A DNA stretch of 64,000 nucleotides from Bifidobacterium sp. (GTDB taxonomy: Bacteria > Actinomycetota > Actinomycetes > Actinomycetales > Bifidobacteriaceae), in contig NZ_JALCLM010000001.1 in NCBI RefSeq assembly GCF_022647885.1, positions 868,001 to 932,000 of the forward strand, written 5' to 3'. The notes beneath the pieces are model-generated. The model ran no database searches and was not told the DNA's origin. It was given only the letters and a program-made list of their open reading frames with translations. Of this stretch, positions 1 to 64,000 are shown one piece after another. How positions within the stretch are numbered: the first letter of the stretch is position 1; each line of letters starts with the position of its first letter. The position numbers and the translations under genes are program-made.

Positions 1-186
1 AAAGGTGGCAAGTGGTTGCGTCGTGAACGTTATGTCGGTTCATGCTCTCGCAGCTTCTATGTCGGCTCAGATGTAAAAGAGTCGGACATTCACGCCAAGT
101 ATCAAAATGGCACACTATGCCTGCAAGTTCCTAAGAACGTTACTCCACAGGTTGAGCAGTCCCACACAATAGCTATCGAAAGCTGA
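1..186 (+). CDS. Hsp20/alpha-crystallin small heat-shock protein, C-terminal fragment
   Basis: The window opens inside this gene; 61 codons run in frame from base 1 to a TGA at 184-186. The visible residues include the alpha-crystallin pattern RSFYVGSDV followed by a KYQNGTL strand and LQVPKN, which match the last beta strands of Hsp20 proteins. The family forms ATP-independent holdase oligomers that bind unfolded proteins in the cytoplasm. The N-terminus and promoter lie outside the window, so length and heat-shock control cannot be judged. A 28-bp perfect hairpin follows 20 bases after the stop and probably ends transcription. The IxI tail motif of the family may be represented by IAIES at the very end. 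Confidence 0.8.
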   Translation, partial: KGGKWLRRERYVGSCSRSFYVGSDVKESDIHAKYQNGTLCLQVPKNVTPQVEQSHTIAIES

Positions 187-206
187 GCAATTCACTTCAA
201 TTAACA

Positions 207-275
207 ATAACTGCATCAAAAGGGCAGCTTTTGGCATGGAAATCCCACCAAAAGCTGCCCTTTTGATGCAGTTAT
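207..275. repeat. Family B hairpin, copy 1 (ATAACTGC inverted repeat)
   Basis: Left arm 207-234 and right arm 248-275 are perfect reverse complements over 28 bp with a 13-nt loop. The outer end reads ATAACTGC and matches three other hairpins in this window (10122, 47195, 51682). It follows the hsp20 stop and precedes infA, so it could act as a terminator, although no long T run follows. Confidence 0.8.
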
Positions 276-361
276 CCCATTTCCCCGCGCTAGAGCTGGG
301 GGTAACTTTCGCGACACGCCAATAAAGCCCTTATAGCACATATCCGACATGACTGCTATAT

Positions 362-390
362 TTGCAATTTGGTGTGTCTTCGGACATAAC
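362..390 (+). promoter_or_regulatory. Possible promoter of the infA operon
   Basis: TTGCAA at 362-367 and CATAAC at 385-390 are separated by 17 bases and lie just ahead of infA. Each hexamer matches the housekeeping consensus at four of six positions. This is the best candidate in the gap, but it is only a pattern match. Confidence 0.3.
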
Positions 391-423
391 AGTGTAATAC
401 GTCCAAAGAACGGAATGAGGCTC

Positions 424-642
424 ATGGCAAAAGACGGTGTGATTGAAGTTGAAGGTCGAGTTGCGGAAGCGTTGCCTAATGCAATGTTTCGCGTCGAACT
501 GGAAAACAAACACATTGTGCTCGCTACGATTTCAGGAAAGATGCGTAAGAACTATATCCGCATTCTTCCACAAGATCGTGTCGTGCTCGAAATGAGTCCA
601 TATGATTTGAACCGTGGACGTATTACGTACCGTTACAAGTAA
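424..642 (+). CDS. infA: Translation initiation factor IF-1
   Basis: The product is a 72-residue single OB-fold protein, the usual length for IF-1. It begins [13 protein letters not shown] and ends RGRITYRYK, as in other bacteria. IF-1 binds the 30S A site during initiation and supports IF-2 and IF-3. An upstream in-frame ATG at 349 is rejected because the conserved N-terminus starts at 424. The gene heads the block infA-rpmJ-rpsM-rpsK-rpoA-rplQ, an arrangement common in actinobacteria, and rpmJ follows after 22 bases, so co-transcription is likely. Confidence 0.97.
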
Positions 643-664
643 AAGGTACAAGTAAAGGAAAACC

Positions 665-778
665 ATGAAGGTCAGCCCAAGTGTGAAGAGGATCTGCGAG
701 AACTGCCGCGTGATCCGTCGTCACGGCCGCGTCATGGTGATCTGCACCAACCCACGCCATAAACAGCGTCAAGGCTGA
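665..778 (+). CDS. rpmJ: Large ribosomal subunit protein bL36
   Basis: This 37-residue gene reads [14 protein letters not shown] at the start and ends NPRHKQRQG. The four zinc ligands of the zinc-binding bL36 type are present as CENC, then Cys and His near the end (VICTNPRH). It is the smallest 50S protein and helps stabilise 23S rRNA folding. Keeping all ligands marks it as the zinc-dependent (C+) form; a zinc-free paralogue may exist elsewhere in the genome, but none is seen here. Confidence 0.95.
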
Positions 779-906
779 GCAGACCAACCAGCGGCAATAG
801 CATAAGGCGCTGAGTCACAGCAATGCTGAACCCCGGGCACGCAGGCCTGGGCCGGGAAACCGGACGACTCGGTGCATAACCTGCGTAGGAACACTAAGGA
901 ATCGCA

Positions 907-1284
907 ATGGCACGTCTTGCCGGAGTCGACATCCCCAATGAGAAGCGTATTGAAATAGCCCTCACCTATATATTTGGTGTAGGCCGTACTCGCGCCGAGA
1001 AAACTCTTGCCGAGACTGGAATCAATCCAGATACCCGCGTCAAGGATCTCACGGATGAGCAGCTAATCACGCTGCGAGATTACCTCGAAGGCAACTACAA
1101 GATCGAGGGTGATTTGCGTCGTGAAATCGATGCAGATATTCGCCGTAAGATCCAGATCAACTCATACCAAGGTCAGCGTCATCGTAGAGGTCTCCCAGTG
1201 CGTGGACAGCGCACGAAGACTAACGCACGTACTCGCAAGGGACCGAAGCGTACAGTCGCAGGTAAGAAGAAGGCTACTAAGTAG
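907..1284 (+). CDS. rpsM: Small ribosomal subunit protein uS13
   Basis: The 125-residue product begins [21 protein letters not shown] and carries the conserved helix-two-turn-helix region GVGRTRA plus the C-terminal basic tail [17 protein letters not shown], both typical of uS13. It sits in the head of the 30S subunit and contacts the P-site tRNA and the 50S subunit. The start is set by the conserved N-terminus and an AAGGA run just upstream (895-901). It is separated from rpmJ by 128 bases that hold a G/C-rich stretch but no clear terminator. Confidence 0.97.
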
Positions 1285-1388
1285 TAGGCCTTGCCTCAGT
1301 CCACGGAGTAGAATCAATGGAATTTCCAGAGATCACTTTCCATCGTCTGAGCAACAAGTAATAATTCGGTATTAGGAAACGAGGGTCA

Positions 1389-1787
1389 ATGGCAGCTGCG
1401 AAGCAAGCCGCGCGCAAGCCCCGTCGTCGGGATCGCAAGTCGGTACCGGTAGGGCAGGCGCACATCAAGTCAACATTCAACAACACGATCATATCGATCA
1501 CCGATCCATCCGGCGCTGTCGTCGCATGGGCATCAGGTGGCGATGTTGGTTTCAAGGGTTCAAGGAAGTCCACTCCTTACGCCGCAGGTATGGCTGCTGA
1601 GTCAGCCGCTCGCAAGGCTATGGAGCACGGCGTCAAGAAGGTTGACGTCTTTGTGAAGGGCCCAGGTTCAGGTCGTGAAACCGCGATCCGTTCCCTGCAG
1701 TCCGCAGGACTAGAGGTCGGTTCAATTTCCGATGTCACACCACAAGCGCATAACGGCGTCCGTCCACCCAAGCGCCGTCGCGTCTGA
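1389..1787 (+). CDS. rpsK: Small ribosomal subunit protein uS11
   Basis: The 132-residue protein has the basic N-terminus and the conserved core [13 protein letters not shown], followed by the C-terminal [13 protein letters not shown]-type ending that marks uS11. It lies on the 30S platform and lines the mRNA exit region. An AAACGAGGG segment ahead of the ATG provides a ribosome binding site. Position between rpsM and rpoA is the standard actinobacterial order. Confidence 0.97.
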
Positions 1788-1864
1788 GCACTTAAGAAAC
1801 CCATCCATCCACCCGCTTGACGTCGGTGAGTGCACCACCGACCAGAGCTGAAAGGATAACAACA

Positions 1865-2860
1865 GTGCTTATCGCACAGCGTCCAACACTTACTGAGGAA
1901 GTCGTCAATTCTCAACGTTCTCGTTTCACCATCGAGCCACTTGAGCCCGGTTTCGGCTATACGCTCGGTAATTCGCTGCGTCGCACGCTCCTGAGCTCCA
2001 TTCCGGGGGCTGCTGTGACTTCGGTTCGCATCTCCGGCGCATTGCATGAGTTCACCACGCTGCCAGGCGTCGAGGAGGATGTCACTGAGATCCTGCTCAA
2101 CATCAAGGGCATCGTGCTGACCAGCGAGTATGACGAGCCGGTCGTCATGTATCTGCGTAAAAGCGGGAATGGCGAGGCAACTGCAGGAGATATCACTCCT
2201 CCCGCCGGTGTAGTTATCGCCAACCCTGATTTGCATATCGCAAATCTCGCGGAGGATGGGGAACTGGAAATTGAGTTCACCGTTGAGCGCGGACGCGGCT
2301 ACGTGTCTGCTCAGCTGAACAAGCAGGATGGCGACGAAATCGGCCGTATTCCTGTGGATTCAATTTATTCCCCAGTGCTTAAGGTCAGCTACAAGGTCGA
2401 AGCTACTCGTGTCGAGCAGCGTACCGATTTTGACAAGCTAGTCCTTGACGTAGAAACTAAGCCAGCTATTTCACCTCGTGATGCAGTCGCATCCGCAGGT
2501 TCAACACTTGTTGAGCTCTTCGGATTGTGCCGCGAACTTAACACGCAGGCTGAAGGCGTGGAAGTAGGACCAGCTCCAGTCGTCGAAGAGACGAATCCAG
2601 AGTTGGCCGTTCCGATTGAGGATCTGAACCTTACGCAGCGTTCATATAACTGCCTCAAGCGTGAAGGCATCCACACCATTGGTGAGCTTGTCGCGCATAC
2701 TGAGCAGGATTTGCTCGATATTCGCAATTTCGGTATGAAGTCTATCGACGAAGTTAAAGAGAAGCTCCAAACTATGGGCATGTCTCTCAAGGCTTCACCG
2801 CTGGGATTCGATACCACCAATCTCGAAGGTGGAACCTTCTTCTCACCTGAAGACGAGTAA
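1865..2860 (+). CDS. rpoA: DNA-directed RNA polymerase alpha subunit
   Basis: The chosen GTG start at 1865 gives 331 residues beginning [14 protein letters not shown], with AAAGGA 8 bases upstream. A longer reading frame extends to 1817, but it adds residues not expected in the family. The N-terminal domain shows [22 protein letters not shown], the dimer interface and core assembly region. After an acidic linker near residue 235 the C-terminal domain shows [17 protein letters not shown], the helix that contacts UP elements and activators. The gene is in the ribosomal protein operon, so its dose follows translation capacity. Confidence 0.97.
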
Positions 2861-3007
2861 GCCTTGTGGTGCGGGTGTGATTGAAACATCCGCACCGTTA
2901 TGGTTGTCGTCTTTTAGGTGGAGGAATTCACCATCGTTTACTATTCCGTCCTCTGGATGATCGGGCATATGCCCACCTGGGGAGTGCGGAACCTATAAGG
3001 AGAAATA

Positions 3008-3649
3008 ATGCCAAGACCAAAGAAGGGCCCACGTCTGGCCTCAAGCCCAGCCCATGAGCGGCTGATGCTCGCCAACATGGCAACGAGCCTGTTTACGCAT
3101 GGTCAGATTACGACCACGCTGCCTAAGGCAAAGCGTCTGCGCCCTGTGGCCGAACGCCTGATTACCTTCGCCAAGCGCGGAGATCTGCATTCCCGTCGTC
3201 GCGTAATGCGCGTCATTCGCAACAAGACTGTAGTGCATATCCTCTTCACTCAGATTGCTGAGCAGATGGAACAGCGCGAGGGTGGATACACACGTATCAC
3301 TCGTATTGCTGCACGTCATGGTGACAATGCACCTCAGGCTGTTATTGAGCTCGTAACTGAGCCATTGTCAGCAAAACAGTCGACTGTTAAAGAAGCCGAA
3401 GCCGCTACTAAGGTTGCAGCTAAGGACGAAGCAGCAGAAGTGAACGCCGCAGTTGATGCAGCAATCGTTGAAGGTGCTGGCGCGGATGCAGTCGAGCAGG
3501 CTGTCGAAGCGAATGACAAGGGTACTGACGTGGAAACCGCAAACGAGACCGCAATTGATCTCGAAAAAGATGCGGCTGCTGCAGATGCTTCCGAAGCTGC
3601 CGCTGAGGAAGATGCTGACGTCGCTGAGGATGCCGAGAAGGCTGAGTAA
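3008..3649 (+). CDS. rplQ: Large ribosomal subunit protein bL17 with long acidic tail
   Basis: The first 120 or so residues are ordinary bL17 ([21 protein letters not shown], later [13 protein letters not shown]). The protein then runs on for roughly 95 residues made mostly of Ala, Glu, Asp and Val, so the total is 213 residues against about 120 in E. coli. bL17 lines the peptide exit side of the 50S subunit. Tails of this kind occur in other actinobacterial L17 proteins; the low-complexity composition suggests a disordered, negatively charged extension. A strong terminator follows at 3718, which closes the operon. Confidence 0.95.
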
Positions 3650-3717
3650 GCTTCACTCGACAAGCAATGTACGTTCTTACGAGAGCGTTTGATTTGCTAG
3701 CTGAGCATTTTGAGCAT

Positions 3718-3765
3718 ACTTGAGGTCGGACAATCACTGGATTGTCCGACCTCAAGTGCATTTTT
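3718..3765 (+). terminator. Rho-independent terminator of the rplQ operon
   Basis: Arms 3718-3735 and 3740-3757 form an 18-bp perfect stem with loop ACTG, followed by GCATTTTT. It lies 68 bases after the rplQ stop. Confidence 0.9.
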
Positions 3766-3787
3766 GAGGCCAATCGTGCTGAGCTGC

Positions 3788-3891
3788 CGTTTCTGTAGGG
3801 ATTTCTTTCGATATAGACCGTTTACCATGCCAAAAATGGCGGAATTGCAACAATCGTGATTGCCGTCTTATCGAAAATCCCTACACAATCG
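3788..3891 (+). repeat. Family A element, copy 1
   Basis: The 104-bp element starts CGTTTCTGTAGGGATTT and ends AAATCCCTACACAATCG. Its core AAAAATGGCGGAATT begins 44 nt after the left end. The inverted arms extend inwards through TCGATA/TATCGA. The element ends 18 bases before the truA start, which makes the longer truA reading frame (from 3856) unlikely because it would begin inside the repeat. Both ends carry one deviation from the family consensus. Confidence 0.8.
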
Positions 3892-3909
3892 AATACGGGG
3901 TATGAAAGA

Positions 3910-4929
3910 ATGGTTGATGTGCTTCGATTACGAATAGATTGCGCATATGATGGCTCGGAATTCCACGGATGGGCCTGTCAACCGCATTTGCGCACAGTCC
4001 AGGGTGTGATGGAGAACTGTTTGTGCCGCATATTGCATCTAGACACAGAGCATCCGCCGATTCGTCTCGTTGTCGCTGGTCGAACTGATACAGGAGTTCA
4101 CGCCAGTCATCAAAGCTGTCACCTGGACGTACAAGAGGAATTGCTGGAACGAGCGGTCGGTCATATGTCGCTTTCCCCAGTAGCCGCACTTGAACATAGA
4201 CTCCGACACATTCTTCCCCCAGATATCGCCATTCACCGCATATCAGTGGCCCCTTCAGGTTTCGACGCCCGCTTTTCCGCTCTTGAGCGAGTGTACGTAT
4301 ATCGTGTCAGTGATTCTTCCACGATTTATGATCCACGAATTCGCAACTGTGTAACTCGAGTGGAAGGGCATCTCAATATAGAAGCGATGAACGCTGCGAT
4401 GTCCAATTGCATCGGCTTACATGACTTTGGTTCTTTTGCTACACCAAATGAGGGTGGCACCACAATACGTGAAGTCAAATCGGTCCGTTGGAGCAGATTA
4501 TCAAATACTCATCCAGGCGAAAACTCCGTTGGAGTTCACCATCATGCCTCCATAGACGGCGCGAGTGAAATGTCTGGCGCAGTTACTGGCACCGACCAGA
4601 GCATCAACACTCAGCCCACTGATGAATCTTTCTCGCTTGAAAGTGGTCGACTAATTATTATGCGCATCGTTGCAGACGCCTTCGCACGGAGTATGGTGCG
4701 CTCCCTAGTAAATGCTTCTATACAGATCGGGCTTGGCAAGCGTGACGAGGCATGGTTTATCAACAAATTGCATCACCCTTTGCGAGAAGGTTCTACGGGA
4801 CCAGCAGATGCTTCCGGTCTGACCTTGGAACACATTGCTTACCCAGCGGATGAATTACTAGCAGCACGAGCAGAACATATTCGTGCTAAACGAGCGTTAC
4901 CAGATAACTACGGCGAAGCTCATTCGTAA
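3910..4929 (+). CDS. truA: tRNA pseudouridine(38-40) synthase TruA
   Basis: TruA makes pseudouridine at positions 38-40 of the tRNA anticodon stem. The protein shows IDCAYDGSEFHGWA near the start and the catalytic Asp motif AGRTDTGVHA around residue 58. The RIVADAFARSMVRSLV helix marks the C-terminal half. At 339 residues it is longer than E. coli TruA (270) because of a Ser/Gly/His-rich insertion of about 50 residues between roughly residues 196 and 245. The start at 3910 is chosen because it gives the conserved N-terminus and avoids the repeat just upstream. The position after rplQ is the usual one, but the terminator and repeat suggest separate transcription. Confidence 0.93.
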   Translation: MVDVLRLRIDCAYDGSEFHGWACQPHLRTVQGVMENCLCRILHLDTEHPPIRLVVAGRTDTGVHASHQSCHLDVQEELLERAVGHMSLSPVAALEHRLRHILPPDIAIHRISVAPSGFDARFSALERVYVYRVSDSSTIYDPRIRNCVTRVEGHLNIEAMNAAMSNCIGLHDFGSFATPNEGGTTIREVKSVRWSRLSNTHPGENSVGVHHHASIDGASEMSGAVTGTDQSINTQPTDESFSLESGRLIIMRIVADAFARSMVRSLVNASIQIGLGKRDEAWFINKLHHPLREGSTGPADASGLTLEHIAYPADELLAARAEHIRAKRALPDNYGEAHS

Positions 4930-5100
4930 CACCGCCAGATAGCATCGGTAACGAAAAGCGCATACTCTTAGGCTTAATCAATTCACCCGATTCGGTGCAA
5001 GAAAGTATCGTATCCCTTGTGTTGTTGCTATTGGTGTACAAACGATAGCAATGCACAGCTGCTTCGATACTCGCTAATCGGCGAAGAAATGGAGCAGATC

Positions 5101-7281
5101 ATGCTTGAGTCCATTGCGCAAAATCTCGCTAGAGAATTGGTTGGACGGCGGGAGTCCATTAATCGTGAACTGGGTAGAAACGGGGTGCGATTCGGCATCT
5201 ACGACAATGGTCAATACGAAGATCGACTCTTTCCTTATGATCCGATTCCTCGCATCATCGAATCCTCGGAATTTACACAGTTAGAAGCAGGGCTCAAACA
5301 GCGCGTTGACGCATTGAATGCATGCTTAAGGGATATCTACTCAGATAAAAACATCATCAAAGATGGCGTAATTCCGGAAGAATACGTGTACACCTCGGTA
5401 GGCTACTTCCCACAAGTAAATGGTGTGACTCCTCCTGGTGGAGTGTTCGCCCATATTGCCGGTGAGGATTTAGTGCAAGGAGAGGACGGACAGTGGTGGG
5501 TGCTTGAAGATAATTTACGCATCCCATCAGGGGCCAGCTATCCACTCTTCGTGAGAGACATTGAGCGACGAATTTATCCGACCTTATTCCGCGATGTCCG
5601 CATCAGGGATAATCGGGCCTATCCACGTTTACTGCGGAAATCAATGGATTTCGTATCGACCGAAGGTATCGCGGTAATACTGACACCAGGTCGTCAAAAC
5701 TCAGCATTTTTTGAGCACTCATATTTGGCAGAAAAAACCGGTGCAGCGCTCGCATTTCCAGAGGACCTTGAAGTCGTTGATAATCGCGTATATTTCGTCG
5801 ATTACGCCGGAAACAGACATCGTGTTGGTGTGATTTATCGCAGACTAGCCGATGAATACTTGGATCCATTCAGCTTCAACCCTGATTCAGTTATTGGTAT
5901 CCCAGGTCTGCTGGCGGCATATCGCTCGGGGAATGTAGCAATCATGAACGCCCCTGGAAATGGTGCGGTTGATGATAAAGCGATGTACTACTTTGTACCG
6001 AAGATGATTGAATACTATCTTCACGAAAAGCCTATCTTGCAGAATGCACCCACCTATATGCCGATGTTTGAGCAGGATTTGCATACCGTGCTCGATCGTT
6101 TGGGAGAACTGGTGATCAAAGATGTGGCGGAGGCCGGAGGATATGGTGTGGTCTTTGGCTCGAGCCTTGGTTCGAAAGAGCGAAGTGAATTGGCTGACCG
6201 TATACAGCGCGAACCTCGCAGGTTCATAGCGCAGGAGGTTATTCAATTCAAAGACATCGACATCGTTGACCCGAAAAACGGGTTACTGACCCCTCGTAAA
6301 GCTGACTTACGCGCGTTTGTGTTGACTGGTCAAAAGACGCATGTTTGGTATTCCGGTTTGACCAGATACTCGTCAACACCAGGAGAAATGATTGTTAATT
6401 CCTCGCAAGGCGGCGGATTCAAAGACACTTGGGTGCTTTCTCCTAAAGAATCTTCAGAGCACGCTGAACAAGTTGAACGTGATGCAGTGAAATTATTGGG
6501 AGATTCGTTCAGACGAACTCCGGCCTTAGTGACCGCCGCGAAAGCAGATAACTTGTATTGGTTGGGAAGATACTCCGAACGTGTGTATACCACTATCAGG
6601 CAGTTCTTTCCTTTCTACGATTTAGTAATGGACACGCAAGTTGAGGCTTTCCGACCATTTGCTCATGCACTTGATTTGCCTGATGATTTCACTGATTTTG
6701 ATGCTTTCATACATTCATTCCTCTATGACGATAGCAACCCTGACTCGGTACGTAGCTCAGTACAAAGTGCGTTTAATAACGTTGTGGTGTTGCGGCCAGA
6801 ATTAGGTTCCAATCTGGTGCAATACATTGAATTGGCAGTCAAATCTATAACTGATGCTGCAGAGGGGGATCTTAAATCAGAGAACATTTATCGTCAGCGC
6901 GATATCACTGACAACATGCTCTGCTTGTGGGGCGGCATTGAGGATTCTGCTTTAGACCCTGTGCTCAAAGGATTTTTGTTTATTGGTAAGTACCTAGAAC
7001 GCATCGATTTATTTACACGTTTTGGACTGCCAGCGGAACAATTGAACCCAGCGTTAAAAAAGCTTTCGGTATATGCCGCCACGTTGGACGCTATGCCTTT
7101 GCCACAGTGCTTGGCATCAGGGGCAAAGCTGTTGTTGCAACAGCTGCCAGCAAGAGGTTATGAGAGTTTGGCTGTTCGAATTCAGGAATTCCTGAATGAG
7201 TTCCAAGGGCGTGTGCTCGACCTTGATTCTGGCAGAAATAGTGTCCTGAATGCCATGAATATGGATGCTCGACGCCCATAA
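5101..7281 (+). CDS. Circularly permuted ATP-grasp / alpha-E domain fusion protein
   Basis: The first 460 or so residues match the circularly permuted ATP-grasp family, including DPIPRII near residue 45 and VLEDNLRIPSGASY near residue 130. From about residue 480 the sequence ADNLYWLGRYSERV opens an alpha-E (DUF403) helical domain that runs to the end. In many bacteria these are two adjacent genes next to a transglutaminase-like gene; here they are one 726-residue protein followed by such a gene. The group has been proposed on comparative grounds to make or modify a peptide or amide-linked compound, but no substrate is known to me. ATG at 5101 is preferred because GGAG lies 6 bases ahead; upstream in-frame starts at 5089 and 5017 are possible. 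Confidence 0.85.
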   Translation: MLESIAQNLARELVGRRESINRELGRNGVRFGIYDNGQYEDRLFPYDPIPRIIESSEFTQLEAGLKQRVDALNACLRDIYSDKNIIKDGVIPEEYVYTSVGYFPQVNGVTPPGGVFAHIAGEDLVQGEDGQWWVLEDNLRIPSGASYPLFVRDIERRIYPTLFRDVRIRDNRAYPRLLRKSMDFVSTEGIAVILTPGRQNSAFFEHSYLAEKTGAALAFPEDLEVVDNRVYFVDYAGNRHRVGVIYRRLADEYLDPFSFNPDSVIGIPGLLAAYRSGNVAIMNAPGNGAVDDKAMYYFVPKMIEYYLHEKPILQNAPTYMPMFEQDLHTVLDRLGELVIKDVAEAGGYGVVFGSSLGSKERSELADRIQREPRRFIAQEVIQFKDIDIVDPKNGLLTPRKADLRAFVLTGQKTHVWYSGLTRYSSTPGEMIVNSSQGGGFKDTWVLSPKESSEHAEQVERDAVKLLGDSFRRTPALVTAAKADNLYWLGRYSERVYTTIRQFFPFYDLVMDTQVEAFRPFAHALDLPDDFTDFDAFIHSFLYDDSNPDSVRSSVQSAFNNVVVLRPELGSNLVQYIELAVKSITDAAEGDLKSENIYRQRDITDNMLCLWGGIEDSALDPVLKGFLFIGKYLERIDLFTRFGLPAEQLNPALKKLSVYAATLDAMPLPQCLASGAKLLLQQLPARGYESLAVRIQEFLNEFQGRVLDLDSGRNSVLNAMNMDARRP

Positions 7282-7306
7282 ATGGGTGTTTGCGCGTTGA
7301 GTTTTA

Positions 7307-7421
7307 CGTTTGTGTAGGGATTTGTACGGAGTCTAGCAGTAGGGTGTTCTGAGAATGGCAGAATTGCAGTCTTCTCGTTTACCTTATACTTGGCATCTGA
7401 TTCAAAATCCCTACACAAACG
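7307..7421 (+). repeat. Family A element, copy 2
   Basis: A 115-bp copy with perfect 17-base ends (CGTTTGTGTAGGGATTT and its complement, apart from one inner base). The core GAGAATGGCAGAATT begins 44 nt from the left end. It separates the ATP-grasp/alpha-E gene from the transglutaminase gene. Confidence 0.85.
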
Positions 7422-7586
7422 TGAGGCTTACGGCTGATGGCATACCAGAGGGGTAAGTTATCCGATAAAAGAGCTATCATTTGTCGGCTAGAGTTGGGTA
7501 AGTCACAAGCGGGCGGTGCTGCAAAGGAATTTTCACCACAATTGGTGTTAGTTGCAAACAGCCGGTAATTGGGAAACAGAGGGACT

Positions 7587-8387
7587 GTGAAGAAACTGGT
7601 TTTTGACTACGCGATGAAGCTGAGTTTCAGTGCACCAGTAACGGATCATCGTTTTCAGTTGCGCTGCGTACCAGCATCTGGGCCGCGTCAGCAGGTTGTG
7701 GATATTAAAGTCAGTGTTGCACCCGAAACAGCATTAGAAACTCAGAATGATGCTTTTGATTCTGTGGTGATGACAGGTTTAATTCCTGAGCCGCACGATT
7801 CATTTGAGTATTCAGTAAAAGGCATTGCCTTCGTTGACAATGACCATACGAAACCCGAGGACTTCAAGCCTCTGTACCGTTTTGATTCCGCGCTCACTAT
7901 CCCTGGTGCGTCACTCAAATCACTAATTGCCCATTGTAAGACAGAAATCGCTGAGTCACAGGGTGAACTATCAGTGATAGATCAAGCAAGTTTGGTGATG
8001 CAGCACGTATTTGAAGCATTTACGTATACTCCTGGAATAACTACCATTCGCACAACTGCCGAAGAAGCATTGACTTTAGGAAAAGGTGTATGTCAGGATT
8101 ACGCGCACACTATGTTGTCGGTGTGCCGACATCTTGGACTACCGTCGAGATATATCGCTGGTTTGCTCGGGGGAGAGGGCGCGACCCATGCGTGGGTAGA
8201 AGTGTATGACCAAGATCGTTGGGTTGGTCTTGATCCTACTCATAATCGTTTGGTCAACGATGAATACATCACTATCGCGCATGGACGTGATTACCGTGAT
8301 TGCATGCTCGATATTGGTATTTTTTCTGGAGCTAATGTGACTCAAGAGCAGTGGGTTAATGCTTCGGTACACGAACAGCGTGCTTGA
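7587..8387 (+). CDS. Transglutaminase-like cysteine protease-fold protein
   Basis: The 266-residue protein has an N-terminal beta-rich region and a transglutaminase core. The catalytic triad is visible as Cys169 in GKGVCQDYAH, His201 in THAWVEVY and Asp216 in GLDPTHN. No signal peptide is evident, so it is probably cytoplasmic. Members next to ATP-grasp and alpha-E genes are thought to act as amidases or peptidases in the same unknown pathway. The GTG start at 7587 is chosen over an in-frame TTG at 7569 because GAGGGA lies just upstream and the MKKLVFDYAMKL-like opening matches the family. Confidence 0.88.
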   Translation: MKKLVFDYAMKLSFSAPVTDHRFQLRCVPASGPRQQVVDIKVSVAPETALETQNDAFDSVVMTGLIPEPHDSFEYSVKGIAFVDNDHTKPEDFKPLYRFDSALTIPGASLKSLIAHCKTEIAESQGELSVIDQASLVMQHVFEAFTYTPGITTIRTTAEEALTLGKGVCQDYAHTMLSVCRHLGLPSRYIAGLLGGEGATHAWVEVYDQDRWVGLDPTHNRLVNDEYITIAHGRDYRDCMLDIGIFSGANVTQEQWVNASVHEQRA

Positions 8388-8666
8388 ACTTGAAGTGCGA
8401 AAGCGTGCACGCTGATTCAGTAATCTTGGCATCCCGAGTGTTGCGTGCGATATTGCACAGTTTCATCTATTGATTTGCAGGGTTGATTTATACAGTTGAT
8501 CTATACGGTTGATTTACGTACTTGAGCTACACAGTGATCTCAACAGTTCAATGGTGTCTAAGTTCTGTGGCATAATAGACAAGTTGCTTTGATGCAGATG
8601 CTGTATTACCTAGCAGAGATTACCCATTAATCTCAGCCTAAGTGAACTGCTGCAGCAGGCGATAAT

Positions 8667-8752
8667 GGTTGAGTGTCCGAGCGGTCTAAGGAGCACGCCT
8701 CGAAAGCGTGTGAGGGTAACACCCTCCGAGAGTTCGAATCTCTCCTCAACCG
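8667..8752 (+). tRNA. tRNA-Ser, anticodon CGA
   Basis: The acceptor stem GGTTGAG/CTCAACC, a long variable arm and the T arm GTTCGAATC are visible; the anticodon loop reads CTCGAAA, giving CGA. The discriminator base is G, as expected for serine. The CCA end is not encoded. Confidence 0.95.
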
Positions 8753-8757
8753 CATAT

Positions 8758-8786
8758 AAGGCTTCGAGCTCACGCTCGGAGCCTTT
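8758..8786 (+). terminator. Terminator of tRNA-Ser(CGA)
   Basis: AAGGCTTCGAGC pairs with GCTCGGAGCCTT (one G-T pair) around a 4-nt loop and is followed by a short T run. Confidence 0.8.
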
Positions 8787-9119
8787 CTCATTTCCCCTTC
8801 TCGCACCTCGCTACAAACAACACGTCTCATCTTGCGCAACGACTATCTCTGGAACTGTGCATATGAGCACGCGACGACGTATCGATTGGCAGCTTACCGT
8901 GCTCTTTCGCACAGTTTCAACTAATCACGTGCCCAGCGCACACTTGCAGCGCACGGTTACAGGGGCACGATTTTTGGCTAAAACGCTGTGATAAGGTGTG
9001 TATTGAGAGCTTCCCAAAGGTGTTCCACACCCTGGAACAAGTTGAGTAATCAACAACCGTTGGATGCCAAGGCTACCGGCTGCATGCACGGTAGCCTTTT
9101 CTATAACGAATGGGATGTC
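8787..9119 (+). other. Intergenic region with three successive hairpins ahead of the Abi gene
   Basis: No convincing coding frame was found here. The last 100 bases hold a hairpin at 9021-9039 (TGTTCCA/TGGAACA), a small one at 9041-9054 and a terminator-like stem at 9069-9098 (AAGGCTACCG/CGGTAGCCTT) followed by TT. They end 20 bases before the likely Abi start, so they may form a small RNA or an attenuated leader. Confidence 0.45.
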
Positions 9120-10103
9120 ATGATGGACAACGGCGTAACTGATGCACCCGCGCAGGCTAGTGATACCAACCCTGATACCAACCCTGCTGCGAATTCCTCT
9201 CAAACTCACGGTCAGCACCATGCGTTGAAGCCGCCATTTTCTCTTTCGATGCAACGTGAGCAGTTAGCTGCTCATAACATCGGTTTTGATGGTTATTCAT
9301 CGCATGATGTTGAGCAGATTCTCTCACGTATCAACTATTACCGGATAACCGGTTACAGCTTGCAATACAGAGCTCAGCACGATACTGCATGGTGTGCAGA
9401 CGGCACACAGTTCTGCGACATTATGACGATCTACCACTTTGATGAGGAACTGCGATTCTTATTGCTGCGGTATTCGGAAGCAGTTGAGGTAAAGCTTCGA
9501 GCAGTGATATCTCATGTATTTACTGCAGCGCACTGTATGCAGAGCCCTCACAATCAGCACACCAAAGCTGAATATTATTATCGAAAACGGGATGCGCTTT
9601 CCATAATTGAAGCGTATTCGTTCGAGGGTGAGCAAGATCAGAGCACTCCTTGGTCACATAAACACAGTAGCTATAGGCAGACGGCCCCTCTGTGGGTGAT
9701 GGTTGAAACGATGCCGTTTTCTAGGCTGGTGCGATACTACCAATGTTTGAAGCGTCAGGACAGGCAAGCTGTAGCGAAACAATTCAACAGTACTGCTGAT
9801 AACTTGCAGAATGCGCTCTTGTGCATTGTGCGACTCCGTAATAAAAGCGCACACGGCAATCGAATTTATAACACGGTAAATCTTAGAAAAGCCAGGCTGG
9901 TGCGTACTGAGGCTAAGCGCAAGGTAGATGCACAATCTGTTTTCGCATATCTGATGATGTTGTGCTGTCATCAGCCGACGCTGCATCAACGCAAACAATT
10001 TGCGCTGGATTTTTGGGAGCTGCTCGGACGATATGATCCGCAAATTGTGCGTCACGACTTACTCGGTATCCCCAACACCGGAGCAGACAGGCTTCTCCGA
10101 TAG
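9120..10103 (+). CDS. Abi family protein (AbiD/AbiF-like)
   Basis: The protein matches the Abi_2 family: a KPPFSLSMQREQL opening, then ILSRINYYRITGYSLQY, then IYHFDEELRFLLLRYSEAVEVKLRAVISH, and a late RLRNKSAHGNRIYN segment. The RxxxxH-type motif near the end (RNKSAH) resembles the HEPN RNase motif seen in this family. Related AbiD/AbiF proteins abort phage infection in lactococci; a defence role here is inferred only. The ATG at 9120 (or 9123) is chosen because the frame upstream crosses a terminator-like hairpin, giving 327 residues. It stands alone, with no partner gene beside it. Confidence 0.8.
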   Translation: MMDNGVTDAPAQASDTNPDTNPAANSSQTHGQHHALKPPFSLSMQREQLAAHNIGFDGYSSHDVEQILSRINYYRITGYSLQYRAQHDTAWCADGTQFCDIMTIYHFDEELRFLLLRYSEAVEVKLRAVISHVFTAAHCMQSPHNQHTKAEYYYRKRDALSIIEAYSFEGEQDQSTPWSHKHSSYRQTAPLWVMVETMPFSRLVRYYQCLKRQDRQAVAKQFNSTADNLQNALLCIVRLRNKSAHGNRIYNTVNLRKARLVRTEAKRKVDAQSVFAYLMMLCCHQPTLHQRKQFALDFWELLGRYDPQIVRHDLLGIPNTGADRLLR

Positions 10104-10121
10104 TCCAACAATGGCTATAAA

Positions 10122-10196
10122 GAGATAACTGCAATAAAAGTGGAGCAAACCCACGTATTTTTCTGCAATTTGCTCCACTTTTATTGCAGTTATCTC
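10122..10196. repeat. Family B hairpin, copy 2; likely bidirectional terminator
   Basis: Arms 10122-10149 and 10169-10196 pair perfectly over 28 bp with a 19-nt loop. The outer sequence GAGATAACTGCAATAAAAG resembles the copies at 47195 and 51682. It lies between the convergent stops of the Abi gene (10103) and the lipoprotein gene (10209). Confidence 0.85.
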
Positions 10197-10208
10197 AAAA
10201 TAACCCGA

Positions 10209-11192
10209 CTATTTGGTAGTTTCGGTGAGAACTGCAGCGTCGAAGGCCGGAAATCCGAGGGCAAATGCGGTGCTGGCTCGCGAAGCTACAATTCTTGCGG
10301 CAACAGTAAGAGCTTGGATGTTCTCAGCCGTGCTGCGATTATTAGTTTGAGTGTCACTCGAGTCGGAATCCGTGCTACTGGAAGAGCTGGCGCTGCTGTC
10401 AGCATTCTTGTCCTCAGTGTTTGCTGAGCTAGTCACGTCTTCACTCGAACTCATTGCCTCAATAACGGCTCTAGCAGTATCCATCTCAATCTGTCCGGTA
10501 GTGGTGGTGTTTAGGCCGGTTGCGGAGTCAGTGACGGTGTCTGGATGAGCAAGCAGTTGCTGCACAGAATAGATTTTTTCACGCGGATCATTGGCTTCTG
10601 GATGTAGTGATACGAGTGACTGGGCAAGGCTTTTGTGATTATCGCTTAATGCGAGCAAATCTGCAGAAGCACCACTACGCGCAGCTAACACCTCTATACC
10701 AAATCCTGCGCGATCCTCGGCAAGAGCAATAGCGGATGCTTCAGTGGTGGAGAGTTTACTCGTAGCGATTTCTGAAGAAGGAAGCACAGCGAGAGCATCA
10801 GACAAGGCCGTGCTTCCCTCGATTTGACTGAGTTGATATGTAGCGAGTGCACTATTGAGAGAGCCTTGCGCAAAGCGACCAGTGCAATTAGCAGCCACAT
10901 CAATCCAATGCTGCTGTGCTGAACGACTCGCCTGTGCACGCTGAACTGTGCTGATAGCCGAGTCAAAGTTCTTTTGGTCCTGCTGAGCACCCTGATAGGC
11001 TGCTTCGCATGGACTGAGCTCAGTTTCCTGTTCGGCGCGTCCTTCGAGACGCGGAGAACTAATTCCTGCAGGGCTGCATGACGAGGCGAGCAATACCACA
11101 AGTCCCACAATCCCAGCAACCAAGCCGCGAGTAACCCGATTATAATTAGGGGTGGCTGCTGCGAGCTGAATGGGGTCTGGTACTGTCTGCAT
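10209..11192 (-). CDS. Putative lipoprotein, function unknown
   Basis: The 327-residue product has a short cytoplasmic N-terminus, a hydrophobic stretch (VAGIVGLVVLLAS) and a lipobox-like LASSC with the cysteine near residue 40, so it is probably an outer-face lipoprotein. The mature part is helical and Ala/Ser-rich, with a low-complexity Ser/Asp/Thr region near residues 255-285. I recognise no domain. It is divergent from nusA, in the place where many actinobacteria carry rimP and related genes. Related proteins at this locus would support a conserved envelope role, but that is not shown here. Confidence 0.65.
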   Translation of the reverse strand: MQTVPDPIQLAAATPNYNRVTRGLVAGIVGLVVLLASSCSPAGISSPRLEGRAEQETELSPCEAAYQGAQQDQKNFDSAISTVQRAQASRSAQQHWIDVAANCTGRFAQGSLNSALATYQLSQIEGSTALSDALAVLPSSEIATSKLSTTEASAIALAEDRAGFGIEVLAARSGASADLLALSDNHKSLAQSLVSLHPEANDPREKIYSVQQLLAHPDTVTDSATGLNTTTTGQIEMDTARAVIEAMSSSEDVTSSANTEDKNADSSASSSSSTDSDSSDTQTNNRSTAENIQALTVAARIVASRASTAFALGFPAFDAAVLTETTK

Positions 11193-11270
11193 GAATCGTT
11201 AGAGTAGTATCCGACGCAGACCATGCCGGTAGGGAATTCGGCACTTAATAACTTCATAGGAGGTCTTGAA

Positions 11271-12341
11271 ATGGAACTAGACCTAGCGGGCATGCACCAG
11301 CTGGTTGCAGAGCAGGGAATTGACGCAGAGACCTTAGATGGCGCACTCGCAGAAGCGTTGCGTCTGGCATATCTTAAAACACCTCATGCTGCTAAACATG
11401 CCAGAGTGGTAATTGACAACAGGGCAGGAAGCTTCACTGTTTGGGCACGCGACGAAATCAAACAGGAGCCTACAGAAGAAAATCCTCATCCATACCCAGA
11501 ACTTGGCGAAGAATACGACGATACTCCAAAAGATTTTGGCCGTTTGGCAGCAGCGACAGCACGACAGGTTATCGGGCAATTGTTCCGCAGTGCTGAGGAC
11601 GAGAAGATTTTCGGCGCATTCTCTGGCCAAAAAGGTCGTCTGATAACAGGTGTTGTCCAGCAGGATGTTAATGACGCCAACAATGTGCATATCGCTGTTG
11701 GGGATGTAGAGGCCTTGCTTCCTCGACGAGAGCAGGTTCCTGGCGAGCGTTACAAGCATGGAGAACGCCTCCGCGTATACGTTGTTAACGTTGCCCGCGG
11801 TCTCAAGGGACCAGAAATCATTGTGTCCCGCTCTCATCCAGAGCTGGTTCGCAGACTCTTTGAGCGAGAGGTTCCTGAACTAGTTTCAGGTGCTGTATCA
11901 ATTATGGCGATAGCTCGTGAGGCCGGTGCGAGAAGCAAGATTGCTGTGCGCGCTAATGCTGACGGTGTAAATCCTAAAGGCGCGTTAATCGGGCCTGGAG
12001 GTGCAAGAGTTCGCGCGGTAATGGAGAATCTTGGACCTGAGAAAATCGACATTGTTGATTGGTCAGCAGATCCAGCGAAATTTGTTGCGGCTGCTCTCTC
12101 ACCAGCGGTGGCAACCGGTGTAAACATTGTCAGTGAGAAAAACCAAACAGCTATTGCCTTCATTCATGATGACCAGTTGTCACTGGCTATCGGCAAAGAG
12201 GGGCAAAATGCACGTTTGTCAGCAAAATTGACAGGTTGGAAGATTGGGATTGAGTCTTCTGAGGCACATGCCAAAGCGCTTTCAGAAGCTAAAGCACCTC
12301 AGAGCGAAGCGACTTCCTCTGAGAACGAAGCACAACAGTAA
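11271..12341 (+). CDS. nusA: Transcription termination/antitermination factor NusA
   Basis: NusA binds RNA polymerase and nascent RNA to control pausing, termination and rRNA antitermination. The 356-residue protein starts MELDLAGMHQLVAEQG, carries an S1 domain around residues 110-190 and two KH domains, with VNPKGALIGPGGARVRAV in the first and LSLAIGKEGQNARLSAKLTGW in the second. It lacks the C-terminal acidic repeats of E. coli NusA, as usual in actinobacteria. ATG 11271 is chosen because AGGAGGT lies 6 bases ahead; an in-frame ATG at 11223 has none. It heads the nusA-infB-rbfA-truB run. No rimP is present upstream. Confidence 0.95.
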   Translation: MELDLAGMHQLVAEQGIDAETLDGALAEALRLAYLKTPHAAKHARVVIDNRAGSFTVWARDEIKQEPTEENPHPYPELGEEYDDTPKDFGRLAAATARQVIGQLFRSAEDEKIFGAFSGQKGRLITGVVQQDVNDANNVHIAVGDVEALLPRREQVPGERYKHGERLRVYVVNVARGLKGPEIIVSRSHPELVRRLFEREVPELVSGAVSIMAIAREAGARSKIAVRANADGVNPKGALIGPGGARVRAVMENLGPEKIDIVDWSADPAKFVAAALSPAVATGVNIVSEKNQTAIAFIHDDQLSLAIGKEGQNARLSAKLTGWKIGIESSEAHAKALSEAKAPQSEATSSENEAQQ

Positions 12342-12545
12342 CGCACATCCATAGACACGAGTATGCTTGAGACTCGGAATCCAAGCTTCGATTAACTATG
12401 CCTGGAATACCAACCAGCATAAGAGCCGAAGCAAGGCAAAGAGACGAGGTAACACGACCATGGTCGCACGATGAGACAGGATATGTTCGCCGTCACCGAA
12501 GAATGACTACGCCTACAATGCGCGTGGTCTGGATAGGAGAAATTG

Positions 12546-15446
12546 GTGCCCAAAGCACGCGTATACGAGTTAGCCAAAGAACTTGGCGTAGATAGTAAAA
12601 CAGTCCTTGAAAAGCTCAAGGACATGGGTGAGTTCGTTAAGTCGGCCTCATCAACAGTAGAAGCTCCTGTGGTTCGTAAGCTAAAGAATGCTTTCCCACA
12701 GTCGAAGCCAGCTGGAGAAGAATCATCTCAGCGTGATGGTTCACACAGCGCCCCACAAAGCCCACGTCCATCAGCACGTCGTTCACCAAGCGATGCGCGA
12801 CCAATGGCACCTGCTGCAAAGAGCGCAGCTCGTCCGACTGCAAAACCTCAGGGTCATACCGCGGCAGGACAGACAGCTCATACCCCGAAGCCAGCCCAGC
12901 ACGATGCTTCCTCAACTGCATCGTCCAGCGCATCAACGGGTTCATCATCTCGATCAGCGACTCCTGCACCACATGCACCAAGGCCGCAGCGCAACGATCA
13001 AGGTAATCAAGACGGCCAACACAGAAATGCTCATGGCCAACAGTCCAGAGGACCTCGTCCTGGTGGATCTTCCAAGCCAGCTCCGCGCAATCCACGGCAG
13101 CAGGGTGGCAACGGTGCAAATCCATCGCCACGTTCTCATTCGACCGGATCACCACGTCCAGGCAATAATCCATTCAGCCGACGTCAGGGAATGAGCACAC
13201 CAACACCAGGTGATATTCCAAGACCACATCCAATGGCACGCCCAACCGTGAATGACGGTCGTGGCGGCCGAGGTGGAAGGCCAGGCGGTAACGGTCGTCC
13301 AGGTTCAGGTCAGCGTGGCGGTCGTCCAGGTCAGGGCGGCGGCTCAAAACCAGGGCAGTGGGGACACTCACGTCCAGGTCAGGGCGGCGGTAACCAAGGC
13401 GGGCACTCAGGTAACCGCTTCGGCGCTGGCGCAGGAGCAGGTGCTGGAGCACCAGGTGCACCAGCAAGTAATGGTCCAACAGGAGGTCGTCCAGGTCGCG
13501 GTCGTGGCGGCGCAGCAGGTGCATTCGGACGTCAGGGCGGTAAATCATCGAAGGCTCGTAAGAACCGTCTGGCTAAGCGTCATGATTTCGAAGAGATTAA
13601 AGCACCAGTTATCGGTGGCGTACGCATTCCAGCCGGAAACGGCCAGACCGTTAAGCTTCGTCAAGGAGCTACACTCTCTGATCTAGCTGAAAAGATTAAC
13701 GTCAACCCAGCTGCTTTAGTTACGGTTCTCTTCCACTTGGGAGAGATGGCAACAGCCACACAGTCTTTGGATGAGGCCACATTCCAAATCCTCGGTGAGG
13801 AAATCGGTTGGAACATCAAGATTGTTTCAGCGGAAGAAGAAGATAAAGAACTCCTACAAGAATTCGATATCAATCTTCAAGAGGAAGAGGATGGGCAAGA
13901 GGACGAAAACCTCAAGGCTCGCCCACCAGTGGTCACTGTTATGGGACACGTCGATCATGGTAAGACCAGACTCCTCGACACCATCCGCAAAACGAACACT
14001 TCCGCACATGAGGCTGGTGGCATTACACAGCGTATTGGTGCGTATCAGGTTAGAGTCGAACACGAAGGTGCCGAGCGTAAGCTCACCTTCCTCGATACAC
14101 CTGGACACGAAGCCTTCACTGCAATGCGTGCCCGTGGTGCTGAACTCACCGATATTGCCATTTTGGTGGTTGCTGCTGATGATGGTGTGATGCCTCAGAC
14201 CGTTGAGGCCATTAACCACTCACAAGCTGCTCAGGTGCCGATTGTTGTTGCTGTCAACAAGATTGATGTACCAGGAGCTAACCCTGAGAAGGTTCGCGGA
14301 CAGTTAACAGAATTCGGTCTTGTGCCTGAGGAATATGGTGGCGACACCATGTTCGTAGATATTTCTGCGAAACTGGGTACTAATGTTGACAAGCTGCTTG
14401 AAGCGGTCTTGCTTACTGCAGATGCAGCCCTTGATTTGCGCGCAAACCCAGACATGGATGCTCGCGGTGCAACTGTTGAAGCTCGACTCGATAAGGGTCG
14501 CGGTGCAGTGGCAACCGTGCTCGTGCAGCAGGGAACTTTGCACGTTGGCGATGCCATTGTGGCAGGGTCGTCTTACGGTCGTGTTCGCGCAATGCTCGAC
14601 GAGAACAGCAAGCCGATGGCCGAAGCTACGCCTTCGACACCTGTGGCAGTGCTCGGTCTGACTTCGGTGCCCACCGCAGGAGATTTGTTCTTGGTCGCAC
14701 CTGATGACCGCACGGCTCGTCAGATAGCTGAGAAGCGTCAAGCAACAGAGCGTGCAGCAATGTTGGCAAAGCGTCGCAAGGTTGTTTCGTTGGAGAGCCT
14801 CAAGGAACAATTCGCCAAGTCCGAAATCGATATGCTCAACATTGTTATCAAGGGCGAGTCTTCTGGTTCTGTCGAAGCTCTGGAAGATTCCTTGATGAAG
14901 ATCGAGGTAGCCGACGAGGTCGGTATTCAGGTCATCCATCGCGGTGTTGGTGCAATTACCCAGAACGATGTCAATCTGGCCACGGTCGACAAGGCCGTTA
15001 TCATCGGTTTCAACGTGCGCCCGAACCGTCAGGTCCAAGAGCTTGCAGATCGCGAAGGCGTGGAGATCAAGTACTACTCGGTTATTTACAACGCCATCGA
15101 AGATGTCGAAGCATCACTCAAGGGTATGCTCAAGCCGGAGTATGAAGAGGTCACGACTTCTCATTCAGAGATTCGCGAAATCTTCCGCTCTTCCAAGTTT
15201 GGCAATATCGCTGGTGTCAAGGTCGAGGACGGTACGGTTAAGCGCGGTACCAAGGCACGCATCATGCGCGAGGGTGTGGTCACGGTCAATGATCTTGAGA
15301 TTTCCTCACTGCGTAGATTCAAAGATGATGTCAATGAAATCAAGGAAGGATACGAGGCAGGTATCAACCTTGGCTCCTTCAATGACATTCAGATTGGCGA
15401 TGTCATCGAGACCTTCGAAATGCAGGAAGTTGAGCGCAAACAGTAA
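12546..15446 (+). CDS. infB: Translation initiation factor IF-2
   Basis: IF-2 is the GTPase that brings initiator tRNA to the ribosome. The 966-residue protein begins [20 protein letters not shown] from a GTG at 12546, with GGAG 10 bases ahead. Residues from about 60 to 345 form a Pro/Ser-rich then Gly/Arg/Gln-rich region with many GRPG and GGR repeats. The GTPase domain shows G1 GHVDHGKT near residue 467, DTPGHEAF and NKID. Domains II to IV follow to the end. The long disordered arm is typical of actinobacteria, although the Gly/Arg repeat density here is high. A hairpin terminator follows at 15471, but rbfA continues downstream. Confidence 0.96.
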
Positions 15447-15470
15447 CCGGAAACGGTAAACTGCCCGCAA

Positions 15471-15504
15471 ATGCCCTCCGTGAACACTTACCGGAGGGCA
15501 TTTT
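15471..15504 (+). terminator. Hairpin after infB
   Basis: ATGCCCTCCG (15471-15480) pairs perfectly with CGGAGGGCAT (15492-15501), followed by TTT. It may only partly end transcription, because rbfA lies downstream in the same direction. Confidence 0.7.
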
Positions 15505-15538
15505 CACGCCTGATATGCCCATAATTGCGGTTGCTACA

Positions 15539-15652
15539 CGCTTGTGTAGGGATTGGTGAGTAGACACCGCGATGATGAAATGAAAAACGTTGAAATTTCG
15601 GGGATTTATTATGACACTCGTATGAGTCTCAATGAAAATCCCTACACAAACG
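15539..15652 (+). repeat. Family A element, copy 3
   Basis: A 114-bp copy starting CGCTTGTGTAGGGATT and ending AATCCCTACACAAACG. The core is the most divergent of the six (AAAAACGTTGAAATT) but still begins 44 nt from the left end. It lies between infB and rbfA, within what is normally one transcription unit. Confidence 0.75.
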
Positions 15653-15719
15653 GAGCTGAACGCGCTGACGACGTCTGAATATGGATACAATGGCGGTCAG
15701 CTAATGAAGGATGGAACTT

Positions 15720-16316
15720 ATGGCAGGAACAAACCCCCGCGCAGTGCGCATTGCTGCGCTGATACAACGTGTAATCGCATCATCCGTGGAAAGTCATTTA
15801 CATGATTCGCGGTTGAATGGCATCACCATAACCGAAGTGCGTGTAACCAACGACTTGCAAATCGCCAATGTGTATTGGACGATACTTGGTCACGAAGGTC
15901 ATCAGGAAGGTGAGCGTAAACGCGCTCAACAGGCGTTACATCAGGCGAAAGGGCGGTTACGCACCCTTGTCGGATCGAAAGCTGGACTGAGGCTGACCCC
16001 ACAGCTGCGCTTCATCTATGACGAGGTGCCTGGTGAAGCAACTGAAATCGAAGATATCCTCACTGTTACCCGTCGTAGAGACGCTGAATTGGCACAGCTG
16101 CGAGAGAACGCGACATTTGCTGGTGAAGCAGACCCGTATAAGCACGACGATGACGAAGCCGACACAGCAGAAGCCGATGCAGTCGAAGCCGATACAACAG
16201 CCGTCGTTGACGATGACACTACAACAGTGGCAGAACCTACTCCATCAGCAGCACAAACTGCGTCTGAGGTTGAAGAGGCAGAAACGACTCCAGATATTAA
16301 TCACGATGGAGAGTAG
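15720..16316 (+). CDS. rbfA: Ribosome-binding factor A
   Basis: RbfA helps mature the 5' end of 16S rRNA in the 30S subunit and matters in cold adaptation. The 198-residue protein starts MAGTNPRAVRIAALIQRVIA and shows the KH-type core ITITEVRVTNDLQIANVYW and LRFIYDEVP. After about residue 135 it carries an acidic Ala/Asp/Thr-rich tail of some 60 residues not found in E. coli RbfA. ATG 15720 has AAGGA 8 bases upstream; the ATG at 15711 overlaps that site and is rejected. The gene overlaps truB by 11 bases. Confidence 0.93.
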   Translation: MAGTNPRAVRIAALIQRVIASSVESHLHDSRLNGITITEVRVTNDLQIANVYWTILGHEGHQEGERKRAQQALHQAKGRLRTLVGSKAGLRLTPQLRFIYDEVPGEATEIEDILTVTRRRDAELAQLRENATFAGEADPYKHDDDEADTAEADAVEADTTAVVDDDTTTVAEPTPSAAQTASEVEEAETTPDINHDGE

Positions 16317-17370
16317 CGGAGAGCCGGTCGGATTTCAGAAAGAGCAATCCCTGAAGTCCGGCATATTTATAGCAGACAAACCACAAGGTGTAACCAGTCA
16401 CGATGTGGTTGCAGCATTCCGTGGTGCGCTGCATATGAAACGTGTCGGTCATGCCGGTACGTTGGACCCAATGGCTACCGGAGTGTTGATTATAGGCTTC
16501 GGCCACGCGACACGGTTATTGAACTACATCAGTGGTCATGATAAAAGTTACTGTGCAACGATTCGTTTGGGAATTGCGACCCAAACCGACGATGCTGAAG
16601 GTGAGTATATTGAAAGTGACGAGCTCTATACAGGCACAGTAAGCCCAGATTTGTCGCTTGAATATCTTAACGGACTCGTGCAGCAGCATTTTGTGGGAGA
16701 CATCCTTCAAGTGCCGAGTTCTTTTTCAGCGGTAAAAGTTCATGGTGTAAAAGCTTATGATCTTGCACGAGCAGGCAAAGATGTTGAGTTGAAGGCGCGG
16801 GAAGTTACTATCAGCTCATACATGTTGAGCAATCTGAGAACAGCAGAAATAACGCTTCAAGACGGCAGCATGCGGCAAGTTATTGATGTTGACGCTGAAG
16901 TGAGTTGCTCAAGTGGAACATATATACGTGCTTTGGCTAGAGATCTGGGTACTCTACTCGGCATTGGAGGCCACCTGACCAGACTCCGACGCAACAGAAT
17001 TGGCGCTTTTGACACTGCGGATCCACAAATTGCAGGACGTATGAAGCAATTAACCAGCGTTGAGCGCACATTCACCAATCGAAGTGGTGAAAGCATTACC
17101 AAAAATCGCGCAGTGCTCCAAGATCCTCAACATCTTTGGGATGGAGCTTTCGACGAGGTGTCTGCTGCTCAGTTAGCAATGCCATGTGTGGAAATCACGG
17201 CAGAGCAAGCACAAGATTGCCGTTTTGGCAGAGTCATCGGGATTGCGATACACGCTACAACGGCAGCAATCGAGACACTCCAAGATGGTCAGCAACGGCT
17301 GTGCGCAATTCTTGAACCAGTTTCAATTAAAGAATCTCATCCGATAGCTGTGTTTCCTCTTGCAGACTAG
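16306..17370 (+). CDS. truB: tRNA pseudouridine(55) synthase TruB
   Basis: TruB makes the universal pseudouridine 55 in the T loop of tRNA. The 354-residue protein has IADKPQGVTSHDVV and the catalytic Asp motif HAGTLDPMATGVL near residue 45-55, then DKSYCATIRLG, and a middle motif GTYIRALARDLG. The C-terminal part is PUA-like. The start MESSGEPVGF overlaps the end of rbfA, so the two genes are translationally coupled. A long frame upstream overlapping rbfA is not part of this gene. Confidence 0.94.
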   Translation: MESSGEPVGFQKEQSLKSGIFIADKPQGVTSHDVVAAFRGALHMKRVGHAGTLDPMATGVLIIGFGHATRLLNYISGHDKSYCATIRLGIATQTDDAEGEYIESDELYTGTVSPDLSLEYLNGLVQQHFVGDILQVPSSFSAVKVHGVKAYDLARAGKDVELKAREVTISSYMLSNLRTAEITLQDGSMRQVIDVDAEVSCSSGTYIRALARDLGTLLGIGGHLTRLRRNRIGAFDTADPQIAGRMKQLTSVERTFTNRSGESITKNRAVLQDPQHLWDGAFDEVSAAQLAMPCVEITAEQAQDCRFGRVIGIAIHATTAAIETLQDGQQRLCAILEPVSIKESHPIAVFPLAD

Positions 17371-17506
17371 TTGCTTTCGCTACTCGCTTCTCGTTGCCTC
17401 TCCGCATAGAATGCGATTACAGTAGTCCGAGGTGTTTACACAATAGCGGATACCCGCTCTGTCTGGAATGCCTGGACAGTGAATATATGATAACGGATGG
17501 TATTGG

Positions 17507-18727
17507 ATGAAAATCAGCAGACTCGTTCCTGATGAAAGCGGCATAGTTGCATGGCCTACGCTTAGTGTCTCCAAGAAATCGGTTGTTACAGTAGGCGTTT
17601 TTGATGGTATTCATTTAGGGCATCAGGCCTTGCTGCAAAGGGTCAAGTCATTGGCGACGCAACATGATGCCTTCTCAGTAGTGATTATGTTTGATCCTCG
17701 TCCTGGTGTTATTCACCAATATGCTGCTGCGAACCATGGAGTCGAGCCAAGTAGGGGAGAAAAGCTTGAGGATCCTCTCGAGCTGATGGGAGTCGACGAG
17801 CGTGTGAGATACATGCGCCAGATTGGCATTGATCAAGTTTTCATCATTAACTACAGCATGGCCTTTTCTGCTAAATCGTACCGATTCTTCCTCGGTCAAT
17901 TGGTCGGAAAACTTGGCATGCGCACCTTAGTGCTTGGCGCAGATGCCGCCATGGGAGCAGGGCGCGCTGGTGATGTTAAAGCTATCAATCTGCTCGCACA
18001 GGCTACGGGTGTTTTTGAACTTGACATGATGGATGATCTAGGCCCGGGATATACCAGAGTTCCAGAGCATATTGTTCCGCAATCACCAGAACACGAGGGT
18101 GAGCCTACAGACCCGACTGAGACCATGACTAAGGCAGAGTTGCGGGCTTGGAGCAAAGCTCATAATGCTCGAAAAGTGAGAGTGTGGAGCTCAACTAATG
18201 TGCGATACCTATTATCACGAGCGCGGATAGCCGATGCGAATGCAGTTCTTGGACACGCACACAGCATAGATGGATTAGTTGTTCATGGTGAGCAACGCGG
18301 CAGAACACTAGGCTTCCCGACGGCAAATATGGATGTCGCAATAGAGGGTTACGTTCCAGCTGATGGGGTATACGCCGGATGGTTAGTTGATCTTGGTGAA
18401 TATACATCGGATGACGCAGGAACAGATCAGACAACTGTTTCGGCATCTCCGAGTTTAGATGCACGAGTTGCGCAAGGATCACCTTGGCGTTGGCCGGCAG
18501 CTATTTCGATCGGTACTAAAGAAACGTACATCGAGCAAACAGGATTGAATCAACGTGTGGTTGAGTCATACGCGCTCAACGACGATTGGTTGGATTTATA
18601 TGGGCATCGGGTGCGCGTTGAATTCACGGCCTTTTTGCGTCCTCAAGAAAAATTCAATTCTTCAGAAGAATTAACTGCGCAATTGCACCGTGACGTGGAG
18701 CGAACTACTGCGCTCACTCAGCACTAG
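17507..18727 (+). CDS. ribF: Bifunctional riboflavin kinase / FAD synthetase
   Basis: RibF converts riboflavin to FMN and FMN to FAD. The N-terminal nucleotidyltransferase domain shows GVFDGIHLGHQALL near residue 30 and the C-terminal kinase domain shows HGEQRGRTLGFPTANM near residues 258-273. At 406 residues it is longer than the E. coli enzyme (313) owing to an insertion of about 50 residues between the domains and a Ser/Thr-rich insertion in the kinase. No FMN riboswitch was recognised in the 136-base gap after truB. The neighbours truB and radA match other bifidobacteria. Confidence 0.93.
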   Translation: MKISRLVPDESGIVAWPTLSVSKKSVVTVGVFDGIHLGHQALLQRVKSLATQHDAFSVVIMFDPRPGVIHQYAAANHGVEPSRGEKLEDPLELMGVDERVRYMRQIGIDQVFIINYSMAFSAKSYRFFLGQLVGKLGMRTLVLGADAAMGAGRAGDVKAINLLAQATGVFELDMMDDLGPGYTRVPEHIVPQSPEHEGEPTDPTETMTKAELRAWSKAHNARKVRVWSSTNVRYLLSRARIADANAVLGHAHSIDGLVVHGEQRGRTLGFPTANMDVAIEGYVPADGVYAGWLVDLGEYTSDDAGTDQTTVSASPSLDARVAQGSPWRWPAAISIGTKETYIEQTGLNQRVVESYALNDDWLDLYGHRVRVEFTAFLRPQEKFNSSEELTAQLHRDVERTTALTQH

Positions 18728-18925
18728 ATAATCCTCTGCGAAGTTGGCCTATTTCCCTGACTAAGTGGACTGAGGGGGCTATGGTGCTTTTGCCTGTGTC
18801 TCAGAGCATTCTAGGCTCGCCATGGTGCTTTCAGTAGCGCAAGTGTATTGATTCCGCGCTGCTGCCTGAGCAGAGTGCGGCGATTAGTTGTTGCGAGCTG
18901 CGCCTATGTCACACCAGTACCCGGT

Positions 18926-18975
18926 GCTCCGTGCCCACAGCGCTCCGTGCCCACAGTGCCCCGTGCTCAGTGCCC
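18926..18975. repeat. Short 16-bp tandem repeat between ribF and radA
   Basis: GCTCCGTGCCCACAGC and GCTCCGTGCCCACAGT lie head to tail (18926-18957), followed by degraded units GCCCCGTGCTCAGT and GCCCCATACC. The 282-base gap between the convergent ribF and radA genes holds no coding frame that I can support. Confidence 0.6.
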
Positions 18976-19009
18976 CATACCCCGCGGCACAGGCTAGCCA
19001 CAGACAAGG

Positions 19010-20428
19010 CTATTGTCGAATGTCGAGTGCTTGCAAAGCTTGGCGAAGTGAATCAACCTCGATGAGTTCCATGTGAGGTATATGAATAGCAGCGTTCCCA
19101 TGCTGTGACGCAGTTCGTCTCGGTTTTGGAATCACAGCTTTGGTGAATCCCAGTCGTGCAGCTTCCCGCAGACGATGTTCGAGTCGTGGCGCAGGTCGTA
19201 CCTGACCGGTTAGCGAAATTTCTCCAATAGCACAGGTGTCGCGAGGAATCGTAGTGTTTACCGCTGCGCTAGCGAGGGCAGCTGCAATAGCAAGATCGCA
19301 TGCGGGTTCCTTGGCAACCCCGCCCGCAATGGTAGAAACATAGAGGTCATTAGCGAGTACAGGAATGTGACCGTGTCGGTATAACACCGCAACCAACATT
19401 GCCAGTCGGTTGGAATCAATACCGTTAACTGCACGACGAGGTGTTGGTAACACGGAATTGGTCACTAATGCTTGGATTTCAATGGGTAGACTGCGATGCC
19501 CGTCAAGCGTGAAGGTTACGCATGTGCCTTCCACAGGCAGGTCATCAGAAGAGAGGAACAAGCCTGCAGGATCGGTGACTTCTTCGATACCTTCGCCGCT
19601 CATGTCGAAACATCCAACCTCATCAGTTGGCCCGAATCGGTTCTTAACTGCTCTGAGCATCCTCAACGCGGTTTGGGGGTCTCCTTCGAATTGGCACACC
19701 ACATCAACGAGATGTTCTAGTGTGCGCGGACCGGCAATGGAACCGTCCTTTGTGACGTGGCCGACGAGGAGGATAGGAATATCATGCGTTTTAGCCATAT
19801 CAATAAGAGCAGAAGCAACTTCACGAACTTGCGTGGATCCGCCAGGTATGCCATCAATATCTTGCGATGATATGGTTTGCGCAGAATCCACAATGACTAG
19901 GCGCGGATGTTCCTGCTCAATCAAAGCAAGAACCGTTGCCAGATCAGTCGTCGAAGCCAGAAGTAACTCATCGCTAACGGCATTCACTCGCGATGCACGC
20001 ATACGTATTTGTGACTGTGATTCTTCGCCTGAGATGTAGAGCACATTGCCCTGGTGCTCTTTAGATATGGACCCAGCGCTTTCCAATAGTAACGTTGATT
20101 TGCCAATACCAGGTTCACCCGCGACCAGCACCACGGAGCCTGGAATAATACCTCCGCCAAGCACGCGATCGAACTCTTCGAATCCCGTGCGAATACGAGT
20201 GATATGTTCGGAGTCGACCTGAGTAATTGGTGTCGCTGCGCTCACATTTCCTACAGCTGCTTGAGTCTTGGTGCGACCGCTTCCCGATGCTGAGTTATAC
20301 GCATTGGGACGAGCCTCATGGAATTCCTCAATGGTGCCCCATTCTCCACATTGAGGGCAGCGTCCGAACCATTTGGCACCGTTCCAACCACATTCGGTGC
20401 AAACATATTGTGTGCTGCTTTTTGCCAT
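19010..20428 (-). CDS. radA: DNA repair protein RadA (Sms)
   Basis: RadA is a RecA-like branch migration helicase that helps process recombination intermediates. The 472-residue protein has an N-terminal zinc finger CTECGWNGAKWFGRCPQC, Walker A GEPGIGKST near residue 105, the family KNRFGPTDE motif near residue 265 and a C-terminal Lon protease-like domain. Length and motifs are all intact. It runs opposite to ribF and appears to be monocistronic. Confidence 0.95.
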   Translation of the reverse strand: MAKSSTQYVCTECGWNGAKWFGRCPQCGEWGTIEEFHEARPNAYNSASGSGRTKTQAAVGNVSAATPITQVDSEHITRIRTGFEEFDRVLGGGIIPGSVVLVAGEPGIGKSTLLLESAGSISKEHQGNVLYISGEESQSQIRMRASRVNAVSDELLLASTTDLATVLALIEQEHPRLVIVDSAQTISSQDIDGIPGGSTQVREVASALIDMAKTHDIPILLVGHVTKDGSIAGPRTLEHLVDVVCQFEGDPQTALRMLRAVKNRFGPTDEVGCFDMSGEGIEEVTDPAGLFLSSDDLPVEGTCVTFTLDGHRSLPIEIQALVTNSVLPTPRRAVNGIDSNRLAMLVAVLYRHGHIPVLANDLYVSTIAGGVAKEPACDLAIAAALASAAVNTTIPRDTCAIGEISLTGQVRPAPRLEHRLREAARLGFTKAVIPKPRRTASQHGNAAIHIPHMELIEVDSLRQALQALDIRQ

Positions 20429-20584
20429 ACCAGCACGCTATAGCTGTTAAGGGACAAAGGCCATTGGTGACGATTACTGTTGGTGCATATCGGTAGGTCA
20501 TTTCAGGTACGTGATTGTGGTTGAAGGTGTGTAGTAACGCCTGTTGTTATGCAGAGCGTCTGCTGGCTGTGAGACAATCACAGC

Positions 20585-21196
20585 ATGGCGCAAACTCAAT
20601 CCACAAGCTCCCACCGCAGACTTGTTGCAGTTGTCTCAGCAATGGCTGTGGTGATTATTTTGGTATTACTCAGTGCATTTGTATGGCCGCGTTGGGCGGT
20701 TAAATCCTCTGTCGAGGCCAATTCAACACCTTCTCAGAGCCAAACTTCAAAGGCAGCGACTCCAACTGTTTCAGCAGCTGCTCTGCCTACAGATGCCTCT
20801 AATCTTCTGAAAACCATGCCGGACTCTGTCTCAACGTTCGCACGCACCAAAGCAGATGCGGCGACTGATTGGAGCTCAGCTAACCCGATTGAAGAATATA
20901 CCGTCGTGTATTCCACAGGGGATAGTGCTAAAGATGTCACCCTTAAAGTGGCTCAGTGGTCAACTGCAGATGATGCAAAGAAGCAGTATGATGCGCTCGC
21001 AGCAACTCTTACTGGTGAAGAACTCGGCTCTGGAAATGTTAAGGTCTCAGGAAGCACCACAGGGACATATGTTGTGAAAACAGATACTGCTGATGCCAAA
21101 AAGGCCACGGCACTCTGGCAGAACAGCACTGTTGTATTGCAGGCATCTGGCGAGAAGAGCGCCGTCCAGCAGTTCTATAAGCAGTTCCCTCTGTAA
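20585..21196 (+). CDS. Membrane-anchored protein of unknown function
   Basis: The 203-residue protein has one N-terminal transmembrane segment (LVAVVSAMAVVIILVLLSAFV, about residues 13-33) with positive residues before it, so the rest is probably outside. A Ser/Thr/Gln-rich linker (about 40-65) leads to a domain of some 140 residues containing EYTVVYSTGDSAKDVTLKVAQW and a final QQFYKQFPL. I recognise no named family. It lies between radA (divergent) and the bS22 gene, 64 bases upstream of the latter. Confidence 0.7.
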   Translation: MAQTQSTSSHRRLVAVVSAMAVVIILVLLSAFVWPRWAVKSSVEANSTPSQSQTSKAATPTVSAAALPTDASNLLKTMPDSVSTFARTKADAATDWSSANPIEEYTVVYSTGDSAKDVTLKVAQWSTADDAKKQYDALAATLTGEELGSGNVKVSGSTTGTYVVKTDTADAKKATALWQNSTVVLQASGEKSAVQQFYKQFPL

Positions 21197-21260
21197 TCGT
21201 CGCCTCAGCAGTGTACTATTGGGCAAGTTGCAATCTTTCAAGTAAGGAACGGAGGCTCGG

Positions 21261-21350
21261 ATGGGTTCGGTCATCAAGAAGCGCCGCAAGCGTATGAGTA
21301 AGAAGAAGCATCGTAAAATGCTGCGTAAGACTCGTCACCAGCGCAAGTAG
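21261..21350 (+). CDS. Small ribosome-associated protein bS22 (AURKAIP1/COX24 domain)
   Basis: This 29-residue gene reads MGSVIKKRRKRMSKKKHRKM and ends RKTRHQRK. It matches the tiny highly basic protein found in actinobacterial ribosomes and described as bS22 in mycobacteria, which sits on the 30S near the decoding region. GGAGG lies 5 bases ahead of the ATG, and a strong terminator follows. It is easily missed because of its length. The short C-terminus, compared with the 33-residue mycobacterial form, is the only difference noted. Confidence 0.92.
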   Translation: MGSVIKKRRKRMSKKKHRKMLRKTRHQRK

Positions 21351-21370
21351 AGTTATTGCTCTTATACACA

Positions 21371-21409
21371 TGAATCCCGACTGCTATATCTCATTGCAGT
21401 CGGGATTCA
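21371..21409 (+). terminator. Terminator after the bS22 gene
   Basis: TGAATCCCGACTGC pairs perfectly with GCAGTCGGGATTCA over 14 bp around an 11-nt loop, 20 bases after the stop. A short T run follows (GCGTTT). Confidence 0.85.
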
Positions 21410-21451
21410 CGCGTTTATGGGCTCAAATTGGCAAATCTGAGACCATAAATC

Positions 21452-21577
21452 CGTTTGTGTAGGGATCCGAAAGTATAACGAGCTTTTGTCGGATGCGAAA
21501 ATGGCAGAATTCCGCGCTTCTTATGTCTCGCTCTGAGTCTGATACATCCGGTCTTCCCAAAAATCCCTACACAAACG
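21452..21577 (+). repeat. Family A element, copy 4
   Basis: The longest copy at 126 bp, with perfect CGTTTGTGTAGGGAT/ATCCCTACACAAACG ends. Its core GAAAATGGCAGAATT begins 45 nt from the left end. It lies between the convergent bS22 and rpiA genes. Confidence 0.87.
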
Positions 21578-21613
21578 TAGAGGTATGCGTAATTTGCTGG
21601 TGAAACTACACAA

Positions 21614-21656
21614 AAGGCATGTGTGAGGCGAAATTGAATCGTCTCACGCATGCCTT
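21614..21656. terminator. Likely terminator of rpiA, usable in both directions
   Basis: AAGGCATGTGTGAGGCG and CGTCTCACGCATGCCTT pair with a few wobble or mismatched positions around a short loop. It lies 88 bases past the rpiA stop, and the first arm begins after A residues that would be a U tract on the minus strand. Confidence 0.7.
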
Positions 21657-21743
21657 ATTGCACACTTATATCAATTCGTCTGGAATATAAGACTCGTACC
21701 TAGCAGCTAATACACTTCTTGACGAATTCAGACAGACAATTCT

Positions 21744-22442
21744 TCACTTATTAGAGTTAGTCAGCACGCGAGGGCCATTGGGGTCACCGACGATGACGGT
21801 ATTTACCATATTCAAGAAGAGTCCATGCTCAACCACACCTACAGTGGTGATGAGATCCTGAGCAAGTTCTTCGGGATGATCGATTCGCTCCAAATGTAGA
21901 TCAACCACGAAATTCTTCTCATCAGTACGCACTGGCTGACCTTCAGCATCAAGGCGTAGGACTGGTTTATATCCCTTCGATTCGAAGAGATTAACTACAT
22001 GCCCTGCTCCGAAGGGGATAACCTCTACTGGTAGAGGGAATGCACCGATGGTATCTACAACTTTGGACTCATCAACAATCCATACGATTTTGGATGAATT
22101 AGTGGCAACGATTTTCTCCCACAACAGCGCTGCGCCGCCACCTTTGATGCCGTTAAAGTCTTTATCGACTTCGTCTGCACCATCTACGGTGACATCAATA
22201 TGGTCGACTTCATCAATATCAACAATCTTGATACCGTAGCTTTCGGCTTGTTCTTTGGTTCGCACCGAAGTGGTCACACCAGTGAATTCCAAGCCCTCTT
22301 CTTTGACTCTGCGGCCTAGTTCATCAACGAAAAAGCGCACAGTTGATCCTGTGCCTAGACCGGCAATCATTCCAGGCTCAATCAGCTTCGCGGCTTCAAT
22401 GCCTGCTGCCTTTTTCAAAGCGTCTTGTTGTGCTTTGTCCAT
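21744..22442 (-). CDS. rpiA: Ribose-5-phosphate isomerase A
   Basis: RpiA interconverts ribose 5-phosphate and ribulose 5-phosphate, which feeds the fructose-6-phosphate (bifid) shunt and nucleotide synthesis. The 232-residue protein shows [15 protein letters not shown] near residue 28, TVDGADEVD near residue 82 and [13 protein letters not shown], the substrate and catalytic loops. The second ATG (22442) is chosen since AAGGAG stands 7 bases before it, whereas the first one (22448) is too close. The gap downstream contains a terminator and a repeat. Confidence 0.94.
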
Positions 22443-22615
22443 AATCATTCTCCTTGGCCGTGATGATTGCTATTGTCAGCTGCCTTGCACTGACTGATAG
22501 ACATAACAATAGTCACCATCGCTATTCTGTGCACTGTCCAACAACACGAACATGATTCTCGTTCTCGTCCCTTGCACACTGACATTCTTCCACTTAAACT
22601 CATACCGAGTGGTAT

Positions 22616-23842
22616 TCAGGCGTTTTGCTGTTCGCCAGCGCTGAACCAGTCCATCGTAAAAATAGAGCCGTTCACATCGACGTATCCCTCAGCATCTATG
22701 GCAGCATCAATGTGTAAAGTTCCACACACGCGTAGTGGCACGCCGCTATAACGTTTGCTGGAGGACGGGGGAGGAGAAAGACGAATTGTTCCCGATGCCT
22801 GTAACTGAGGTTTACGGCGAGTGCTCGATGGCTCGGATGGATCTTTTAACGAGGTTTCCGCATGAGGCGTTGGTGTCGTTTGCTGCTTACCTTGTGATAC
22901 TTCGGGCGTCTGCGAATCAAGTGTTTCATGCGATGACGATGACTCTTGGAGTGCTGGTGCTGAGCTGGTCTGAGTACTCGATGAATCACTCAACGAAGAG
23001 TCGGAGTCTGAGTCTGAAGCTGAGTCTGAAGCTGAGCTTGAGCTCGAATCTGAATATTGCTCATCCAATTCATATGAGGGAAGTGTCTTCTTGCCTGCAA
23101 GAGCAAGCTTCACATCTTCAGGGATATCAGTGCCCTCGGCGTAAGGGGATTCCAACAAAGACTGCCAACCTTCAAGAGGCAGATAGCCTTCTTTACGCCC
23201 CTCGCCGATATGAGTGGCATAACCATGCGCCAGATCATCAACCTTCTCGTTGAACTCATTGCCAGCATGGCCTTTAACCCACTTGAATTTCACCGAAGCA
23301 GGACGGGCAGAAAGTTCAGCGTCAATAGCTTTAATCAGTGGCGCATTCTTCACACTCTGCTTCTTGGCGTTTTTCCAGCCGTTCTTTTTCCATCCATGCA
23401 CCCATTTAGTAGAGCAATTAATAGCATATTGTGAATCGCTCTCGATAATGAGATCCTGAGAGCCACGGTGTGCACGAAGGGCCTGTAACACGGCGCAAAG
23501 TTCACCAATCTGATTGGTGCCGTTACTAGCGCCACCAGCGTCATGACGACCACCTTGGTGATCGACCCAGCCCCAACCCATTGGTCCGTTTGGATTCCCT
23601 AGTGCGCTTCCGTCTGTGGAGACCACTAAGGGGGAATCCAAACGGACCTGCCGCGACCCGTTGGGGTCGCTCACCTCTCCTAGGGAAAGACTGGTGGTCT
23701 TCCCCTTTGACGGTTCGGCATTTGGATTCCCTAGTGCGCTTCCGTCTGTGGAGACCACTAAGGGGGAATCCAAACGGACCGGTCCTGACCCGTTGACGTT
23801 TTCTACTGCGTCCGTATTAGTGCGCACAACGGGTGCTCCCAT
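22616..23842 (-). CDS. rnhA: Ribonuclease HI with duplicated first catalytic strand and long tail
   Basis: RNase HI cuts the RNA strand of RNA-DNA hybrids. The core is intact: STDGSALGNPN with the first Asp, then GELCAVLQAL with the Glu, IIESDSQYAIN with the second Asp, and HAGNEFNEKVDDLAH with the last Asp. The segment VRLDSPLVVSTDGSALGNPN occurs twice, near residues 21-40 and 65-84, so only the second copy is placed to fold with the core. A Ser/Asp-rich stretch and a small beta-type C-terminal domain (GVPLRVCGTLHIDA) follow, giving 408 residues against about 155 in E. coli. The true start is unsure; the duplicated region may be translated or not. Confidence 0.85.
   Translation of the reverse strand: MGAPVVRTNTDAVENVNGSGPVRLDSPLVVSTDGSALGNPNAEPSKGKTTSLSLGEVSDPNGSRQVRLDSPLVVSTDGSALGNPNGPMGWGWVDHQGGRHDAGGASNGTNQIGELCAVLQALRAHRGSQDLIIESDSQYAINCSTKWVHGWKKNGWKNAKKQSVKNAPLIKAIDAELSARPASVKFKWVKGHAGNEFNEKVDDLAHGYATHIGEGRKEGYLPLEGWQSLLESPYAEGTDIPEDVKLALAGKKTLPSYELDEQYSDSSSSSASDSASDSDSDSSLSDSSSTQTSSAPALQESSSSHETLDSQTPEVSQGKQQTTPTPHAETSLKDPSEPSSTRRKPQLQASGTIRLSPPPSSSKRYSGVPLRVCGTLHIDAAIDAEGYVDVNGSIFTMDWFSAGEQQNA
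23589..23648. repeat. 60-bp repeat inside rnhA, copy 1
   Basis: This 60-bp block is identical to 23721-23780. With a few more bases on its left it begins GGTCCGTTTGGATTCCC at 23583 and ends with the exact inverted complement, so it forms a 17-bp inverted repeat 66 bp long. It encodes the duplicated RNase HI strand on the minus strand. Confidence 0.85.
23721..23780. repeat. 60-bp repeat inside rnhA, copy 2
   Basis: Second copy of the block at 23589-23648, 132 bases (44 codons) away, so the duplication keeps the reading frame. Its left inverted arm is shorter (TTTGGATTCCC). Confidence 0.85.
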
Positions 23843-24052
23843 TCTTCAAACTCCTCATCGATGTCGTCACGCTACGTTTCTTAAAAAAGTTTCTCAAAAA
23901 CAGTGTCCTCGAACAGTGTTCTCAAGCCGTGTTCTCAAAAATCGCGTCTTCAAAAAATATATCCTCAGCAAGTGTACGCACAAAAAACTGTACATATAAG
24001 GGCATGAACCCTCACCGAACGAGCGCTGCTGCTGAGTCTCCTTGGGTATGCG
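23843..24052. other. Region upstream of rnhA with degenerate repeats
   Basis: No gene is supported here. It contains loosely repeated units related to CAGTGTTCTCAA (for example near 23902, 23918 and 23931) within an A/T-rich stretch. It must hold the rnhA promoter, but no clear hexamers were picked. Confidence 0.4.
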
Positions 24053-24130
24053 AAAGGGCTCGCCTTGAGCATTTCCAAACTTTTCGAAGCCAGTATTACT
24101 AGCTTCGAGCATGCACAAGACAAGCCCTTT
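24053..24130 (-). terminator. Likely terminator of pgm
   Basis: AAAGGGCT (24053-24060) and AGCCCTTT (24123-24130) pair, with TTG/CAA further in, and enclose a second perfect hairpin TCGAAGC/GCTTCGA. It lies 22 bases past the pgm stop on the minus strand. Confidence 0.55.
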
Positions 24131-24151
24131 GAGATTTACGCCGCAGCGAAA

Positions 24152-25828
24152 TCAGTCTTCGAGCGCTTTATCTACAACCTGTGTCGCCTCTTCTAGCACG
24201 GTGTCAAGTGCCTCTGGGGAGGTGAATGACTCGGCATATACCTTGTAGATGTTTTCAGTACCGGAAGGACGCGCTGCGAACCAGTTATCTTTAGTAGTGA
24301 CCTTCAATCCGCCAATTTTGGCATGATTTCCTGGTGCCTCAGTGAGCTTTGCAGTGATTTCCTCGCCAGCGAGTGTAGATGCTTCGACATCATCGCCAGA
24401 TAGTTTCGAGAACTTTTGCTTCTGCTCGAGTGTGGTAGGTGTATCGACGCGCTTATACCAGCTCTCACCAAAACGGTCTACCTGATCCTGATGGAGCTGA
24501 GCAGGATTCTTACCAGTCTTTGCAGTTATTTCTGCTGCGAGAAGGTCGGGAATCAGACCGTCCTTATCAGTGGTCCACACATGACCGTCCCTACGAAGGA
24601 AGCTCATACCAGAGCTTTCTTCTCCACCAAAGGCGACTTCTCCGCTGAAGAGTGGATCAACAAACCACTTAAAACCAACTGGTACTTCTACAAGCTTTGC
24701 ACCAATTGAAGCGGCAACACGATCGATCAAAGAGCTGGAAACAAGGGTCTTACCGATGCCAGCACCTTCCGGCCACCCAGGACGATTACCTGAGAAGAGA
24801 TACTCAACGCAGACAGCGATGTAATGGTTTGGATTCATCACGCCTGTTCCAGGGCAAACAATGCCGTGGCGGTCAGCATCAGGATCAGTGCCACCCACCA
24901 GATCATATTTATCCCACGCGCCAGCATTCAGGCGATCAACTAGGCCCTTCATAGCATATGGAGAGCTTGGATCAATACGAATCTTGCCATCGTGGTCAAT
25001 AGTCATGAAGCGCCATGTTGGATCGGTGTCGGGGTTAATCACACCAATATTCAGGCCATACTTCTCATTCATTAATGACCAATAGTGAACGCTGGCACCG
25101 CCAAGAGGATCAATTCCCAGACGCACGCCAGAAGAACGGATGAGGTCGAAGTCAATGACGTTGGCTAGATCAGACACATAGTGCTCGCGGTAGTCAAAAC
25201 GCTCCACAAGGTCTGTTGTTACGGCCTGCTCAAAAGGAATTCTCTTCACAGACTTGTAGTTGTCGAGCAATTCGTTGGCGCGAGTTGCTATGGCATTCGT
25301 AGTCTCTTCAGGGGCTGGTCCTCCTGTTGGCGGATCGTACTTGAAGCCACCATCGGTTGGAGGATTGTGTGAAGGGGTAACCACGATGCCGTCGGCGAGA
25401 TCAGCACCTGAGAACCGCTGGGTGCCGTCGGCTGCTCGGTTGTGTGTCAGAATTGCTTGCGAAATCGTTGGGGTAGGTGTGAAATCGTCATTCGCGTCGA
25501 TGCGCACGCGCACGCCGTTAGCTACCAGCACCTCAACTGCAGTCTTCCAGGCGGGCAAGCTGAGAGCATGGGTATCGCGGCCGATATATAGAGGACCAGT
25601 GATGCCTGCGGCCTTACGGTGCTCGGCAATCGCTTGTGAGATGGCTACGATGTGAGCCTCGTTGAACGAAGTCTTGAGGCTGGAACCTCGGTGACCGGAC
25701 GTGCCGAAAATCACACGTTGGGCGGCAACCGCGGAGTCGGGGGCGACATCGTAATATTTACCGATGACGTCATCGACGTTAATCAGATCTTCCGGGGTGG
25801 CGGGCATTCCCGCGTTATTAGCAACCAT
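24152..25828 (-). CDS. pgm: Phosphoglucomutase (alpha-D-glucose phosphate-specific)
   Basis: The enzyme interconverts glucose 1-phosphate and glucose 6-phosphate. The 558-residue protein shows GTSGHRGSS near residue 42, the phosphoserine loop [17 protein letters not shown] near residue 150, the metal loop DPDADRHG near residue 310 and the sugar loop [10 protein letters not shown]. It matches the E. coli Pgm type in length. The start [16 protein letters not shown] at 25828 is chosen on conservation; no strong ribosome binding site is visible, and an in-frame upstream start at 25879 is possible. Confidence 0.93.
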
Positions 25829-26019
25829 GACACATATAATGCCACAGTTAAAAGACAACAAAAAAACACGCAAGTGCACGAAACTTCACAAATTGACACA
25901 TCTCCGTCTTTAGCCGTTCTGCTCTCACTGTATTGCGACTACAAAGAAATGAAACCCAATACTGCGGTGTGCGACACGCTGAAAACTTCTGTTTGAGCGT
26001 GCTCGATACACAGTTCTAT

Positions 26020-26075
26020 GGCTTGGTGGCTTGGTGGCTTGGTGGCTTGGTGGCTTGGTGGCTTGGTGGCTTGGT
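26020..26075. repeat. Seven tandem copies of GGCTTGGT
   Basis: The 8-bp unit is repeated exactly seven times with no variation. It lies in the 306-base gap between the pgm start and the lipid kinase stop, with both genes on the minus strand, so it is upstream of pgm. No gene was found in the rest of this gap. Perfect repeats of this kind are prone to slippage. Confidence 0.95.
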
Positions 26076-26134
26076 GGAGGTGGATGGGAAATCTGCGGCC
26101 TACTGGCTTACGGGCCAGTTAAGTGCTAGAAATC

Positions 26135-27229
26135 TCACTGCGAGCTTTTCTCTGGCACACGCACACAAAGCGCGCGCGGCTCGATGCTGATAGCTATATC
26201 TCTAGTTTCGCCGATGATGTCTCCATCAACTTGAGCTAAACAAGGTTTTTCGAGGCGTAAGTGTGCCTTTGGTCCTTGCATCTGCTCGATGGTCGAATTG
26301 GTAGATAGTGGACTTTGCTTAGCTTTACCTGTAATGGTCTGATGGACTACATCGCCAAATAAATTCGCCCAACCAATAAGGCCACCAGAAGTATCAATGA
26401 TTTCAAAATCGAGCATGCCGTCATCAAAAGAAGCTTCAGGCATGAGCGAGAAACCTGGTATTTCGCCACAATTGCCCGCCATAAAGGTCCTAAATGCCAG
26501 CTCAGATACTTCGTGAGTTTTGCCTTGACTGTCGGTGAGGCTTAAAGATCCTTTGAATTTTGGAGCAAATAGATGCTTAACACCGCTCACAAAATAAGCG
26601 AGCCAGCTGATATTTTTCTTTAGCGTGGGATCGGTGTCGTCAATCATCAACGCATCGAAACCGATGCCTGCAATAATGAGGAAACCGTGCTTATGCTCTG
26701 GCTCATCCGAATCCAGCAACGCAACTCTGCCCATATCAACCTGGCGCGAGCCGTGGGATGTGGCGACACCAAGTGCAGCATCGACATCATCAACAGGGAT
26801 GCCGACATTGCGAGCGAAAAGATTACCCGTTCCAATTGGAATAATTCCTAGAGCATGATCAGTCCCAGCAAGGGCACTAGCGACAGTGCGTACTGTGCCG
26901 TCGCCGCCCACAGCAACAATAACTTCAGCATGTTGCTCAAGCGCCTCTTTAGCGCAGGCAGTACCATCTTTTTCTATCGTGGTTTCGATGAATTGGATGT
27001 CATTAATGCCTTTGTGAGTGCAAAACTCGCTAATGTGATTGCGGAGTTCTTGAGCGCGTGGCTTCGAGGGATTAATAATAAAGGCGTACTTCACCTGATC
27101 CTTGTTTCTACTTAAAACGTGCAAAGTACGTTCCTTTCGCCTTTGGTAGCGCAGCAATAGCACAATCCCAGCCAACACAATAATCACCATAAGACTCACA
27201 CTGAGGGCTACTATCGCTGAAGTTGGCAT
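26135..27229 (-). CDS. Diacylglycerol/lipid kinase (YegS/DagK family)
   Basis: The protein has an N-terminal transmembrane helix (about residues 5-27, IVALSVSLMVIIVLAGIVLLL) followed by a basic patch and a diacylglycerol kinase catalytic domain. The nucleotide-binding motif VAVGGDGTVRTVASALAG and the GIIPIGTGNLFARN motif are intact, and INPSKP opens the domain. Such enzymes phosphorylate diacylglycerol or related lipids to recycle phosphatidic acid. The start MPTSAIVALSV (27229) is preferred over an upstream in-frame start at 27289 because it begins directly ahead of the membrane helix. Membrane anchoring is a minor departure from soluble DagK. Confidence 0.88.
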   Translation of the reverse strand: MPTSAIVALSVSLMVIIVLAGIVLLLRYQRRKERTLHVLSRNKDQVKYAFIINPSKPRAQELRNHISEFCTHKGINDIQFIETTIEKDGTACAKEALEQHAEVIVAVGGDGTVRTVASALAGTDHALGIIPIGTGNLFARNVGIPVDDVDAALGVATSHGSRQVDMGRVALLDSDEPEHKHGFLIIAGIGFDALMIDDTDPTLKKNISWLAYFVSGVKHLFAPKFKGSLSLTDSQGKTHEVSELAFRTFMAGNCGEIPGFSLMPEASFDDGMLDFEIIDTSGGLIGWANLFGDVVHQTITGKAKQSPLSTNSTIEQMQGPKAHLRLEKPCLAQVDGDIIGETRDIAISIEPRALCVRVPEKSSQ

Positions 27230-27451
27230 AATAACTATTGTGATATCGCATCTCACTGTGCAGTCAGTAACACAGTAAATTTGAACCAATCCTGCACGAT
27301 TTGCCGAAAAGATTCCGAGTTATGTTCGGAATTCATCGAATGTGTTGAGAAGAATGGTGATATTGATATTCTGTGCACCCATTTACGGGATATTTTTGAA
27401 GGAACAGGCCCTGTATTGAAGCAATTTTGGCGGTGTCGATGTGCAGATTCC

Positions 27452-27565
27452 AGTTGTGTAGGGATTTTATGGCTAAGGGCAAGTATCCAATTATGGCAAA
27501 GACTGAAATACCGCCATTTCTTGTTACTTGATTTAGGACTCTTCTGATAAATCCCTACACAAACG
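27452..27565 (-). repeat. Family A element, copy 5 (reverse orientation)
   Basis: Read on the minus strand this 114-bp copy starts CGTTTGTGTAGGGATTT and has the core AGAAATGGCGGTATT 44 nt in, so it is inverted relative to the other five. The opposite end (CAGTTGTGTAGGG on the plus strand) is less well kept. It lies in the divergent gap between the lipid kinase and serS. Confidence 0.82.
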
Positions 27566-28037
27566 ACACTCAACCTGATATACGGGTTGAGGGAGGTCAA
27601 ATTTAAGGCTACATTTCGTGAATTGCTACGTTATGTGCTGCTTTGGGTGGGATCTTCTGGCATATTCTTCGCAGAAGTCGTTGACAAGTTGCCTATGTCA
27701 ACGTGATTACACATTAGGGAATCGCTGGCGGGGGGATGAGTGCTCAATTTCATGGTGGGCGCTCTCTGGGCTTTGTTGAACGCGACGCGTTGAGCGAGTG
27801 CGTTCGAGTATCGCGCAATCGCTGGTGCGATTGCCTTCGCAACCTTTGTGGTTGCTTACTTCACCTATCTACAGTCCACTGGACTGTAGATTTACGGTTC
27901 AGCGACAGTAAGCACACTGTGCTTGGGTTGTGGAGAAGCTATTAGCTTCCGTTGCTTAGCGAGTGCGTTCGAGTATCGCGCACAGCGACAGTAAGCACAC
28001 AGTGCTTACTGTCTCCTAAGAGCATTAGGCTGGGGGC
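27566..28037 (+). other. Leader region of serS with a promoter candidate, repeats and stem-loops
   Basis: The region contains no gene I can support. TTGACA at 27681 and TGATTA at 27704 with 17-bp spacing form a promoter candidate, overlapped by the inverted repeat GTTGACA/TGTCAAC (27680-27702). Stem-loops follow at 27868-27890 (11-bp arms, 1-nt centre) and 27987-28013 (GACAGTAAGCAC/GTGCTTACTGTC). A 24-nt block at 27794-27817 recurs exactly at 27959-27982, and an 18-nt block at 27900-27917 recurs at 27983-28000. The stem at 28013 ends 24 bases before serS. Confidence 0.55.
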
Positions 28038-29324
28038 ATGCTTGATATCCAATTCATTCGTGATCATACTGACGTTGTTAAGGAATCGCAGCGCAAACGC
28101 GGCGAGTCCGTTGAGCTGGTTGATGAGGTGCTCAATTCTGACTCAGCACGCCGTGACGCACTAAAAGACTACGAAACCACACGCGCGCAGCAGAAGGCCA
28201 TTGGCAAGAAGGTCGCAGCTGCTCCAGCTGATGAGAAAGCCGCCTTAATAGCGGAAACAAAGGAACTTGCCCAAAAAGTTGGCGAATACAAATCTGCAGC
28301 TGACTCAGCTTCTCAGACTTTCACTACTGCAATGTGGAAACTCAGTAATATCGTCGAGGATGTTGCCCCCGAAGGTGGCGAAGACGATTATGTGGTGGTG
28401 AAGAAGGTTGGCACGCCTCGTGACTTCGCTAGCGAAGGTTTTGAGCCGAAGAACCATCTTGACTTAGGCGTCGGAGTCGCAGGAATCGATATGCGACGTG
28501 GCGTGAAGGTATCTGGATCACGTTTCTACTTCCTTCGTGGAGCAATCGCTCGCATGGAAATAGCCATGCTTACCATGGCCATTGATCAGGCAGAGACCAA
28601 GGGATTCATTACCACCATCACACCGACACTCGTGCGCCCCGAGGTTATGGCAGGAACAGGTTTCCTGAACTCGCACGCCGACGAAATCTACCGTTTGCGC
28701 GAACCTGATGAACAATATCTAGTGGGTACTTCTGAAGTTGCACTCGCAGGTATGCATGAGAATGAAATTCTTGACTTAGGCAAAGGTCCTTTACGGTACT
28801 GCGGATGGTCGAGCTGCTATCGACGCGAAGCCGGTGCTGCTGGTAAAGATACCGTGGGCATTATTCGTGTGCATCAGTTCAACAAGGTTGAGATGTTTGT
28901 GTATTGCCGCCAGGAAGATTCGCTTGATCAGCATCAACAATTGCTCGCTATGGAGCAAGAAATGTTGGCTAAGGTTGAGGTTCCTTACCGCATCATCGAT
29001 ACTGCAGCAGGTGATTTAGGATCGTCAGCAGCGCGCAAATTCGATTGCGAAGCGTGGGTGCCAACCCAGGAGCGTTATCGTGAGCTTACGTCCACTTCGA
29101 ACTGCACAGAGTATCAGGCCAGGAGGCTTAACATTCGTGAACGACTTGAAGAAGGCGGCACACGTCCGGTGGCAACTCTCAACGGTACTTTGGCAACCAC
29201 TCGCTGGCTGGTATCGATTCTAGAAAATCATCAGCAGCAAGACGGCTCAATTGTGATTCCTGAGGCCATGCGACCATATATGGGCGGACGCGAGGTTATT
29301 GAGCCCACTGCTTGGGAAGCATAA
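28038..29324 (+). CDS. serS: Seryl-tRNA synthetase
   Basis: SerRS charges tRNA-Ser. The 428-residue protein has the N-terminal coiled-coil arm (roughly residues 30-100), motif 2 as CYRREAGAAGKDTVGIIRVHQF and motif 3 as NGTLATTRW followed by IVIPEAMRPYMGG. The start MLDIQFIRDH has GGGGG 5 bases ahead. A tRNA-Ser gene follows 171 bases downstream, so the enzyme and one of its substrates are neighbours. The upstream gap contains repeated stem-loops that may control expression. Confidence 0.96.
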   Translation: MLDIQFIRDHTDVVKESQRKRGESVELVDEVLNSDSARRDALKDYETTRAQQKAIGKKVAAAPADEKAALIAETKELAQKVGEYKSAADSASQTFTTAMWKLSNIVEDVAPEGGEDDYVVVKKVGTPRDFASEGFEPKNHLDLGVGVAGIDMRRGVKVSGSRFYFLRGAIARMEIAMLTMAIDQAETKGFITTITPTLVRPEVMAGTGFLNSHADEIYRLREPDEQYLVGTSEVALAGMHENEILDLGKGPLRYCGWSSCYRREAGAAGKDTVGIIRVHQFNKVEMFVYCRQEDSLDQHQQLLAMEQEMLAKVEVPYRIIDTAAGDLGSSAARKFDCEAWVPTQERYRELTSTSNCTEYQARRLNIRERLEEGGTRPVATLNGTLATTRWLVSILENHQQQDGSIVIPEAMRPYMGGREVIEPTAWEA

Positions 29325-29422
29325 TTGTAATCAAGGTCGATTAGCGGATCGGTCACATGACTTGATTTGCGCTGCATGATCCGTACTAGCTGACCCATGG
29401 CAGATGGCTCGCGACGTGCGGT

Positions 29423-29443
29423 GTTTGCCAAAATTCGGCAAAC
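29423..29443. terminator. Small hairpin between serS and tRNA-Ser
   Basis: GTTTGCC and GGCAAAC pair perfectly around a 7-nt loop and are followed by GGGTTTA. It may be the serS terminator, but the T run is weak. Confidence 0.45.
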
Positions 29444-29495
29444 GGGTTTATGATGAAACTCGTGCCCGAGAGCAGTTGTGCTATTCGGGCGCAAT

Positions 29496-29578
29496 GGACG
29501 GGTGTCTGAGCGGTCTAAAGAGACGGTCTTGAAAACCGTTGAGCGAAAGCTCCGCGAGTTCGAATCTCGCCCCGTCCG
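29496..29578 (+). tRNA. tRNA-Ser, anticodon UGA
   Basis: Acceptor arms GGACGGG/CCCGTCC, a long variable arm and T loop GTTCGAATC are present. The anticodon loop reads CTTGAAA, giving UGA, and the discriminator is G. The CCA end is not encoded. It decodes UCA and probably other UCN codons. Confidence 0.95.
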
Positions 29579-29583
29579 CATCT

Positions 29584-29616
29584 AAGGGTTTTGAACTTCG
29601 GTTCAAAACCCTTTTT
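29584..29616 (+). terminator. Terminator of tRNA-Ser(UGA)
   Basis: AAGGGTTTTGAAC and GTTCAAAACCCTT pair perfectly around the stable loop TTCG, followed by a TTTTT run. Confidence 0.92.
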
Positions 29617-29969
29617 CCGTGACCACACGTTCTGCTTGTGGTACTTGTGGTCATTCTATAGAAGCATGTGGGTAGTGCCTTTCACCGCTGCAGCTCTTCT
29701 GCGTGGCCTGGAATCCTTCCAATGCTGCTCTTCTACTGGTAGCTGTGTGGATGGTTCCATGGGGGCCGTGCGCGCTTTGCCAAACGGTACGATTCCGCCA
29801 CATCTAGGACTGTGATATAGAACACAGCACGTCTTGCATAGCTCACAGCTAACATTCTGTTATTTCCAATCCTGGCGTAATACGATGCCCTCAACGGTCG
29901 AAAACGTTGATACGCATGGGGCGCACGACAAATCGATCACATCGGAGTCCTACATGGAGGTAGCTGACA
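29617..29969 (+). promoter_or_regulatory. Upstream region of the pyruvate oxidase gene
   Basis: No gene is supported. TTCTGT and TAATAC with 17-bp spacing (about 29856-29884) form a possible promoter for the downstream gene, and GGAGGT precedes its ATG by 9 bases. Confidence 0.35.
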
Positions 29970-31715
29970 ATGTCTGCAACAATTAATGCTGGCGATGCGG
30001 TACTTAAGGTCATTGAAGAATGGGGAGTTCCGCGAATTTACGGATTGCCTGGTGGTTCTTTTGACTCAATGATGAATGCTCTGTACAACGAGCAAAAGAA
30101 CATCGATTTCATTCAGGTTCGTCATGAGGAAGCGGGCGCAATTGCTGCCGCAGCTGAAGCAAAGCTCACTGGCCGTATTGGTGTCTGCTTCGGCTCATCA
30201 GGCCCAGGAGCTGTGCATCTGCTCAATGGTCTGTACGATGCTCGTGAAGACCGCGTCCCAGTGCTCGCTCTTGTTGGTCAGGTGCCCCAGGCATTCATGA
30301 ATATGGACTTCTTCCAAGCTATGGACGAAGAGCCAATCTTTGAAGATGTCGCTGTGTTTAACCGCACTGCAACTAATGCCGAAGGTCTTCCTGCGCTTAT
30401 CGACGAGGCTATACGACAAGCCTATAAACATAACGGGGTATCAGTCATTACTATCCCAAAGGATTTGGCCTGGACTCCGATTGACTGGCAGCCAGTTGCA
30501 TCTGCGAAGAATTTCCGCAAGCCGCTTCCACTGCAACCTCATCATGACCTTATCGAACAGGCTGTGGAGTTGATTGCTACTGCAAAAGCGCCGTTGCTGT
30601 ATTTCGGCAAGGGAGCTAGCACAGCTCACGACGAGCTTGTCGAGATGTCCGAGAAATTCAAGATGCCGATGATTTCCACACATCCAAGCAAAGGTGTTGT
30701 GGAAGATACACACCCTGCATTCCTTGGTTCTTCAGGCAGAGTTGCAACCAAACCAGCCAGTGAAGCCAGCTACAACGCAGATGTGATTGTCTGGGTTGGT
30801 AATGACAATCCCTTTGCTTCTAAACTCGTTGGTCCGCAGGCGCGAATTATTCAGATTGACAATGATTCTGAGAAGCTCGGCAAGCGTTTGCAAGACCGCA
30901 TGGCCGTGGCGATTCTGGCTGATGCCAAACTGACTTTGCGTGAAATGATTGATGCAGGTGAGGAACTGCCCGGAACGGCCTTCTACCGCGCATGCCTGGC
31001 CAACAAGCGCAATTGGGAAGATTGGATTGCGTCCTTCAATAATGATGACCGTGTGCCACTTCGCCCTGAACCGATTTTCGACATCATTAATAAGCAGAGC
31101 GATCCAGATGACATTTTCATGATTGATGTTGGCAATGTGAACATCAATTTCGCTCGACTTTCGCACTTAGTGCCGAGCAATAAATGGGCAACATCCGGTA
31201 AGCACGCAACAATGGGGTTTGCTGTCCCTGCGGCGCTCGCTGCTAAACTCGAATATCCTGATTCGACGGTTTACAGCCTGAGCGGAGACGGCGGCTTTGC
31301 CATGCTTTCCGAAGAGATACTCGCGCAGGTGAAATACAGCACTCCGGTGATTAACGTCGTATTTTCTAATCAGACATTAGGCTTCATCGAAGCAGAGCAG
31401 CGTGACGACTCGCATCAGCCACTATCAGGTGTTGACCTCATCGACACTGATTGGGCCAAGGTTGCAGAAGGTTATGGAGCACTTGGCTTCACAGTACGTA
31501 CCAGAGAAGAGGCTAAGGCCGCGTTCGCCGCGGCTAAAGCTGCTGACAGGCCTTCTGTTATCGATGTGAAGCTCACCGGTGAGATGCCCTTCACTACGAT
31601 GTATATGCATCTGTCGGAGCATGACGATCCAGAAGCAGTTCGCGAGTTCAAAGAGCATTATGAAGCGCAGCCTCTGAAGGCTCTTGACTATTGGCTGGAG
31701 CAGGAGCAAGACTGA
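29970..31715 (+). CDS. Pyruvate oxidase (ThDP/FAD-dependent)
   Basis: The 581-residue protein resembles the lactic acid bacterial pyruvate oxidase, with YGLPGGSFDSMMNAL, IQVRHEEAGAIAAAAEAKLTG and GLYDAREDRVPVLALVGQ near the N-terminus. The thiamine diphosphate motif is GDGGFAML with the matching N in VVFSNQ about 25 residues later. The reaction turns pyruvate, phosphate and oxygen into acetyl phosphate, CO2 and hydrogen peroxide. The family also includes acetolactate synthase-like members, but the N-terminal motifs favour the oxidase. In this genus such an enzyme would link oxygen exposure to acetyl phosphate supply and to peroxide formation. It is flanked by a tRNA gene and a foreign-looking exporter operon. 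Confidence 0.85.
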   Translation: MSATINAGDAVLKVIEEWGVPRIYGLPGGSFDSMMNALYNEQKNIDFIQVRHEEAGAIAAAAEAKLTGRIGVCFGSSGPGAVHLLNGLYDAREDRVPVLALVGQVPQAFMNMDFFQAMDEEPIFEDVAVFNRTATNAEGLPALIDEAIRQAYKHNGVSVITIPKDLAWTPIDWQPVASAKNFRKPLPLQPHHDLIEQAVELIATAKAPLLYFGKGASTAHDELVEMSEKFKMPMISTHPSKGVVEDTHPAFLGSSGRVATKPASEASYNADVIVWVGNDNPFASKLVGPQARIIQIDNDSEKLGKRLQDRMAVAILADAKLTLREMIDAGEELPGTAFYRACLANKRNWEDWIASFNNDDRVPLRPEPIFDIINKQSDPDDIFMIDVGNVNINFARLSHLVPSNKWATSGKHATMGFAVPAALAAKLEYPDSTVYSLSGDGGFAMLSEEILAQVKYSTPVINVVFSNQTLGFIEAEQRDDSHQPLSGVDLIDTDWAKVAEGYGALGFTVRTREEAKAAFAAAKAADRPSVIDVKLTGEMPFTTMYMHLSEHDDPEAVREFKEHYEAQPLKALDYWLEQEQD

Positions 31716-31751
31716 ATCCACAACCACGACCTGTATGTGAGGGCGTGACCC

Positions 31752-31814
31752 AACAGGCCCGGCTGAATGCGGCGGACGGTATTCGACGTTCAACGCATTG
31801 TGCCCGGGCCTGTT
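31752..31814. terminator. Large hairpin between pyruvate oxidase and the TetR gene
   Basis: AACAGGCCCGG (31752-31762) pairs perfectly with CCGGGCCTGTT (31804-31814), and AATGCG/CGCATT pair further in. It lies between convergent genes and could end both transcripts; there is only a short T run after it. Confidence 0.55.
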
Positions 31815-31858
31815 CTGCTGCAACACGCCATAGAGTGTCGACGCCTCTGATGCGACGG

Positions 31859-32569
31859 TCAATGATGCCGATGGTCGGGTCTTCCCTGTGCGGTCGCCGG
31901 GGAGAGGCCGTGCCGCAGGAAGTCCACGATTTGTTCGGTGGCGAGGTCCAGATTCAGGGGCTGGGCGGCAGCTTCGTCGTCGTCGCCCAGCAGCACCACT
32001 GGCAGGGCGTGACTGATGATGGCGGCGGCCGTGTATCTGACGATTTGGCGCACCGGCCACTTCACCAGTTGACCCTCACGTTGATAGTGGGAGAAGATTA
32101 CGGTAAACCGTGCCTCGACTCCTTCGACGGCTTGGGAAACCTTGTCGAGCAAAGCCGTGGCTTCATGCTGATTGTTGAATATCCCAGCGAACAGGATGCG
32201 GACGAGCTTCCTGTTCGTGACGACCAGCTCGAGACGGTCGCGCACCACGAAGCTCAGATAATCGCCGAAATCGGGAAGATGCTGGGCGCTTACCGTTTCG
32301 GAAAAGTCCATTGCCAGTCGCGGGATGATTTCATCGATGAAGGGTTCGATGAGCGCTTCGAGGATATCGTGCTTGGTGGCGAATCGCTTGTATACGGTGC
32401 CTTGGGAAACCTGCGCCAATTCCGCGATTTCCTGCGTGGTGGTCCGGTCAAAACCTTGCCGGGAGAACAGTGTCAGGCTGGCCTGCAACACGGCCTTCTG
32501 CTTCGTTGAGAGGTCAGAGGAATCCAGTGCCTGCGCGAACAGATCCTCCACCGTATTGCTCTTGCCCAT
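31859..32569 (-). CDS. TetR family transcriptional regulator
   Basis: The 236-residue protein has an N-terminal helix-turn-helix, FSRQGFDRTTTQEIAELAQVSQG then TVYKRFATKHDILEALI, typical of TetR repressors. The C-terminal ligand domain is unclassified. The start MGKSNTVEDLF at 32569 has GGGAGA just upstream; the longer frame to 32677 reads into the intergenic gap. It follows an ABC-2 exporter in the same direction, and a TetR-type palindrome lies upstream of that exporter, so it probably represses its own operon. Its base composition is much richer in G+C than nearby genes, which suggests transfer. Confidence 0.87.
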   Translation of the reverse strand: MGKSNTVEDLFAQALDSSDLSTKQKAVLQASLTLFSRQGFDRTTTQEIAELAQVSQGTVYKRFATKHDILEALIEPFIDEIIPRLAMDFSETVSAQHLPDFGDYLSFVVRDRLELVVTNRKLVRILFAGIFNNQHEATALLDKVSQAVEGVEARFTVIFSHYQREGQLVKWPVRQIVRYTAAAIISHALPVVLLGDDDEAAAQPLNLDLATEQIVDFLRHGLSPATAQGRPDHRHH

Positions 32570-32645
32570 ATGTTCTCCCGTTGACGCCACGTTCCTGATA
32601 GATGCTCCGCGGTGCCTGTTGTCGCAGCGTTGTAGCCGCAGACGT

Positions 32646-33878
32646 TCAGACCCGACGGTATTTGCGCATGACCACAAGGTTCAATCCCAGGAACACTAGA
32701 ATAAATGCTAGGAGCACACCAAGATTTGGTGCAATCTGCGTCAGACTGGCACCTTTCACCACGACGTCGCTCATGCCGCGTGAGCCCCAGTACAAGGGCA
32801 TCGCGTGGGCGACCACTTGCAGCCATTCTGGCATCGAATCCACCGGGATAATTCCGGAGAAGAATATCTGCGGGATGACGATGATGGGGATGAACTGCAT
32901 CATCTGGAATTCCGTTGCCGCAAAGGAGGATACCAGTAGGCCGAGGGTGAGTGCTGCACCCGCAATCATGAGGTTCAGCAGCACCACATTCCACAGACTC
33001 CCGAGTATCTGCGTCTTGAACACCACGAGGGTGTAGCCGATCACAACGGCTGTCTGCACGATGGCCACGATGCCGTAGCCCACAAGGTAGCCGAAGATGA
33101 TCTCGCGCTTGCGAATCGGTGTGGCGAGCAGTCGATTCAGTGTGCCGGTTGTGCGTTCGTGCAGCAAGCCTATGCCTGAGATAAGGAACACGAAGAAGAA
33201 GATGACGAATCCCATCATGATTGGCACCAGAGTGTCGAAGAATGTGGAATCCTCGCTGCCGTACAGGTACTTCACGGTGACCGATGATGGTGCAGCCCCT
33301 GCACTCTGCTGGCTTGAAGGTGCTTGGGCATCCGTGCCTGCCGAGGACTGCGCTTGACCTGCCGAGGTGCCTGAACTTGCCGCTCGGATGGCTTGCAGTT
33401 GCGCGCTCAGCTCCGCGACGGTGCTTTGAAGCTGTTTGAGCGCTGCTGCTTGCGAGGCGATGGTGGCCGAGGCGGCCTTGGCGGAGAGCTCGGTCTGTGC
33501 GGTTTTGAGGCTTTGCAGAATCAAGCCGCTTTGCGATTGGTCGGCTCCGGCTAGCGTCAGTGTCAGGGAATCGTCACTCTGGCTGAGGAAACCGGCATAG
33601 TCGTTGTCGCGTATGATATTTCGGGCGTGTGCCTCGGTGTTGTCGTCCGCTGCGGTACCGCTGACCTCGTGGATATGCAGACCATCAATCTTCATGGCGG
33701 ACACGAGTTCGGCATCGACCGATTGCACGGCGATATCGGCGTTGATGTTGGTGGCTCCTTGGAACAGGAAATACATCAGCGTCAGAATCAGCAGGGGAGC
33801 GGCGAACATCAACGCCAATGTCCGTCTGTCTCGCAGAAGCTCCGTCAGTACTCTTCTAATCATTGCTAAGGTGCGCAT
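32646..33878 (-). CDS. ABC-2 type exporter permease
   Basis: The 410-residue protein has a first transmembrane helix near residue 25, a large external loop of about 150 residues with the Ala/Gln/Ser-rich segment SGTSAGQAQSSAGTDAQ, and five further hydrophobic helices in the C-terminal half. This is the layout of YhaP/YhiH-type exporters that move drugs or lipids. The start MRTLAMIRRV at 33878 has AAGGA 6 bases ahead and overlaps the ATPase gene by 23 bases. Like the TetR gene it is G+C-rich, unlike the ATPase gene. Confidence 0.87.
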   Translation of the reverse strand: MRTLAMIRRVLTELLRDRRTLALMFAAPLLILTLMYFLFQGATNINADIAVQSVDAELVSAMKIDGLHIHEVSGTAADDNTEAHARNIIRDNDYAGFLSQSDDSLTLTLAGADQSQSGLILQSLKTAQTELSAKAASATIASQAAALKQLQSTVAELSAQLQAIRAASSGTSAGQAQSSAGTDAQAPSSQQSAGAAPSSVTVKYLYGSEDSTFFDTLVPIMMGFVIFFFVFLISGIGLLHERTTGTLNRLLATPIRKREIIFGYLVGYGIVAIVQTAVVIGYTLVVFKTQILGSLWNVVLLNLMIAGAALTLGLLVSSFAATEFQMMQFIPIIVIPQIFFSGIIPVDSMPEWLQVVAHAMPLYWGSRGMSDVVVKGASLTQIAPNLGVLLAFILVFLGLNLVVMRKYRRV

Positions 33879-34626
33879 CCTGTTCCTTCCCTGCACGAAC
33901 GAAGGCATCTTCGATGCTCGTCACTTGGTAGTGTTGTTTGACTGTGTCGGGAGAACCCTTGGCAATTACCTCGCCTTGGCGAATCATCAGCAGAGTGTCA
34001 GCCTCTGCAGCATCAGCCATCACGTGTGTGGTCAGAATGATAGTTCTGCCTTGTTCGGCGATTCGGTGAAGTTCACTCCACACTTCTCTTCGTAACTCGG
34101 GATCGATGCCGACTGTGGGCTCGTCGAGGATAAGCACGGGGGGATTGCTGATAAGGGCGATCGCCATTGACAATCGTCTTTTCATACCTCCCGAGTAATT
34201 TGCGACCCGACGCTTCAAAGAGTTTTCTAGATGTACTATTCGTGCTGCTTGCATTGCGTAGTCGGCAAATTGATGTTTGTTCACTTGCTGTAAAGAAGCA
34301 AAGAATTTGAGATTTTCGAGTCCACTGAGATTGGTGTACAAGGCATCATTTTGCGCCATAAAGCCTATGTTGCCAAGCTCTGTTCGATTTGGCATGGATA
34401 CGCCAAGCACGCGTACTGACCCAGTTTTTGCAGGCATCATGCCCATAATGGTGCTGATTAAGGTTGTCTTACCTGATCCACTCGGGCCTATGAGGGCCAG
34501 TATTTCACCTTTATGAACCTTGAAATCGATATCTTGCAGAACTATGGTTTTCCCATATCCCTGTGTTAAGTGAGACACTTCAATAGCAACAGACTCAGGG
34601 CTGTCGTTATTGTTGGTATGTTCCAT
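33856..34626 (-). CDS. ABC exporter ATP-binding protein
   Basis: The 256-residue ATPase shows Walker A GPSGSGKTT, signature YSGGMKRR, Walker B LILDEPTVGID and the switch His in ILTTHVM. It pairs with the ABC-2 permease that overlaps its 3' end. The start MEHTNNND at 34626 is chosen because GGGAGGT lies upstream; the frame continues to 34800 with residues not expected in the family. Its composition looks like the host average, in contrast with the next two genes of the operon, so this operon may be a hybrid. Confidence 0.9.
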   Translation of the reverse strand: MEHTNNNDSPESVAIEVSHLTQGYGKTIVLQDIDFKVHKGEILALIGPSGSGKTTLISTIMGMMPAKTGSVRVLGVSMPNRTELGNIGFMAQNDALYTNLSGLENLKFFASLQQVNKHQFADYAMQAARIVHLENSLKRRVANYSGGMKRRLSMAIALISNPPVLILDEPTVGIDPELRREVWSELHRIAEQGRTIILTTHVMADAAEADTLLMIRQGEVIAKGSPDTVKQHYQVTSIEDAFVRAGKEQDAHLSND

Positions 34627-34783
34627 CTCTACCTCCCACTTCTTGCTTTTCGCGATGCTGGTTGATGCGTAGCAACCGACCTCTATCAATTGATGCTCGT
34701 TTGTATCTGTCATGGTGTGTGAGTTGTCGTCAGTGCATTTCACTGATATGAACTGACAAAGAGCATGGCGCCTACAATCAATA

Positions 34784-34805
34784 AATGAGTGACAACTCAC
34801 TCATT
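34784..34805. promoter_or_regulatory. Candidate TetR operator upstream of the exporter operon
   Basis: AATGAGTGA and TCACTCATT are perfect inverted arms separated by CAAC. A 22-bp palindrome upstream of a TetR-controlled operon is what the family usually binds. It lies 158 bases before the ATPase start. Confidence 0.55.
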
Positions 34806-35229
34806 ATTAGCATTGTTGAAAATATATAGCAAATCGTGCAGCACAAGGAGCTATCAGCCCGTGCTTTGCCTAGTAAGCGAAGTTGAGAGCCTAGGGATGT
34901 TGTGGCTGCTGTTGAGGTAATTGTGGCAATTGCCACATGTAGCTGAAACACAGAGATACCCTCGAATACATCTCTATCTCAAGAAAATCTGCATACCACT
35001 GAGGCGAGCGCGAATGTTACCGCTCGATTTCGGATAGTCGTTTTTCCAAGGCGATCTTTAGTGGGCATGTAAATGGTTCACCAACCGCTGATTTCTAAAG
35101 CTGTTTGTTCGTTAATACTGCGGCTTTAGCATTCAAACAATCTTGCTCACATTGCCCATGCGGGGCTCAAGTGATGGTGAGATGTCTAGTTGGGAACAGA
35201 CTTGCCACAAGGGAAATGAGAGATCATTC
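34806..35229. other. Divergent intergenic region with a 16-bp palindrome
   Basis: No gene is supported between the exporter operon and the importer operon. The perfect palindrome TGTGGCAATTGCCACA lies at 34922-34937, about 290 bases upstream of the binding-protein gene, and could be an operator for one of the two sides. No confident promoter was picked. Confidence 0.5.
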
Positions 35230-36354
35230 ATGAACATACATAACAATCCAATGGTGATGAAAACAATGACGGTGCTGAGCGCTGTGGCATTACTGGGATC
35301 AATGGCTGCGTGCGGTTCCTCATCGTCACAAGTCGACAGCAAGTCAGCGGCAGCCACCAGCGCAAAGGATTTCGGCGGGATGGAAAGTTTGGTCAAAGCT
35401 GCGAAGTCTGAGGGACAGTTGACTCTGATTGCTTGCCCTGATGACTGGGCAAACTGGGGAAGTATTATCAAAGGTTTCACAACCAAATATGGCATCAAAG
35501 TTAATTCAACAAATCCCAATGCTTCAAGTGCTGAAGAGATCAAAGCTGCTAAGAATCTTAAGGGTCAGAAGAATGCTCCTGATGTTTTCGATTTGGGTGC
35601 AACAGTCGCCACCACGAGTACGTCATACTATGCGCCATACAAAGTATCATCTTGGGAGAAGATTCCAGATACAAATAAAGAGAAAACCGGCTTGTACGTC
35701 AATGACTATACGGGAGTCATTTCCATTGGATATGACTCAAGCAAAGTTCCTAAGCCCAGTTCACTTGATGATTTGTTAGGCTCCGCTTACAAGGGAAAAG
35801 TAGCCATCAATGGTAATCCAACTCAGGCCGGTGCAGCATTCGCTGCTGTTGGATGGGCGAATCTGCAACAGGGTGGCACTATGGACGACTATTCAAAAGG
35901 TATTGACTTCTTTCAACAGCTAAACAAGGCCGGAAACTTTCTAGCGGTCGATGCAACTTCCGCAACTATCGCATCGGGTGAGACTCCTGTAGTTATTGAC
36001 TGGAACTATCTCAATGTTGCGGCAGCACAGCAAAACGCGAATTTCAAAACCATTGTGCTTCCAAACAAAGCGTATGGCTCGTACTACAACCAAGCGATCA
36101 ACAAGGATGCTCCTCATCCTGCAGCAGCAAGACTATGGGAAGAATATGTATATTCTGCTGAAGTACAGAATCAGTTCCTCAAATCAGGCGCATTACCCGT
36201 CATGGCAAAAAGTATGACTGAGGAGAAAACTATTGACTCAGCTGCATTGAAGAAGGCAGGTGGATTGCCAGAAGATATCAATTTGGCTACGAACGCGCAG
36301 ACCGATGCCGCCAATGCCTTGTTGGCAAAGGAATGGTCGAAGATTACCTCTTGA
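35230..36354 (+). CDS. ABC importer substrate-binding lipoprotein
   Basis: The 374-residue protein has a signal peptide with lipobox GSMAAC near residue 29, so it is a surface lipoprotein. The mature part resembles the PotD/AfuA-type solute-binding fold, with LVKAAKSEGQLTLIACPDDW, then DVFDLGATVA and VIDWNYLNVAAAQ. Related proteins bind polyamines, ferric iron or phosphonates, and I cannot tell which from sequence alone. Two permeases and an ATPase follow in the same direction, then a metallophosphoesterase. The start is chosen by the signal peptide; no strong Shine-Dalgarno is visible. Confidence 0.85.
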   Translation: MNIHNNPMVMKTMTVLSAVALLGSMAACGSSSSQVDSKSAAATSAKDFGGMESLVKAAKSEGQLTLIACPDDWANWGSIIKGFTTKYGIKVNSTNPNASSAEEIKAAKNLKGQKNAPDVFDLGATVATTSTSYYAPYKVSSWEKIPDTNKEKTGLYVNDYTGVISIGYDSSKVPKPSSLDDLLGSAYKGKVAINGNPTQAGAAFAAVGWANLQQGGTMDDYSKGIDFFQQLNKAGNFLAVDATSATIASGETPVVIDWNYLNVAAAQQNANFKTIVLPNKAYGSYYNQAINKDAPHPAAARLWEEYVYSAEVQNQFLKSGALPVMAKSMTEEKTIDSAALKKAGGLPEDINLATNAQTDAANALLAKEWSKITS

Positions 36355-36398
36355 TCTCAGTCAAGGATTCAACTTATGGCTCAAATTAGGAGGATTCA

Positions 36399-37250
36399 AT
36401 GACTGACAAAGGCAATACCACACTGAAATTGTTACCCTTTGTGGTTTACGTTGTTCTACTGTTTGTGCTGCCAGCAGCTTTGGTAGTGAGTAGTGCATTT
36501 CAGGCGGATTCAGGAGGTTTCACCTTAGAGAACTTCTCGATATTTTCACAGCCTGGCGTGACGGATGCCTTTTGGAATTCGGTGTGGCTTTCAGCGCTAA
36601 CAGCCGTACTAGGGGCACTATTCGGCGCAGTAGTGTGTTTCGCTTTGCTTGGGTGCAAAGATTCGGGCATTATTCATCGCCTGGTAGACGCAGCATCTAG
36701 TACTCTCTCGCAATTCGGAGGGGTAATGCTTGCTTTCGCCTTCATAGCTACTCTTGGGAACCAAGGCTTGCTGACTCTGTTAATTAAGGCTTTGTTGCAC
36801 ATAGATATCTATAGTCGTCAAATGTGGTTGTATACCACGATGGGGCTGATTCTCCCGTATTTGTTTTTCCAAATTCCGCTGATGATTATCACCTTTTATC
36901 CTGCAATCTCGAGGCTACCGAGAAATCTTGCAGAAGCGGTTGCGATGTTGGGAGGAAACAGTTGGACTTACTGGAGAAGGGTGGGAATGCCAGTAATGTT
37001 TCCATCCTTTATGGGCGGTTTTCTGTTGTTATTTGCCAATGCTTTTTCAGCGTACGCAACAGCGGCAGCCCTTATCAGCCAAGGTTCCCAAATAGCGCCA
37101 CTACAGGTTAGAGCAGCGTTGGTCAGTGAGACTGGTCTTGGGAGTCAAGGCGCAGCAGGAGCGCTGGCCCTAGGCATGCTCGGGATCATGGTCCTCGTAG
37201 TACTGGTGTATGCACTGGTGGAAAGGAAGGCTTCATCATGGCTCGCGTAG
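36399..37250 (+). CDS. ABC importer permease, first subunit
   Basis: The 283-residue protein begins MTDKGNTTLKLLPFVVYVVLL and has about six transmembrane helices. The coupling EAA-type loop is visible as NLAEAVAMLGGNSWTYWRRVGMP near residue 175. GGAGG precedes the ATG by 7 bases. It belongs to the polyamine/phosphonate/ferric type permease family and overlaps the second permease gene by 13 bases. The partner binding protein is 44 bases upstream. Confidence 0.88.
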   Translation: MTDKGNTTLKLLPFVVYVVLLFVLPAALVVSSAFQADSGGFTLENFSIFSQPGVTDAFWNSVWLSALTAVLGALFGAVVCFALLGCKDSGIIHRLVDAASSTLSQFGGVMLAFAFIATLGNQGLLTLLIKALLHIDIYSRQMWLYTTMGLILPYLFFQIPLMIITFYPAISRLPRNLAEAVAMLGGNSWTYWRRVGMPVMFPSFMGGFLLLFANAFSAYATAAALISQGSQIAPLQVRAALVSETGLGSQGAAGALALGMLGIMVLVVLVYALVERKASSWLA

Positions 37251-38062
37251 CTCCAAAGCACTCGCAGATATGGAAACCTTACGATCGACCGAGCACGACT
37301 GCGCGCAGGATGATACTGATTATCTTCCTGATATTTTTAGCGTTGCCTCTGACCGGTATGGTGTATTTCACTTTCAGATCAGCTACTGGAGGCTTTACTT
37401 TCGACCATTGGGCTGAGTTGTTTTCGGCGGGGGAATCATCCTCATGGGACTTACTCGCCACCGGTGTTATTAACTCTGTGATTCTGGTCATCGTCACAAT
37501 CGCTATTGAATATGTGATTGTGATACCAGCGCTGATCGTTATACACGTCAAACTGCCAAGAATTCATCGCGCTATGCGTGTACTGATGCTGTTGCCGATT
37601 GCCATTCCGGCTATCATTCTTGTTGTTGGTTTTGCACCCATCTTCGCTGTGGTGGCAGACTACGTCAGTTCGGATTCATGGACGTTAGCACTGGCTTATG
37701 GAGTGATTGCACTGCCTTTTGTGTATACCACGATTGATGCAGATCTTAATGGTTTGAATGCTTCAACTATCACTGAAGCCGCTCAATCTCTTGGTGCAAA
37801 TTGGTGGACGATACTTACAGGGCTTATCGTGCCGTGTCTAAGAAAAAGCATCATATCCGCGACACTAATAACCACAGCAATAGTGCTTGGTGAGTTCACC
37901 ATAGCGTCATTGTTGAATCGAGACACTCTGCAAACTGAGCTCATCACCATCTCTCAAAGCGATGTGTATTTATCGGTCATCATTACACTCATCGTGCTGG
38001 TGCTGACTTTTATTGCATTGTTCCTAGTGAGTGGGTTTGGGCGTAAGAAAGACCATCAGTAA
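37238..38062 (+). CDS. ABC importer permease, second subunit
   Basis: The 274-residue protein starts MARVAPKHSQIWKPY, with an N-terminal helix at about residue 25 and a coupling loop TEAAQSLGANWWTILTGLIVPCL near residue 190. It pairs with the preceding permease to form the heterodimeric channel. A gap of 169 bases containing small inverted repeats separates it from the ATPase gene, which is more than usual within an operon. Confidence 0.87.
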   Translation: MARVAPKHSQIWKPYDRPSTTARRMILIIFLIFLALPLTGMVYFTFRSATGGFTFDHWAELFSAGESSSWDLLATGVINSVILVIVTIAIEYVIVIPALIVIHVKLPRIHRAMRVLMLLPIAIPAIILVVGFAPIFAVVADYVSSDSWTLALAYGVIALPFVYTTIDADLNGLNASTITEAAQSLGANWWTILTGLIVPCLRKSIISATLITTAIVLGEFTIASLLNRDTLQTELITISQSDVYLSVIITLIVLVLTFIALFLVSGFGRKKDHQ

Positions 38063-38231
38063 TGAAAGGCGATCATGCCGCCACCATCATGATGATTCAT
38101 GATGCTCACAGTTTGGTACATATGGCAGTAATCACGGGAAGCAAGTTATGGAGGCATAACTTGAGGAACAATCTCGTATGCACAGCTTTGGTGTATGCGA
38201 ATACAACAGTCATGATGGGAAGAGTGGAGTA

Positions 38232-39383
38232 ATGATTCCAACAGCACATACCACCTCTACAAATACCTCAGGCGGAGACACCGTAGAGTTTGCAGACGTT
38301 ACCAAGTCTTATGGAGACAAGGAGGTGCTTCACTCTTTCAACCTTGATATCGCAGCGGGAGAGATGATCAGCTTGCTAGGACCTTCTGGCTGTGGCAAGT
38401 CGACAGCGCTGCGTTGCCTGTCTGGGTTCGAAAGTATTACGACCGGTAGCATTCGCATTGGTGGACAAGACGTAATTGCCGTCCCCCCGCAACGTCGTGG
38501 AATAGGTATGGTTTTTCAGCAGTATTCTCTATTTCCGAATCTCAATGTGTTACAAAATGTCGCCTTCGGCCTTAAAATCAAAGGTCTGAATCGTGAGGAC
38601 CGGTATAGCAAAGCCAGAGATATGTTGAAGTTGGTTGGCCTGGAAGATTACGAGGCAGCGTATTCGACGAAGCTCTCGGGAGGTCAGCAACAACGTGTGG
38701 CGCTCGCGCGCGCCATAGTGATGGATCCACAAGTGTTGTTACTTGATGAGCCTTTGAGCGCATTGGATGCCAAGATTCGAGTCCAACTGCGCGATGAGAT
38801 CCGTGCTTTGCAACAGCGTTTAGGAATTACCGCAATTTTTGTTACTCATGATCAGGAAGAAGCTCTTGCTGTCTCTGATCGAATAGCAGTCATGCATAAC
38901 GGTAACATTGAGCAAATAGGCACTCCAAAAGAGTTGTACAGTTCACCAACAACCGCATTTGTAGCTGATTTTGTCGGACAATCCAATGGATTGGAGAGCA
39001 CGATACTAGCGGATGGGCAGTCTGTGGAACTGTGTGGAATACGAATTCCAGTTATAGGGCATTATGCACCCCATACACTGGTGCGGGTGTACCTTCGCCC
39101 TGAGAATGTGATGTTAAGAGCAGATGAGAACGGTGACTTTTCAGTCGTAAACACCAGTTTCCTTGGGTCCATTGAGCGTACCGGTGTGACAGGCCACGGC
39201 ATTGAGATGGTTGCTCAGCATAATCCAAGCACACAGTACCGCATTGGTGATCGTGTCGCTGTTGATATTCGCCCAGACCCGATGGTTGCTGAAGAAATCA
39301 AGATTCCTTGGGTCGAGAATACTGTTGCGGATATCCTTGCAACGGCAACAGAGCAACAAGCTGAGAAGGGTGATGAACAGTGA
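38232..39383 (+). CDS. ABC importer ATP-binding protein
   Basis: The 383-residue ATPase shows Walker A LGPSGCGKST, signature LSGGQQQRVALARAI and Walker B LLLDEPLSALDAKI, with HDQEEALAVSD after it. A C-terminal TOBE-like domain is present from about residue 250, as in PotA/FbpC. ATG 38232 is chosen because GTGGAGTA directly precedes it; the frame opens earlier at 38178 without a site. Its TGA overlaps the GTG start of the metallophosphoesterase, so the two are translationally coupled. Confidence 0.9.
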   Translation: MIPTAHTTSTNTSGGDTVEFADVTKSYGDKEVLHSFNLDIAAGEMISLLGPSGCGKSTALRCLSGFESITTGSIRIGGQDVIAVPPQRRGIGMVFQQYSLFPNLNVLQNVAFGLKIKGLNREDRYSKARDMLKLVGLEDYEAAYSTKLSGGQQQRVALARAIVMDPQVLLLDEPLSALDAKIRVQLRDEIRALQQRLGITAIFVTHDQEEALAVSDRIAVMHNGNIEQIGTPKELYSSPTTAFVADFVGQSNGLESTILADGQSVELCGIRIPVIGHYAPHTLVRVYLRPENVMLRADENGDFSVVNTSFLGSIERTGVTGHGIEMVAQHNPSTQYRIGDRVAVDIRPDPMVAEEIKIPWVENTVADILATATEQQAEKGDEQ

Positions 39384-40720
39384 GCATGAATAGCCAGCTT
39401 CGTTTCCGCAAGGATGGTACATTTCGTGTGCTGCAATTGGCTGATGTTCAGGACGGCCCGGAAGTCAGCCAGGATGCTATAGACCTCATCGAAGCGGCGA
39501 TAGAAGAATCTGATCCTGATTTGGTGGTGTTAACCGGAGACCAGATACGTGGGTACGACCCTGCATATCTGGCAACCTTTCGTTCACGACATGACAGTGT
39601 ATCTGGTGAGGATATTCCGCTTGGTATTCGTTTAGAAAGTGTAATCAATGGTGGGTGTGACGGTTCTAAGTCTGTCCCAGATCCCGAACGCGCACTAGAA
39701 GATTCTCGTCGTAAGGTGCTCTCCACATTTCAGCAGTTTTTAGCGCCGATAGTTTCGCGTGGAATCCCATTTGCTGCGACCTATGGGAATCATGATTTTC
39801 AATGCGGTGTCAGTATTGATGAGCAAGATGACATGTATCGATCTTTCACAGGCTGCTTGAATCCTGTGTCTCAATCTGGCGATGGTCACCACAACAATGA
39901 AGATCCTTTGGTGTGCGAAACAGGTACGTTCTGCCTACCGATTTCTTCTAGCACAGGTTCCCAAATCGCCATGGGATTAATGATGGTCAATTCGGGTGAC
40001 TTTGCGCCTCAAGGAGGATACGGATCTCCAAGTGCACAAGCGATTGAATGGTTGAGCAACGTTGAAGAGGCGATCAGTGCACAGAGCGACACAGACTCAG
40101 TCCCATCGCTAGTATTTCAACACATTCCTGTACCGGAATATTATCGCTGCCTCAACAAAGTTTCGCCCTTTACGTGGCATGCTGTCGAAGGCTACAGGGC
40201 ATTTTCTGATGCTTGTTACACGCTAAATCAAGAAGTTTGTAGGCCAGGCGGAATTCTGGGTGAAGGTCCATGCTGTTCCGAAGAGAATGTGGGGGAGTTC
40301 CAACAGTTGCAAGACACATCTGGATACTTTGCGATGTTCTCTGGGCATGATCATAAAAATGCATTTATTGGCAACATTGATGGTATCGATTTAGGATACG
40401 CTCCGACTTGCGGATTCTGTTCTTATGGTCCCAAAGCCTCTGATAGAGCCTTGCGGTTGCTTGTATTCAGTGAAGATGACCCTGCTGGGTATGACAGCAG
40501 ACTGTTAACCTACGGTAATTTAGTGGCGCGCCGCCCACGACATCCTCTCAGAGTGCTGGTTGGTGAGTACATGGTTTCAGGTATGCCCAGCCTCAGAGAT
40601 ATGTTACGTAATCCGAAAATAGCTGTTGGAGTATTAGTTGTTGCGATGTCAGCGCTCAAGGTGTGGTGCAGAGCATGGAGTCATAAACGCTTGCCGCATC
40701 GGACTAGCTATAAGTCATAA
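39380..40720 (+). CDS. Calcineurin-like metallophosphoesterase
   Basis: The 446-residue protein carries the metallophosphoesterase motifs in order: LADVQ (the usual DxH has Gln), VVLTGDQ, YGNHDF, FQHIP and FSGHDH. There is no signal peptide, so it is probably cytoplasmic, although a hydrophobic stretch near residue 410 (AVGVLVVAMSAL) could anchor it. It overlaps the importer ATPase by 4 bases. That coupling suggests it acts on the imported compound, most simply by removing a phosphate or splitting a phosphodiester. The substrate is not known. Confidence 0.85.
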   Translation: MSMNSQLRFRKDGTFRVLQLADVQDGPEVSQDAIDLIEAAIEESDPDLVVLTGDQIRGYDPAYLATFRSRHDSVSGEDIPLGIRLESVINGGCDGSKSVPDPERALEDSRRKVLSTFQQFLAPIVSRGIPFAATYGNHDFQCGVSIDEQDDMYRSFTGCLNPVSQSGDGHHNNEDPLVCETGTFCLPISSSTGSQIAMGLMMVNSGDFAPQGGYGSPSAQAIEWLSNVEEAISAQSDTDSVPSLVFQHIPVPEYYRCLNKVSPFTWHAVEGYRAFSDACYTLNQEVCRPGGILGEGPCCSEENVGEFQQLQDTSGYFAMFSGHDHKNAFIGNIDGIDLGYAPTCGFCSYGPKASDRALRLLVFSEDDPAGYDSRLLTYGNLVARRPRHPLRVLVGEYMVSGMPSLRDMLRNPKIAVGVLVVAMSALKVWCRAWSHKRLPHRTSYKS

Positions 40721-40970
40721 CCTGCAAGGTACAGCAATGCGCTTTCGAATATCCTTAATACTTCGATCTGTGGTGCTGAAATAAACCATTAATATAGCGC
40801 CCTATCTTCGTTACTACTCCGTAACAGTGCAACCGTGATTCATGTGTAATGCTCTGCAAGAATTCACATCAAGGACGGCGAAGCAACATACGCGAGTGCT
40901 TATGCGTTGAATCGCATACTCGTGATATTGCCGCCATGTTGATTTTTTCCAGACAGAATCGGGGTTCGCG

Positions 40971-42038
40971 ATGTCAGAAGTTTTGCGTGTAATTGATGAA
41001 CCGGCGCAATCCGTCAGTCTCAATGCATTCAACAATCTGAAAAAAGGTGATCCTGCGCCGTATTGGTTGTTTCGCGGTATTTGTGCTTGCTGGGGGCTTG
41101 ATGGTGCCAGAACAAGTCTTGATTTGATTACCGTTTCAGAAAATGCGACTTTTGTGTTGCGCATAGATGGAAATGATGAGGGTGTGGTGAGAGTTTCCCA
41201 GCCAGGATATGTTGGCGGTCCAGAAGCTGTCGCTTCAGAAATTCTTTGGCTTAACGCGTTGCATGATGTTGATGGTGTGAACCTTATCAATCCAGTTCCA
41301 ACCATACGCGGCACTTTTGTGGGTACAGTTCGCGACGGCAACGGCGTGGGTTGGACAGTCATCTCCACCAAATTCGTCACCGGTACTGTGCTGGAAGATA
41401 TGGAGAATCCTGCACCGTACTACACCACAATTGGTGCGTGGGCGGCGAAATTCCATCAGCATTCGCGCTCATGGAATAAGCCGATGGGGTTCAAACGCTT
41501 CAACTGGGATATTTCCGATATGGTAGGTCCCTCGCCGCGATGGGGCCGGTGGGAAAACGCCAAACTTAACAATGAAGAGCGCGCTGTGTGTGAGCAGGCC
41601 TTGTGGAAAGCCATGGATGTGGTGATGAAAACGCCACGTACACAGCAGACGTGGGGCCTTATCCATGCTGACTTACGCCCCTCAAACATCATCCGAGATG
41701 ATGATGGCACGCTAACCATCATTGACTTCGATGATGCGGGGTATAGCTGGTATCTCTACGATTACGCTTCATCTCTCAGTTTTATCGAACATATGCCATA
41801 TGCGCCTGAGCTCGCCAAAGCTTGGGTTAAAGGCTATGAGCAGATTGCTGGAACATTTAGCGATAACCAACTCGATGTCATGTCGGCGCTCTCGATGATT
41901 CGCCGACTGCAAATGCTTGGTTGGACTACTAACCATCGCGAAGACGCATTACCTGCTGAACTCGCGAGTACTCAGGCCAGCGGTTCCGTGATTTGTGCTC
42001 AGCGATATTTGCAGGATTCACGATGGCTGCTCAAATAA
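40971..42038 (+). CDS. APH-fold small-molecule kinase, possibly for ethanolamine
   Basis: The 355-residue protein is a phosphotransferase of the aminoglycoside/choline kinase fold: the catalytic loop is HADLRPSNI and the metal motif is IIDFDDAG. The N-terminal lobe is weakly conserved. Family members phosphorylate small alcohols such as choline, homoserine, hydroxylysine or ethanolamine. The genes that follow (an ethanolamine-type permease and a phospho-lyase-like PLP enzyme) make an amino alcohol the most likely substrate. An antibiotic-resistance role is less likely given the neighbours. The start has only a weak ribosome binding site. Confidence 0.8.
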   Translation: MSEVLRVIDEPAQSVSLNAFNNLKKGDPAPYWLFRGICACWGLDGARTSLDLITVSENATFVLRIDGNDEGVVRVSQPGYVGGPEAVASEILWLNALHDVDGVNLINPVPTIRGTFVGTVRDGNGVGWTVISTKFVTGTVLEDMENPAPYYTTIGAWAAKFHQHSRSWNKPMGFKRFNWDISDMVGPSPRWGRWENAKLNNEERAVCEQALWKAMDVVMKTPRTQQTWGLIHADLRPSNIIRDDDGTLTIIDFDDAGYSWYLYDYASSLSFIEHMPYAPELAKAWVKGYEQIAGTFSDNQLDVMSALSMIRRLQMLGWTTNHREDALPAELASTQASGSVICAQRYLQDSRWLLK

Positions 42039-42200
42039 CAACACCCGGTGATCTGAGGAATAACAAGGTATTTCCTTAGCGCTATATGCGATACCACATT
42101 GATCTACGAAAACTGCACACTCCACGGGAACGTGAACCAGCTGCGAAAGTCAGCAAGAACAGTCAGCGGTGAATACGGATAATGAGAGAAGGTTCCGGAC

Positions 42201-43700
42201 ATGTCAACAACAGTGACTCAAGACACTAGAAAAGGTCTGGGTGGTGTCACATATGTGGCCACAGACGAAGAATATTTCAACAAAAGGCAGTTGAAACGCA
42301 CCACAGGTGCATTCGGCCTGTGGGCAATTGGTATTTCAGCAGTTATTTCAGGAGATTTTTCTGGCTGGAACGGAGGTATCGCGCAGGCAGGTTGGGGCGG
42401 CATGCTCATAGCAGCGCTCGTGGTATACACCATGTATGTGCTGATGCTCAACGCGATTAGCGAGATGGCCTCTGCGATGCCTCATACAGGTGGTGCGTAT
42501 TCTTTCGCACGTGCTGCAATGGGACCTTGGGGTGGTTTCTTCACTGGTCTAGCTGAAACTATCGAGTACGTGATGACCGCAGCAGTGGTGGTGTACTTCT
42601 CGTCAGCATATGCTGATGCGATTGTTGCTGATCTCACTGGTTATTCGTTGGACGCTCACGGATTGATGTGGGTTTGGTGGCTCGCCTTATATGTCATTTT
42701 TGTCGCTATTAATTGGGCAGGCGCTGAAACCTCGTTCAAATTTGCCCAGATTGTCTCCATCGCCGCTCTCGCTATCGTGGCCATTTTCGGTATTGGTGCT
42801 TTTATCGCTGGCAAGGTTGACTTCAGTAGTTTGTTGAACATCACACCTGAAGCAGGTGGCACGTCATTCCTACCCTTCGGCATCGGCGCAGTATTCTATG
42901 CAATGCCCTTTGCGATGTGGCTCTTCCTAGGTATCGAACAGCTCCCCTTAGCAGCCGAAGAAGTGCGTGAACCCGAGCGCAATATCCCCAAATCATCGCG
43001 CTTATGCATCTTTACACTCGGACTATCAGCATTAATCATCGTATTCCTCAACCCTGCCGTAGTAGGTTCGAAAGCGCTCGCTGCATCTGATGAACCGTTG
43101 CTTGACGGATATCGTGCAATCCTACCTGGCAATATTGCCGCAGTGCTGTCAGCCTTTGCACTTATTGGTCTTCTGGCATCGGTGCAGGGCATCATGTTTG
43201 CATATGGTCGCAACCTGTATTCGCTCTCGCGCGCAGGCTACTACCCAGCATTCCTATCACTGACCGGCAAGAAGAAGACACCGTATTGGGGACTCATTGT
43301 CGGAGCAGTCTTTGGCTTTGCAGCACTTTTCATCGTTGCTTACGGTGGTAAAGGTGCAGGTTCAGTGGTGTTGAATATCGCGGTATGGGGTGCTGTGCTG
43401 GCTTACCTGCTTCAGATGATTTCTTTTGTCATATTGCGTAAGCGGATGCCTGATATTAAGCGCCCATTTGTGAGTAAGTTTGGTGTCCCTGGGGCTGTGA
43501 TTGCAGGTTTAGTGTCCTTAGTGATTTTCATTGCTGTGCTGCTGAATCCTGATTATCGTCTCGCAGTGTATGTAATGGTCGTTATCTACGTAATTGCACT
43601 GATATTCTTTGCAGCATACGGACGAAAGCATTTGGTGTTGTCTCCGGAAGAAGAATTTGCCGCCTCAGGAGGCACAGCAATTTATAAAACTGAGGAATAA
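42201..43700 (+). CDS. Ethanolamine-type APC family permease
   Basis: The 499-residue protein has about 12 transmembrane helices and an N-terminus EYFNKRQLKRTTGAFGLWAIG, ISAVISGDFSGWNGG, then PHTGGAYSFARAAMGPWGGF and LAETIEYVMTAAVVV, which I recall as characteristic of ethanolamine permeases (Eat) of the APC superfamily. Amino acid transport by the same fold cannot be excluded. AGAAGG lies 10 bases before the ATG. It lies between the kinase and the PLP enzyme and probably brings in the substrate of the pathway. Confidence 0.87.
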   Translation: MSTTVTQDTRKGLGGVTYVATDEEYFNKRQLKRTTGAFGLWAIGISAVISGDFSGWNGGIAQAGWGGMLIAALVVYTMYVLMLNAISEMASAMPHTGGAYSFARAAMGPWGGFFTGLAETIEYVMTAAVVVYFSSAYADAIVADLTGYSLDAHGLMWVWWLALYVIFVAINWAGAETSFKFAQIVSIAALAIVAIFGIGAFIAGKVDFSSLLNITPEAGGTSFLPFGIGAVFYAMPFAMWLFLGIEQLPLAAEEVREPERNIPKSSRLCIFTLGLSALIIVFLNPAVVGSKALAASDEPLLDGYRAILPGNIAAVLSAFALIGLLASVQGIMFAYGRNLYSLSRAGYYPAFLSLTGKKKTPYWGLIVGAVFGFAALFIVAYGGKGAGSVVLNIAVWGAVLAYLLQMISFVILRKRMPDIKRPFVSKFGVPGAVIAGLVSLVIFIAVLLNPDYRLAVYVMVVIYVIALIFFAAYGRKHLVLSPEEEFAASGGTAIYKTEE

Positions 43701-43711
43701 GTCAGATAGTT

Positions 43712-43750
43712 CTGTACTTGCAGAGCACAGTGGCAGCTCTGCAAGTACAG
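43712..43750. terminator. 14-bp hairpin downstream of the permease gene
   Basis: CTGTACTTGCAGAG and CTCTGCAAGTACAG pair perfectly around an 11-nt loop, 12 bases past the permease stop. There is no T run, so it may stabilise or process the message rather than end it. Confidence 0.6.
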
Positions 43751-43793
43751 ACAGGCAACAGGTCATATACAACACACTCATCACGCAACATCA

Positions 43794-43841
43794 ACGTATG
43801 TCACCACGTATGTCACCACGTATGTCACCACATATGTCACC
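43794..43841. repeat. Four tandem copies of ACGTATGTCACC
   Basis: Units 1-3 are identical and the fourth reads ACATATGTCACC; a partial fifth follows. The block ends 25 bases before the PLP enzyme start, so it lies where a leader or regulator site would be. Confidence 0.9.
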
Positions 43842-43866
43842 ACACATCAACAACAAAGAAGGAATT

Positions 43867-45231
43867 ATGGCAGTTCGCTCGACGATTATGGATACGAATA
43901 GCTTCCGTCCTGGCATGGAAGAAGGACTTGATCCCGAGACGCGAAAAATGGCGCATGAGCGGGAGGTTCTTGGACCTGCATACCGCTTGTTTTACCGTAA
44001 GCCTGTTCATCTGGTGAAGGGGAAGGGCAGCCACCTTTGGGATGCTGACGGTGTCGAATACCTGGATGTATACAATAATGTTGCATCCGTGGGGCATTGC
44101 CATCCGCGAGTAGTTGAAGCTATCACTCGCCAAGCGTCAATGTTGAATACTCACACACGGTATCTGCACGAGAATGTGCTCGGATATGCTGAGGATATTC
44201 TCTCGACGATGCCAGATGAAGTCAACCGTATTATGTTCCAGTGCACTGGTTCCGAGGCTAATGATTTAGCCATACGAGTTGCTCAAACATATACCGGTGG
44301 CGAAGGTGTTATCGTCACGCACGAGGCATATCACGGTAACTCGGCGCTGACTTCGAAACTGTCTCCTGCATTAGGCACGGCTCAGACACTCGGGTTGAAG
44401 ATGCGCATGATTCCCACGCCTGACACTTATCGAGTCGATATTGATGGCACAGTCGCAGGGGAGTGCTCTGCAGAGGTATTTGGCGCTTGGATGGCTAAGG
44501 AATTACAGAAGCAAGTCGAAGATATGCAGCGTCATGGGATTCCTTTCGCCGCTTTTTTGGCAGACTCCATTTTCTCATCAGATGGTGTCTACCCTGGTCC
44601 AGTTGGTTACCTCAAGCCTGTGATTGATATGGTGCACAAGCTGGGTGGTGTATTTATTGCTGACGAAGTCCAGCCTGGTTTCACGCGCACTGGTGACGCC
44701 TTCTGGGGATTCCAGCGTCACGGTGTTGTTCCTGATTTGGTAACTTCAGGTAAGCCTATGGCCAATGGATTGCCAACTTCACTGATGGCGGCACGATCCG
44801 AAGTACTTGAGCCCTTTGCTGGATCAATCCCATACTTCAACACTTTCGGCGGCAATCCTGTGTGTATGGCTGCTTCACAAGCAACACTTGATGTGATGCG
44901 TGATGAAGACACCATGGGCAACGCCAAGAAGGTTGGTGGAATCTTCATGCAAGCATTACGTGGATTCCAAGCGGAACATCCCTGCATTGGTGATTTGCGA
45001 GGAACTGGCCTATATATTGCTTGCGAAATCGTTAAACCTGGAACTAAAGAAGCTGATCAGCGCACTGCGCTCGATATTCTCGAAACGCTCAGAGATAATC
45101 ACGTACTAACCTCAGTGTGCGGTCGTTATGGCAACATTCTCAAACTGCGCCCCCCGCTGGTATTTAGCGAAGACGACGTGGATTGGTTCTCTGATGCATT
45201 TGCTAAGACCTTGCAACAATTAGGCTTGTAA
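43867..45231 (+). CDS. Class III PLP enzyme, probable ethanolamine-phosphate phospho-lyase
   Basis: The 454-residue protein is a class III aminotransferase fold enzyme. The segment YNNVASVGHCHPRVVEAI and NTHTRYLHENVLGYAEDI, with GSEANDLA and HEAYHGNS, resembles the AGXT2L1/AGXT2L2 branch, whose members eliminate phosphate from phosphoethanolamine or phosphohydroxylysine. The PLP lysine is probably in TSGKPMANGLP and the preceding Asp in IADEVQPGF. An ordinary aminotransferase is the alternative. AAGGA lies 4 bases ahead of ATG 43867. With the kinase and permease upstream it would complete a route from ethanolamine to acetaldehyde, ammonia and phosphate. Confidence 0.82.
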   Translation: MAVRSTIMDTNSFRPGMEEGLDPETRKMAHEREVLGPAYRLFYRKPVHLVKGKGSHLWDADGVEYLDVYNNVASVGHCHPRVVEAITRQASMLNTHTRYLHENVLGYAEDILSTMPDEVNRIMFQCTGSEANDLAIRVAQTYTGGEGVIVTHEAYHGNSALTSKLSPALGTAQTLGLKMRMIPTPDTYRVDIDGTVAGECSAEVFGAWMAKELQKQVEDMQRHGIPFAAFLADSIFSSDGVYPGPVGYLKPVIDMVHKLGGVFIADEVQPGFTRTGDAFWGFQRHGVVPDLVTSGKPMANGLPTSLMAARSEVLEPFAGSIPYFNTFGGNPVCMAASQATLDVMRDEDTMGNAKKVGGIFMQALRGFQAEHPCIGDLRGTGLYIACEIVKPGTKEADQRTALDILETLRDNHVLTSVCGRYGNILKLRPPLVFSEDDVDWFSDAFAKTLQQLGL

Positions 45232-45359
45232 AACTAGAGCCGCTTGGACTATCGAAACTCTGCAAACAGACTGATACGAGAAGTAACTACACGCTAAGTT
45301 CGGTATCATATGTGGCCTATGCAACTGTGATAGAAGCGGCAGCGTCACCATCGATGTCA

Positions 45360-45397
45360 CGGCTGGGGAAACGCTTAAGATAGCGTTTCCCCAGCCG
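45360..45397 (+). terminator. Terminator of the permease/phospho-lyase operon
   Basis: CGGCTGGGGAAACGCT pairs perfectly with AGCGTTTCCCCAGCCG over 16 bp around a 6-nt loop, 128 bases after the stop. Only a weak T run follows. Confidence 0.8.
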
Positions 45398-45606
45398 TGC
45401 TTATCGCAGATATGTTGATGGGATTGGTATCTATGCCATCAATATTGATTATGTCGGCCACCGCCAGATTTGGAACACTATGCATCTTGCATGAAATGTC
45501 CGAGGGCTAATGTGTCAGCACACAGACTGTCACAAGTTGCCGTTGACGCTGCTTGATATGGCTAAGAGTTGTTCGGCAACTGTGCTGGGTGAACTGAGAG
45601 GAGGAG
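45398..45606. other. Upstream region of the GntR gene
   Basis: No gene is supported here. The short palindrome TGTGT-CAGC-ACACA (45511-45524) is a weak candidate operator about 83 bases before the GntR start, and TTGATGG/CCATCAA pair across 45417-45444. Confidence 0.3.
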
Positions 45607-46449
45607 ATGATCGAAACGATGGGATCGTCATCAGAATACTCATATAGTTCAGCACAATCAGGGGAGAGCCGTCTGCCAAGACGAGCCATGCGCTCAGACA
45701 ATATTCGTCTGTTGAGGACACTCATACAAGAGCGTGAATTGTTGCCAGGCGAACGTTTGGGCTCAGAACGAGAAATTGCCTCACAGTTAGGCGTGACGCG
45801 TGCTGATTTGCGACTTGCGCTCGCAGCTCTGGAATCCTCACATGAGGTACTTCGCCGGATTGGCAGGGGTGGGGGCATTATTATTGCCGACAGCCGCCTT
45901 GAACGAAATATTAATACAGTTGAATCTTTACCCATTATTGCCCGACGGCAAGGGCTCATTTTGAAGTCGGACGTGGTTTCAGCGGTGATTGCACCCGCTT
46001 CGCCCTCAGATATTCGACTGCTGGAGCTAAACGAATATGTATCAGGTGATGTAAAGAATATTTATGATGTCACACGATTGCGTCATGTAGATGGTTCGCC
46101 GCTGTCTTTGGAAATCAGCCATCTGCCCTGTGATTTGTTTCCAGCCTTTCTTACGAAAGATCTCACCACTTCGTTTTATGCGCGATTCTCTGAGGACTAT
46201 GGAATCCACCCTTCTGTAGTTGATGAGACTTTGGAGTCTATCGAGGCAACAGCTCAACAGGCAGACTTGCTTCGCGTGCAAGAGGGAACTCCTTTAATGA
46301 GGATTCGCAGAGTAGCACGTACTGAGTCGGGTAGACCATTCGAGCGGGCAACCGATGTATATATCGCCTCGCGTATGCGATTTACTATGCATCACTCAGG
46401 GTATGTCCGGCTTTCCGCCACTGCTCCACAACAAGCATCCAAGGGCTGA
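45607..46449 (+). CDS. GntR family regulator with UTRA domain
   Basis: The 280-residue protein has a winged helix (residues about 29-90, with GERLGSEREIASQLGVTRADLRLALAAL) and a C-terminal UTRA ligand domain (HutC subfamily), seen around NIYDVTRLRHVDGSPLSLEISHLP and the late MRIRRVARTESGRPFERATDVYIASR. It follows the PLP enzyme gene and its terminator, so it is a plausible regulator of the amino-alcohol genes. The start is uncertain: AGGAGG stands only 2 bases before ATG 45607, and ATG 45619 is further than usual from it. Confidence 0.87.
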   Translation: MIETMGSSSEYSYSSAQSGESRLPRRAMRSDNIRLLRTLIQERELLPGERLGSEREIASQLGVTRADLRLALAALESSHEVLRRIGRGGGIIIADSRLERNINTVESLPIIARRQGLILKSDVVSAVIAPASPSDIRLLELNEYVSGDVKNIYDVTRLRHVDGSPLSLEISHLPCDLFPAFLTKDLTTSFYARFSEDYGIHPSVVDETLESIEATAQQADLLRVQEGTPLMRIRRVARTESGRPFERATDVYIASRMRFTMHHSGYVRLSATAPQQASKG

Positions 46450-46543
46450 GAGTGTGCATTACTTCATGCGGAGGAGTGAGAGTCCGCATTCCCTTGCACG
46501 ACACACCGAAAAGCGAGCTGCAGATGATGGAGAATGCACACTC
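46450..46543. promoter_or_regulatory. Nested inverted repeats between the GntR and HAD genes
   Basis: GAGTGTGCATT (46450-46460) pairs with AATGCACACTC (46533-46543), and inside it ATGCGGA (46466-46472) pairs with TCCGCAT (46483-46489). The structure begins at the GntR stop and ends 39 bases before the HAD gene. It could be a terminator or an RNA leader. Confidence 0.45.
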
Positions 46544-46582
46544 CGATGAGTCTCTCGCGAGGGGTCTCGATATGATAATCGC

Positions 46583-47191
46583 ATGAGCAATGTGATTTTC
46601 GACTTCTGCGGCGTGCTGCTTGACTGGCGGCCGCAGCTCACACTCGAGGGACAATACCCTCAAGGTGTAATCGATATGTTTTTCGATCCCGCCGACCCCC
46701 GAGGATTTGATTACTATGATCGAAAATCCGATGAAGGGTGGAGCCAGGAACGCATACTCAAGGAGTATGAAGAGTCGCATGGCCCAGCAGTAGCTTGGGT
46801 GTTTCGCACCTATTTTGAGCATTTTCAACAGTCCCTACATGGCATGATGCCTGGTATGAGTACGCTGCTGAAAGAACTTGATGCCATGGGAATACATATG
46901 TGGGGTCTGACAAATTTCACCACTGAATATGTCGATGCAGTTCGTGAGCATTTTCCGGAATTTGCGCTTCTTAGAGATATTGTTATTTCCTCTGAAGTGT
47001 CACTTGCCAAACCTGATCCACGTATCTACAAACTTGCAGCACAACGCTTTGGGGTAGACATACATTCATGCATATTCGTGGATGATACCCAGGAAAATGT
47101 TGACGCTGCGCAAACAATCGGTATGCAAGCCATCCATTTCACCGATGCTGCGTCTCTTCGCGCACATTTACTATCCGCACTGCAGATCTAA
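46583..47191 (+). CDS. HAD-like hydrolase
   Basis: The 202-residue protein is a haloacid dehalogenase fold phosphatase. Motif I is DFCGVLLDW, where the second Asp of the usual DxD is replaced by Cys; motif II is LTNFT, motif III is AKPDPRIY and motif IV is VDDTQEN. It resembles YihX-type sugar or nucleotide phosphatases. The Asp replacement suggests a changed reaction or lower phosphatase activity. The start MSNVIFDF is set by motif I. It may belong with the GntR gene upstream, but the gap between them holds a strong inverted repeat. Confidence 0.8.
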   Translation: MSNVIFDFCGVLLDWRPQLTLEGQYPQGVIDMFFDPADPRGFDYYDRKSDEGWSQERILKEYEESHGPAVAWVFRTYFEHFQQSLHGMMPGMSTLLKELDAMGIHMWGLTNFTTEYVDAVREHFPEFALLRDIVISSEVSLAKPDPRIYKLAAQRFGVDIHSCIFVDDTQENVDAAQTIGMQAIHFTDAASLRAHLLSALQI

Positions 47192-47194
47192 CTA

Positions 47195-47267
47195 CGATAA
47201 CTGCGATAAAAGTGGAGATAATATCGAGAAATTGTGCCAATTATCTCCACTTTTATCGCAGTTATCG
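47195..47267. repeat. Family B hairpin, copy 3; likely bidirectional terminator
   Basis: Arms 47195-47222 and 47240-47267 pair perfectly over 28 bp with a 17-nt loop, including CGATAACTGCGATAAAAG. The loop sequence is nearly the same as in the copy at 51682. It sits between the convergent HAD and response regulator stops. Confidence 0.88.
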
Positions 47268-47287
47268 GTGATTACAGCTATTTGCGG

Positions 47288-47983
47288 TCACACTAGGCGT
47301 CGATCAGCGGCCCAACGAGTGAGTTCATTGCGATTCGACAGTTGCAGCTTGCGCAAAACCTTAGAAACGTGAGTCTCCACAGTTTTGATGGATATGAAGA
47401 GTTCAGCAGCGGTTTCTTTGTAGGTATAGCCACGCGCGATTAAACGCATAACCTCTTGCTCGCGTGCAGAAAGACTGTTGAGCTCCTCATCTTCGCTGTC
47501 CACTCCAGAGTTCAACACCGTGCCTTGGAACGCTGAGAGAACGAAGCCAGCTAGTTTAGGTGAGAATACTGCATAACCCTCGTGCACTTGCCGGATAGCA
47601 GACACGAGGTCATCTCCCGATATCGTTTTGGTCACGTAGCCTCTCGCGCCCGCTCGAATAACTGAGCCCACGTCTTGAGGAGAATCCGAAACTGATAATG
47701 CTAAAAATACGGAATGTGGTGAGAGTGCTTGAGCATTCAGAAGAATTTCGGTGCCCCCGCCTCCTGCACCTCCTGGCACATGAACGTCTAACAGCACCAC
47801 ATCGGGTGTACTTTCAGCAATCATTGCTTCAGCACCTTCAACATCTGCAGCTTGAGCAACAATATGAAAATACGGTTTCAGGGTTGAAATTACGCCAGTA
47901 CGAAACATCTCATGGTCGTCAATGACTGCCACACGAATAGTTGAATCAGCTGCTGTCACTGAGCTAGGTGTGTGATCGCTCAA
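47288..47983 (-). CDS. LuxR-type response regulator of the PspC system
   Basis: The 231-residue protein has a receiver domain (RVAVIDDHEMFRTGV and LLDVHVPGG) and a C-terminal LuxR helix-turn-helix (LSAREQEVMRLIARGYTYKETAAELFISIKTVETHVSKVLRKL). A TTG start at 47983 overlaps the sensor gene stop by 4 bases, so the pair is translationally coupled. It probably controls the divergent PspC operon in answer to envelope stress. Confidence 0.92.
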   Translation of the reverse strand: MSDHTPSSVTAADSTIRVAVIDDHEMFRTGVISTLKPYFHIVAQAADVEGAEAMIAESTPDVVLLDVHVPGGAGGGGTEILLNAQALSPHSVFLALSVSDSPQDVGSVIRAGARGYVTKTISGDDLVSAIRQVHEGYAVFSPKLAGFVLSAFQGTVLNSGVDSEDEELNSLSAREQEVMRLIARGYTYKETAAELFISIKTVETHVSKVLRKLQLSNRNELTRWAADRRLV

Positions 47984-49395
47984 TTGCTCTTCTCCTGACT
48001 GTCAACGTTAGTGGTCTCATGGATGCTGGATTTTCGATCCGTTGCAGCCTGCTCCTGTTTGTCAGTGAGCGGCATTCGCATACGTACTTCTGTGCCCCAT
48101 TGAGGTCTTGACACGATATCCACAGTACCGCCCCTGCGTTGTAATCTGCCAATGATTGATTCGCGTATGCCGAGTCGGTCTTCTGGGATCTTGTCTATAT
48201 CAAAACCCTCGCCATGATCTCGCACAAACACTTCAATGACTCCATCGTGCGTTTCGGCATACACTGAAATTGGCTCGCCTCCGTGTGTGGCAGCATTGAG
48301 CAGTGCTTGTCGAGTGGCATCGAGTAAGGCTTCAGTCTGTTCGCAAGGCTGAGCGTCAGAGACGGTAACCACTTCAATAGCTTTGCCTTGATCAACTTCA
48401 ATGCTGGCTGCGATATCACGTATGCCTGAACTCACTGAGCGGTCTGCTGGTGTTCTGTCTTGATATAACCAATCTCTCAGGGAGCGTTCTTGAGAACGGG
48501 CGAGGGTGGAGACAGTTGACGGTTCGGTGGCGTGGAGTTGTATAAGCGCTAGCGTTTGCAATACTCCGTCATGCAAATGCGCGGTCATATCAGCGCGTTC
48601 CTCTTCACGTTCCTTCAGAGCACTTTCAGTGCTGAGCTTGCGAAGTAGCGAATTCGCCCAAGGAATTAGCGCAACAGTAACTCCTGCCAGCATCAGCGCT
48701 GAAATCATGAGCATTTGCGAAGCTTGATTGAAGGTATATGTACTGAATGCATAGATCACCAGTGAAGCCATCATTAATATGATGCTGATAATTAAGACGT
48801 TGAGATTATTGCCTTCGCTATCAATGCGCATCCACGATAAACCGATGCCGCATGCCGCTAATAACAAGGGAACGATGATATTAATCGGTAGACCTCGTGA
48901 CGCAAATAACAGAGCGAATGCTAAGAGCAGTACTCCGACTGCGAGGCCTATCAACAATTGAGGCGTGCGGTGCAGAATATCCATCGGACTTTCAGGTTCT
49001 GCATTGTCATGCAAATGCGAAACATTACTTTTGGCCAGCGGTAATTCTTGCTGTGGATGTGTTTGAGCGTTCTGTTGCGTTGGATCGCCTGCAGGTACGC
49101 AAATTACGAGAAGAATGTATGCAACAATGCCAGCACCAAAGAATGGAACTAGGGCCAGAGCTACGAGACGGACAATCCATGGTCGAATTCCGAGGTGCAC
49201 ACTGATGCCTTGGCACACACCAGCAATAATTCTTCCTTGTTTTGGCCTGAGTAATACTGCCTGTGCAGGTAACAGTGCTGGCTGATGACCAGAAGCGTTA
49301 CTGAAGTGGGGCTTCGTTTGCCACGATGAGGGTTCCGGTGTAGATGCAATTGGCATACCGCCATTATTGCCCGATAACGCCTTGTCTGCTGACAT
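47980..49395 (-). CDS. PspC-domain sensor histidine kinase
   Basis: The 471-residue sensor has a PspC domain near residues 50-100 (RIIAGVCQGISVHLGIRPWIVRLVALALVPFF), further transmembrane helices around 145-275 and a HisKA_3 phospho-acceptor region with TAHLHDGVLQTLALIQLHA. An HATPase domain follows, with NAATHGG and DHGEGFDIDKIPEDRLGIRESI. This is the actinobacterial type that senses cell-envelope stress and partners with the overlapping LuxR regulator. The start is assigned from the first Met of the frame; the ribosome binding site is weak. Confidence 0.9.
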   Translation of the reverse strand: MSADKALSGNNGGMPIASTPEPSSWQTKPHFSNASGHQPALLPAQAVLLRPKQGRIIAGVCQGISVHLGIRPWIVRLVALALVPFFGAGIVAYILLVICVPAGDPTQQNAQTHPQQELPLAKSNVSHLHDNAEPESPMDILHRTPQLLIGLAVGVLLLAFALLFASRGLPINIIVPLLLAACGIGLSWMRIDSEGNNLNVLIISIILMMASLVIYAFSTYTFNQASQMLMISALMLAGVTVALIPWANSLLRKLSTESALKEREEERADMTAHLHDGVLQTLALIQLHATEPSTVSTLARSQERSLRDWLYQDRTPADRSVSSGIRDIAASIEVDQGKAIEVVTVSDAQPCEQTEALLDATRQALLNAATHGGEPISVYAETHDGVIEVFVRDHGEGFDIDKIPEDRLGIRESIIGRLQRRGGTVDIVSRPQWGTEVRMRMPLTDKQEQAATDRKSSIHETTNVDSQEKSN

Positions 49396-49428
49396 TCAGG
49401 TGCTTGGAGGGCAAGAATCAGGGAAGAA

Positions 49429-49444
49429 TCAGGGTGTTCCCTGA
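49429..49444. promoter_or_regulatory. Candidate response-regulator site in the divergent PspC intergenic region
   Basis: TCAGGG and CCCTGA form a perfect inverted repeat around TGTT, and a direct repeat AAGAATCAGGG stands just before it. It lies in the 84-base gap between the two divergent envelope-stress genes, where a LuxR-type regulator would bind. Confidence 0.4.
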
Positions 49445-49479
49445 GCTTTCAGAGTCACCTTGCTTGGTGTAATAGAGCT

Positions 49480-51009
49480 ATGAATAATTCACAGAAGAAC
49501 GCACCGACACCACCTAGTGCAGAATCGCGGTTTTTCGCATGGGTGCGCAATAGCGGTGTTGAACGTCCAGATCAGCGTTGGATAGCTGGAGTCAGTAGCG
49601 GTATCGCAACAAGGCTTGGATGGGATGTGGTGTTAATCCGAGTCCTGATGGTCGCTTCTGTGCTGTGTTTCGGATTCGGCCTCGCGTTATATGGCATTAT
49701 GTGGTTCGTGATTCCGGACCGTCGAAATAACACCATTCTCTTAGAAGAGTTGATTGCTGGACGGTGGGATTGGAGTTGCGTAGGCGTATTTCTGTGCATC
49801 GGAGTGACGCTGATGCTCCCTGGTGCTGGATTCGTTGTGGTTGCCGTTGCATGTCTTGCATTGTTTGTGCTGATGCAGTGGAGCAGAAATAACGCTGGAT
49901 CATATGATTCTTCACCGATGTCATCGACTCCGCCAGCATCACCGGCGCCAGCGTCACCGCAAGCTTCTCAGTCCTCGCAAACTACTCAAACGCCGCCGGC
50001 TTCGACTCCATATACTCCCAAACCGGCCTCAGCAACACCACCTATGTGGAACTCTCCGGCCTATTCGACTTCAGGGCCTCAACAAACTGCGTATGCTCAG
50101 CCGTATGCTCAGCCTTACGCTCAGCCATACACCGGTATGGGAAAGCAGTACCATCCCCGTACAATTTTTGCTCGACGACAATCCGCAGGTCCTATCGTGG
50201 TTAGCGCGATAGTCGGAGTGCTGCTGCTATCTGCCGCAGCTATGCTGATATCAACGGTACGAGGGGATTACAACATTGCTCAAGCGTTAAAAATTGCTGC
50301 AATATGGTCCTGCGCTAGCACTGTGCTTTTAGGACTGGTAATAGTGCTGCTAGGTTGCATGGGACGGCGTTCCGGCGGTTTGATTCCTTTTGCCCTAATC
50401 TCGCTGATTCTAACTGCAGTATTAGCAAGTATTTCAGGTGCTTATGGGTATGCAATGTCTTCTTCCGACTACAACACTCGTGGCTTTGAACATGTATCAG
50501 TCACATACGATGTCACCATGGGATCCACTCCTTCGGACGTGCAGCGATATACGAAGGGTCTCATCCTTGATGGCAGTGATAACAAGCGCAATGATCGCAC
50601 CGAAAACCGCCGCAACGTTAGCAGCTCCGTGGCAACTATTGATCTGTCTGCATACCAACGGAATAACGGAACACATACACTCACCAAGGTTGACGGTACA
50701 ACAGTAAAGTCAGGTTGCCCCACAGGGGCCGTCCGCCTTGTGGTAATAGAAACTGTTGCAAAGGTGGTGATGCCTAAAGATTGTACATATAGCATCAGCA
50801 ATAACGGTGGAGTCATGAATTCGCCCAGCAGTATAGGTGGAACCTTCGCTCGAGTGGGTGGTTCTGGATCGTTGTCGCTAGAGCAGTGGTTTCATGCGGA
50901 GGATGATGGCGAATCAACATCAGCTGCCAATGACCTCGACAATCCTGAGATCAATATTGATGTTTCAGCGATGGTGAACGGCGAGCTTTCCGTAGTTTAT
51001 GCGCAGTAG
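49480..51009 (+). CDS. PspC-domain membrane protein
   Basis: The 509-residue protein has a PspC domain near the N-terminus (RWIAGVSSGIATRLGWDVVLIRVLMVASVL), a Pro/Ser/Thr-rich stretch from about residue 148 with three YAQPYAQP-type repeats near 208, and four or so transmembrane helices between about 240 and 335, then an external tail. The divergent sensor also has a PspC domain, so both proteins may sense or bind the same membrane state. A membrane gene with an intact RBS follows after 75 bases. Confidence 0.87.
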   Translation: MNNSQKNAPTPPSAESRFFAWVRNSGVERPDQRWIAGVSSGIATRLGWDVVLIRVLMVASVLCFGFGLALYGIMWFVIPDRRNNTILLEELIAGRWDWSCVGVFLCIGVTLMLPGAGFVVVAVACLALFVLMQWSRNNAGSYDSSPMSSTPPASPAPASPQASQSSQTTQTPPASTPYTPKPASATPPMWNSPAYSTSGPQQTAYAQPYAQPYAQPYTGMGKQYHPRTIFARRQSAGPIVVSAIVGVLLLSAAAMLISTVRGDYNIAQALKIAAIWSCASTVLLGLVIVLLGCMGRRSGGLIPFALISLILTAVLASISGAYGYAMSSSDYNTRGFEHVSVTYDVTMGSTPSDVQRYTKGLILDGSDNKRNDRTENRRNVSSSVATIDLSAYQRNNGTHTLTKVDGTTVKSGCPTGAVRLVVIETVAKVVMPKDCTYSISNNGGVMNSPSSIGGTFARVGGSGSLSLEQWFHAEDDGESTSAANDLDNPEINIDVSAMVNGELSVVYAQ

Positions 51010-51084
51010 TTTGCCTGCTCAGTACGTGAAGCAGTGATTCAGAACGATAATCAACAATAGAACTTTCACACTTAGGAATGACTC

Positions 51085-51654
51085 ATGTTTGACAATCAAC
51101 ACGATGAAGACACTATAAGGCTCAGCACCGTAGCGGATGAGGATCAGGAAGATACCACGGAGCTCCCCGGGCTTGCTCAATCGGGTGAGTTTCCGCACAA
51201 TGCTCATAACAAGTCCGCGGCTTCTGAGCAAGCGGCTACTGCACAGTCAGCTACTGCACAGTCCACTTCTGAACAGTCCACTTCTGAGCAGTCCACATTC
51301 AAACAGTCCACATCGTCTGCAAGCAGTAAAGGTTCTGATGTGCCCCTATATACCTATACCAAGGCCACGGGGAATACGAATGGCGAAGTTGACGCACACG
51401 GCAATCTGATTATTCGCAAACAAGGTCCAAGTACGGCAACAGTAGTGTTTGGTTCGTTCTTATTGGTTTGCGGCATTATCGGCTTCGTCATTGCGTGGTA
51501 TAGCCCTTATACAGTATTCGATGCCGATGCCTTCCAACTAGATTGGAGAGCAGCGCTTGCCTTGGTGTTTGGCGCGATTGGTGCAGTGCTTCTCATATCT
51601 TCTCTGTTTTGGGCAGTGAGCGCTGTCATTAACCGTGCCCAATCTCAGCGGTGA
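51085..51654 (+). CDS. Small membrane protein downstream of PspC
   Basis: The 189-residue protein starts with an acidic and Ser/Gln-rich cytoplasmic part containing repeated TAQS/SEQST units (about residues 48-70), followed by two transmembrane helices near residues 115-135 and 150-180. I recognise no family. It follows the PspC gene in the same direction, so it is probably part of the envelope-stress output. The repeat region is made of 15-bp tandem units, which could vary in number. Confidence 0.75.
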   Translation: MFDNQHDEDTIRLSTVADEDQEDTTELPGLAQSGEFPHNAHNKSAASEQAATAQSATAQSTSEQSTSEQSTFKQSTSSASSKGSDVPLYTYTKATGNTNGEVDAHGNLIIRKQGPSTATVVFGSFLLVCGIIGFVIAWYSPYTVFDADAFQLDWRAALALVFGAIGAVLLISSLFWAVSAVINRAQSQR

Positions 51655-51681
51655 TAATGTCTGTGCTGCAGATGCAACAGT

Positions 51682-51752
51682 GATAACTGCGATAATAGTG
51701 GAGATAATTTCGAGAAATTGTATCAATTATCTCCACAATTATCGCAGTTATC
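51682..51752. repeat. Family B hairpin, copy 4; likely bidirectional terminator
   Basis: Arms 51682-51708 and 51726-51752 pair over 27 bp with one internal mismatch and a 17-nt loop that resembles the loop of copy 3. It lies between two convergent genes (stops at 51654 and 51772). Confidence 0.85.
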
Positions 51753-51771
51753 TATGGAGTATGTCGTTGGT

Positions 51772-53391
51772 TTAGAAGGAATACAATCCCCAAAAAGCCA
51801 AAGAAACCATTACTAATACTGATGCGAGAAGGCCAAGAACTACCACACTGATATGCCCGAAGCCACGAGCAATGCTGATACTGTCTTGTTGATGATTCCC
51901 CTGAGCGCTTTGACCGTGTGCAATGCGCGCATCATGTGCATGAACTATAAGAGTTGAACTCATCCATCCAAATACGAGCACCAGAACAACAGCAGCAACA
52001 CGGAGCAACACCCATACATCGACGAACAGAGCACTTGCACGGTGCAGGCTCAAAGCCTGAACGGCGCTAGAAGCCACGTACCAGAGAGTTGCCAGCAAAC
52101 TGGTAGCAGACAGCACGATCAAGATGCTCAAAGGGGCAGCGATTCCTCTGGCAAAACCTTGGTGTATATGCCCAGAAACGCTGCTGTTGTTGGTTTGTGA
52201 TGCTGGTCTCAACATGGCTCTGATTGCTATTGCAAGGCCATTGATCCCACAGAGCACGCATAGTCCCAAGGCAGCGACGAGTAACACCAATAGCGTTCCG
52301 AGTGATGATATTAAGCCAGATGATAGTGATGTCGGAGCGGCATATCGCTGTGATGGTTGATCTCCGGCAATCATAGGTGTTGCCCAGTCCTTGCTCGTGG
52401 CACCCATGGTAACGGCATTTATCCAGTCTTCGAGATTTCTGGTGTATGAGGATTCAAGCGGAAGCCCAGGTTCAGACAGATGACTTCCTGTTCTCATTTG
52501 ATGGTTTGCTGGATAGTATCGCACTGTGACATTGGTATTGCCCGCATCAGCGGTATGTTTGAGAATGGTTTGTGCGCCTTGCTCTATTGGCATGGAGAGG
52601 TCGTCCGTTCCATAATTCACCAGCACAGGTTGAGTGAGCTTGTTGAGATATGGAGTGGAATTGAAATTTGCGTAGTTCAAACCAATGGCTGAGAAATCCA
52701 TAGAGGTCAATTTCGGCACATCGTTAATGAGTTCTTGGGGAGCGCCACTATCTGCAAAATATGTGCTTGCTGCCATTGACATTTGTTGCCGACCAGACAC
52801 AACTGGGGCAGATGTGAGAATACTGAAGGCAATATCGTGACGTTGAGCGGTGATAATACTTGATATCCACGTTCCTTCCGATTCTGCATACAGACCGGTT
52901 TTATGCGGATCAACCCCAGGCCACTGTTTGAGTACATCAAAGGATTTACCGTAATCCTGAGCCATTTGAGGGTAATCACGGTGGAGTGCAGAATAGTTGT
53001 CGAGACGCTTATCAGGCACCAAGGTTACAATCCCAGCGGATGCTAACGCTGATGCTACATCACCATATACTTCCGACGAATCGCCGGTTCCAGCGCCGTG
53101 TAGAAACAGACATGCTGGCCGCTTTCCTGTCGCGCCAATTGGCTCTCTCACAATGGCATGGATGCTCACGCTGTCTGTGAGTGCAATAGTGATTCGACTC
53201 TCTTTGGTCTTATATGTGCCTTCATGCGGGACGGTAAATCCCTCCGCTGCGATGGATGTATCGCGGGTTTGCACACTGATGTGCTGTGTGTTTGCTGTCA
53301 CACTAGAAGGAGGTGTCATTAACGAGCCCAGCAACACCAGAATAATGAACATGACGAGTGAAGAACATGCAGCGGGAATTAGTCGTTTCAT
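51772..53391 (-). CDS. Membrane-anchored alpha/beta hydrolase
   Basis: The 539-residue protein has an N-terminal signal-anchor helix (residues about 2-25), an external alpha/beta hydrolase domain with FLHGAGTGDS near residue 95, a nucleophile motif GLYAESEGTW near residue 165, an Asp in VLVNYGTDDLSM and a His in YYPANHQM, and then four or so transmembrane helices from about residue 350. The mixed soluble-then-membrane layout is unusual for hydrolases of this size. The substrate is unknown; esters or peptides at the membrane are possible. An alternative GTG start at 53400 gives 542 residues. Confidence 0.8.
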   Translation of the reverse strand: MKRLIPAACSSLVMFIILVLLGSLMTPPSSVTANTQHISVQTRDTSIAAEGFTVPHEGTYKTKESRITIALTDSVSIHAIVREPIGATGKRPACLFLHGAGTGDSSEVYGDVASALASAGIVTLVPDKRLDNYSALHRDYPQMAQDYGKSFDVLKQWPGVDPHKTGLYAESEGTWISSIITAQRHDIAFSILTSAPVVSGRQQMSMAASTYFADSGAPQELINDVPKLTSMDFSAIGLNYANFNSTPYLNKLTQPVLVNYGTDDLSMPIEQGAQTILKHTADAGNTNVTVRYYPANHQMRTGSHLSEPGLPLESSYTRNLEDWINAVTMGATSKDWATPMIAGDQPSQRYAAPTSLSSGLISSLGTLLVLLVAALGLCVLCGINGLAIAIRAMLRPASQTNNSSVSGHIHQGFARGIAAPLSILIVLSATSLLATLWYVASSAVQALSLHRASALFVDVWVLLRVAAVVLVLVFGWMSSTLIVHAHDARIAHGQSAQGNHQQDSISIARGFGHISVVVLGLLASVLVMVSLAFWGLYSF

Positions 53392-53469
53392 AGCAAACAC
53401 CCGTTCACTCTACTCCCACCCTTGAAGTCTTCTAGTGTGGGAGGTGAATTAGCACATGATAGATAAATG

Positions 53470-54141
53470 CTAGTTTCGTGCCTTTTGCTCTAGGGCTCGC
53501 TCCGCCTCTTGAAGTGAAGCATAACCGGCGATACGCATGGTGTTACACACGATGCTTTCTGTGAGATTGCAGCCTCTCTCCAATAATCCGTGCATCATAT
53601 TCTCATAGAGACTCAGTGTGGCATCACTGTATGTACCAAGCTCGCCACGAAGGTAAGTTTCGAAAGATGTTTGCTCAGGGGTATCGTCCTTGGTTCGCAG
53701 TGTACGCATAGATGATCCAAGTGCACGATACCTCTGCATAAAATCTTGCGCCCAACCGAGTTGTATGACGATGATTCGTTCCTCGCGTGTGATGCGCTCA
53801 GCTGACAGTTTCGGAATGTACGCTTCGATTGAACGGTGAAATTCTTCGGGCGCAGTGGACTGCATCATGCGCCCATATTTTTCGGTCAGTAGGTTGCGCC
53901 CATTTTGCTCGGCAATGGCGAGATCGTGAGCGTAGCTCGAAAGTAGATCCATTGGCCATGCGAGGAACTGGCTGTATCTCATTTGATGAAATACTTTCCA
54001 ATTGCTTTGACAACTGGCAGGCCCACCCTCGTTGTTGACACGTTGGAATTGTGACCACTCGCTCACAACTACACGTTCAGCGAGCTGTTGCAGGCTGTCG
54101 CTTGTTGTTGACTCAGGAGATGCGCTGGTAGGTATCATCAT
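53470..54141 (-). CDS. DUF4125 family protein
   Basis: The 223-residue protein matches DUF4125: WSQFQRVNNEGGPASCQSNW near residue 30, then LLSSYAHDLAIAEQNGRNLLTEKYGRMM near residue 70. The function is unknown. No signal peptide is visible. It lies 142 bases downstream of a TPR-DUF4037 gene in the same direction, and the two families are found together in other bacteria, which implies a common job. AAGGA precedes the chosen ATG by 8 bases. Confidence 0.8.
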   Translation of the reverse strand: MMIPTSASPESTTSDSLQQLAERVVVSEWSQFQRVNNEGGPASCQSNWKVFHQMRYSQFLAWPMDLLSSYAHDLAIAEQNGRNLLTEKYGRMMQSTAPEEFHRSIEAYIPKLSAERITREERIIVIQLGWAQDFMQRYRALGSSMRTLRTKDDTPEQTSFETYLRGELGTYSDATLSLYENMMHGLLERGCNLTESIVCNTMRIAGYASLQEAERALEQKARN

Positions 54142-54283
54142 TCATACATCCTTCACTTGCTGTGAACCGCGTGAGATAATATTTCTGCTATTTTCTGCTA
54201 TTTGACTATTGCTGTGCTTGGAGTGCTTTGAGGTGCTCCTGCTTGGTTTGGATTGTTGCCTTGTTGATGCTTCGAATGCGACC

Positions 54284-56302
54284 TTAGACACTATGAAGAC
54301 AGGGGTCGTCGCTACTGATATGTGCTTCAACATAGGGTCTTTGCCATTCAAGAAAGCTTTCGGCATTGTTGATCAGGCCTTGCTCATGGAGCTCAGCAAC
54401 AATTGCCATACAAATGTCTTCAATCGAAGCATTCACTCTAGTTACAGCAGGGCGGGCGCCCTGATCACCCTCAGCGGTGCCGCGACCGCCAAAGCAGGCA
54501 GCTGAGGCAATGCGAAGTATTGATTCGAGTTCAGCTACAATCTGGGGGAGTCTTGATGCCATTCTTTTACTTAATCGCCGCAGCGCTGCGAAGGACCATT
54601 TGTAGTACGGCAAATACCCTGAAGTGATGGGTGTGTTGATAAGAAATACGAGAGATGAAACGGCCGTTACGAATTCGTTAATGCATAACCATGCTGCGGA
54701 GCTGTCACCTCTGGAAATCATACGAGGGAAGTTGTATTGACCAGACTGCGCTATCATGCCTAAGCGTCGAGAAATTAGCGAAAGTCGCACATCCTCGGGC
54801 ATCATTTTGAAACCTTGTCGGGTGCGTGAAAATGCCCCATAAGGGTCGGCAAATATCTCACCATTGGTAGCAGCAGCGAGCGTCGCTTCATCGAGCATGA
54901 GCCATGCTGAATGTTCGTGTTGTTCAGGTGCTTCGGGGTATCCGGTTATTGAGGTAAAGAATTCGCCAATGTCGAATACTCCTACCCTGTGCGAATCCCC
55001 TTGCGCACGAATGGTTGATTTGCGGGGCCCGAATCCCATGAATTCTTGTTCGAGAGCATCGTAATCCTGTTGCAGCTGGTCTCCGATTACTTGAAAATCT
55101 TCCGAGGTGAGCCAGAGACAAAACCCTGGGCCAAAATCATGGTCGTGTGAGTACTGATCGTCGAAGCCATAGCACTCTGATCCGTGCCCGACCAACCCCA
55201 CTGCAATGCGATCGACATAGTCGTGGTAGCGCTCTGACAACATAGCTTTGCCATATTGCTCCCAGTAAGCGCGGGAGAGTTGCAAACCTGAAATGTTGTC
55301 AGGTGACTGAGTATGTGCGTGAACAGTGTTACTGGTTTGTTCATCGCTAGGGGCGTGATGTGCTCTGAAATCAGTCTCAGTATGGGGATTTACTGTTGCT
55401 GGTGAGCTTGGCACGTTTAGCGTGGCGGTTGAAGCTAGCGTTGATTGAGCAACTTCAAGATTGTGCGTGGTGCTTCGGTAATATTCGGTATCCTTTCCAT
55501 AATGTAATTCAATAACTGCAAGGGCGTGCGTGTAAGCATCTATGGCCTCGCTCAGATGGCCGGTCTGGAAGAGAACCTGCGCAAAGCCAGCTAGAGCTGC
55601 CGCATAGTGTGCACGTTCTTCTAGCTTGCCCTGATGATAGATATTCATTGCTTCACGCGCATGGTGGAGTGCTTCGTGATTGCCGCCAGAGATATTCAGG
55701 AGCAGTAAAGCAAGATTGGTATGAGTTGAAGCAACATCAATATCTTCCTCAGGATTGGTACTAGAGCGTTCAAGTATGTTCAGTGCCTCAAGAAGATGAT
55801 GTTCAGCTTCCTTGTAGCGTTGAGTTGACGAGTAAAGCATAGAGAGATTGTTATGCAATGCCGCTAGACGGCGATCATTGCTATTCAACAAGCTTTTTGA
55901 CGCTTCAAGCGCTTGCTGATAGAGCTTCTCTGATTCTTGGAACTCTCCCGCCGCTCTCAAACTGGTTGCAGCATTGATAAGCGTGGTGAGCCATGCCTCG
56001 GTGCCAACAATACCCATGCGTTCAGCAAGAGCTAAAGATTCATGAACAATAATCGTATTATCGTCATGTCTACCTTGCGAGCGTAAAAAGCCCATAAGCT
56101 CATTGAGTACGGTCAACTCTGATGCAGCATCATGGGTGGATCTGGCTTGATGCAGTGTTTTGATCATAAAAGCTTCTGCTTGAGTAGGTGCAGCGTTGGC
56201 AGCAAATATGGCATCTAATCCTGCGAAGAACGCATCAATGTCGACACTACTGCTGTTGTGCTGATCAGTGCTGCTATTAGTGCGTGCACTGTAATGATCC
56301 AT
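54284..56302 (-). CDS. TPR and DUF4037 nucleotidyltransferase-like protein
   Basis: The 672-residue protein has helical tetratricopeptide-like repeats from about residue 90 to 290, then a DUF4037 domain whose VGLVGHGSECYGFDDQYSHDHDFG segment looks like a nucleotidyltransferase GS...DxD signature. A large C-terminal part follows. The start MDHYSARTNSS at 56302 is preferred to the first Met of the frame (56344). The substrate is not known; nucleotidyl transfer to RNA, a protein or a small molecule are all possible. It probably acts with the DUF4125 protein. Confidence 0.78.
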   Translation of the reverse strand: MDHYSARTNSSTDQHNSSSVDIDAFFAGLDAIFAANAAPTQAEAFMIKTLHQARSTHDAASELTVLNELMGFLRSQGRHDDNTIIVHESLALAERMGIVGTEAWLTTLINAATSLRAAGEFQESEKLYQQALEASKSLLNSNDRRLAALHNNLSMLYSSTQRYKEAEHHLLEALNILERSSTNPEEDIDVASTHTNLALLLLNISGGNHEALHHAREAMNIYHQGKLEERAHYAAALAGFAQVLFQTGHLSEAIDAYTHALAVIELHYGKDTEYYRSTTHNLEVAQSTLASTATLNVPSSPATVNPHTETDFRAHHAPSDEQTSNTVHAHTQSPDNISGLQLSRAYWEQYGKAMLSERYHDYVDRIAVGLVGHGSECYGFDDQYSHDHDFGPGFCLWLTSEDFQVIGDQLQQDYDALEQEFMGFGPRKSTIRAQGDSHRVGVFDIGEFFTSITGYPEAPEQHEHSAWLMLDEATLAAATNGEIFADPYGAFSRTRQGFKMMPEDVRLSLISRRLGMIAQSGQYNFPRMISRGDSSAAWLCINEFVTAVSSLVFLINTPITSGYLPYYKWSFAALRRLSKRMASRLPQIVAELESILRIASAACFGGRGTAEGDQGARPAVTRVNASIEDICMAIVAELHEQGLINNAESFLEWQRPYVEAHISSDDPCLHSV

Positions 56303-56532
56303 TCTGGGCCCCCTTGCCTGCGAAACCAATCTCAATAAGCTCATGGTTTCACTTCACCAGTGTAGGCGACTCTATATGAGGCTTTCCAATTGCCAGCGTT
56401 GAACGGCAAAGAAAGTTTAGATACAGAGCATCAGAATATGAGATTGTTACCGCCGGATTGTTACCAACAGATTGTTGACACCAGACTGTTGACACTCCAA
56501 ACACATGCGATGAGGCGAGCAGCTATATATAC

Positions 56533-57744
56533 CTAAGCTTTTGGTGAGGAACCTATAGCTTCAGGGTGGATTTCACGCATACGTTGGAGCGCACCTGTAT
56601 GAGTTTCATGACGCCAAGAGTAAATGACGAGCAATACCACCGCGAATATGGCAAAGGGCACACCCGCAAGTGCTGGATAGTGATAATTTGCATCTGCTGA
56701 GAGAGTGATGCCACCAACAAGTGATCCAACAGCATTACCAAGATTGAACGCCACCTGAACGGCAGCGCCGCCGATAAGCTCTCCGCCGCCCTCTCCTGCT
56801 TCAACCATAAGAATTTGTTGCGGTGAAGAGATGAAGAATAATCCAAATGCTACCCAAAAGGTCAATATAGCCGTGCTAATAGGTGTGCCTGGAATCAGAA
56901 AAACCAATAATAGACCAACTGCTGATATTGATTGGCCAAGCGCTGCAGTGCCGGCGTGACGCCATTTGTCTGTAAGAGTTCCACCGCTAAGCCCACCAAT
57001 AACCATGCCGAATCCCGCCAGCATCATCAGTGCAGGTACGACCGTCGCAGCATAGCCACCAACGTGAATAAGCCACGGTGATACGTAACTCCACCAGCAA
57101 AAAATGCCGGTATTACCTACAAATACTGCCCCTAGGATGAACCAAGGACCTCTACGACGAAGGAATTTGAACTGCCCTGCAATGCCTGCATCTTTGATTG
57201 CAGCAACGTCAGGAACCCAAATCGCCACCAGTACAAGGGTTAATACAGCCCAAATACTTAACGCAGCGAAGGTCATTCGCCAGCTCATGTGTTGAGCTAA
57301 GAGTGTGCCAGCGGGAACGCCAACCATATTTGCTACAGTCTGTCCGGTTACCATGAGTGAAACAGCTTTTGCTTCTTTACCTGGATCTGCCACCGATTTA
57401 GCAATTAAGGTTGCTGTACCGAAAAATGCGCCATGGGGTAGTCCAGCAATAAAACGTGCAGCGACCAGCATGGGCGCGTTGAGTGAGAGTGCTGAGAGCA
57501 AGTTGCCAATTACGATAAGCAGCACGAATATCATAATGAGTCGTTTTGGTGGTATCTTGCGACCAAAGACCAGAATTAAGGTACCAAAGCACACACCTAT
57601 GGCATAAGCAGAGATGAAATGGCCGGCTGTCGGTATGCTCACATGCATGGCTGCGGCAGATTGGGGGAGTATCCCCATCATAACGAATTCAGCGGCGCCG
57701 AGTGCGAATGCACCCGCGGCCAGGGCAAGAAGACTCTTCTTCAT
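56533..57744 (-). CDS. MFS transporter of the drug:proton antiporter type
   Basis: The 403-residue protein has about 12 transmembrane helices and starts MKKSLLALAAGAFALGAAEFVMMGILPQSA, which resembles YdhP/AraJ-like DHA1 exporters of sugars or drugs. No local regulator is present. The substrate cannot be told from sequence. It is separated from the DUF4037 gene by 188 bases without a gene. Confidence 0.87.
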   Translation of the reverse strand: MKKSLLALAAGAFALGAAEFVMMGILPQSAAAMHVSIPTAGHFISAYAIGVCFGTLILVFGRKIPPKRLIMIFVLLIVIGNLLSALSLNAPMLVAARFIAGLPHGAFFGTATLIAKSVADPGKEAKAVSLMVTGQTVANMVGVPAGTLLAQHMSWRMTFAALSIWAVLTLVLVAIWVPDVAAIKDAGIAGQFKFLRRRGPWFILGAVFVGNTGIFCWWSYVSPWLIHVGGYAATVVPALMMLAGFGMVIGGLSGGTLTDKWRHAGTAALGQSISAVGLLLVFLIPGTPISTAILTFWVAFGLFFISSPQQILMVEAGEGGGELIGGAAVQVAFNLGNAVGSLVGGITLSADANYHYPALAGVPFAIFAVVLLVIYSWRHETHTGALQRMREIHPEAIGSSPKA

Positions 57745-58139
57745 ATGTGCTTTCTTCAGACACTCATCAGGGCAAGGTAGAAAGCGTTGAAGCAGCCCTC
57801 TATCGCAGATTATTTTACGATTATCCCGTCACAAACTGTTGTCGCTGTGTTGTGGAGAAGCTGGCATTCTGAGCGCTGGTGATATAGCGTATCGATGCTA
57901 TCGCTGGACGTTTGCAGCTCATCATTGCACGCGAGTTCATGTGCAACGATATTTGCTCGTCACCATGCATATGGGTTGATTGTCGAGGGATGTAGCATGC
58001 TGATATATCTTCATTCAGTCGCTGCGGCGTGACCCCTGAATCATCATGGAATCAGTATATAGTAGCGACACTATTAGCGACACCAAGAGTATAGATAAAA
58101 GAAAACCAGAACCGCTGATTTCCAACGATTCCGGTCACT
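57745..58139. other. Intergenic region without a recognised gene
   Basis: Apart from the MFS promoter area, nothing here can be supported. An open frame from 58046 runs into lysS, but it passes through the tRNA-Pro gene and is not real coding sequence. Confidence 0.6.
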
Positions 58140-58216
<77 letters not shown>

Positions 58217-58333
58217 CGATACAACGTGTCAGATGTTACACCGACCCCAGACCAAACGCCAAACAAGGTTGCTAGTGGGGTTAATGCCTCCATTTCCCTG
58301 TGGTGTATCGGCTTCTGCGTACACTGTGGGCTT

Positions 58334-60022
58334 ATGACCGAGTCGAATCAGAATGCATCGCAAAGCCAAGTCTCAGACCATCAAGAGTCAGACAAGAACA
58401 CTGAGGATTCCACCGCACAAACTATGACAACAGTTGAGCGTGCCGAGTTGCTCCTGGATCAGGATGGTGCAATTCAAGAACGTGTGGAACAAGGTTCATC
58501 GCTTGATGAAGCTATTGACCCAAGTAACAAGGAATTCGGTAGCAACGCTCATCCAGAGCAGGTGCAGATGCGTGTGGCAAAACGTGCCATGATGCTCAAG
58601 GAAGGCCTAGAGCCTTATCCAGTACACCTTGATGTCACCACGTCCATCAATGACTTGCGTGCGCAATATGACGGTACGTTGGAAGCCGGCCAGGAGACTG
58701 AAGACGTCGTCGGTATTGCAGGACGAGTGTTGTTCTTGCGTAACGGTGGAGGCCTGTGCTTTGCACAACTTGCAGCAGGTGATGGGGTACGTATTCAGGC
58801 CATGATTTCTAAGCGAGAAGTCGGTGCTGATTCTCTTAAACAATTCAAACAACTGGTTGACCTCGGTGATCATCTATTTGTGCGTGGCAGAGTGATTGCT
58901 TCGAAAACTGGCGAGCTCTCAGTATTCGCCACAGACTGGGCTATTGCTGCAAAAGCTCTACAGCCACTTCCTGCACTACATAAGGAACTCAACGAGGAAC
59001 AACGCACTCGTAAACCATATATCGGCATGATTGCTGATGATCATATTCGTGAGATGGTTCGTCGCCGTTCAGCTACGGTGAGCTCATTGAGAAACACCTT
59101 CGGCGGGCATGATTTTCTCGAAGTTGAAACGCCTATGTTGCAAACAGTTCATGGCGGTGCAGCAGCTCGACCGTTTACCACGCATATGAACGCCTTCGAC
59201 ATTGATTTATTCCTCCGTATCGCTCCTGAATTGTTCTTGAAACGCTGTTTGGTCGGCGGTATCGATCGAGTCTTTGAAATCAATCGTAATTTCCGTAACG
59301 AAGGTGTAGATGCTACACACGCACCGGAATTCACCATGCTCGAGGCTTATCAGGCATATGGCACATACGATACGATCGCGGATTTGGTCAAGGAACTCAT
59401 ACAGCATGCCGCAGTGGATGCATTCGGTTCAACCAAGGTGACGCTGCTGGACGGTACCGAATACGATTTTGGTGGCGAGTGGAAGACCATCACCATGTAT
59501 GGTTCTCTATCCGAGGCGCTGGGGGAGCAGATCACTCCTGAGACCAGTGTTGAGCATTTGCGTGCGATTGCAGACAAGCTCGGGCTTGAACAAGAGGCTG
59601 CTGAAAACCATGGCAAATTAGTTGAGCATCTGTGGGAACACTTCTGGGAAGATAAACTCTACAAGCCCACTTTTGTACGTGATTTCCCCGTTGAGACATC
59701 ACCGTTAGTGAAATCTCATCGCAGTATTCCTGGTGTCGTCGAGAAGTGGGATTTATACGTACGCGGCTTTGAGCTAGCAACAGGTTACTCTGAGCTCAAT
59801 GATCCAGTGGTTCAACGTCAGCGTTTCGTCGAACAGGCCAAGATGGCTTTGGCTGGGGACGTTGAAGCTATGGATATTGATGAGGACTTCCTTGAAGCTT
59901 TGGGTGTCGGTATGCCTCCAGCAGGCGGCATGGGCATGGGCATAGACCGTTTGCTTATTGCATTGACTGGTGCCACGATCCGTGAGACCATCACCTTTCC
60001 ACTAGTTAAACCACTTAATTAG
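58334..60022 (+). CDS. lysS: Lysyl-tRNA synthetase (class II)
   Basis: The 562-residue enzyme charges tRNA-Lys. It has an N-terminal Ser/Gln-rich extension of about 80 residues, an OB-fold anticodon-binding domain and the class II catalytic core, with RRSATVSSLRNTF, the large block around MFRNEGVDATHAPEFTMLEAYQAY and motif 3 GMGMGIDRLLIALTG. The ATG at 58334 lies after tRNA-Pro and has only a weak ribosome binding site, so a slightly later start (for example the next Met near residue 31) is possible. The N-terminal extension is common in actinobacteria. Confidence 0.94.
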   Translation: MTESNQNASQSQVSDHQESDKNTEDSTAQTMTTVERAELLLDQDGAIQERVEQGSSLDEAIDPSNKEFGSNAHPEQVQMRVAKRAMMLKEGLEPYPVHLDVTTSINDLRAQYDGTLEAGQETEDVVGIAGRVLFLRNGGGLCFAQLAAGDGVRIQAMISKREVGADSLKQFKQLVDLGDHLFVRGRVIASKTGELSVFATDWAIAAKALQPLPALHKELNEEQRTRKPYIGMIADDHIREMVRRRSATVSSLRNTFGGHDFLEVETPMLQTVHGGAAARPFTTHMNAFDIDLFLRIAPELFLKRCLVGGIDRVFEINRNFRNEGVDATHAPEFTMLEAYQAYGTYDTIADLVKELIQHAAVDAFGSTKVTLLDGTEYDFGGEWKTITMYGSLSEALGEQITPETSVEHLRAIADKLGLEQEAAENHGKLVEHLWEHFWEDKLYKPTFVRDFPVETSPLVKSHRSIPGVVEKWDLYVRGFELATGYSELNDPVVQRQRFVEQAKMALAGDVEAMDIDEDFLEALGVGMPPAGGMGMGIDRLLIALTGATIRETITFPLVKPLN

Positions 60023-60121
60023 TGCTGAATAGGTGCCAGATAGCTACTGTATTGGTATCGGATTGATGCGATATACACAGCGTTGAGTGGCGGTATGTCA
60101 TAATCGCTACACTCTTCAATT

Positions 60122-61108
60122 ATGGATTGGAAGCTGTGGGTTACAGGGCTACGGCCCAAAACACTGCCAGCTAGTGTCGCCCCCGTATTTGTAGGAGCGG
60201 CATCGGCATGGCATGCGTTACAGCAATCAACAATCTGCCCTGACATCTATCCGGTGCCACAAGCATGTATTACTGCGACGCAACGGTATCAGGCGGCTCA
60301 GGAACGTTTCTCTACCGTACTCATTGCATGCGCATTATTGGCGTTATTCCTACAAGTAGCGGTGAATTTCGCCAACGACTATTCAGACGGCATACGAGGA
60401 ACTGATGCCGCCAGACATGTTGAAGAATCTTACAGTGACAAACCTCAACGTTTAGTAGCTTCTGGTGTAAAACCGTCTCTAGTGCTGACTGCCGCGGCTA
60501 TCAGTGCGATAAGTGCCTGCGTCTTCGGCATGATTGCGGTATTAATTTCGGGTCAATATCTGCTGATTCCGATAGGAGTTCTATGTGTTTTGGCAGGGTG
60601 GTTCTATACCGGTGGCAAACATCCTTACGGATATTCTGGCTTTGGTGAGCTTCTAGTATTTCTATGTTTTGGCGGAGTAGCCACATTAGGTACCCAGTAT
60701 GCCTTAGCTGCTCGTATCGATAGCTTAGGCATTCTCGGAGCTGTATGCACAGGCTTACTCTCTTGCGTGATGCTGATGGTTAATAACCTGCGAGATTTGT
60801 CACAAGACGAAGCGGTAGCTAAACGTACCTTAGCGGTTCGATTAGGGCGTAACCGTGCCACAGTCGCACTGTATGTCGCTGTACTGATTCCTGCGGCAGT
60901 AATGGTCTGTGCGATATTTCTGAGTGTCAGCTCAGACCTAGAGCGACTCTGGCCATTGTCCTTAAGTGCAACATTAGCTCTTGGCTCTATGTGGTCCGTG
61001 GTAAGTACTGTGCATAATCAACAGTTCAAGAGTGCTTTGTCGAGAAGCGGTACAGCCCTGTTATTGTATGCAGTCACTCACATTGTTGCAGTGGTGCTCG
61101 TTGCTTGA
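60122..61108 (+). CDS. UbiA-family prenyltransferase, MenA-like
   Basis: The 328-residue membrane protein shows the two Asp-rich prenyl diphosphate motifs, NFANDYSDGIRGTD near residue 85 and NNLRDLSQDEAVAKRTLAVRLG near residue 220, with eight or so helices. MenA adds a polyprenyl chain to dihydroxynaphthoate in menaquinone synthesis. Other menaquinone genes are not present in this window, so it may use a scavenged precursor or serve another aromatic substrate. The start MDWKLWVTGLRPKTLPASV is typical of the family. Confidence 0.85.
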   Translation: MDWKLWVTGLRPKTLPASVAPVFVGAASAWHALQQSTICPDIYPVPQACITATQRYQAAQERFSTVLIACALLALFLQVAVNFANDYSDGIRGTDAARHVEESYSDKPQRLVASGVKPSLVLTAAAISAISACVFGMIAVLISGQYLLIPIGVLCVLAGWFYTGGKHPYGYSGFGELLVFLCFGGVATLGTQYALAARIDSLGILGAVCTGLLSCVMLMVNNLRDLSQDEAVAKRTLAVRLGRNRATVALYVAVLIPAAVMVCAIFLSVSSDLERLWPLSLSATLALGSMWSVVSTVHNQQFKSALSRSGTALLLYAVTHIVAVVLVA

Positions 61109-61224
61109 TAAGCGACGCAATGCCTATAGTGCCCCTGACCTGCCTGTACGCAGTCTAGGTGTCCCGAATATATGGCCTCAAAGTTAGGTGCTTTCCGGTC
61201 AAAGTGTCCGCATAGAATGCGTGT

Positions 61225-61971
61225 ATGACATACAAACTCATATTGCTCCGGCATGGCCAGAGCGCATGGAATAAAACCAATCAGTTCACCGGCTGGGTTG
61301 ATGTCCCCCTGACCGAGCAAGGTGTCGAAGAAGCCAAGCATGGTGGCGATCTGCTCAAGGAAAAGAATGTCCTTCCTGACATTGTTTTCACATCCTTGCT
61401 GCGTCGCGCTATCAACACAGCGAATCTTGCCCTTGATGAGGCTGACCGCCTGTGGATTCCTGTTAAGCGCAGCTGGCACCTCAACGAGCGTCACTATGGA
61501 GCCTTGCAAGGTAAGAACAAAGCTGAAATTCGCGAGAAGTACGGCGATGAGAAGTTCATGATCTGGCGTCGTTCTTATGGCACTCCACCGCCAGAAATTG
61601 ATCCAAATGATGAATTCTCACAGAATGGCGATCCTCGTTATGCAGGAGAACCAGTTCCTGAGACTGAAGCGCTTGCAAATGTCGTTGAGCGAGTAACGCC
61701 ATACTGGGAAAGCGAAATCATTCCAGAGCTCAAGGCTGGTAAAACAGTCCTCATTGCAGCGCATGGCAACTCCTTGCGCGCCATTGTTAAAATGCTTGAT
61801 GGTTTGAGCGAGGAAGAAATTTCTAAGGTCAACATTCCAACAGCTATTCCACTGCTGTATGAACTTGATGAAAACTTCAAGCCGATTAAGCCTCGTGGTG
61901 AGTACCTCGACCCAGAGGCAGCCGCTGCGGGTGCAGCAGCAGTCGCTGCTCAAGGTCAGCAGAAGAAGTAA
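61225..61971 (+). CDS. gpmA: 2,3-bisphosphoglycerate-dependent phosphoglycerate mutase
   Basis: The enzyme interconverts 3- and 2-phosphoglycerate in lower glycolysis, which the bifid shunt feeds. The 248-residue protein has [10 protein letters not shown] with the catalytic His, the [15 protein letters not shown] segment and [17 protein letters not shown] with the second His. A short Ala/Gln-rich tail ends the protein. A very strong terminator follows 16 bases after the stop. Confidence 0.96.
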
Positions 61972-61987
61972 CTCCGACGGAGACACA

Positions 61988-62039
61988 CACAATGTGCCCT
62001 GTTTTCATGAAATAACTCATGAAAACAGGGCACATTGTG
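61988..62039 (+). terminator. Terminator of gpmA
   Basis: A perfect 23-bp stem (CACAATGTGCCC... with its exact complement) and a 6-nt loop, followed by ATATTTA. It is one of the longest perfect stems in the window. Confidence 0.9.
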
Positions 62040-62059
62040 ATATTTACACAGCTCATTGT

Positions 62060-62164
62060 CGATTGTGTAGGGATTATCAGATAGTCGGTCACTATAAACA
62101 TTGAAAAATCGCCGTATACCAACGCTTACTACTCGCGGTATACGGCGAAATCCCTACACAAACG
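62060..62164 (+). repeat. Family A element, copy 6
   Basis: A 105-bp copy starting CGATTGTGTAGGGATT with core AAAAATCGCCGTATA 44 nt from the left end, and ending ATCCCTACACAAACG. In this copy the core takes part in an inner stem (CGCCGTATACC/GGTATACGGCG) not found in the others. It lies between the convergent gpmA and phoU genes. Confidence 0.75.
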
Positions 62165-62180
62165 TCAAACTGCTAGAAAC

Positions 62181-62852
62181 TCAGTCTGGGTCTTCGCCAC
62201 TTGGCTCTTTGCTGGGGTCAAATCCTGAAACTATGTACACAACGCGACGTGCAGCGGACACAGCGTGGTCTCCGAGTCGCTCCATGAAGCGTGCAAGCAG
62301 AACCATATCAATCATCTGCTGCTTAGATCCTGACCATTCGTCCGAAAGGGCCAAATCAAAGGTCTGATGATGCAAATTGTCGAGTTTGTCATCATCAACG
62401 ATGATCTGTTCGGCAGTTGTGGCATCTTTATCAGCGAGCATAGAGACTAAGCGATCCGCAGTCATATCTAGGAATTGCTGCATCTGAGTAAACAACTCCT
62501 GAGTTTCAGGGGGCAGCGTTGGCTGTGGGTAAGTGCGACGAGCAGTTTCGGCGATATGCCTCGCCAAATCGCCCATACGCTCAAAGGTGGCCGAAAGTCT
62601 CAACGTAGAAACAATCACACGCAAATCAGTTGCCACAGGACTTTGTTTAGCTAAGAGCCTGATGCATTGATCGATAACGCTGGATTCTAGAGCATCGATT
62701 TCAATATCTCCATCGATGACCGTCTGCGCTGCCTCAACATCTGATTTAAGAAGTGCACTGCCTGCGCCGTGGATAGCTCGGCTAACATCCTGTGCCATTC
62801 GGTCAAGGTCATCTGCGACCTGTTTCAACTCCTCGTTGAAAATAACGCGCAT
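62181..62852 (-). CDS. phoU: PhoU phosphate signalling regulator
   Basis: The 223-residue protein is a three-helix-bundle repeat of the PhoU family (LKQVADDLDRMAQDVSRA and later MIDMVLLARFMERLGDHAVSAARRVVY, with the ERMGDLARHI segment in the first repeat). PhoU links the phosphate ABC transporter to the PhoR/SenX3 sensor and lowers uptake when phosphate is plentiful. Here it stands alone rather than after pst genes and is divergent from a SenX3-like sensor, as in many actinobacteria. Confidence 0.92.
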   Translation of the reverse strand: MRVIFNEELKQVADDLDRMAQDVSRAIHGAGSALLKSDVEAAQTVIDGDIEIDALESSVIDQCIRLLAKQSPVATDLRVIVSTLRLSATFERMGDLARHIAETARRTYPQPTLPPETQELFTQMQQFLDMTADRLVSMLADKDATTAEQIIVDDDKLDNLHHQTFDLALSDEWSGSKQQMIDMVLLARFMERLGDHAVSAARRVVYIVSGFDPSKEPSGEDPD

Positions 62853-63081
62853 TTTCCGCTACCCTCTCTCGTGACCTGTTACATATCCACGACAAGTCTA
62901 TAGGTTATGTACCCCAGAGGCACGCTGGTACCGGAAAAAACACTGCGAGTTAGCTCACTGTTCATACAACGACACCCTCGATTCATGCTGTGCTCGTGCT
63001 AGCTAAGAGTATCCACGGGTACAATGTGTGCACAGACAGATGTCGGTATCGACGGCCAAGAGCGTTCGGAGGCAGACACCT

Positions 63082-64000
63082 ATGAGTTCCTTGGGAACCA
63101 AGCTTCATAGTTTTTTTAGTGCAAGAGGCAACGAGGAGGGATCAGATAGCTTTGATGACATTGACGATTCCACCGCTACACTGCTATCGATGCTTCCCAC
63201 CGCCCCGATTGTTGTAGACAATACCAATGAGGTTGTTCGATCCAATCCTGAGGCATACCGTTTGGGTCTGGTCCGCAATGATGCTGTTATTGAGCCCAAG
63301 GTGCTCGAAGCAATAGAACGAGTGAGAATCTCAGGGGGAAAATATCATCTGGACGTCACCACTGAAACGCCACAAGAATTTCTCAACGAATCAACTGCTG
63401 AAACTAACCGACGAGAGATTAGTGACCGCAGTGCATCCACAACTCACAGTGAGGTATCACGCCCTAACTGGATTCATGTAACTGTTGGTCGCATCAGCGA
63501 CGCCTTTGTTGTGGTGTTGGTCGACGATGTTAGTGAAAGTATCAGATTCTCACAGACTAGAGATGCCTTTATCGAAAATGTTTCTGAGCAGCTGACTAAA
63601 CCAATTCAAGCACTGCAACATTTGGCATTACGACTGGAAAGTGGCCAAGAACCACAAGAGCTCATCGCCAATGACGCTAAGTTACTACGCCAATATTGCT
63701 TGCATTTGGAACACACCATTGCGGATTTAATGCTACTGATTAAAGCACAAGAGAAAGTCGTCCCTAACGACACCAATCGTATTAAGCTCTTGAATCTGGT
63801 ACAAGGCGTCGTAACCTCATTGCAGCCTAGCGCCCAGCAAGCCGCAATACACCTCAATATAGGGGGAGACCCCAAAGTGGCAGTCAATGCAGATGCACAG
63901 CAGATTACCGCGGCAATACATAAATTAATCGAAAATGCTATTGCCTACTCACCTCAGGGTGCTGCTGTCAACGTCGCTGTTGAGACAACCGTAGATGGCA
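63082..64000 (+). CDS. SenX3-like sensor kinase, 5' part, with altered H-box
   Basis: The open frame runs from ATG 63082 (GGAGG 10 bases ahead) off the window, giving 306 residues so far. It lacks transmembrane helices, has an N-terminal PAS-like region and then the dimerisation segment NVSEQLTKPIQALQHLA, where the phospho-acceptor His of the usual VSHELKTPI is Glu169. An HATPase N-box (KLIENAIAYSP) follows near the window end, so ATP binding may be kept. It is divergent from phoU, the setting of SenX3-RegX3 phosphate signalling. Either it uses another residue, or it no longer phosphorylates itself. Confidence 0.8.
   Translation, partial: MSSLGTKLHSFFSARGNEEGSDSFDDIDDSTATLLSMLPTAPIVVDNTNEVVRSNPEAYRLGLVRNDAVIEPKVLEAIERVRISGGKYHLDVTTETPQEFLNESTAETNRREISDRSASTTHSEVSRPNWIHVTVGRISDAFVVVLVDDVSESIRFSQTRDAFIENVSEQLTKPIQALQHLALRLESGQEPQELIANDAKLLRQYCLHLEHTIADLMLLIKAQEKVVPNDTNRIKLLNLVQGVVTSLQPSAQQAAIHLNIGGDPKVAVNADAQQITAAIHKLIENAIAYSPQGAAVNVAVETTVDG

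What the first reader, a model, noticed from the sequence alone, without database searches (positions are those of the whole stretch)
3788..62164. Six-copy intergenic family with conserved inverted ends and a fixed-position core
Elements at 3788, 7307, 15539, 21452, 27452 (reversed) and 62060 share ends CGTTTGTGTAGGGAT/ATCCCTACACAAACG and a core near AAAATGGCGGAATT that starts 44 nt from the same end in five copies and 45 in one. The intervening sequence is different in each copy. Fixed spacing with diverging filler means the ends and core are under selection or are the working parts of a mobile or structured unit. Six copies in 64 kb would scale to a very large number if even across the chromosome. 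I know of no described repeat matching this. It could be a MITE-like element, a structured RNA or a binding site for a nucleoid or regulatory protein.
Basis: seen in the sequence. Interest (0 to 1): 0.8.

Follow-up and report, generated by a model that had tools for sequence, protein, structure and literature searches.

The report
Conserved paired-arm DNA sites in bifidobacteria
The chromosome carries about a hundred short DNA sites, mostly between genes, each built from two facing copies of one word around a centre; a related species keeps many of them at the same places and nearly the same lengths while the DNA between the words drifts, which points to an unknown protein that grips them.

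Summary
The six elements belong to a family of at least 99 inward-facing pairs in this 2.34 Mb genome, plus 3 outward-facing pairs. Lengths fall in classes about 10-11 bp apart (94, 104-105, 114-116, 125-127). A related genome (G008) has them at the same loci: 29 of 49 examined pair on both flanks. There the ends are 97% identical, the interior 37% (30% for shuffled partners), and 23 of 26 keep the length class. So ends and spacing are under selection at old, fixed sites. Sister genomes G011, G018 and G015 give no profile hit. RNA structure is not supported (no covariation). REPIN/RAYT is not supported (no Y1 transposase in either carrier). Target-site duplications are not seen. Five named Bifidobacterium species (jacchi, reuteri, myosotis, miconisargentati, callitrichidarum) carry a variant with tandem 19-bp arms around the same core; other genomes have the core bracketed by different arms (17 of 23 places looked at). 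Best reading: a DNA-level binding platform, spaced by helical turns, for an unidentified arm-binding protein. The protein, and hence the function, is not found. Rare copying of whole units leaves a mobile origin open.

The parts
3788..3891 (.). element 1, 104 nt (104-105 class); core AAAATGGCGGAATT at 3833-3846
7307..7421 (.). element 2, 115 nt; core variant AGAATGGCAGAATT at 7352-7365; orthologous element in G008 (L160)
15539..15652 (.). element 3, 114 nt; core-position variant AAAACGTTGAAATT
21452..21577 (.). element 4, 126 nt (125-127 class); core at 21498-21511; orthologue in G008 also 126 nt (L161)
27451..27565 (.). element 5, 115 nt, core on the minus strand at 27507-27520
62060..62164 (.). 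element 6, 105 nt, between convergent ORFs (61225-61971 +, and phoU 62181-62852 -); contains a palindrome; orthologue in G008 (L123); arrays at the same locus in B. reuteri (L269) and B. myosotis (L266)

Best explanation
Each element is a double-stranded DNA binding platform. Two inverted copies of a 13-16 bp arm (TTTGTGTAGGGATT) are gripped by subunits of a sequence-specific DNA-binding protein that also touches a central core (half-site about AAAAYGGCGGAAT). The arms must keep their facing round the helix, so mainly whole-turn changes in length are tolerated; the complex wraps or loops the 94-127 bp between them. The platforms sit mostly downstream of genes, often between convergent genes, and act as fixed structural sites: an insulator or nucleoid-organising point, or a barrier where converging transcription ends. 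In other bifidobacteria the same core is served by tandem 19-bp arms or by other arm words, so the arm-binding specificity appears to change between lineages while the core stays. Shown: architecture, length classes, orthology, constraint on ends, shared core. Inferred: that a protein binds, the wrapping or looping, and the structural role.
For: 99 inward pairs; over 200 arms (100 rows, one of them a double count) positions 4-16 are near invariant and most filler positions near random. Lengths 94 (2), 104-105 (16), 114-116 (73), 125-127 (8), nothing between. 29 of 49 G008 elements orthologous on both flanks; in the 26 inward pairs positions 4-15 are 97% identical, positions 20-46 36.5% against 29.7% for shuffled partners (sd 1.3); length class kept in 23 of 26 (12.5 expected, 1 of 100,000 shuffles reaches it); 3 of 3 outward pairs keep exact length (131, 131, 89). 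No degraded tail in the window. End changes are mostly one-sided, without compensation. Convergent setting 42 of 96 against 43 of 181 gaps in a sister sample (P 0.0009, mechanical ORF calls). Tandem-arm variant in five named species with inner arm spacing 47-48 (38), 57-59 (14), 66-67 (6) of 58; orthologous arrays at 8 loci between those species (19 pairs, 10 of them from one locus). A sequence profile from 31 own elements gives hits in four of these genomes (20-41 each at E up to 10, best E 5e-8 to 3e-5; places not listed) and none in G011, G018, G015.
Against: No binding protein identified. Tyrosine recombinases are equal in number in carriers and G011. A+T along the filler has its strongest period at 8, not 10-11 (P 0.047 for 10-11.5), so in-phase bending inside the element is not shown. 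Sites are not evenly spaced. The core is weaker than the arms and changes type between some orthologues. Terminator-like hairpins are not depleted where elements sit (24 of 35 element-bearing convergent gaps against 5 of 19 others; the former are longer). Occasional copying of whole units fits a mobile element as well. 20 of 49 G008 elements had no partner by my two-flank rule. At the phoU locus arrays differ between related species.
Confidence: 0.5

Rival explanations
1. Non-autonomous mobile DNA (MITE- or REPIN-like) spread in trans by a transposase acting on the ends, later largely immobile; ends stay intact because elements are still copied or because the transposase was domesticated.
For: Near-identical whole units at unlinked places with similarity ending at the ends: L063/L064 in G000 and L024/L027 (and diverged L033) in G008. 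Terminal inverted repeats, intergenic dispersal, patchy species distribution. Arrays present in B. myosotis and B. reuteri, absent in B. callitrichidarum and B. miconisargentati at phoU.
Against: No target-site duplication above expectation in 99 elements. Orthologous loci with drifted interiors and kept ends and lengths mean constraint in place. Y1 transposase family absent from both carriers. Outward pairs kept at exact spacing in both species. L063/L064 loci are both occupied by unlike elements in G008, so that pair may be conversion, not insertion. No long copy with a gene between such ends was seen in the fetched DNA, though the reverse-strand places were not all listed.
Confidence: 0.28
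2. Protein roadblock that ends transcription between convergent genes.
For: 42 of 96 elements lie between convergent ORFs, 13 of the 42 within 30 bp of both stop codons.
Against: Terminator-like hairpins are more, not less, frequent in element-bearing convergent gaps; 48 of 96 lie between tandem ORFs.
Confidence: 0.12
3. Recombination site with arm-type and core-type sites, as for a heterobivalent tyrosine recombinase.
For: Arms in inverted or tandem sets around a core with inverted half-sites and a short centre.
Against: No surplus of tyrosine recombinases in carriers (5 hits each in G000, G008, G011 and G015, 9 in G018); orthologous loci are stable.
Confidence: 0.05
4. Structured RNA closed by the end stem.
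For: Ends are complementary; some copies hold perfect internal palindromes, and at phoU the palindrome is kept with changed letters in the orthologue.
Against: Both-side changes in 5 cells against 6.3 (sd 2.0) in shuffles; 415 of 500 shuffles as high. Outward pairs cannot form the stem the same way (inference). At Rfam's gathering scores the window has only two tRNAs.
Confidence: 0.03

Closest known systems
REPIN / BIME with RAYT (PMC8049555 and PMC3733652: passages seen; PMC3116915: search listing only)
   Same: Two inverted short words around a diverse spacer, intergenic, mainly 3' of genes.
   Different: No Y1 transposase in either carrier; the arm is not itself a palindrome; length steps of a helical turn; position-fixed between diverged species; outward pairs; core shared across genera.
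MITEs such as Correia elements, RUP, ERIC (recalled, no call)
   Same: Terminal inverted repeats, about 100 bp, intergenic.
   Different: No target-site duplication seen; interiors unrelated between copies but lengths in fixed classes; ends constrained in place.
GGGACAG(N)15TGTCCC of Bifidobacterium animalis lactis AD011 (PMC5217627: passages and section 13 read)
   Same: Uncharacterised motif pair in a bifidobacterium, 21 copies, 20 intergenic, mostly nearer 3' ends of genes; resembles the GTTGTCCCA words seen in G100 (L327).
   Different: Only the short pair was described; whether it flanks the core was not tested here.
Dispersed chromosome-organising sites such as matS or parS (recalled, no call)
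   Same: Many copies of a specific site kept through speciation.
   Different: Far longer composite site with paired arms; spread over most of the chromosome; protein unknown.

Membership tests
REPIN-RAYT | Two inverted REP words with a diverse spacer | tested here: met
REPIN-RAYT | RAYT / Y1 transposase (PF01797) in the genome | tested here: not met
   0 in G000 and G008; of 19 genomes only G105 has hits (3)
REPIN-RAYT | Each REP is a small stem-loop | tested here: not met
   read from the consensus CGTTTGTGTAGGGAT: no internal palindrome
MITE | Terminal inverted repeats | tested here: met
MITE | Target-site duplication | tested here: not met
   flank matches of 4-9 bp near expectation at boundary shifts -3 to +4 for 99 elements (highest excess 2 against 0.5)
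MITE | Copies share their interior | tested here: not met
   interiors unrelated but for a few pairs among 107 elements
MITE | Autonomous partner with the same ends | tested here: inconclusive
   none seen in fetched DNA; reverse-strand places were not all listed
Structured RNA element | Compensatory changes in the stem | tested here: not met
Dispersed protein-binding site (matS/parS type) | Site conserved in place while surroundings drift | tested here: met
Dispersed protein-binding site (matS/parS type) | Cognate binding protein known | not testable with these tools
Intrinsic terminator | Hairpin followed by U tract in the element | tested here: not met
   25 of 99 elements against 19 of 99 with shuffled interior

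The most novel reading that the evidence does not exclude
A family-wide chromosomal site system of the Bifidobacteriaceae: a conserved core (AAAAYGGCGGAATTCCGCCRTTTT-like) read by one conserved factor, flanked by arm words that are swapped from lineage to lineage (TGTAGGGAT; GTTGTGGC; TACCGTGGCA; TTCCGTGGTCGG; TTTCAAGGGGCTGA and others), each read by its own fast-changing DNA-binding protein. This would be a bacterial case of fast-evolving specificity on a fixed scaffold, of unknown purpose.
Probability: 0.35. Interest if true: 0.88.

Novelty: new variant of a known kind. Interest (0 to 1): 0.72.

Why it matters
On average one such site every 23 kb is present, and at least 29 are held in place across two species while their filler has drifted almost to randomness, with no known protein or function. 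It implies an unrecognised DNA-binding machine in bifidobacteria. Because one genome has about a hundred sites and another at least 53 exact ones, while a close sister has none, the protein should be findable by comparing gene content.

Tried and rejected
Structured RNA: rejected on covariation; nothing in Rfam at gathering scores but two tRNAs. REPIN/RAYT: Y1 transposase absent from both carriers. Tyrosine recombinase: not peculiar to carriers. One recent segmental duplication: rejected. Terminator replacement: not supported. Even spacing or a ter/ori domain: gaps no more even than random (CV 1.01 against 0.99), longest gap 145.5 kb, P 0.15. In-phase A/T bending inside the filler: not shown. 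Interior exchange between loci: orthologues score higher on average (-1.9 against -11.1), though the single best cross-species match is not between assigned orthologues. Same system with other arms in G011: a blind scan of 335 kb found no word with more than 3 facing pairs. Partner gene: Pfam on 16 proteins near elements or arrays showed no shared DNA-binding candidate (an integrase, a response regulator and a PIF1-like helicase each appear once). Phage/virus contigs: 0 for both patterns. Paired 22-base pattern in named genomes: 0 (near genomes may be left out). Literature: for the sequence words the papers listed (15 of 70, 20 of 24) look unrelated by title; the topic searches (only part of each hit list shown except) gave PMC5217627 and REP/REPIN papers as nearest.

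Miscounts met: one search used short spurious ORFs and is replaced; 2 of 101 rows were double counts (L049 at 104 nt, L074 at 133 nt) and were dropped, but the L049 row is still in the 200 arms. My first by-eye judgement of arms round the core is replaced by the measured one.
Full report
Observation. In the window the end word occurs 12 times as six facing pairs, with 0-2 mismatches; the pattern gives 14 matches against 1.23 by chance. The pairs lie at the stated places; interiors are unlike. The core AAAATGGCGGAATT is there within two mismatches in four, as a variant in the same column in two.

Size of the family. The genome (G000, 2,342,264 bases) has 74 exact TAGGGAT-N65-95-ATCCCTA pairs, 1 for the reversed control, and 102 + 105 single ends within one mismatch against 2 + 1. 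I fetched DNA around these places and found 101 pairs, of which 2 are double counts: 99. Three more pairs face outward (L008, L104, L108). The profile search lists at least one further element, at 965826-965951. Lengths of the 99: 94 (2), 104-105 (16), 114-116 (73), 125-127 (8); none between. The steps are about one helical turn.

Anatomy. Over 200 arms, positions 4-16 (TTGTGTAGGGATT) are near invariant; weaker preferences follow at 24/26, 34-36, 46-49 and 51-59. The centre is a facing pair of half-sites of several kinds (ATGGCGGAAT, CGTTGCAAT, GACTGCAAT). The element is regularly palindromic at the ends only.

Age and constraint. G008 is the nearest relative by PhoU (97%), G011 next (94%). 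Of 49 G008 elements in fetched DNA, 29 match an own element on both flanks, where flanking matches average 69.5-87% identity; the other 20 failed my two-flank rule and were not shown to be absent. In the 26 inward pairs positions 4-15 are 97% identical, positions 20-46 36.5% against 29.7% (sd 1.3) for shuffled partners; length class agrees in 23 against 12.5 expected (the L049 artefact was replaced by its 116-nt form there). The three outward pairs keep 131, 131 and 89 nt exactly. So these sites descend from a common ancestor, the filler has drifted almost to randomness, and the ends and spacing have not. Of 99 own elements, 15 could be mapped to gaps in a 320-kb G011 sample; none is occupied. 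A blind scan of 335 kb of G011 finds no word with more than 3 facing pairs, while the same scan puts this family first in the 64-kb window. G011, G018 and G015 give 0 profile hits (119 of 119, 150 of 264 and 150 of 276 candidates scored); G014 gives 5 with best E 0.29.

Copying. L063 and L064 (9.5 kb apart, opposite direction) share their interior, as do L024 and L027 in G008; similarity ends at the element ends, and no target duplication is seen in 99 own elements. Both L063 and L064 loci hold unlike elements in G008 (L168, L169), so this pair may be a conversion of one site by another.

Setting. Three of 99 lie inside an ORF of 120 codons or more. Of the other 96, 42 are between convergent ORFs, 48 tandem, 6 divergent, against 43, 101 and 37 of 181 gaps in the G011 sample (convergent P 0.0009); 13 of the 42 lie within 30 bp of both stop codons. 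ORFs were called mechanically and the background is another genome. Along the chromosome spacing is random, though neighbours under 3 kb are fewer than chance (5 against 12.3). Element-bearing convergent gaps have more terminator-like hairpins than others (24 of 35 against 5 of 19, and 6 of 35 in G011; they are also longer), the elements themselves about as many as with shuffled interiors (25 against 19 of 99).

RNA. Pairing the two ends in 31 elements gives both-side changes in 5 cells against 6.3 (sd 2.0) in shuffles. The letters, not the pairing, are kept.

Beyond the genus. In 121 family genomes the exact paired word occurs in G000, G008 and, twice overlapping, G142. There it is a tandem: three 19-bp arms, a core AAAATGGCGCAATTCCAAGGTTTT, two inverted arms, between two convergent ORFs. 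The single word GTGTAGGGAT is counted 184 times in G000, 133 in G008, 26, 24 and 23 in G174, G164 and G182, with reversed controls of 1-2. Spacing of the inner arms is 47-48, 57-59 or 66-67 (38, 14, 6 of 58). Arrays are orthologous between these species at 8 loci (19 pairs, 10 of them from one locus present in all five), with arm number varying and the core mostly, not always, recognisable. The profile built from 31 own elements gives 41, 36, 31 and 20 hits (E up to 10, both strands) in G164, G174, G182 and G105, best E 3e-5 to 5e-8; the listing was cut before these places, so that they are the arrays is inferred. The gap beside phoU that holds element 6 of the window also holds arrays in B. 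reuteri and B. myosotis. Among 30 genomes of that genus the arm word is there in only these two, the core within one mismatch in four others (exact only in G150), and B. callitrichidarum and B. miconisargentati have neither. The neighbour opposite phoU I take for a phosphoglycerate mutase gene from memory; no call names it.

Core without the arm. The word AATGGCGGAAT is far above its reversed control in many genomes of genus g34 (for example 45 against 0, 27 against 0, 19 against 1, 18 against 0). I looked at 23 such places in ten genomes, chosen because they have the word. An exact inverted repeat of 9 nt or more brackets the core in 17 of 23; in 15 of 23 it is matched or exceeded at 5% or fewer of the other positions tried in the same locus. 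The bracketing words differ from genome to genome and can be of two kinds in one genome; six places have none of 9 nt. This is the basis of the novel case and needs a genome-wide count.

Mechanism. Facing arms, whole-turn length steps, outward pairs of fixed spacing, conservation of letters and drift of filler are what a protein complex on double-stranded DNA would leave. The protein is unknown: Y1 transposases are absent in both carriers, tyrosine recombinases are equal in number in G000, G008 and G011. A structural role (insulator or nucleoid point) is my first choice, at 0.5, because the sites are rarely between divergent genes and lie beside genes of many kinds; this step is inference.

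Literature. The searches showed no description of this family in the papers they listed (open-licence library only). PMC5217627 (passages and section 13 read) lists an uncharacterised intergenic pair GGGACAG(N)15TGTCCC in B. animalis, which may be another arm word of the same system.

Noticed in passing
window 207-275, 10125-10193, 47197-47265, 51683-51751: A second family: 69-nt near-perfect hairpins with constant ends ATAACTGC/GCAGTTAT and changed but still complementary inner stems. 5 copies in the G000 DNA held (4 in the window), 5 in the G008 DNA held (one of 68 nt), 0 in 335 kb of G011.
   Followed up: partly
G000 L063:1993-2107 and L064:1993-2106: Two elements 9.5 kb apart with nearly the same interior in opposite direction, although G008 has unlike elements at both orthologous loci: possible conversion of one site by another.
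   Followed up: partly
L004:1499-1613, L015:1493-1608, L080:1993-2107, L094:1993-2107: A minority of elements hold perfect or nearly perfect internal palindromes of about 34-40 nt at the core, unlike the rest; could be quasi-palindrome correction or built-in terminators (by eye).
   Followed up: no
L356 (G170), gap beside phoU: Where B. myosotis has an array, B. miconisargentati has a different long hairpin repeat (CTCCCCTC...GAGGGGAG type).
   Followed up: no
L108:1927-2015 and its G008 orthologue L186: The shortest outward pair (89 nt) sits just before an ORF that matches PIF1-like helicases (Pfam on the G000 copy); the G008 pair has the same length at the matching place. Possibly an operator.
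   Followed up: no
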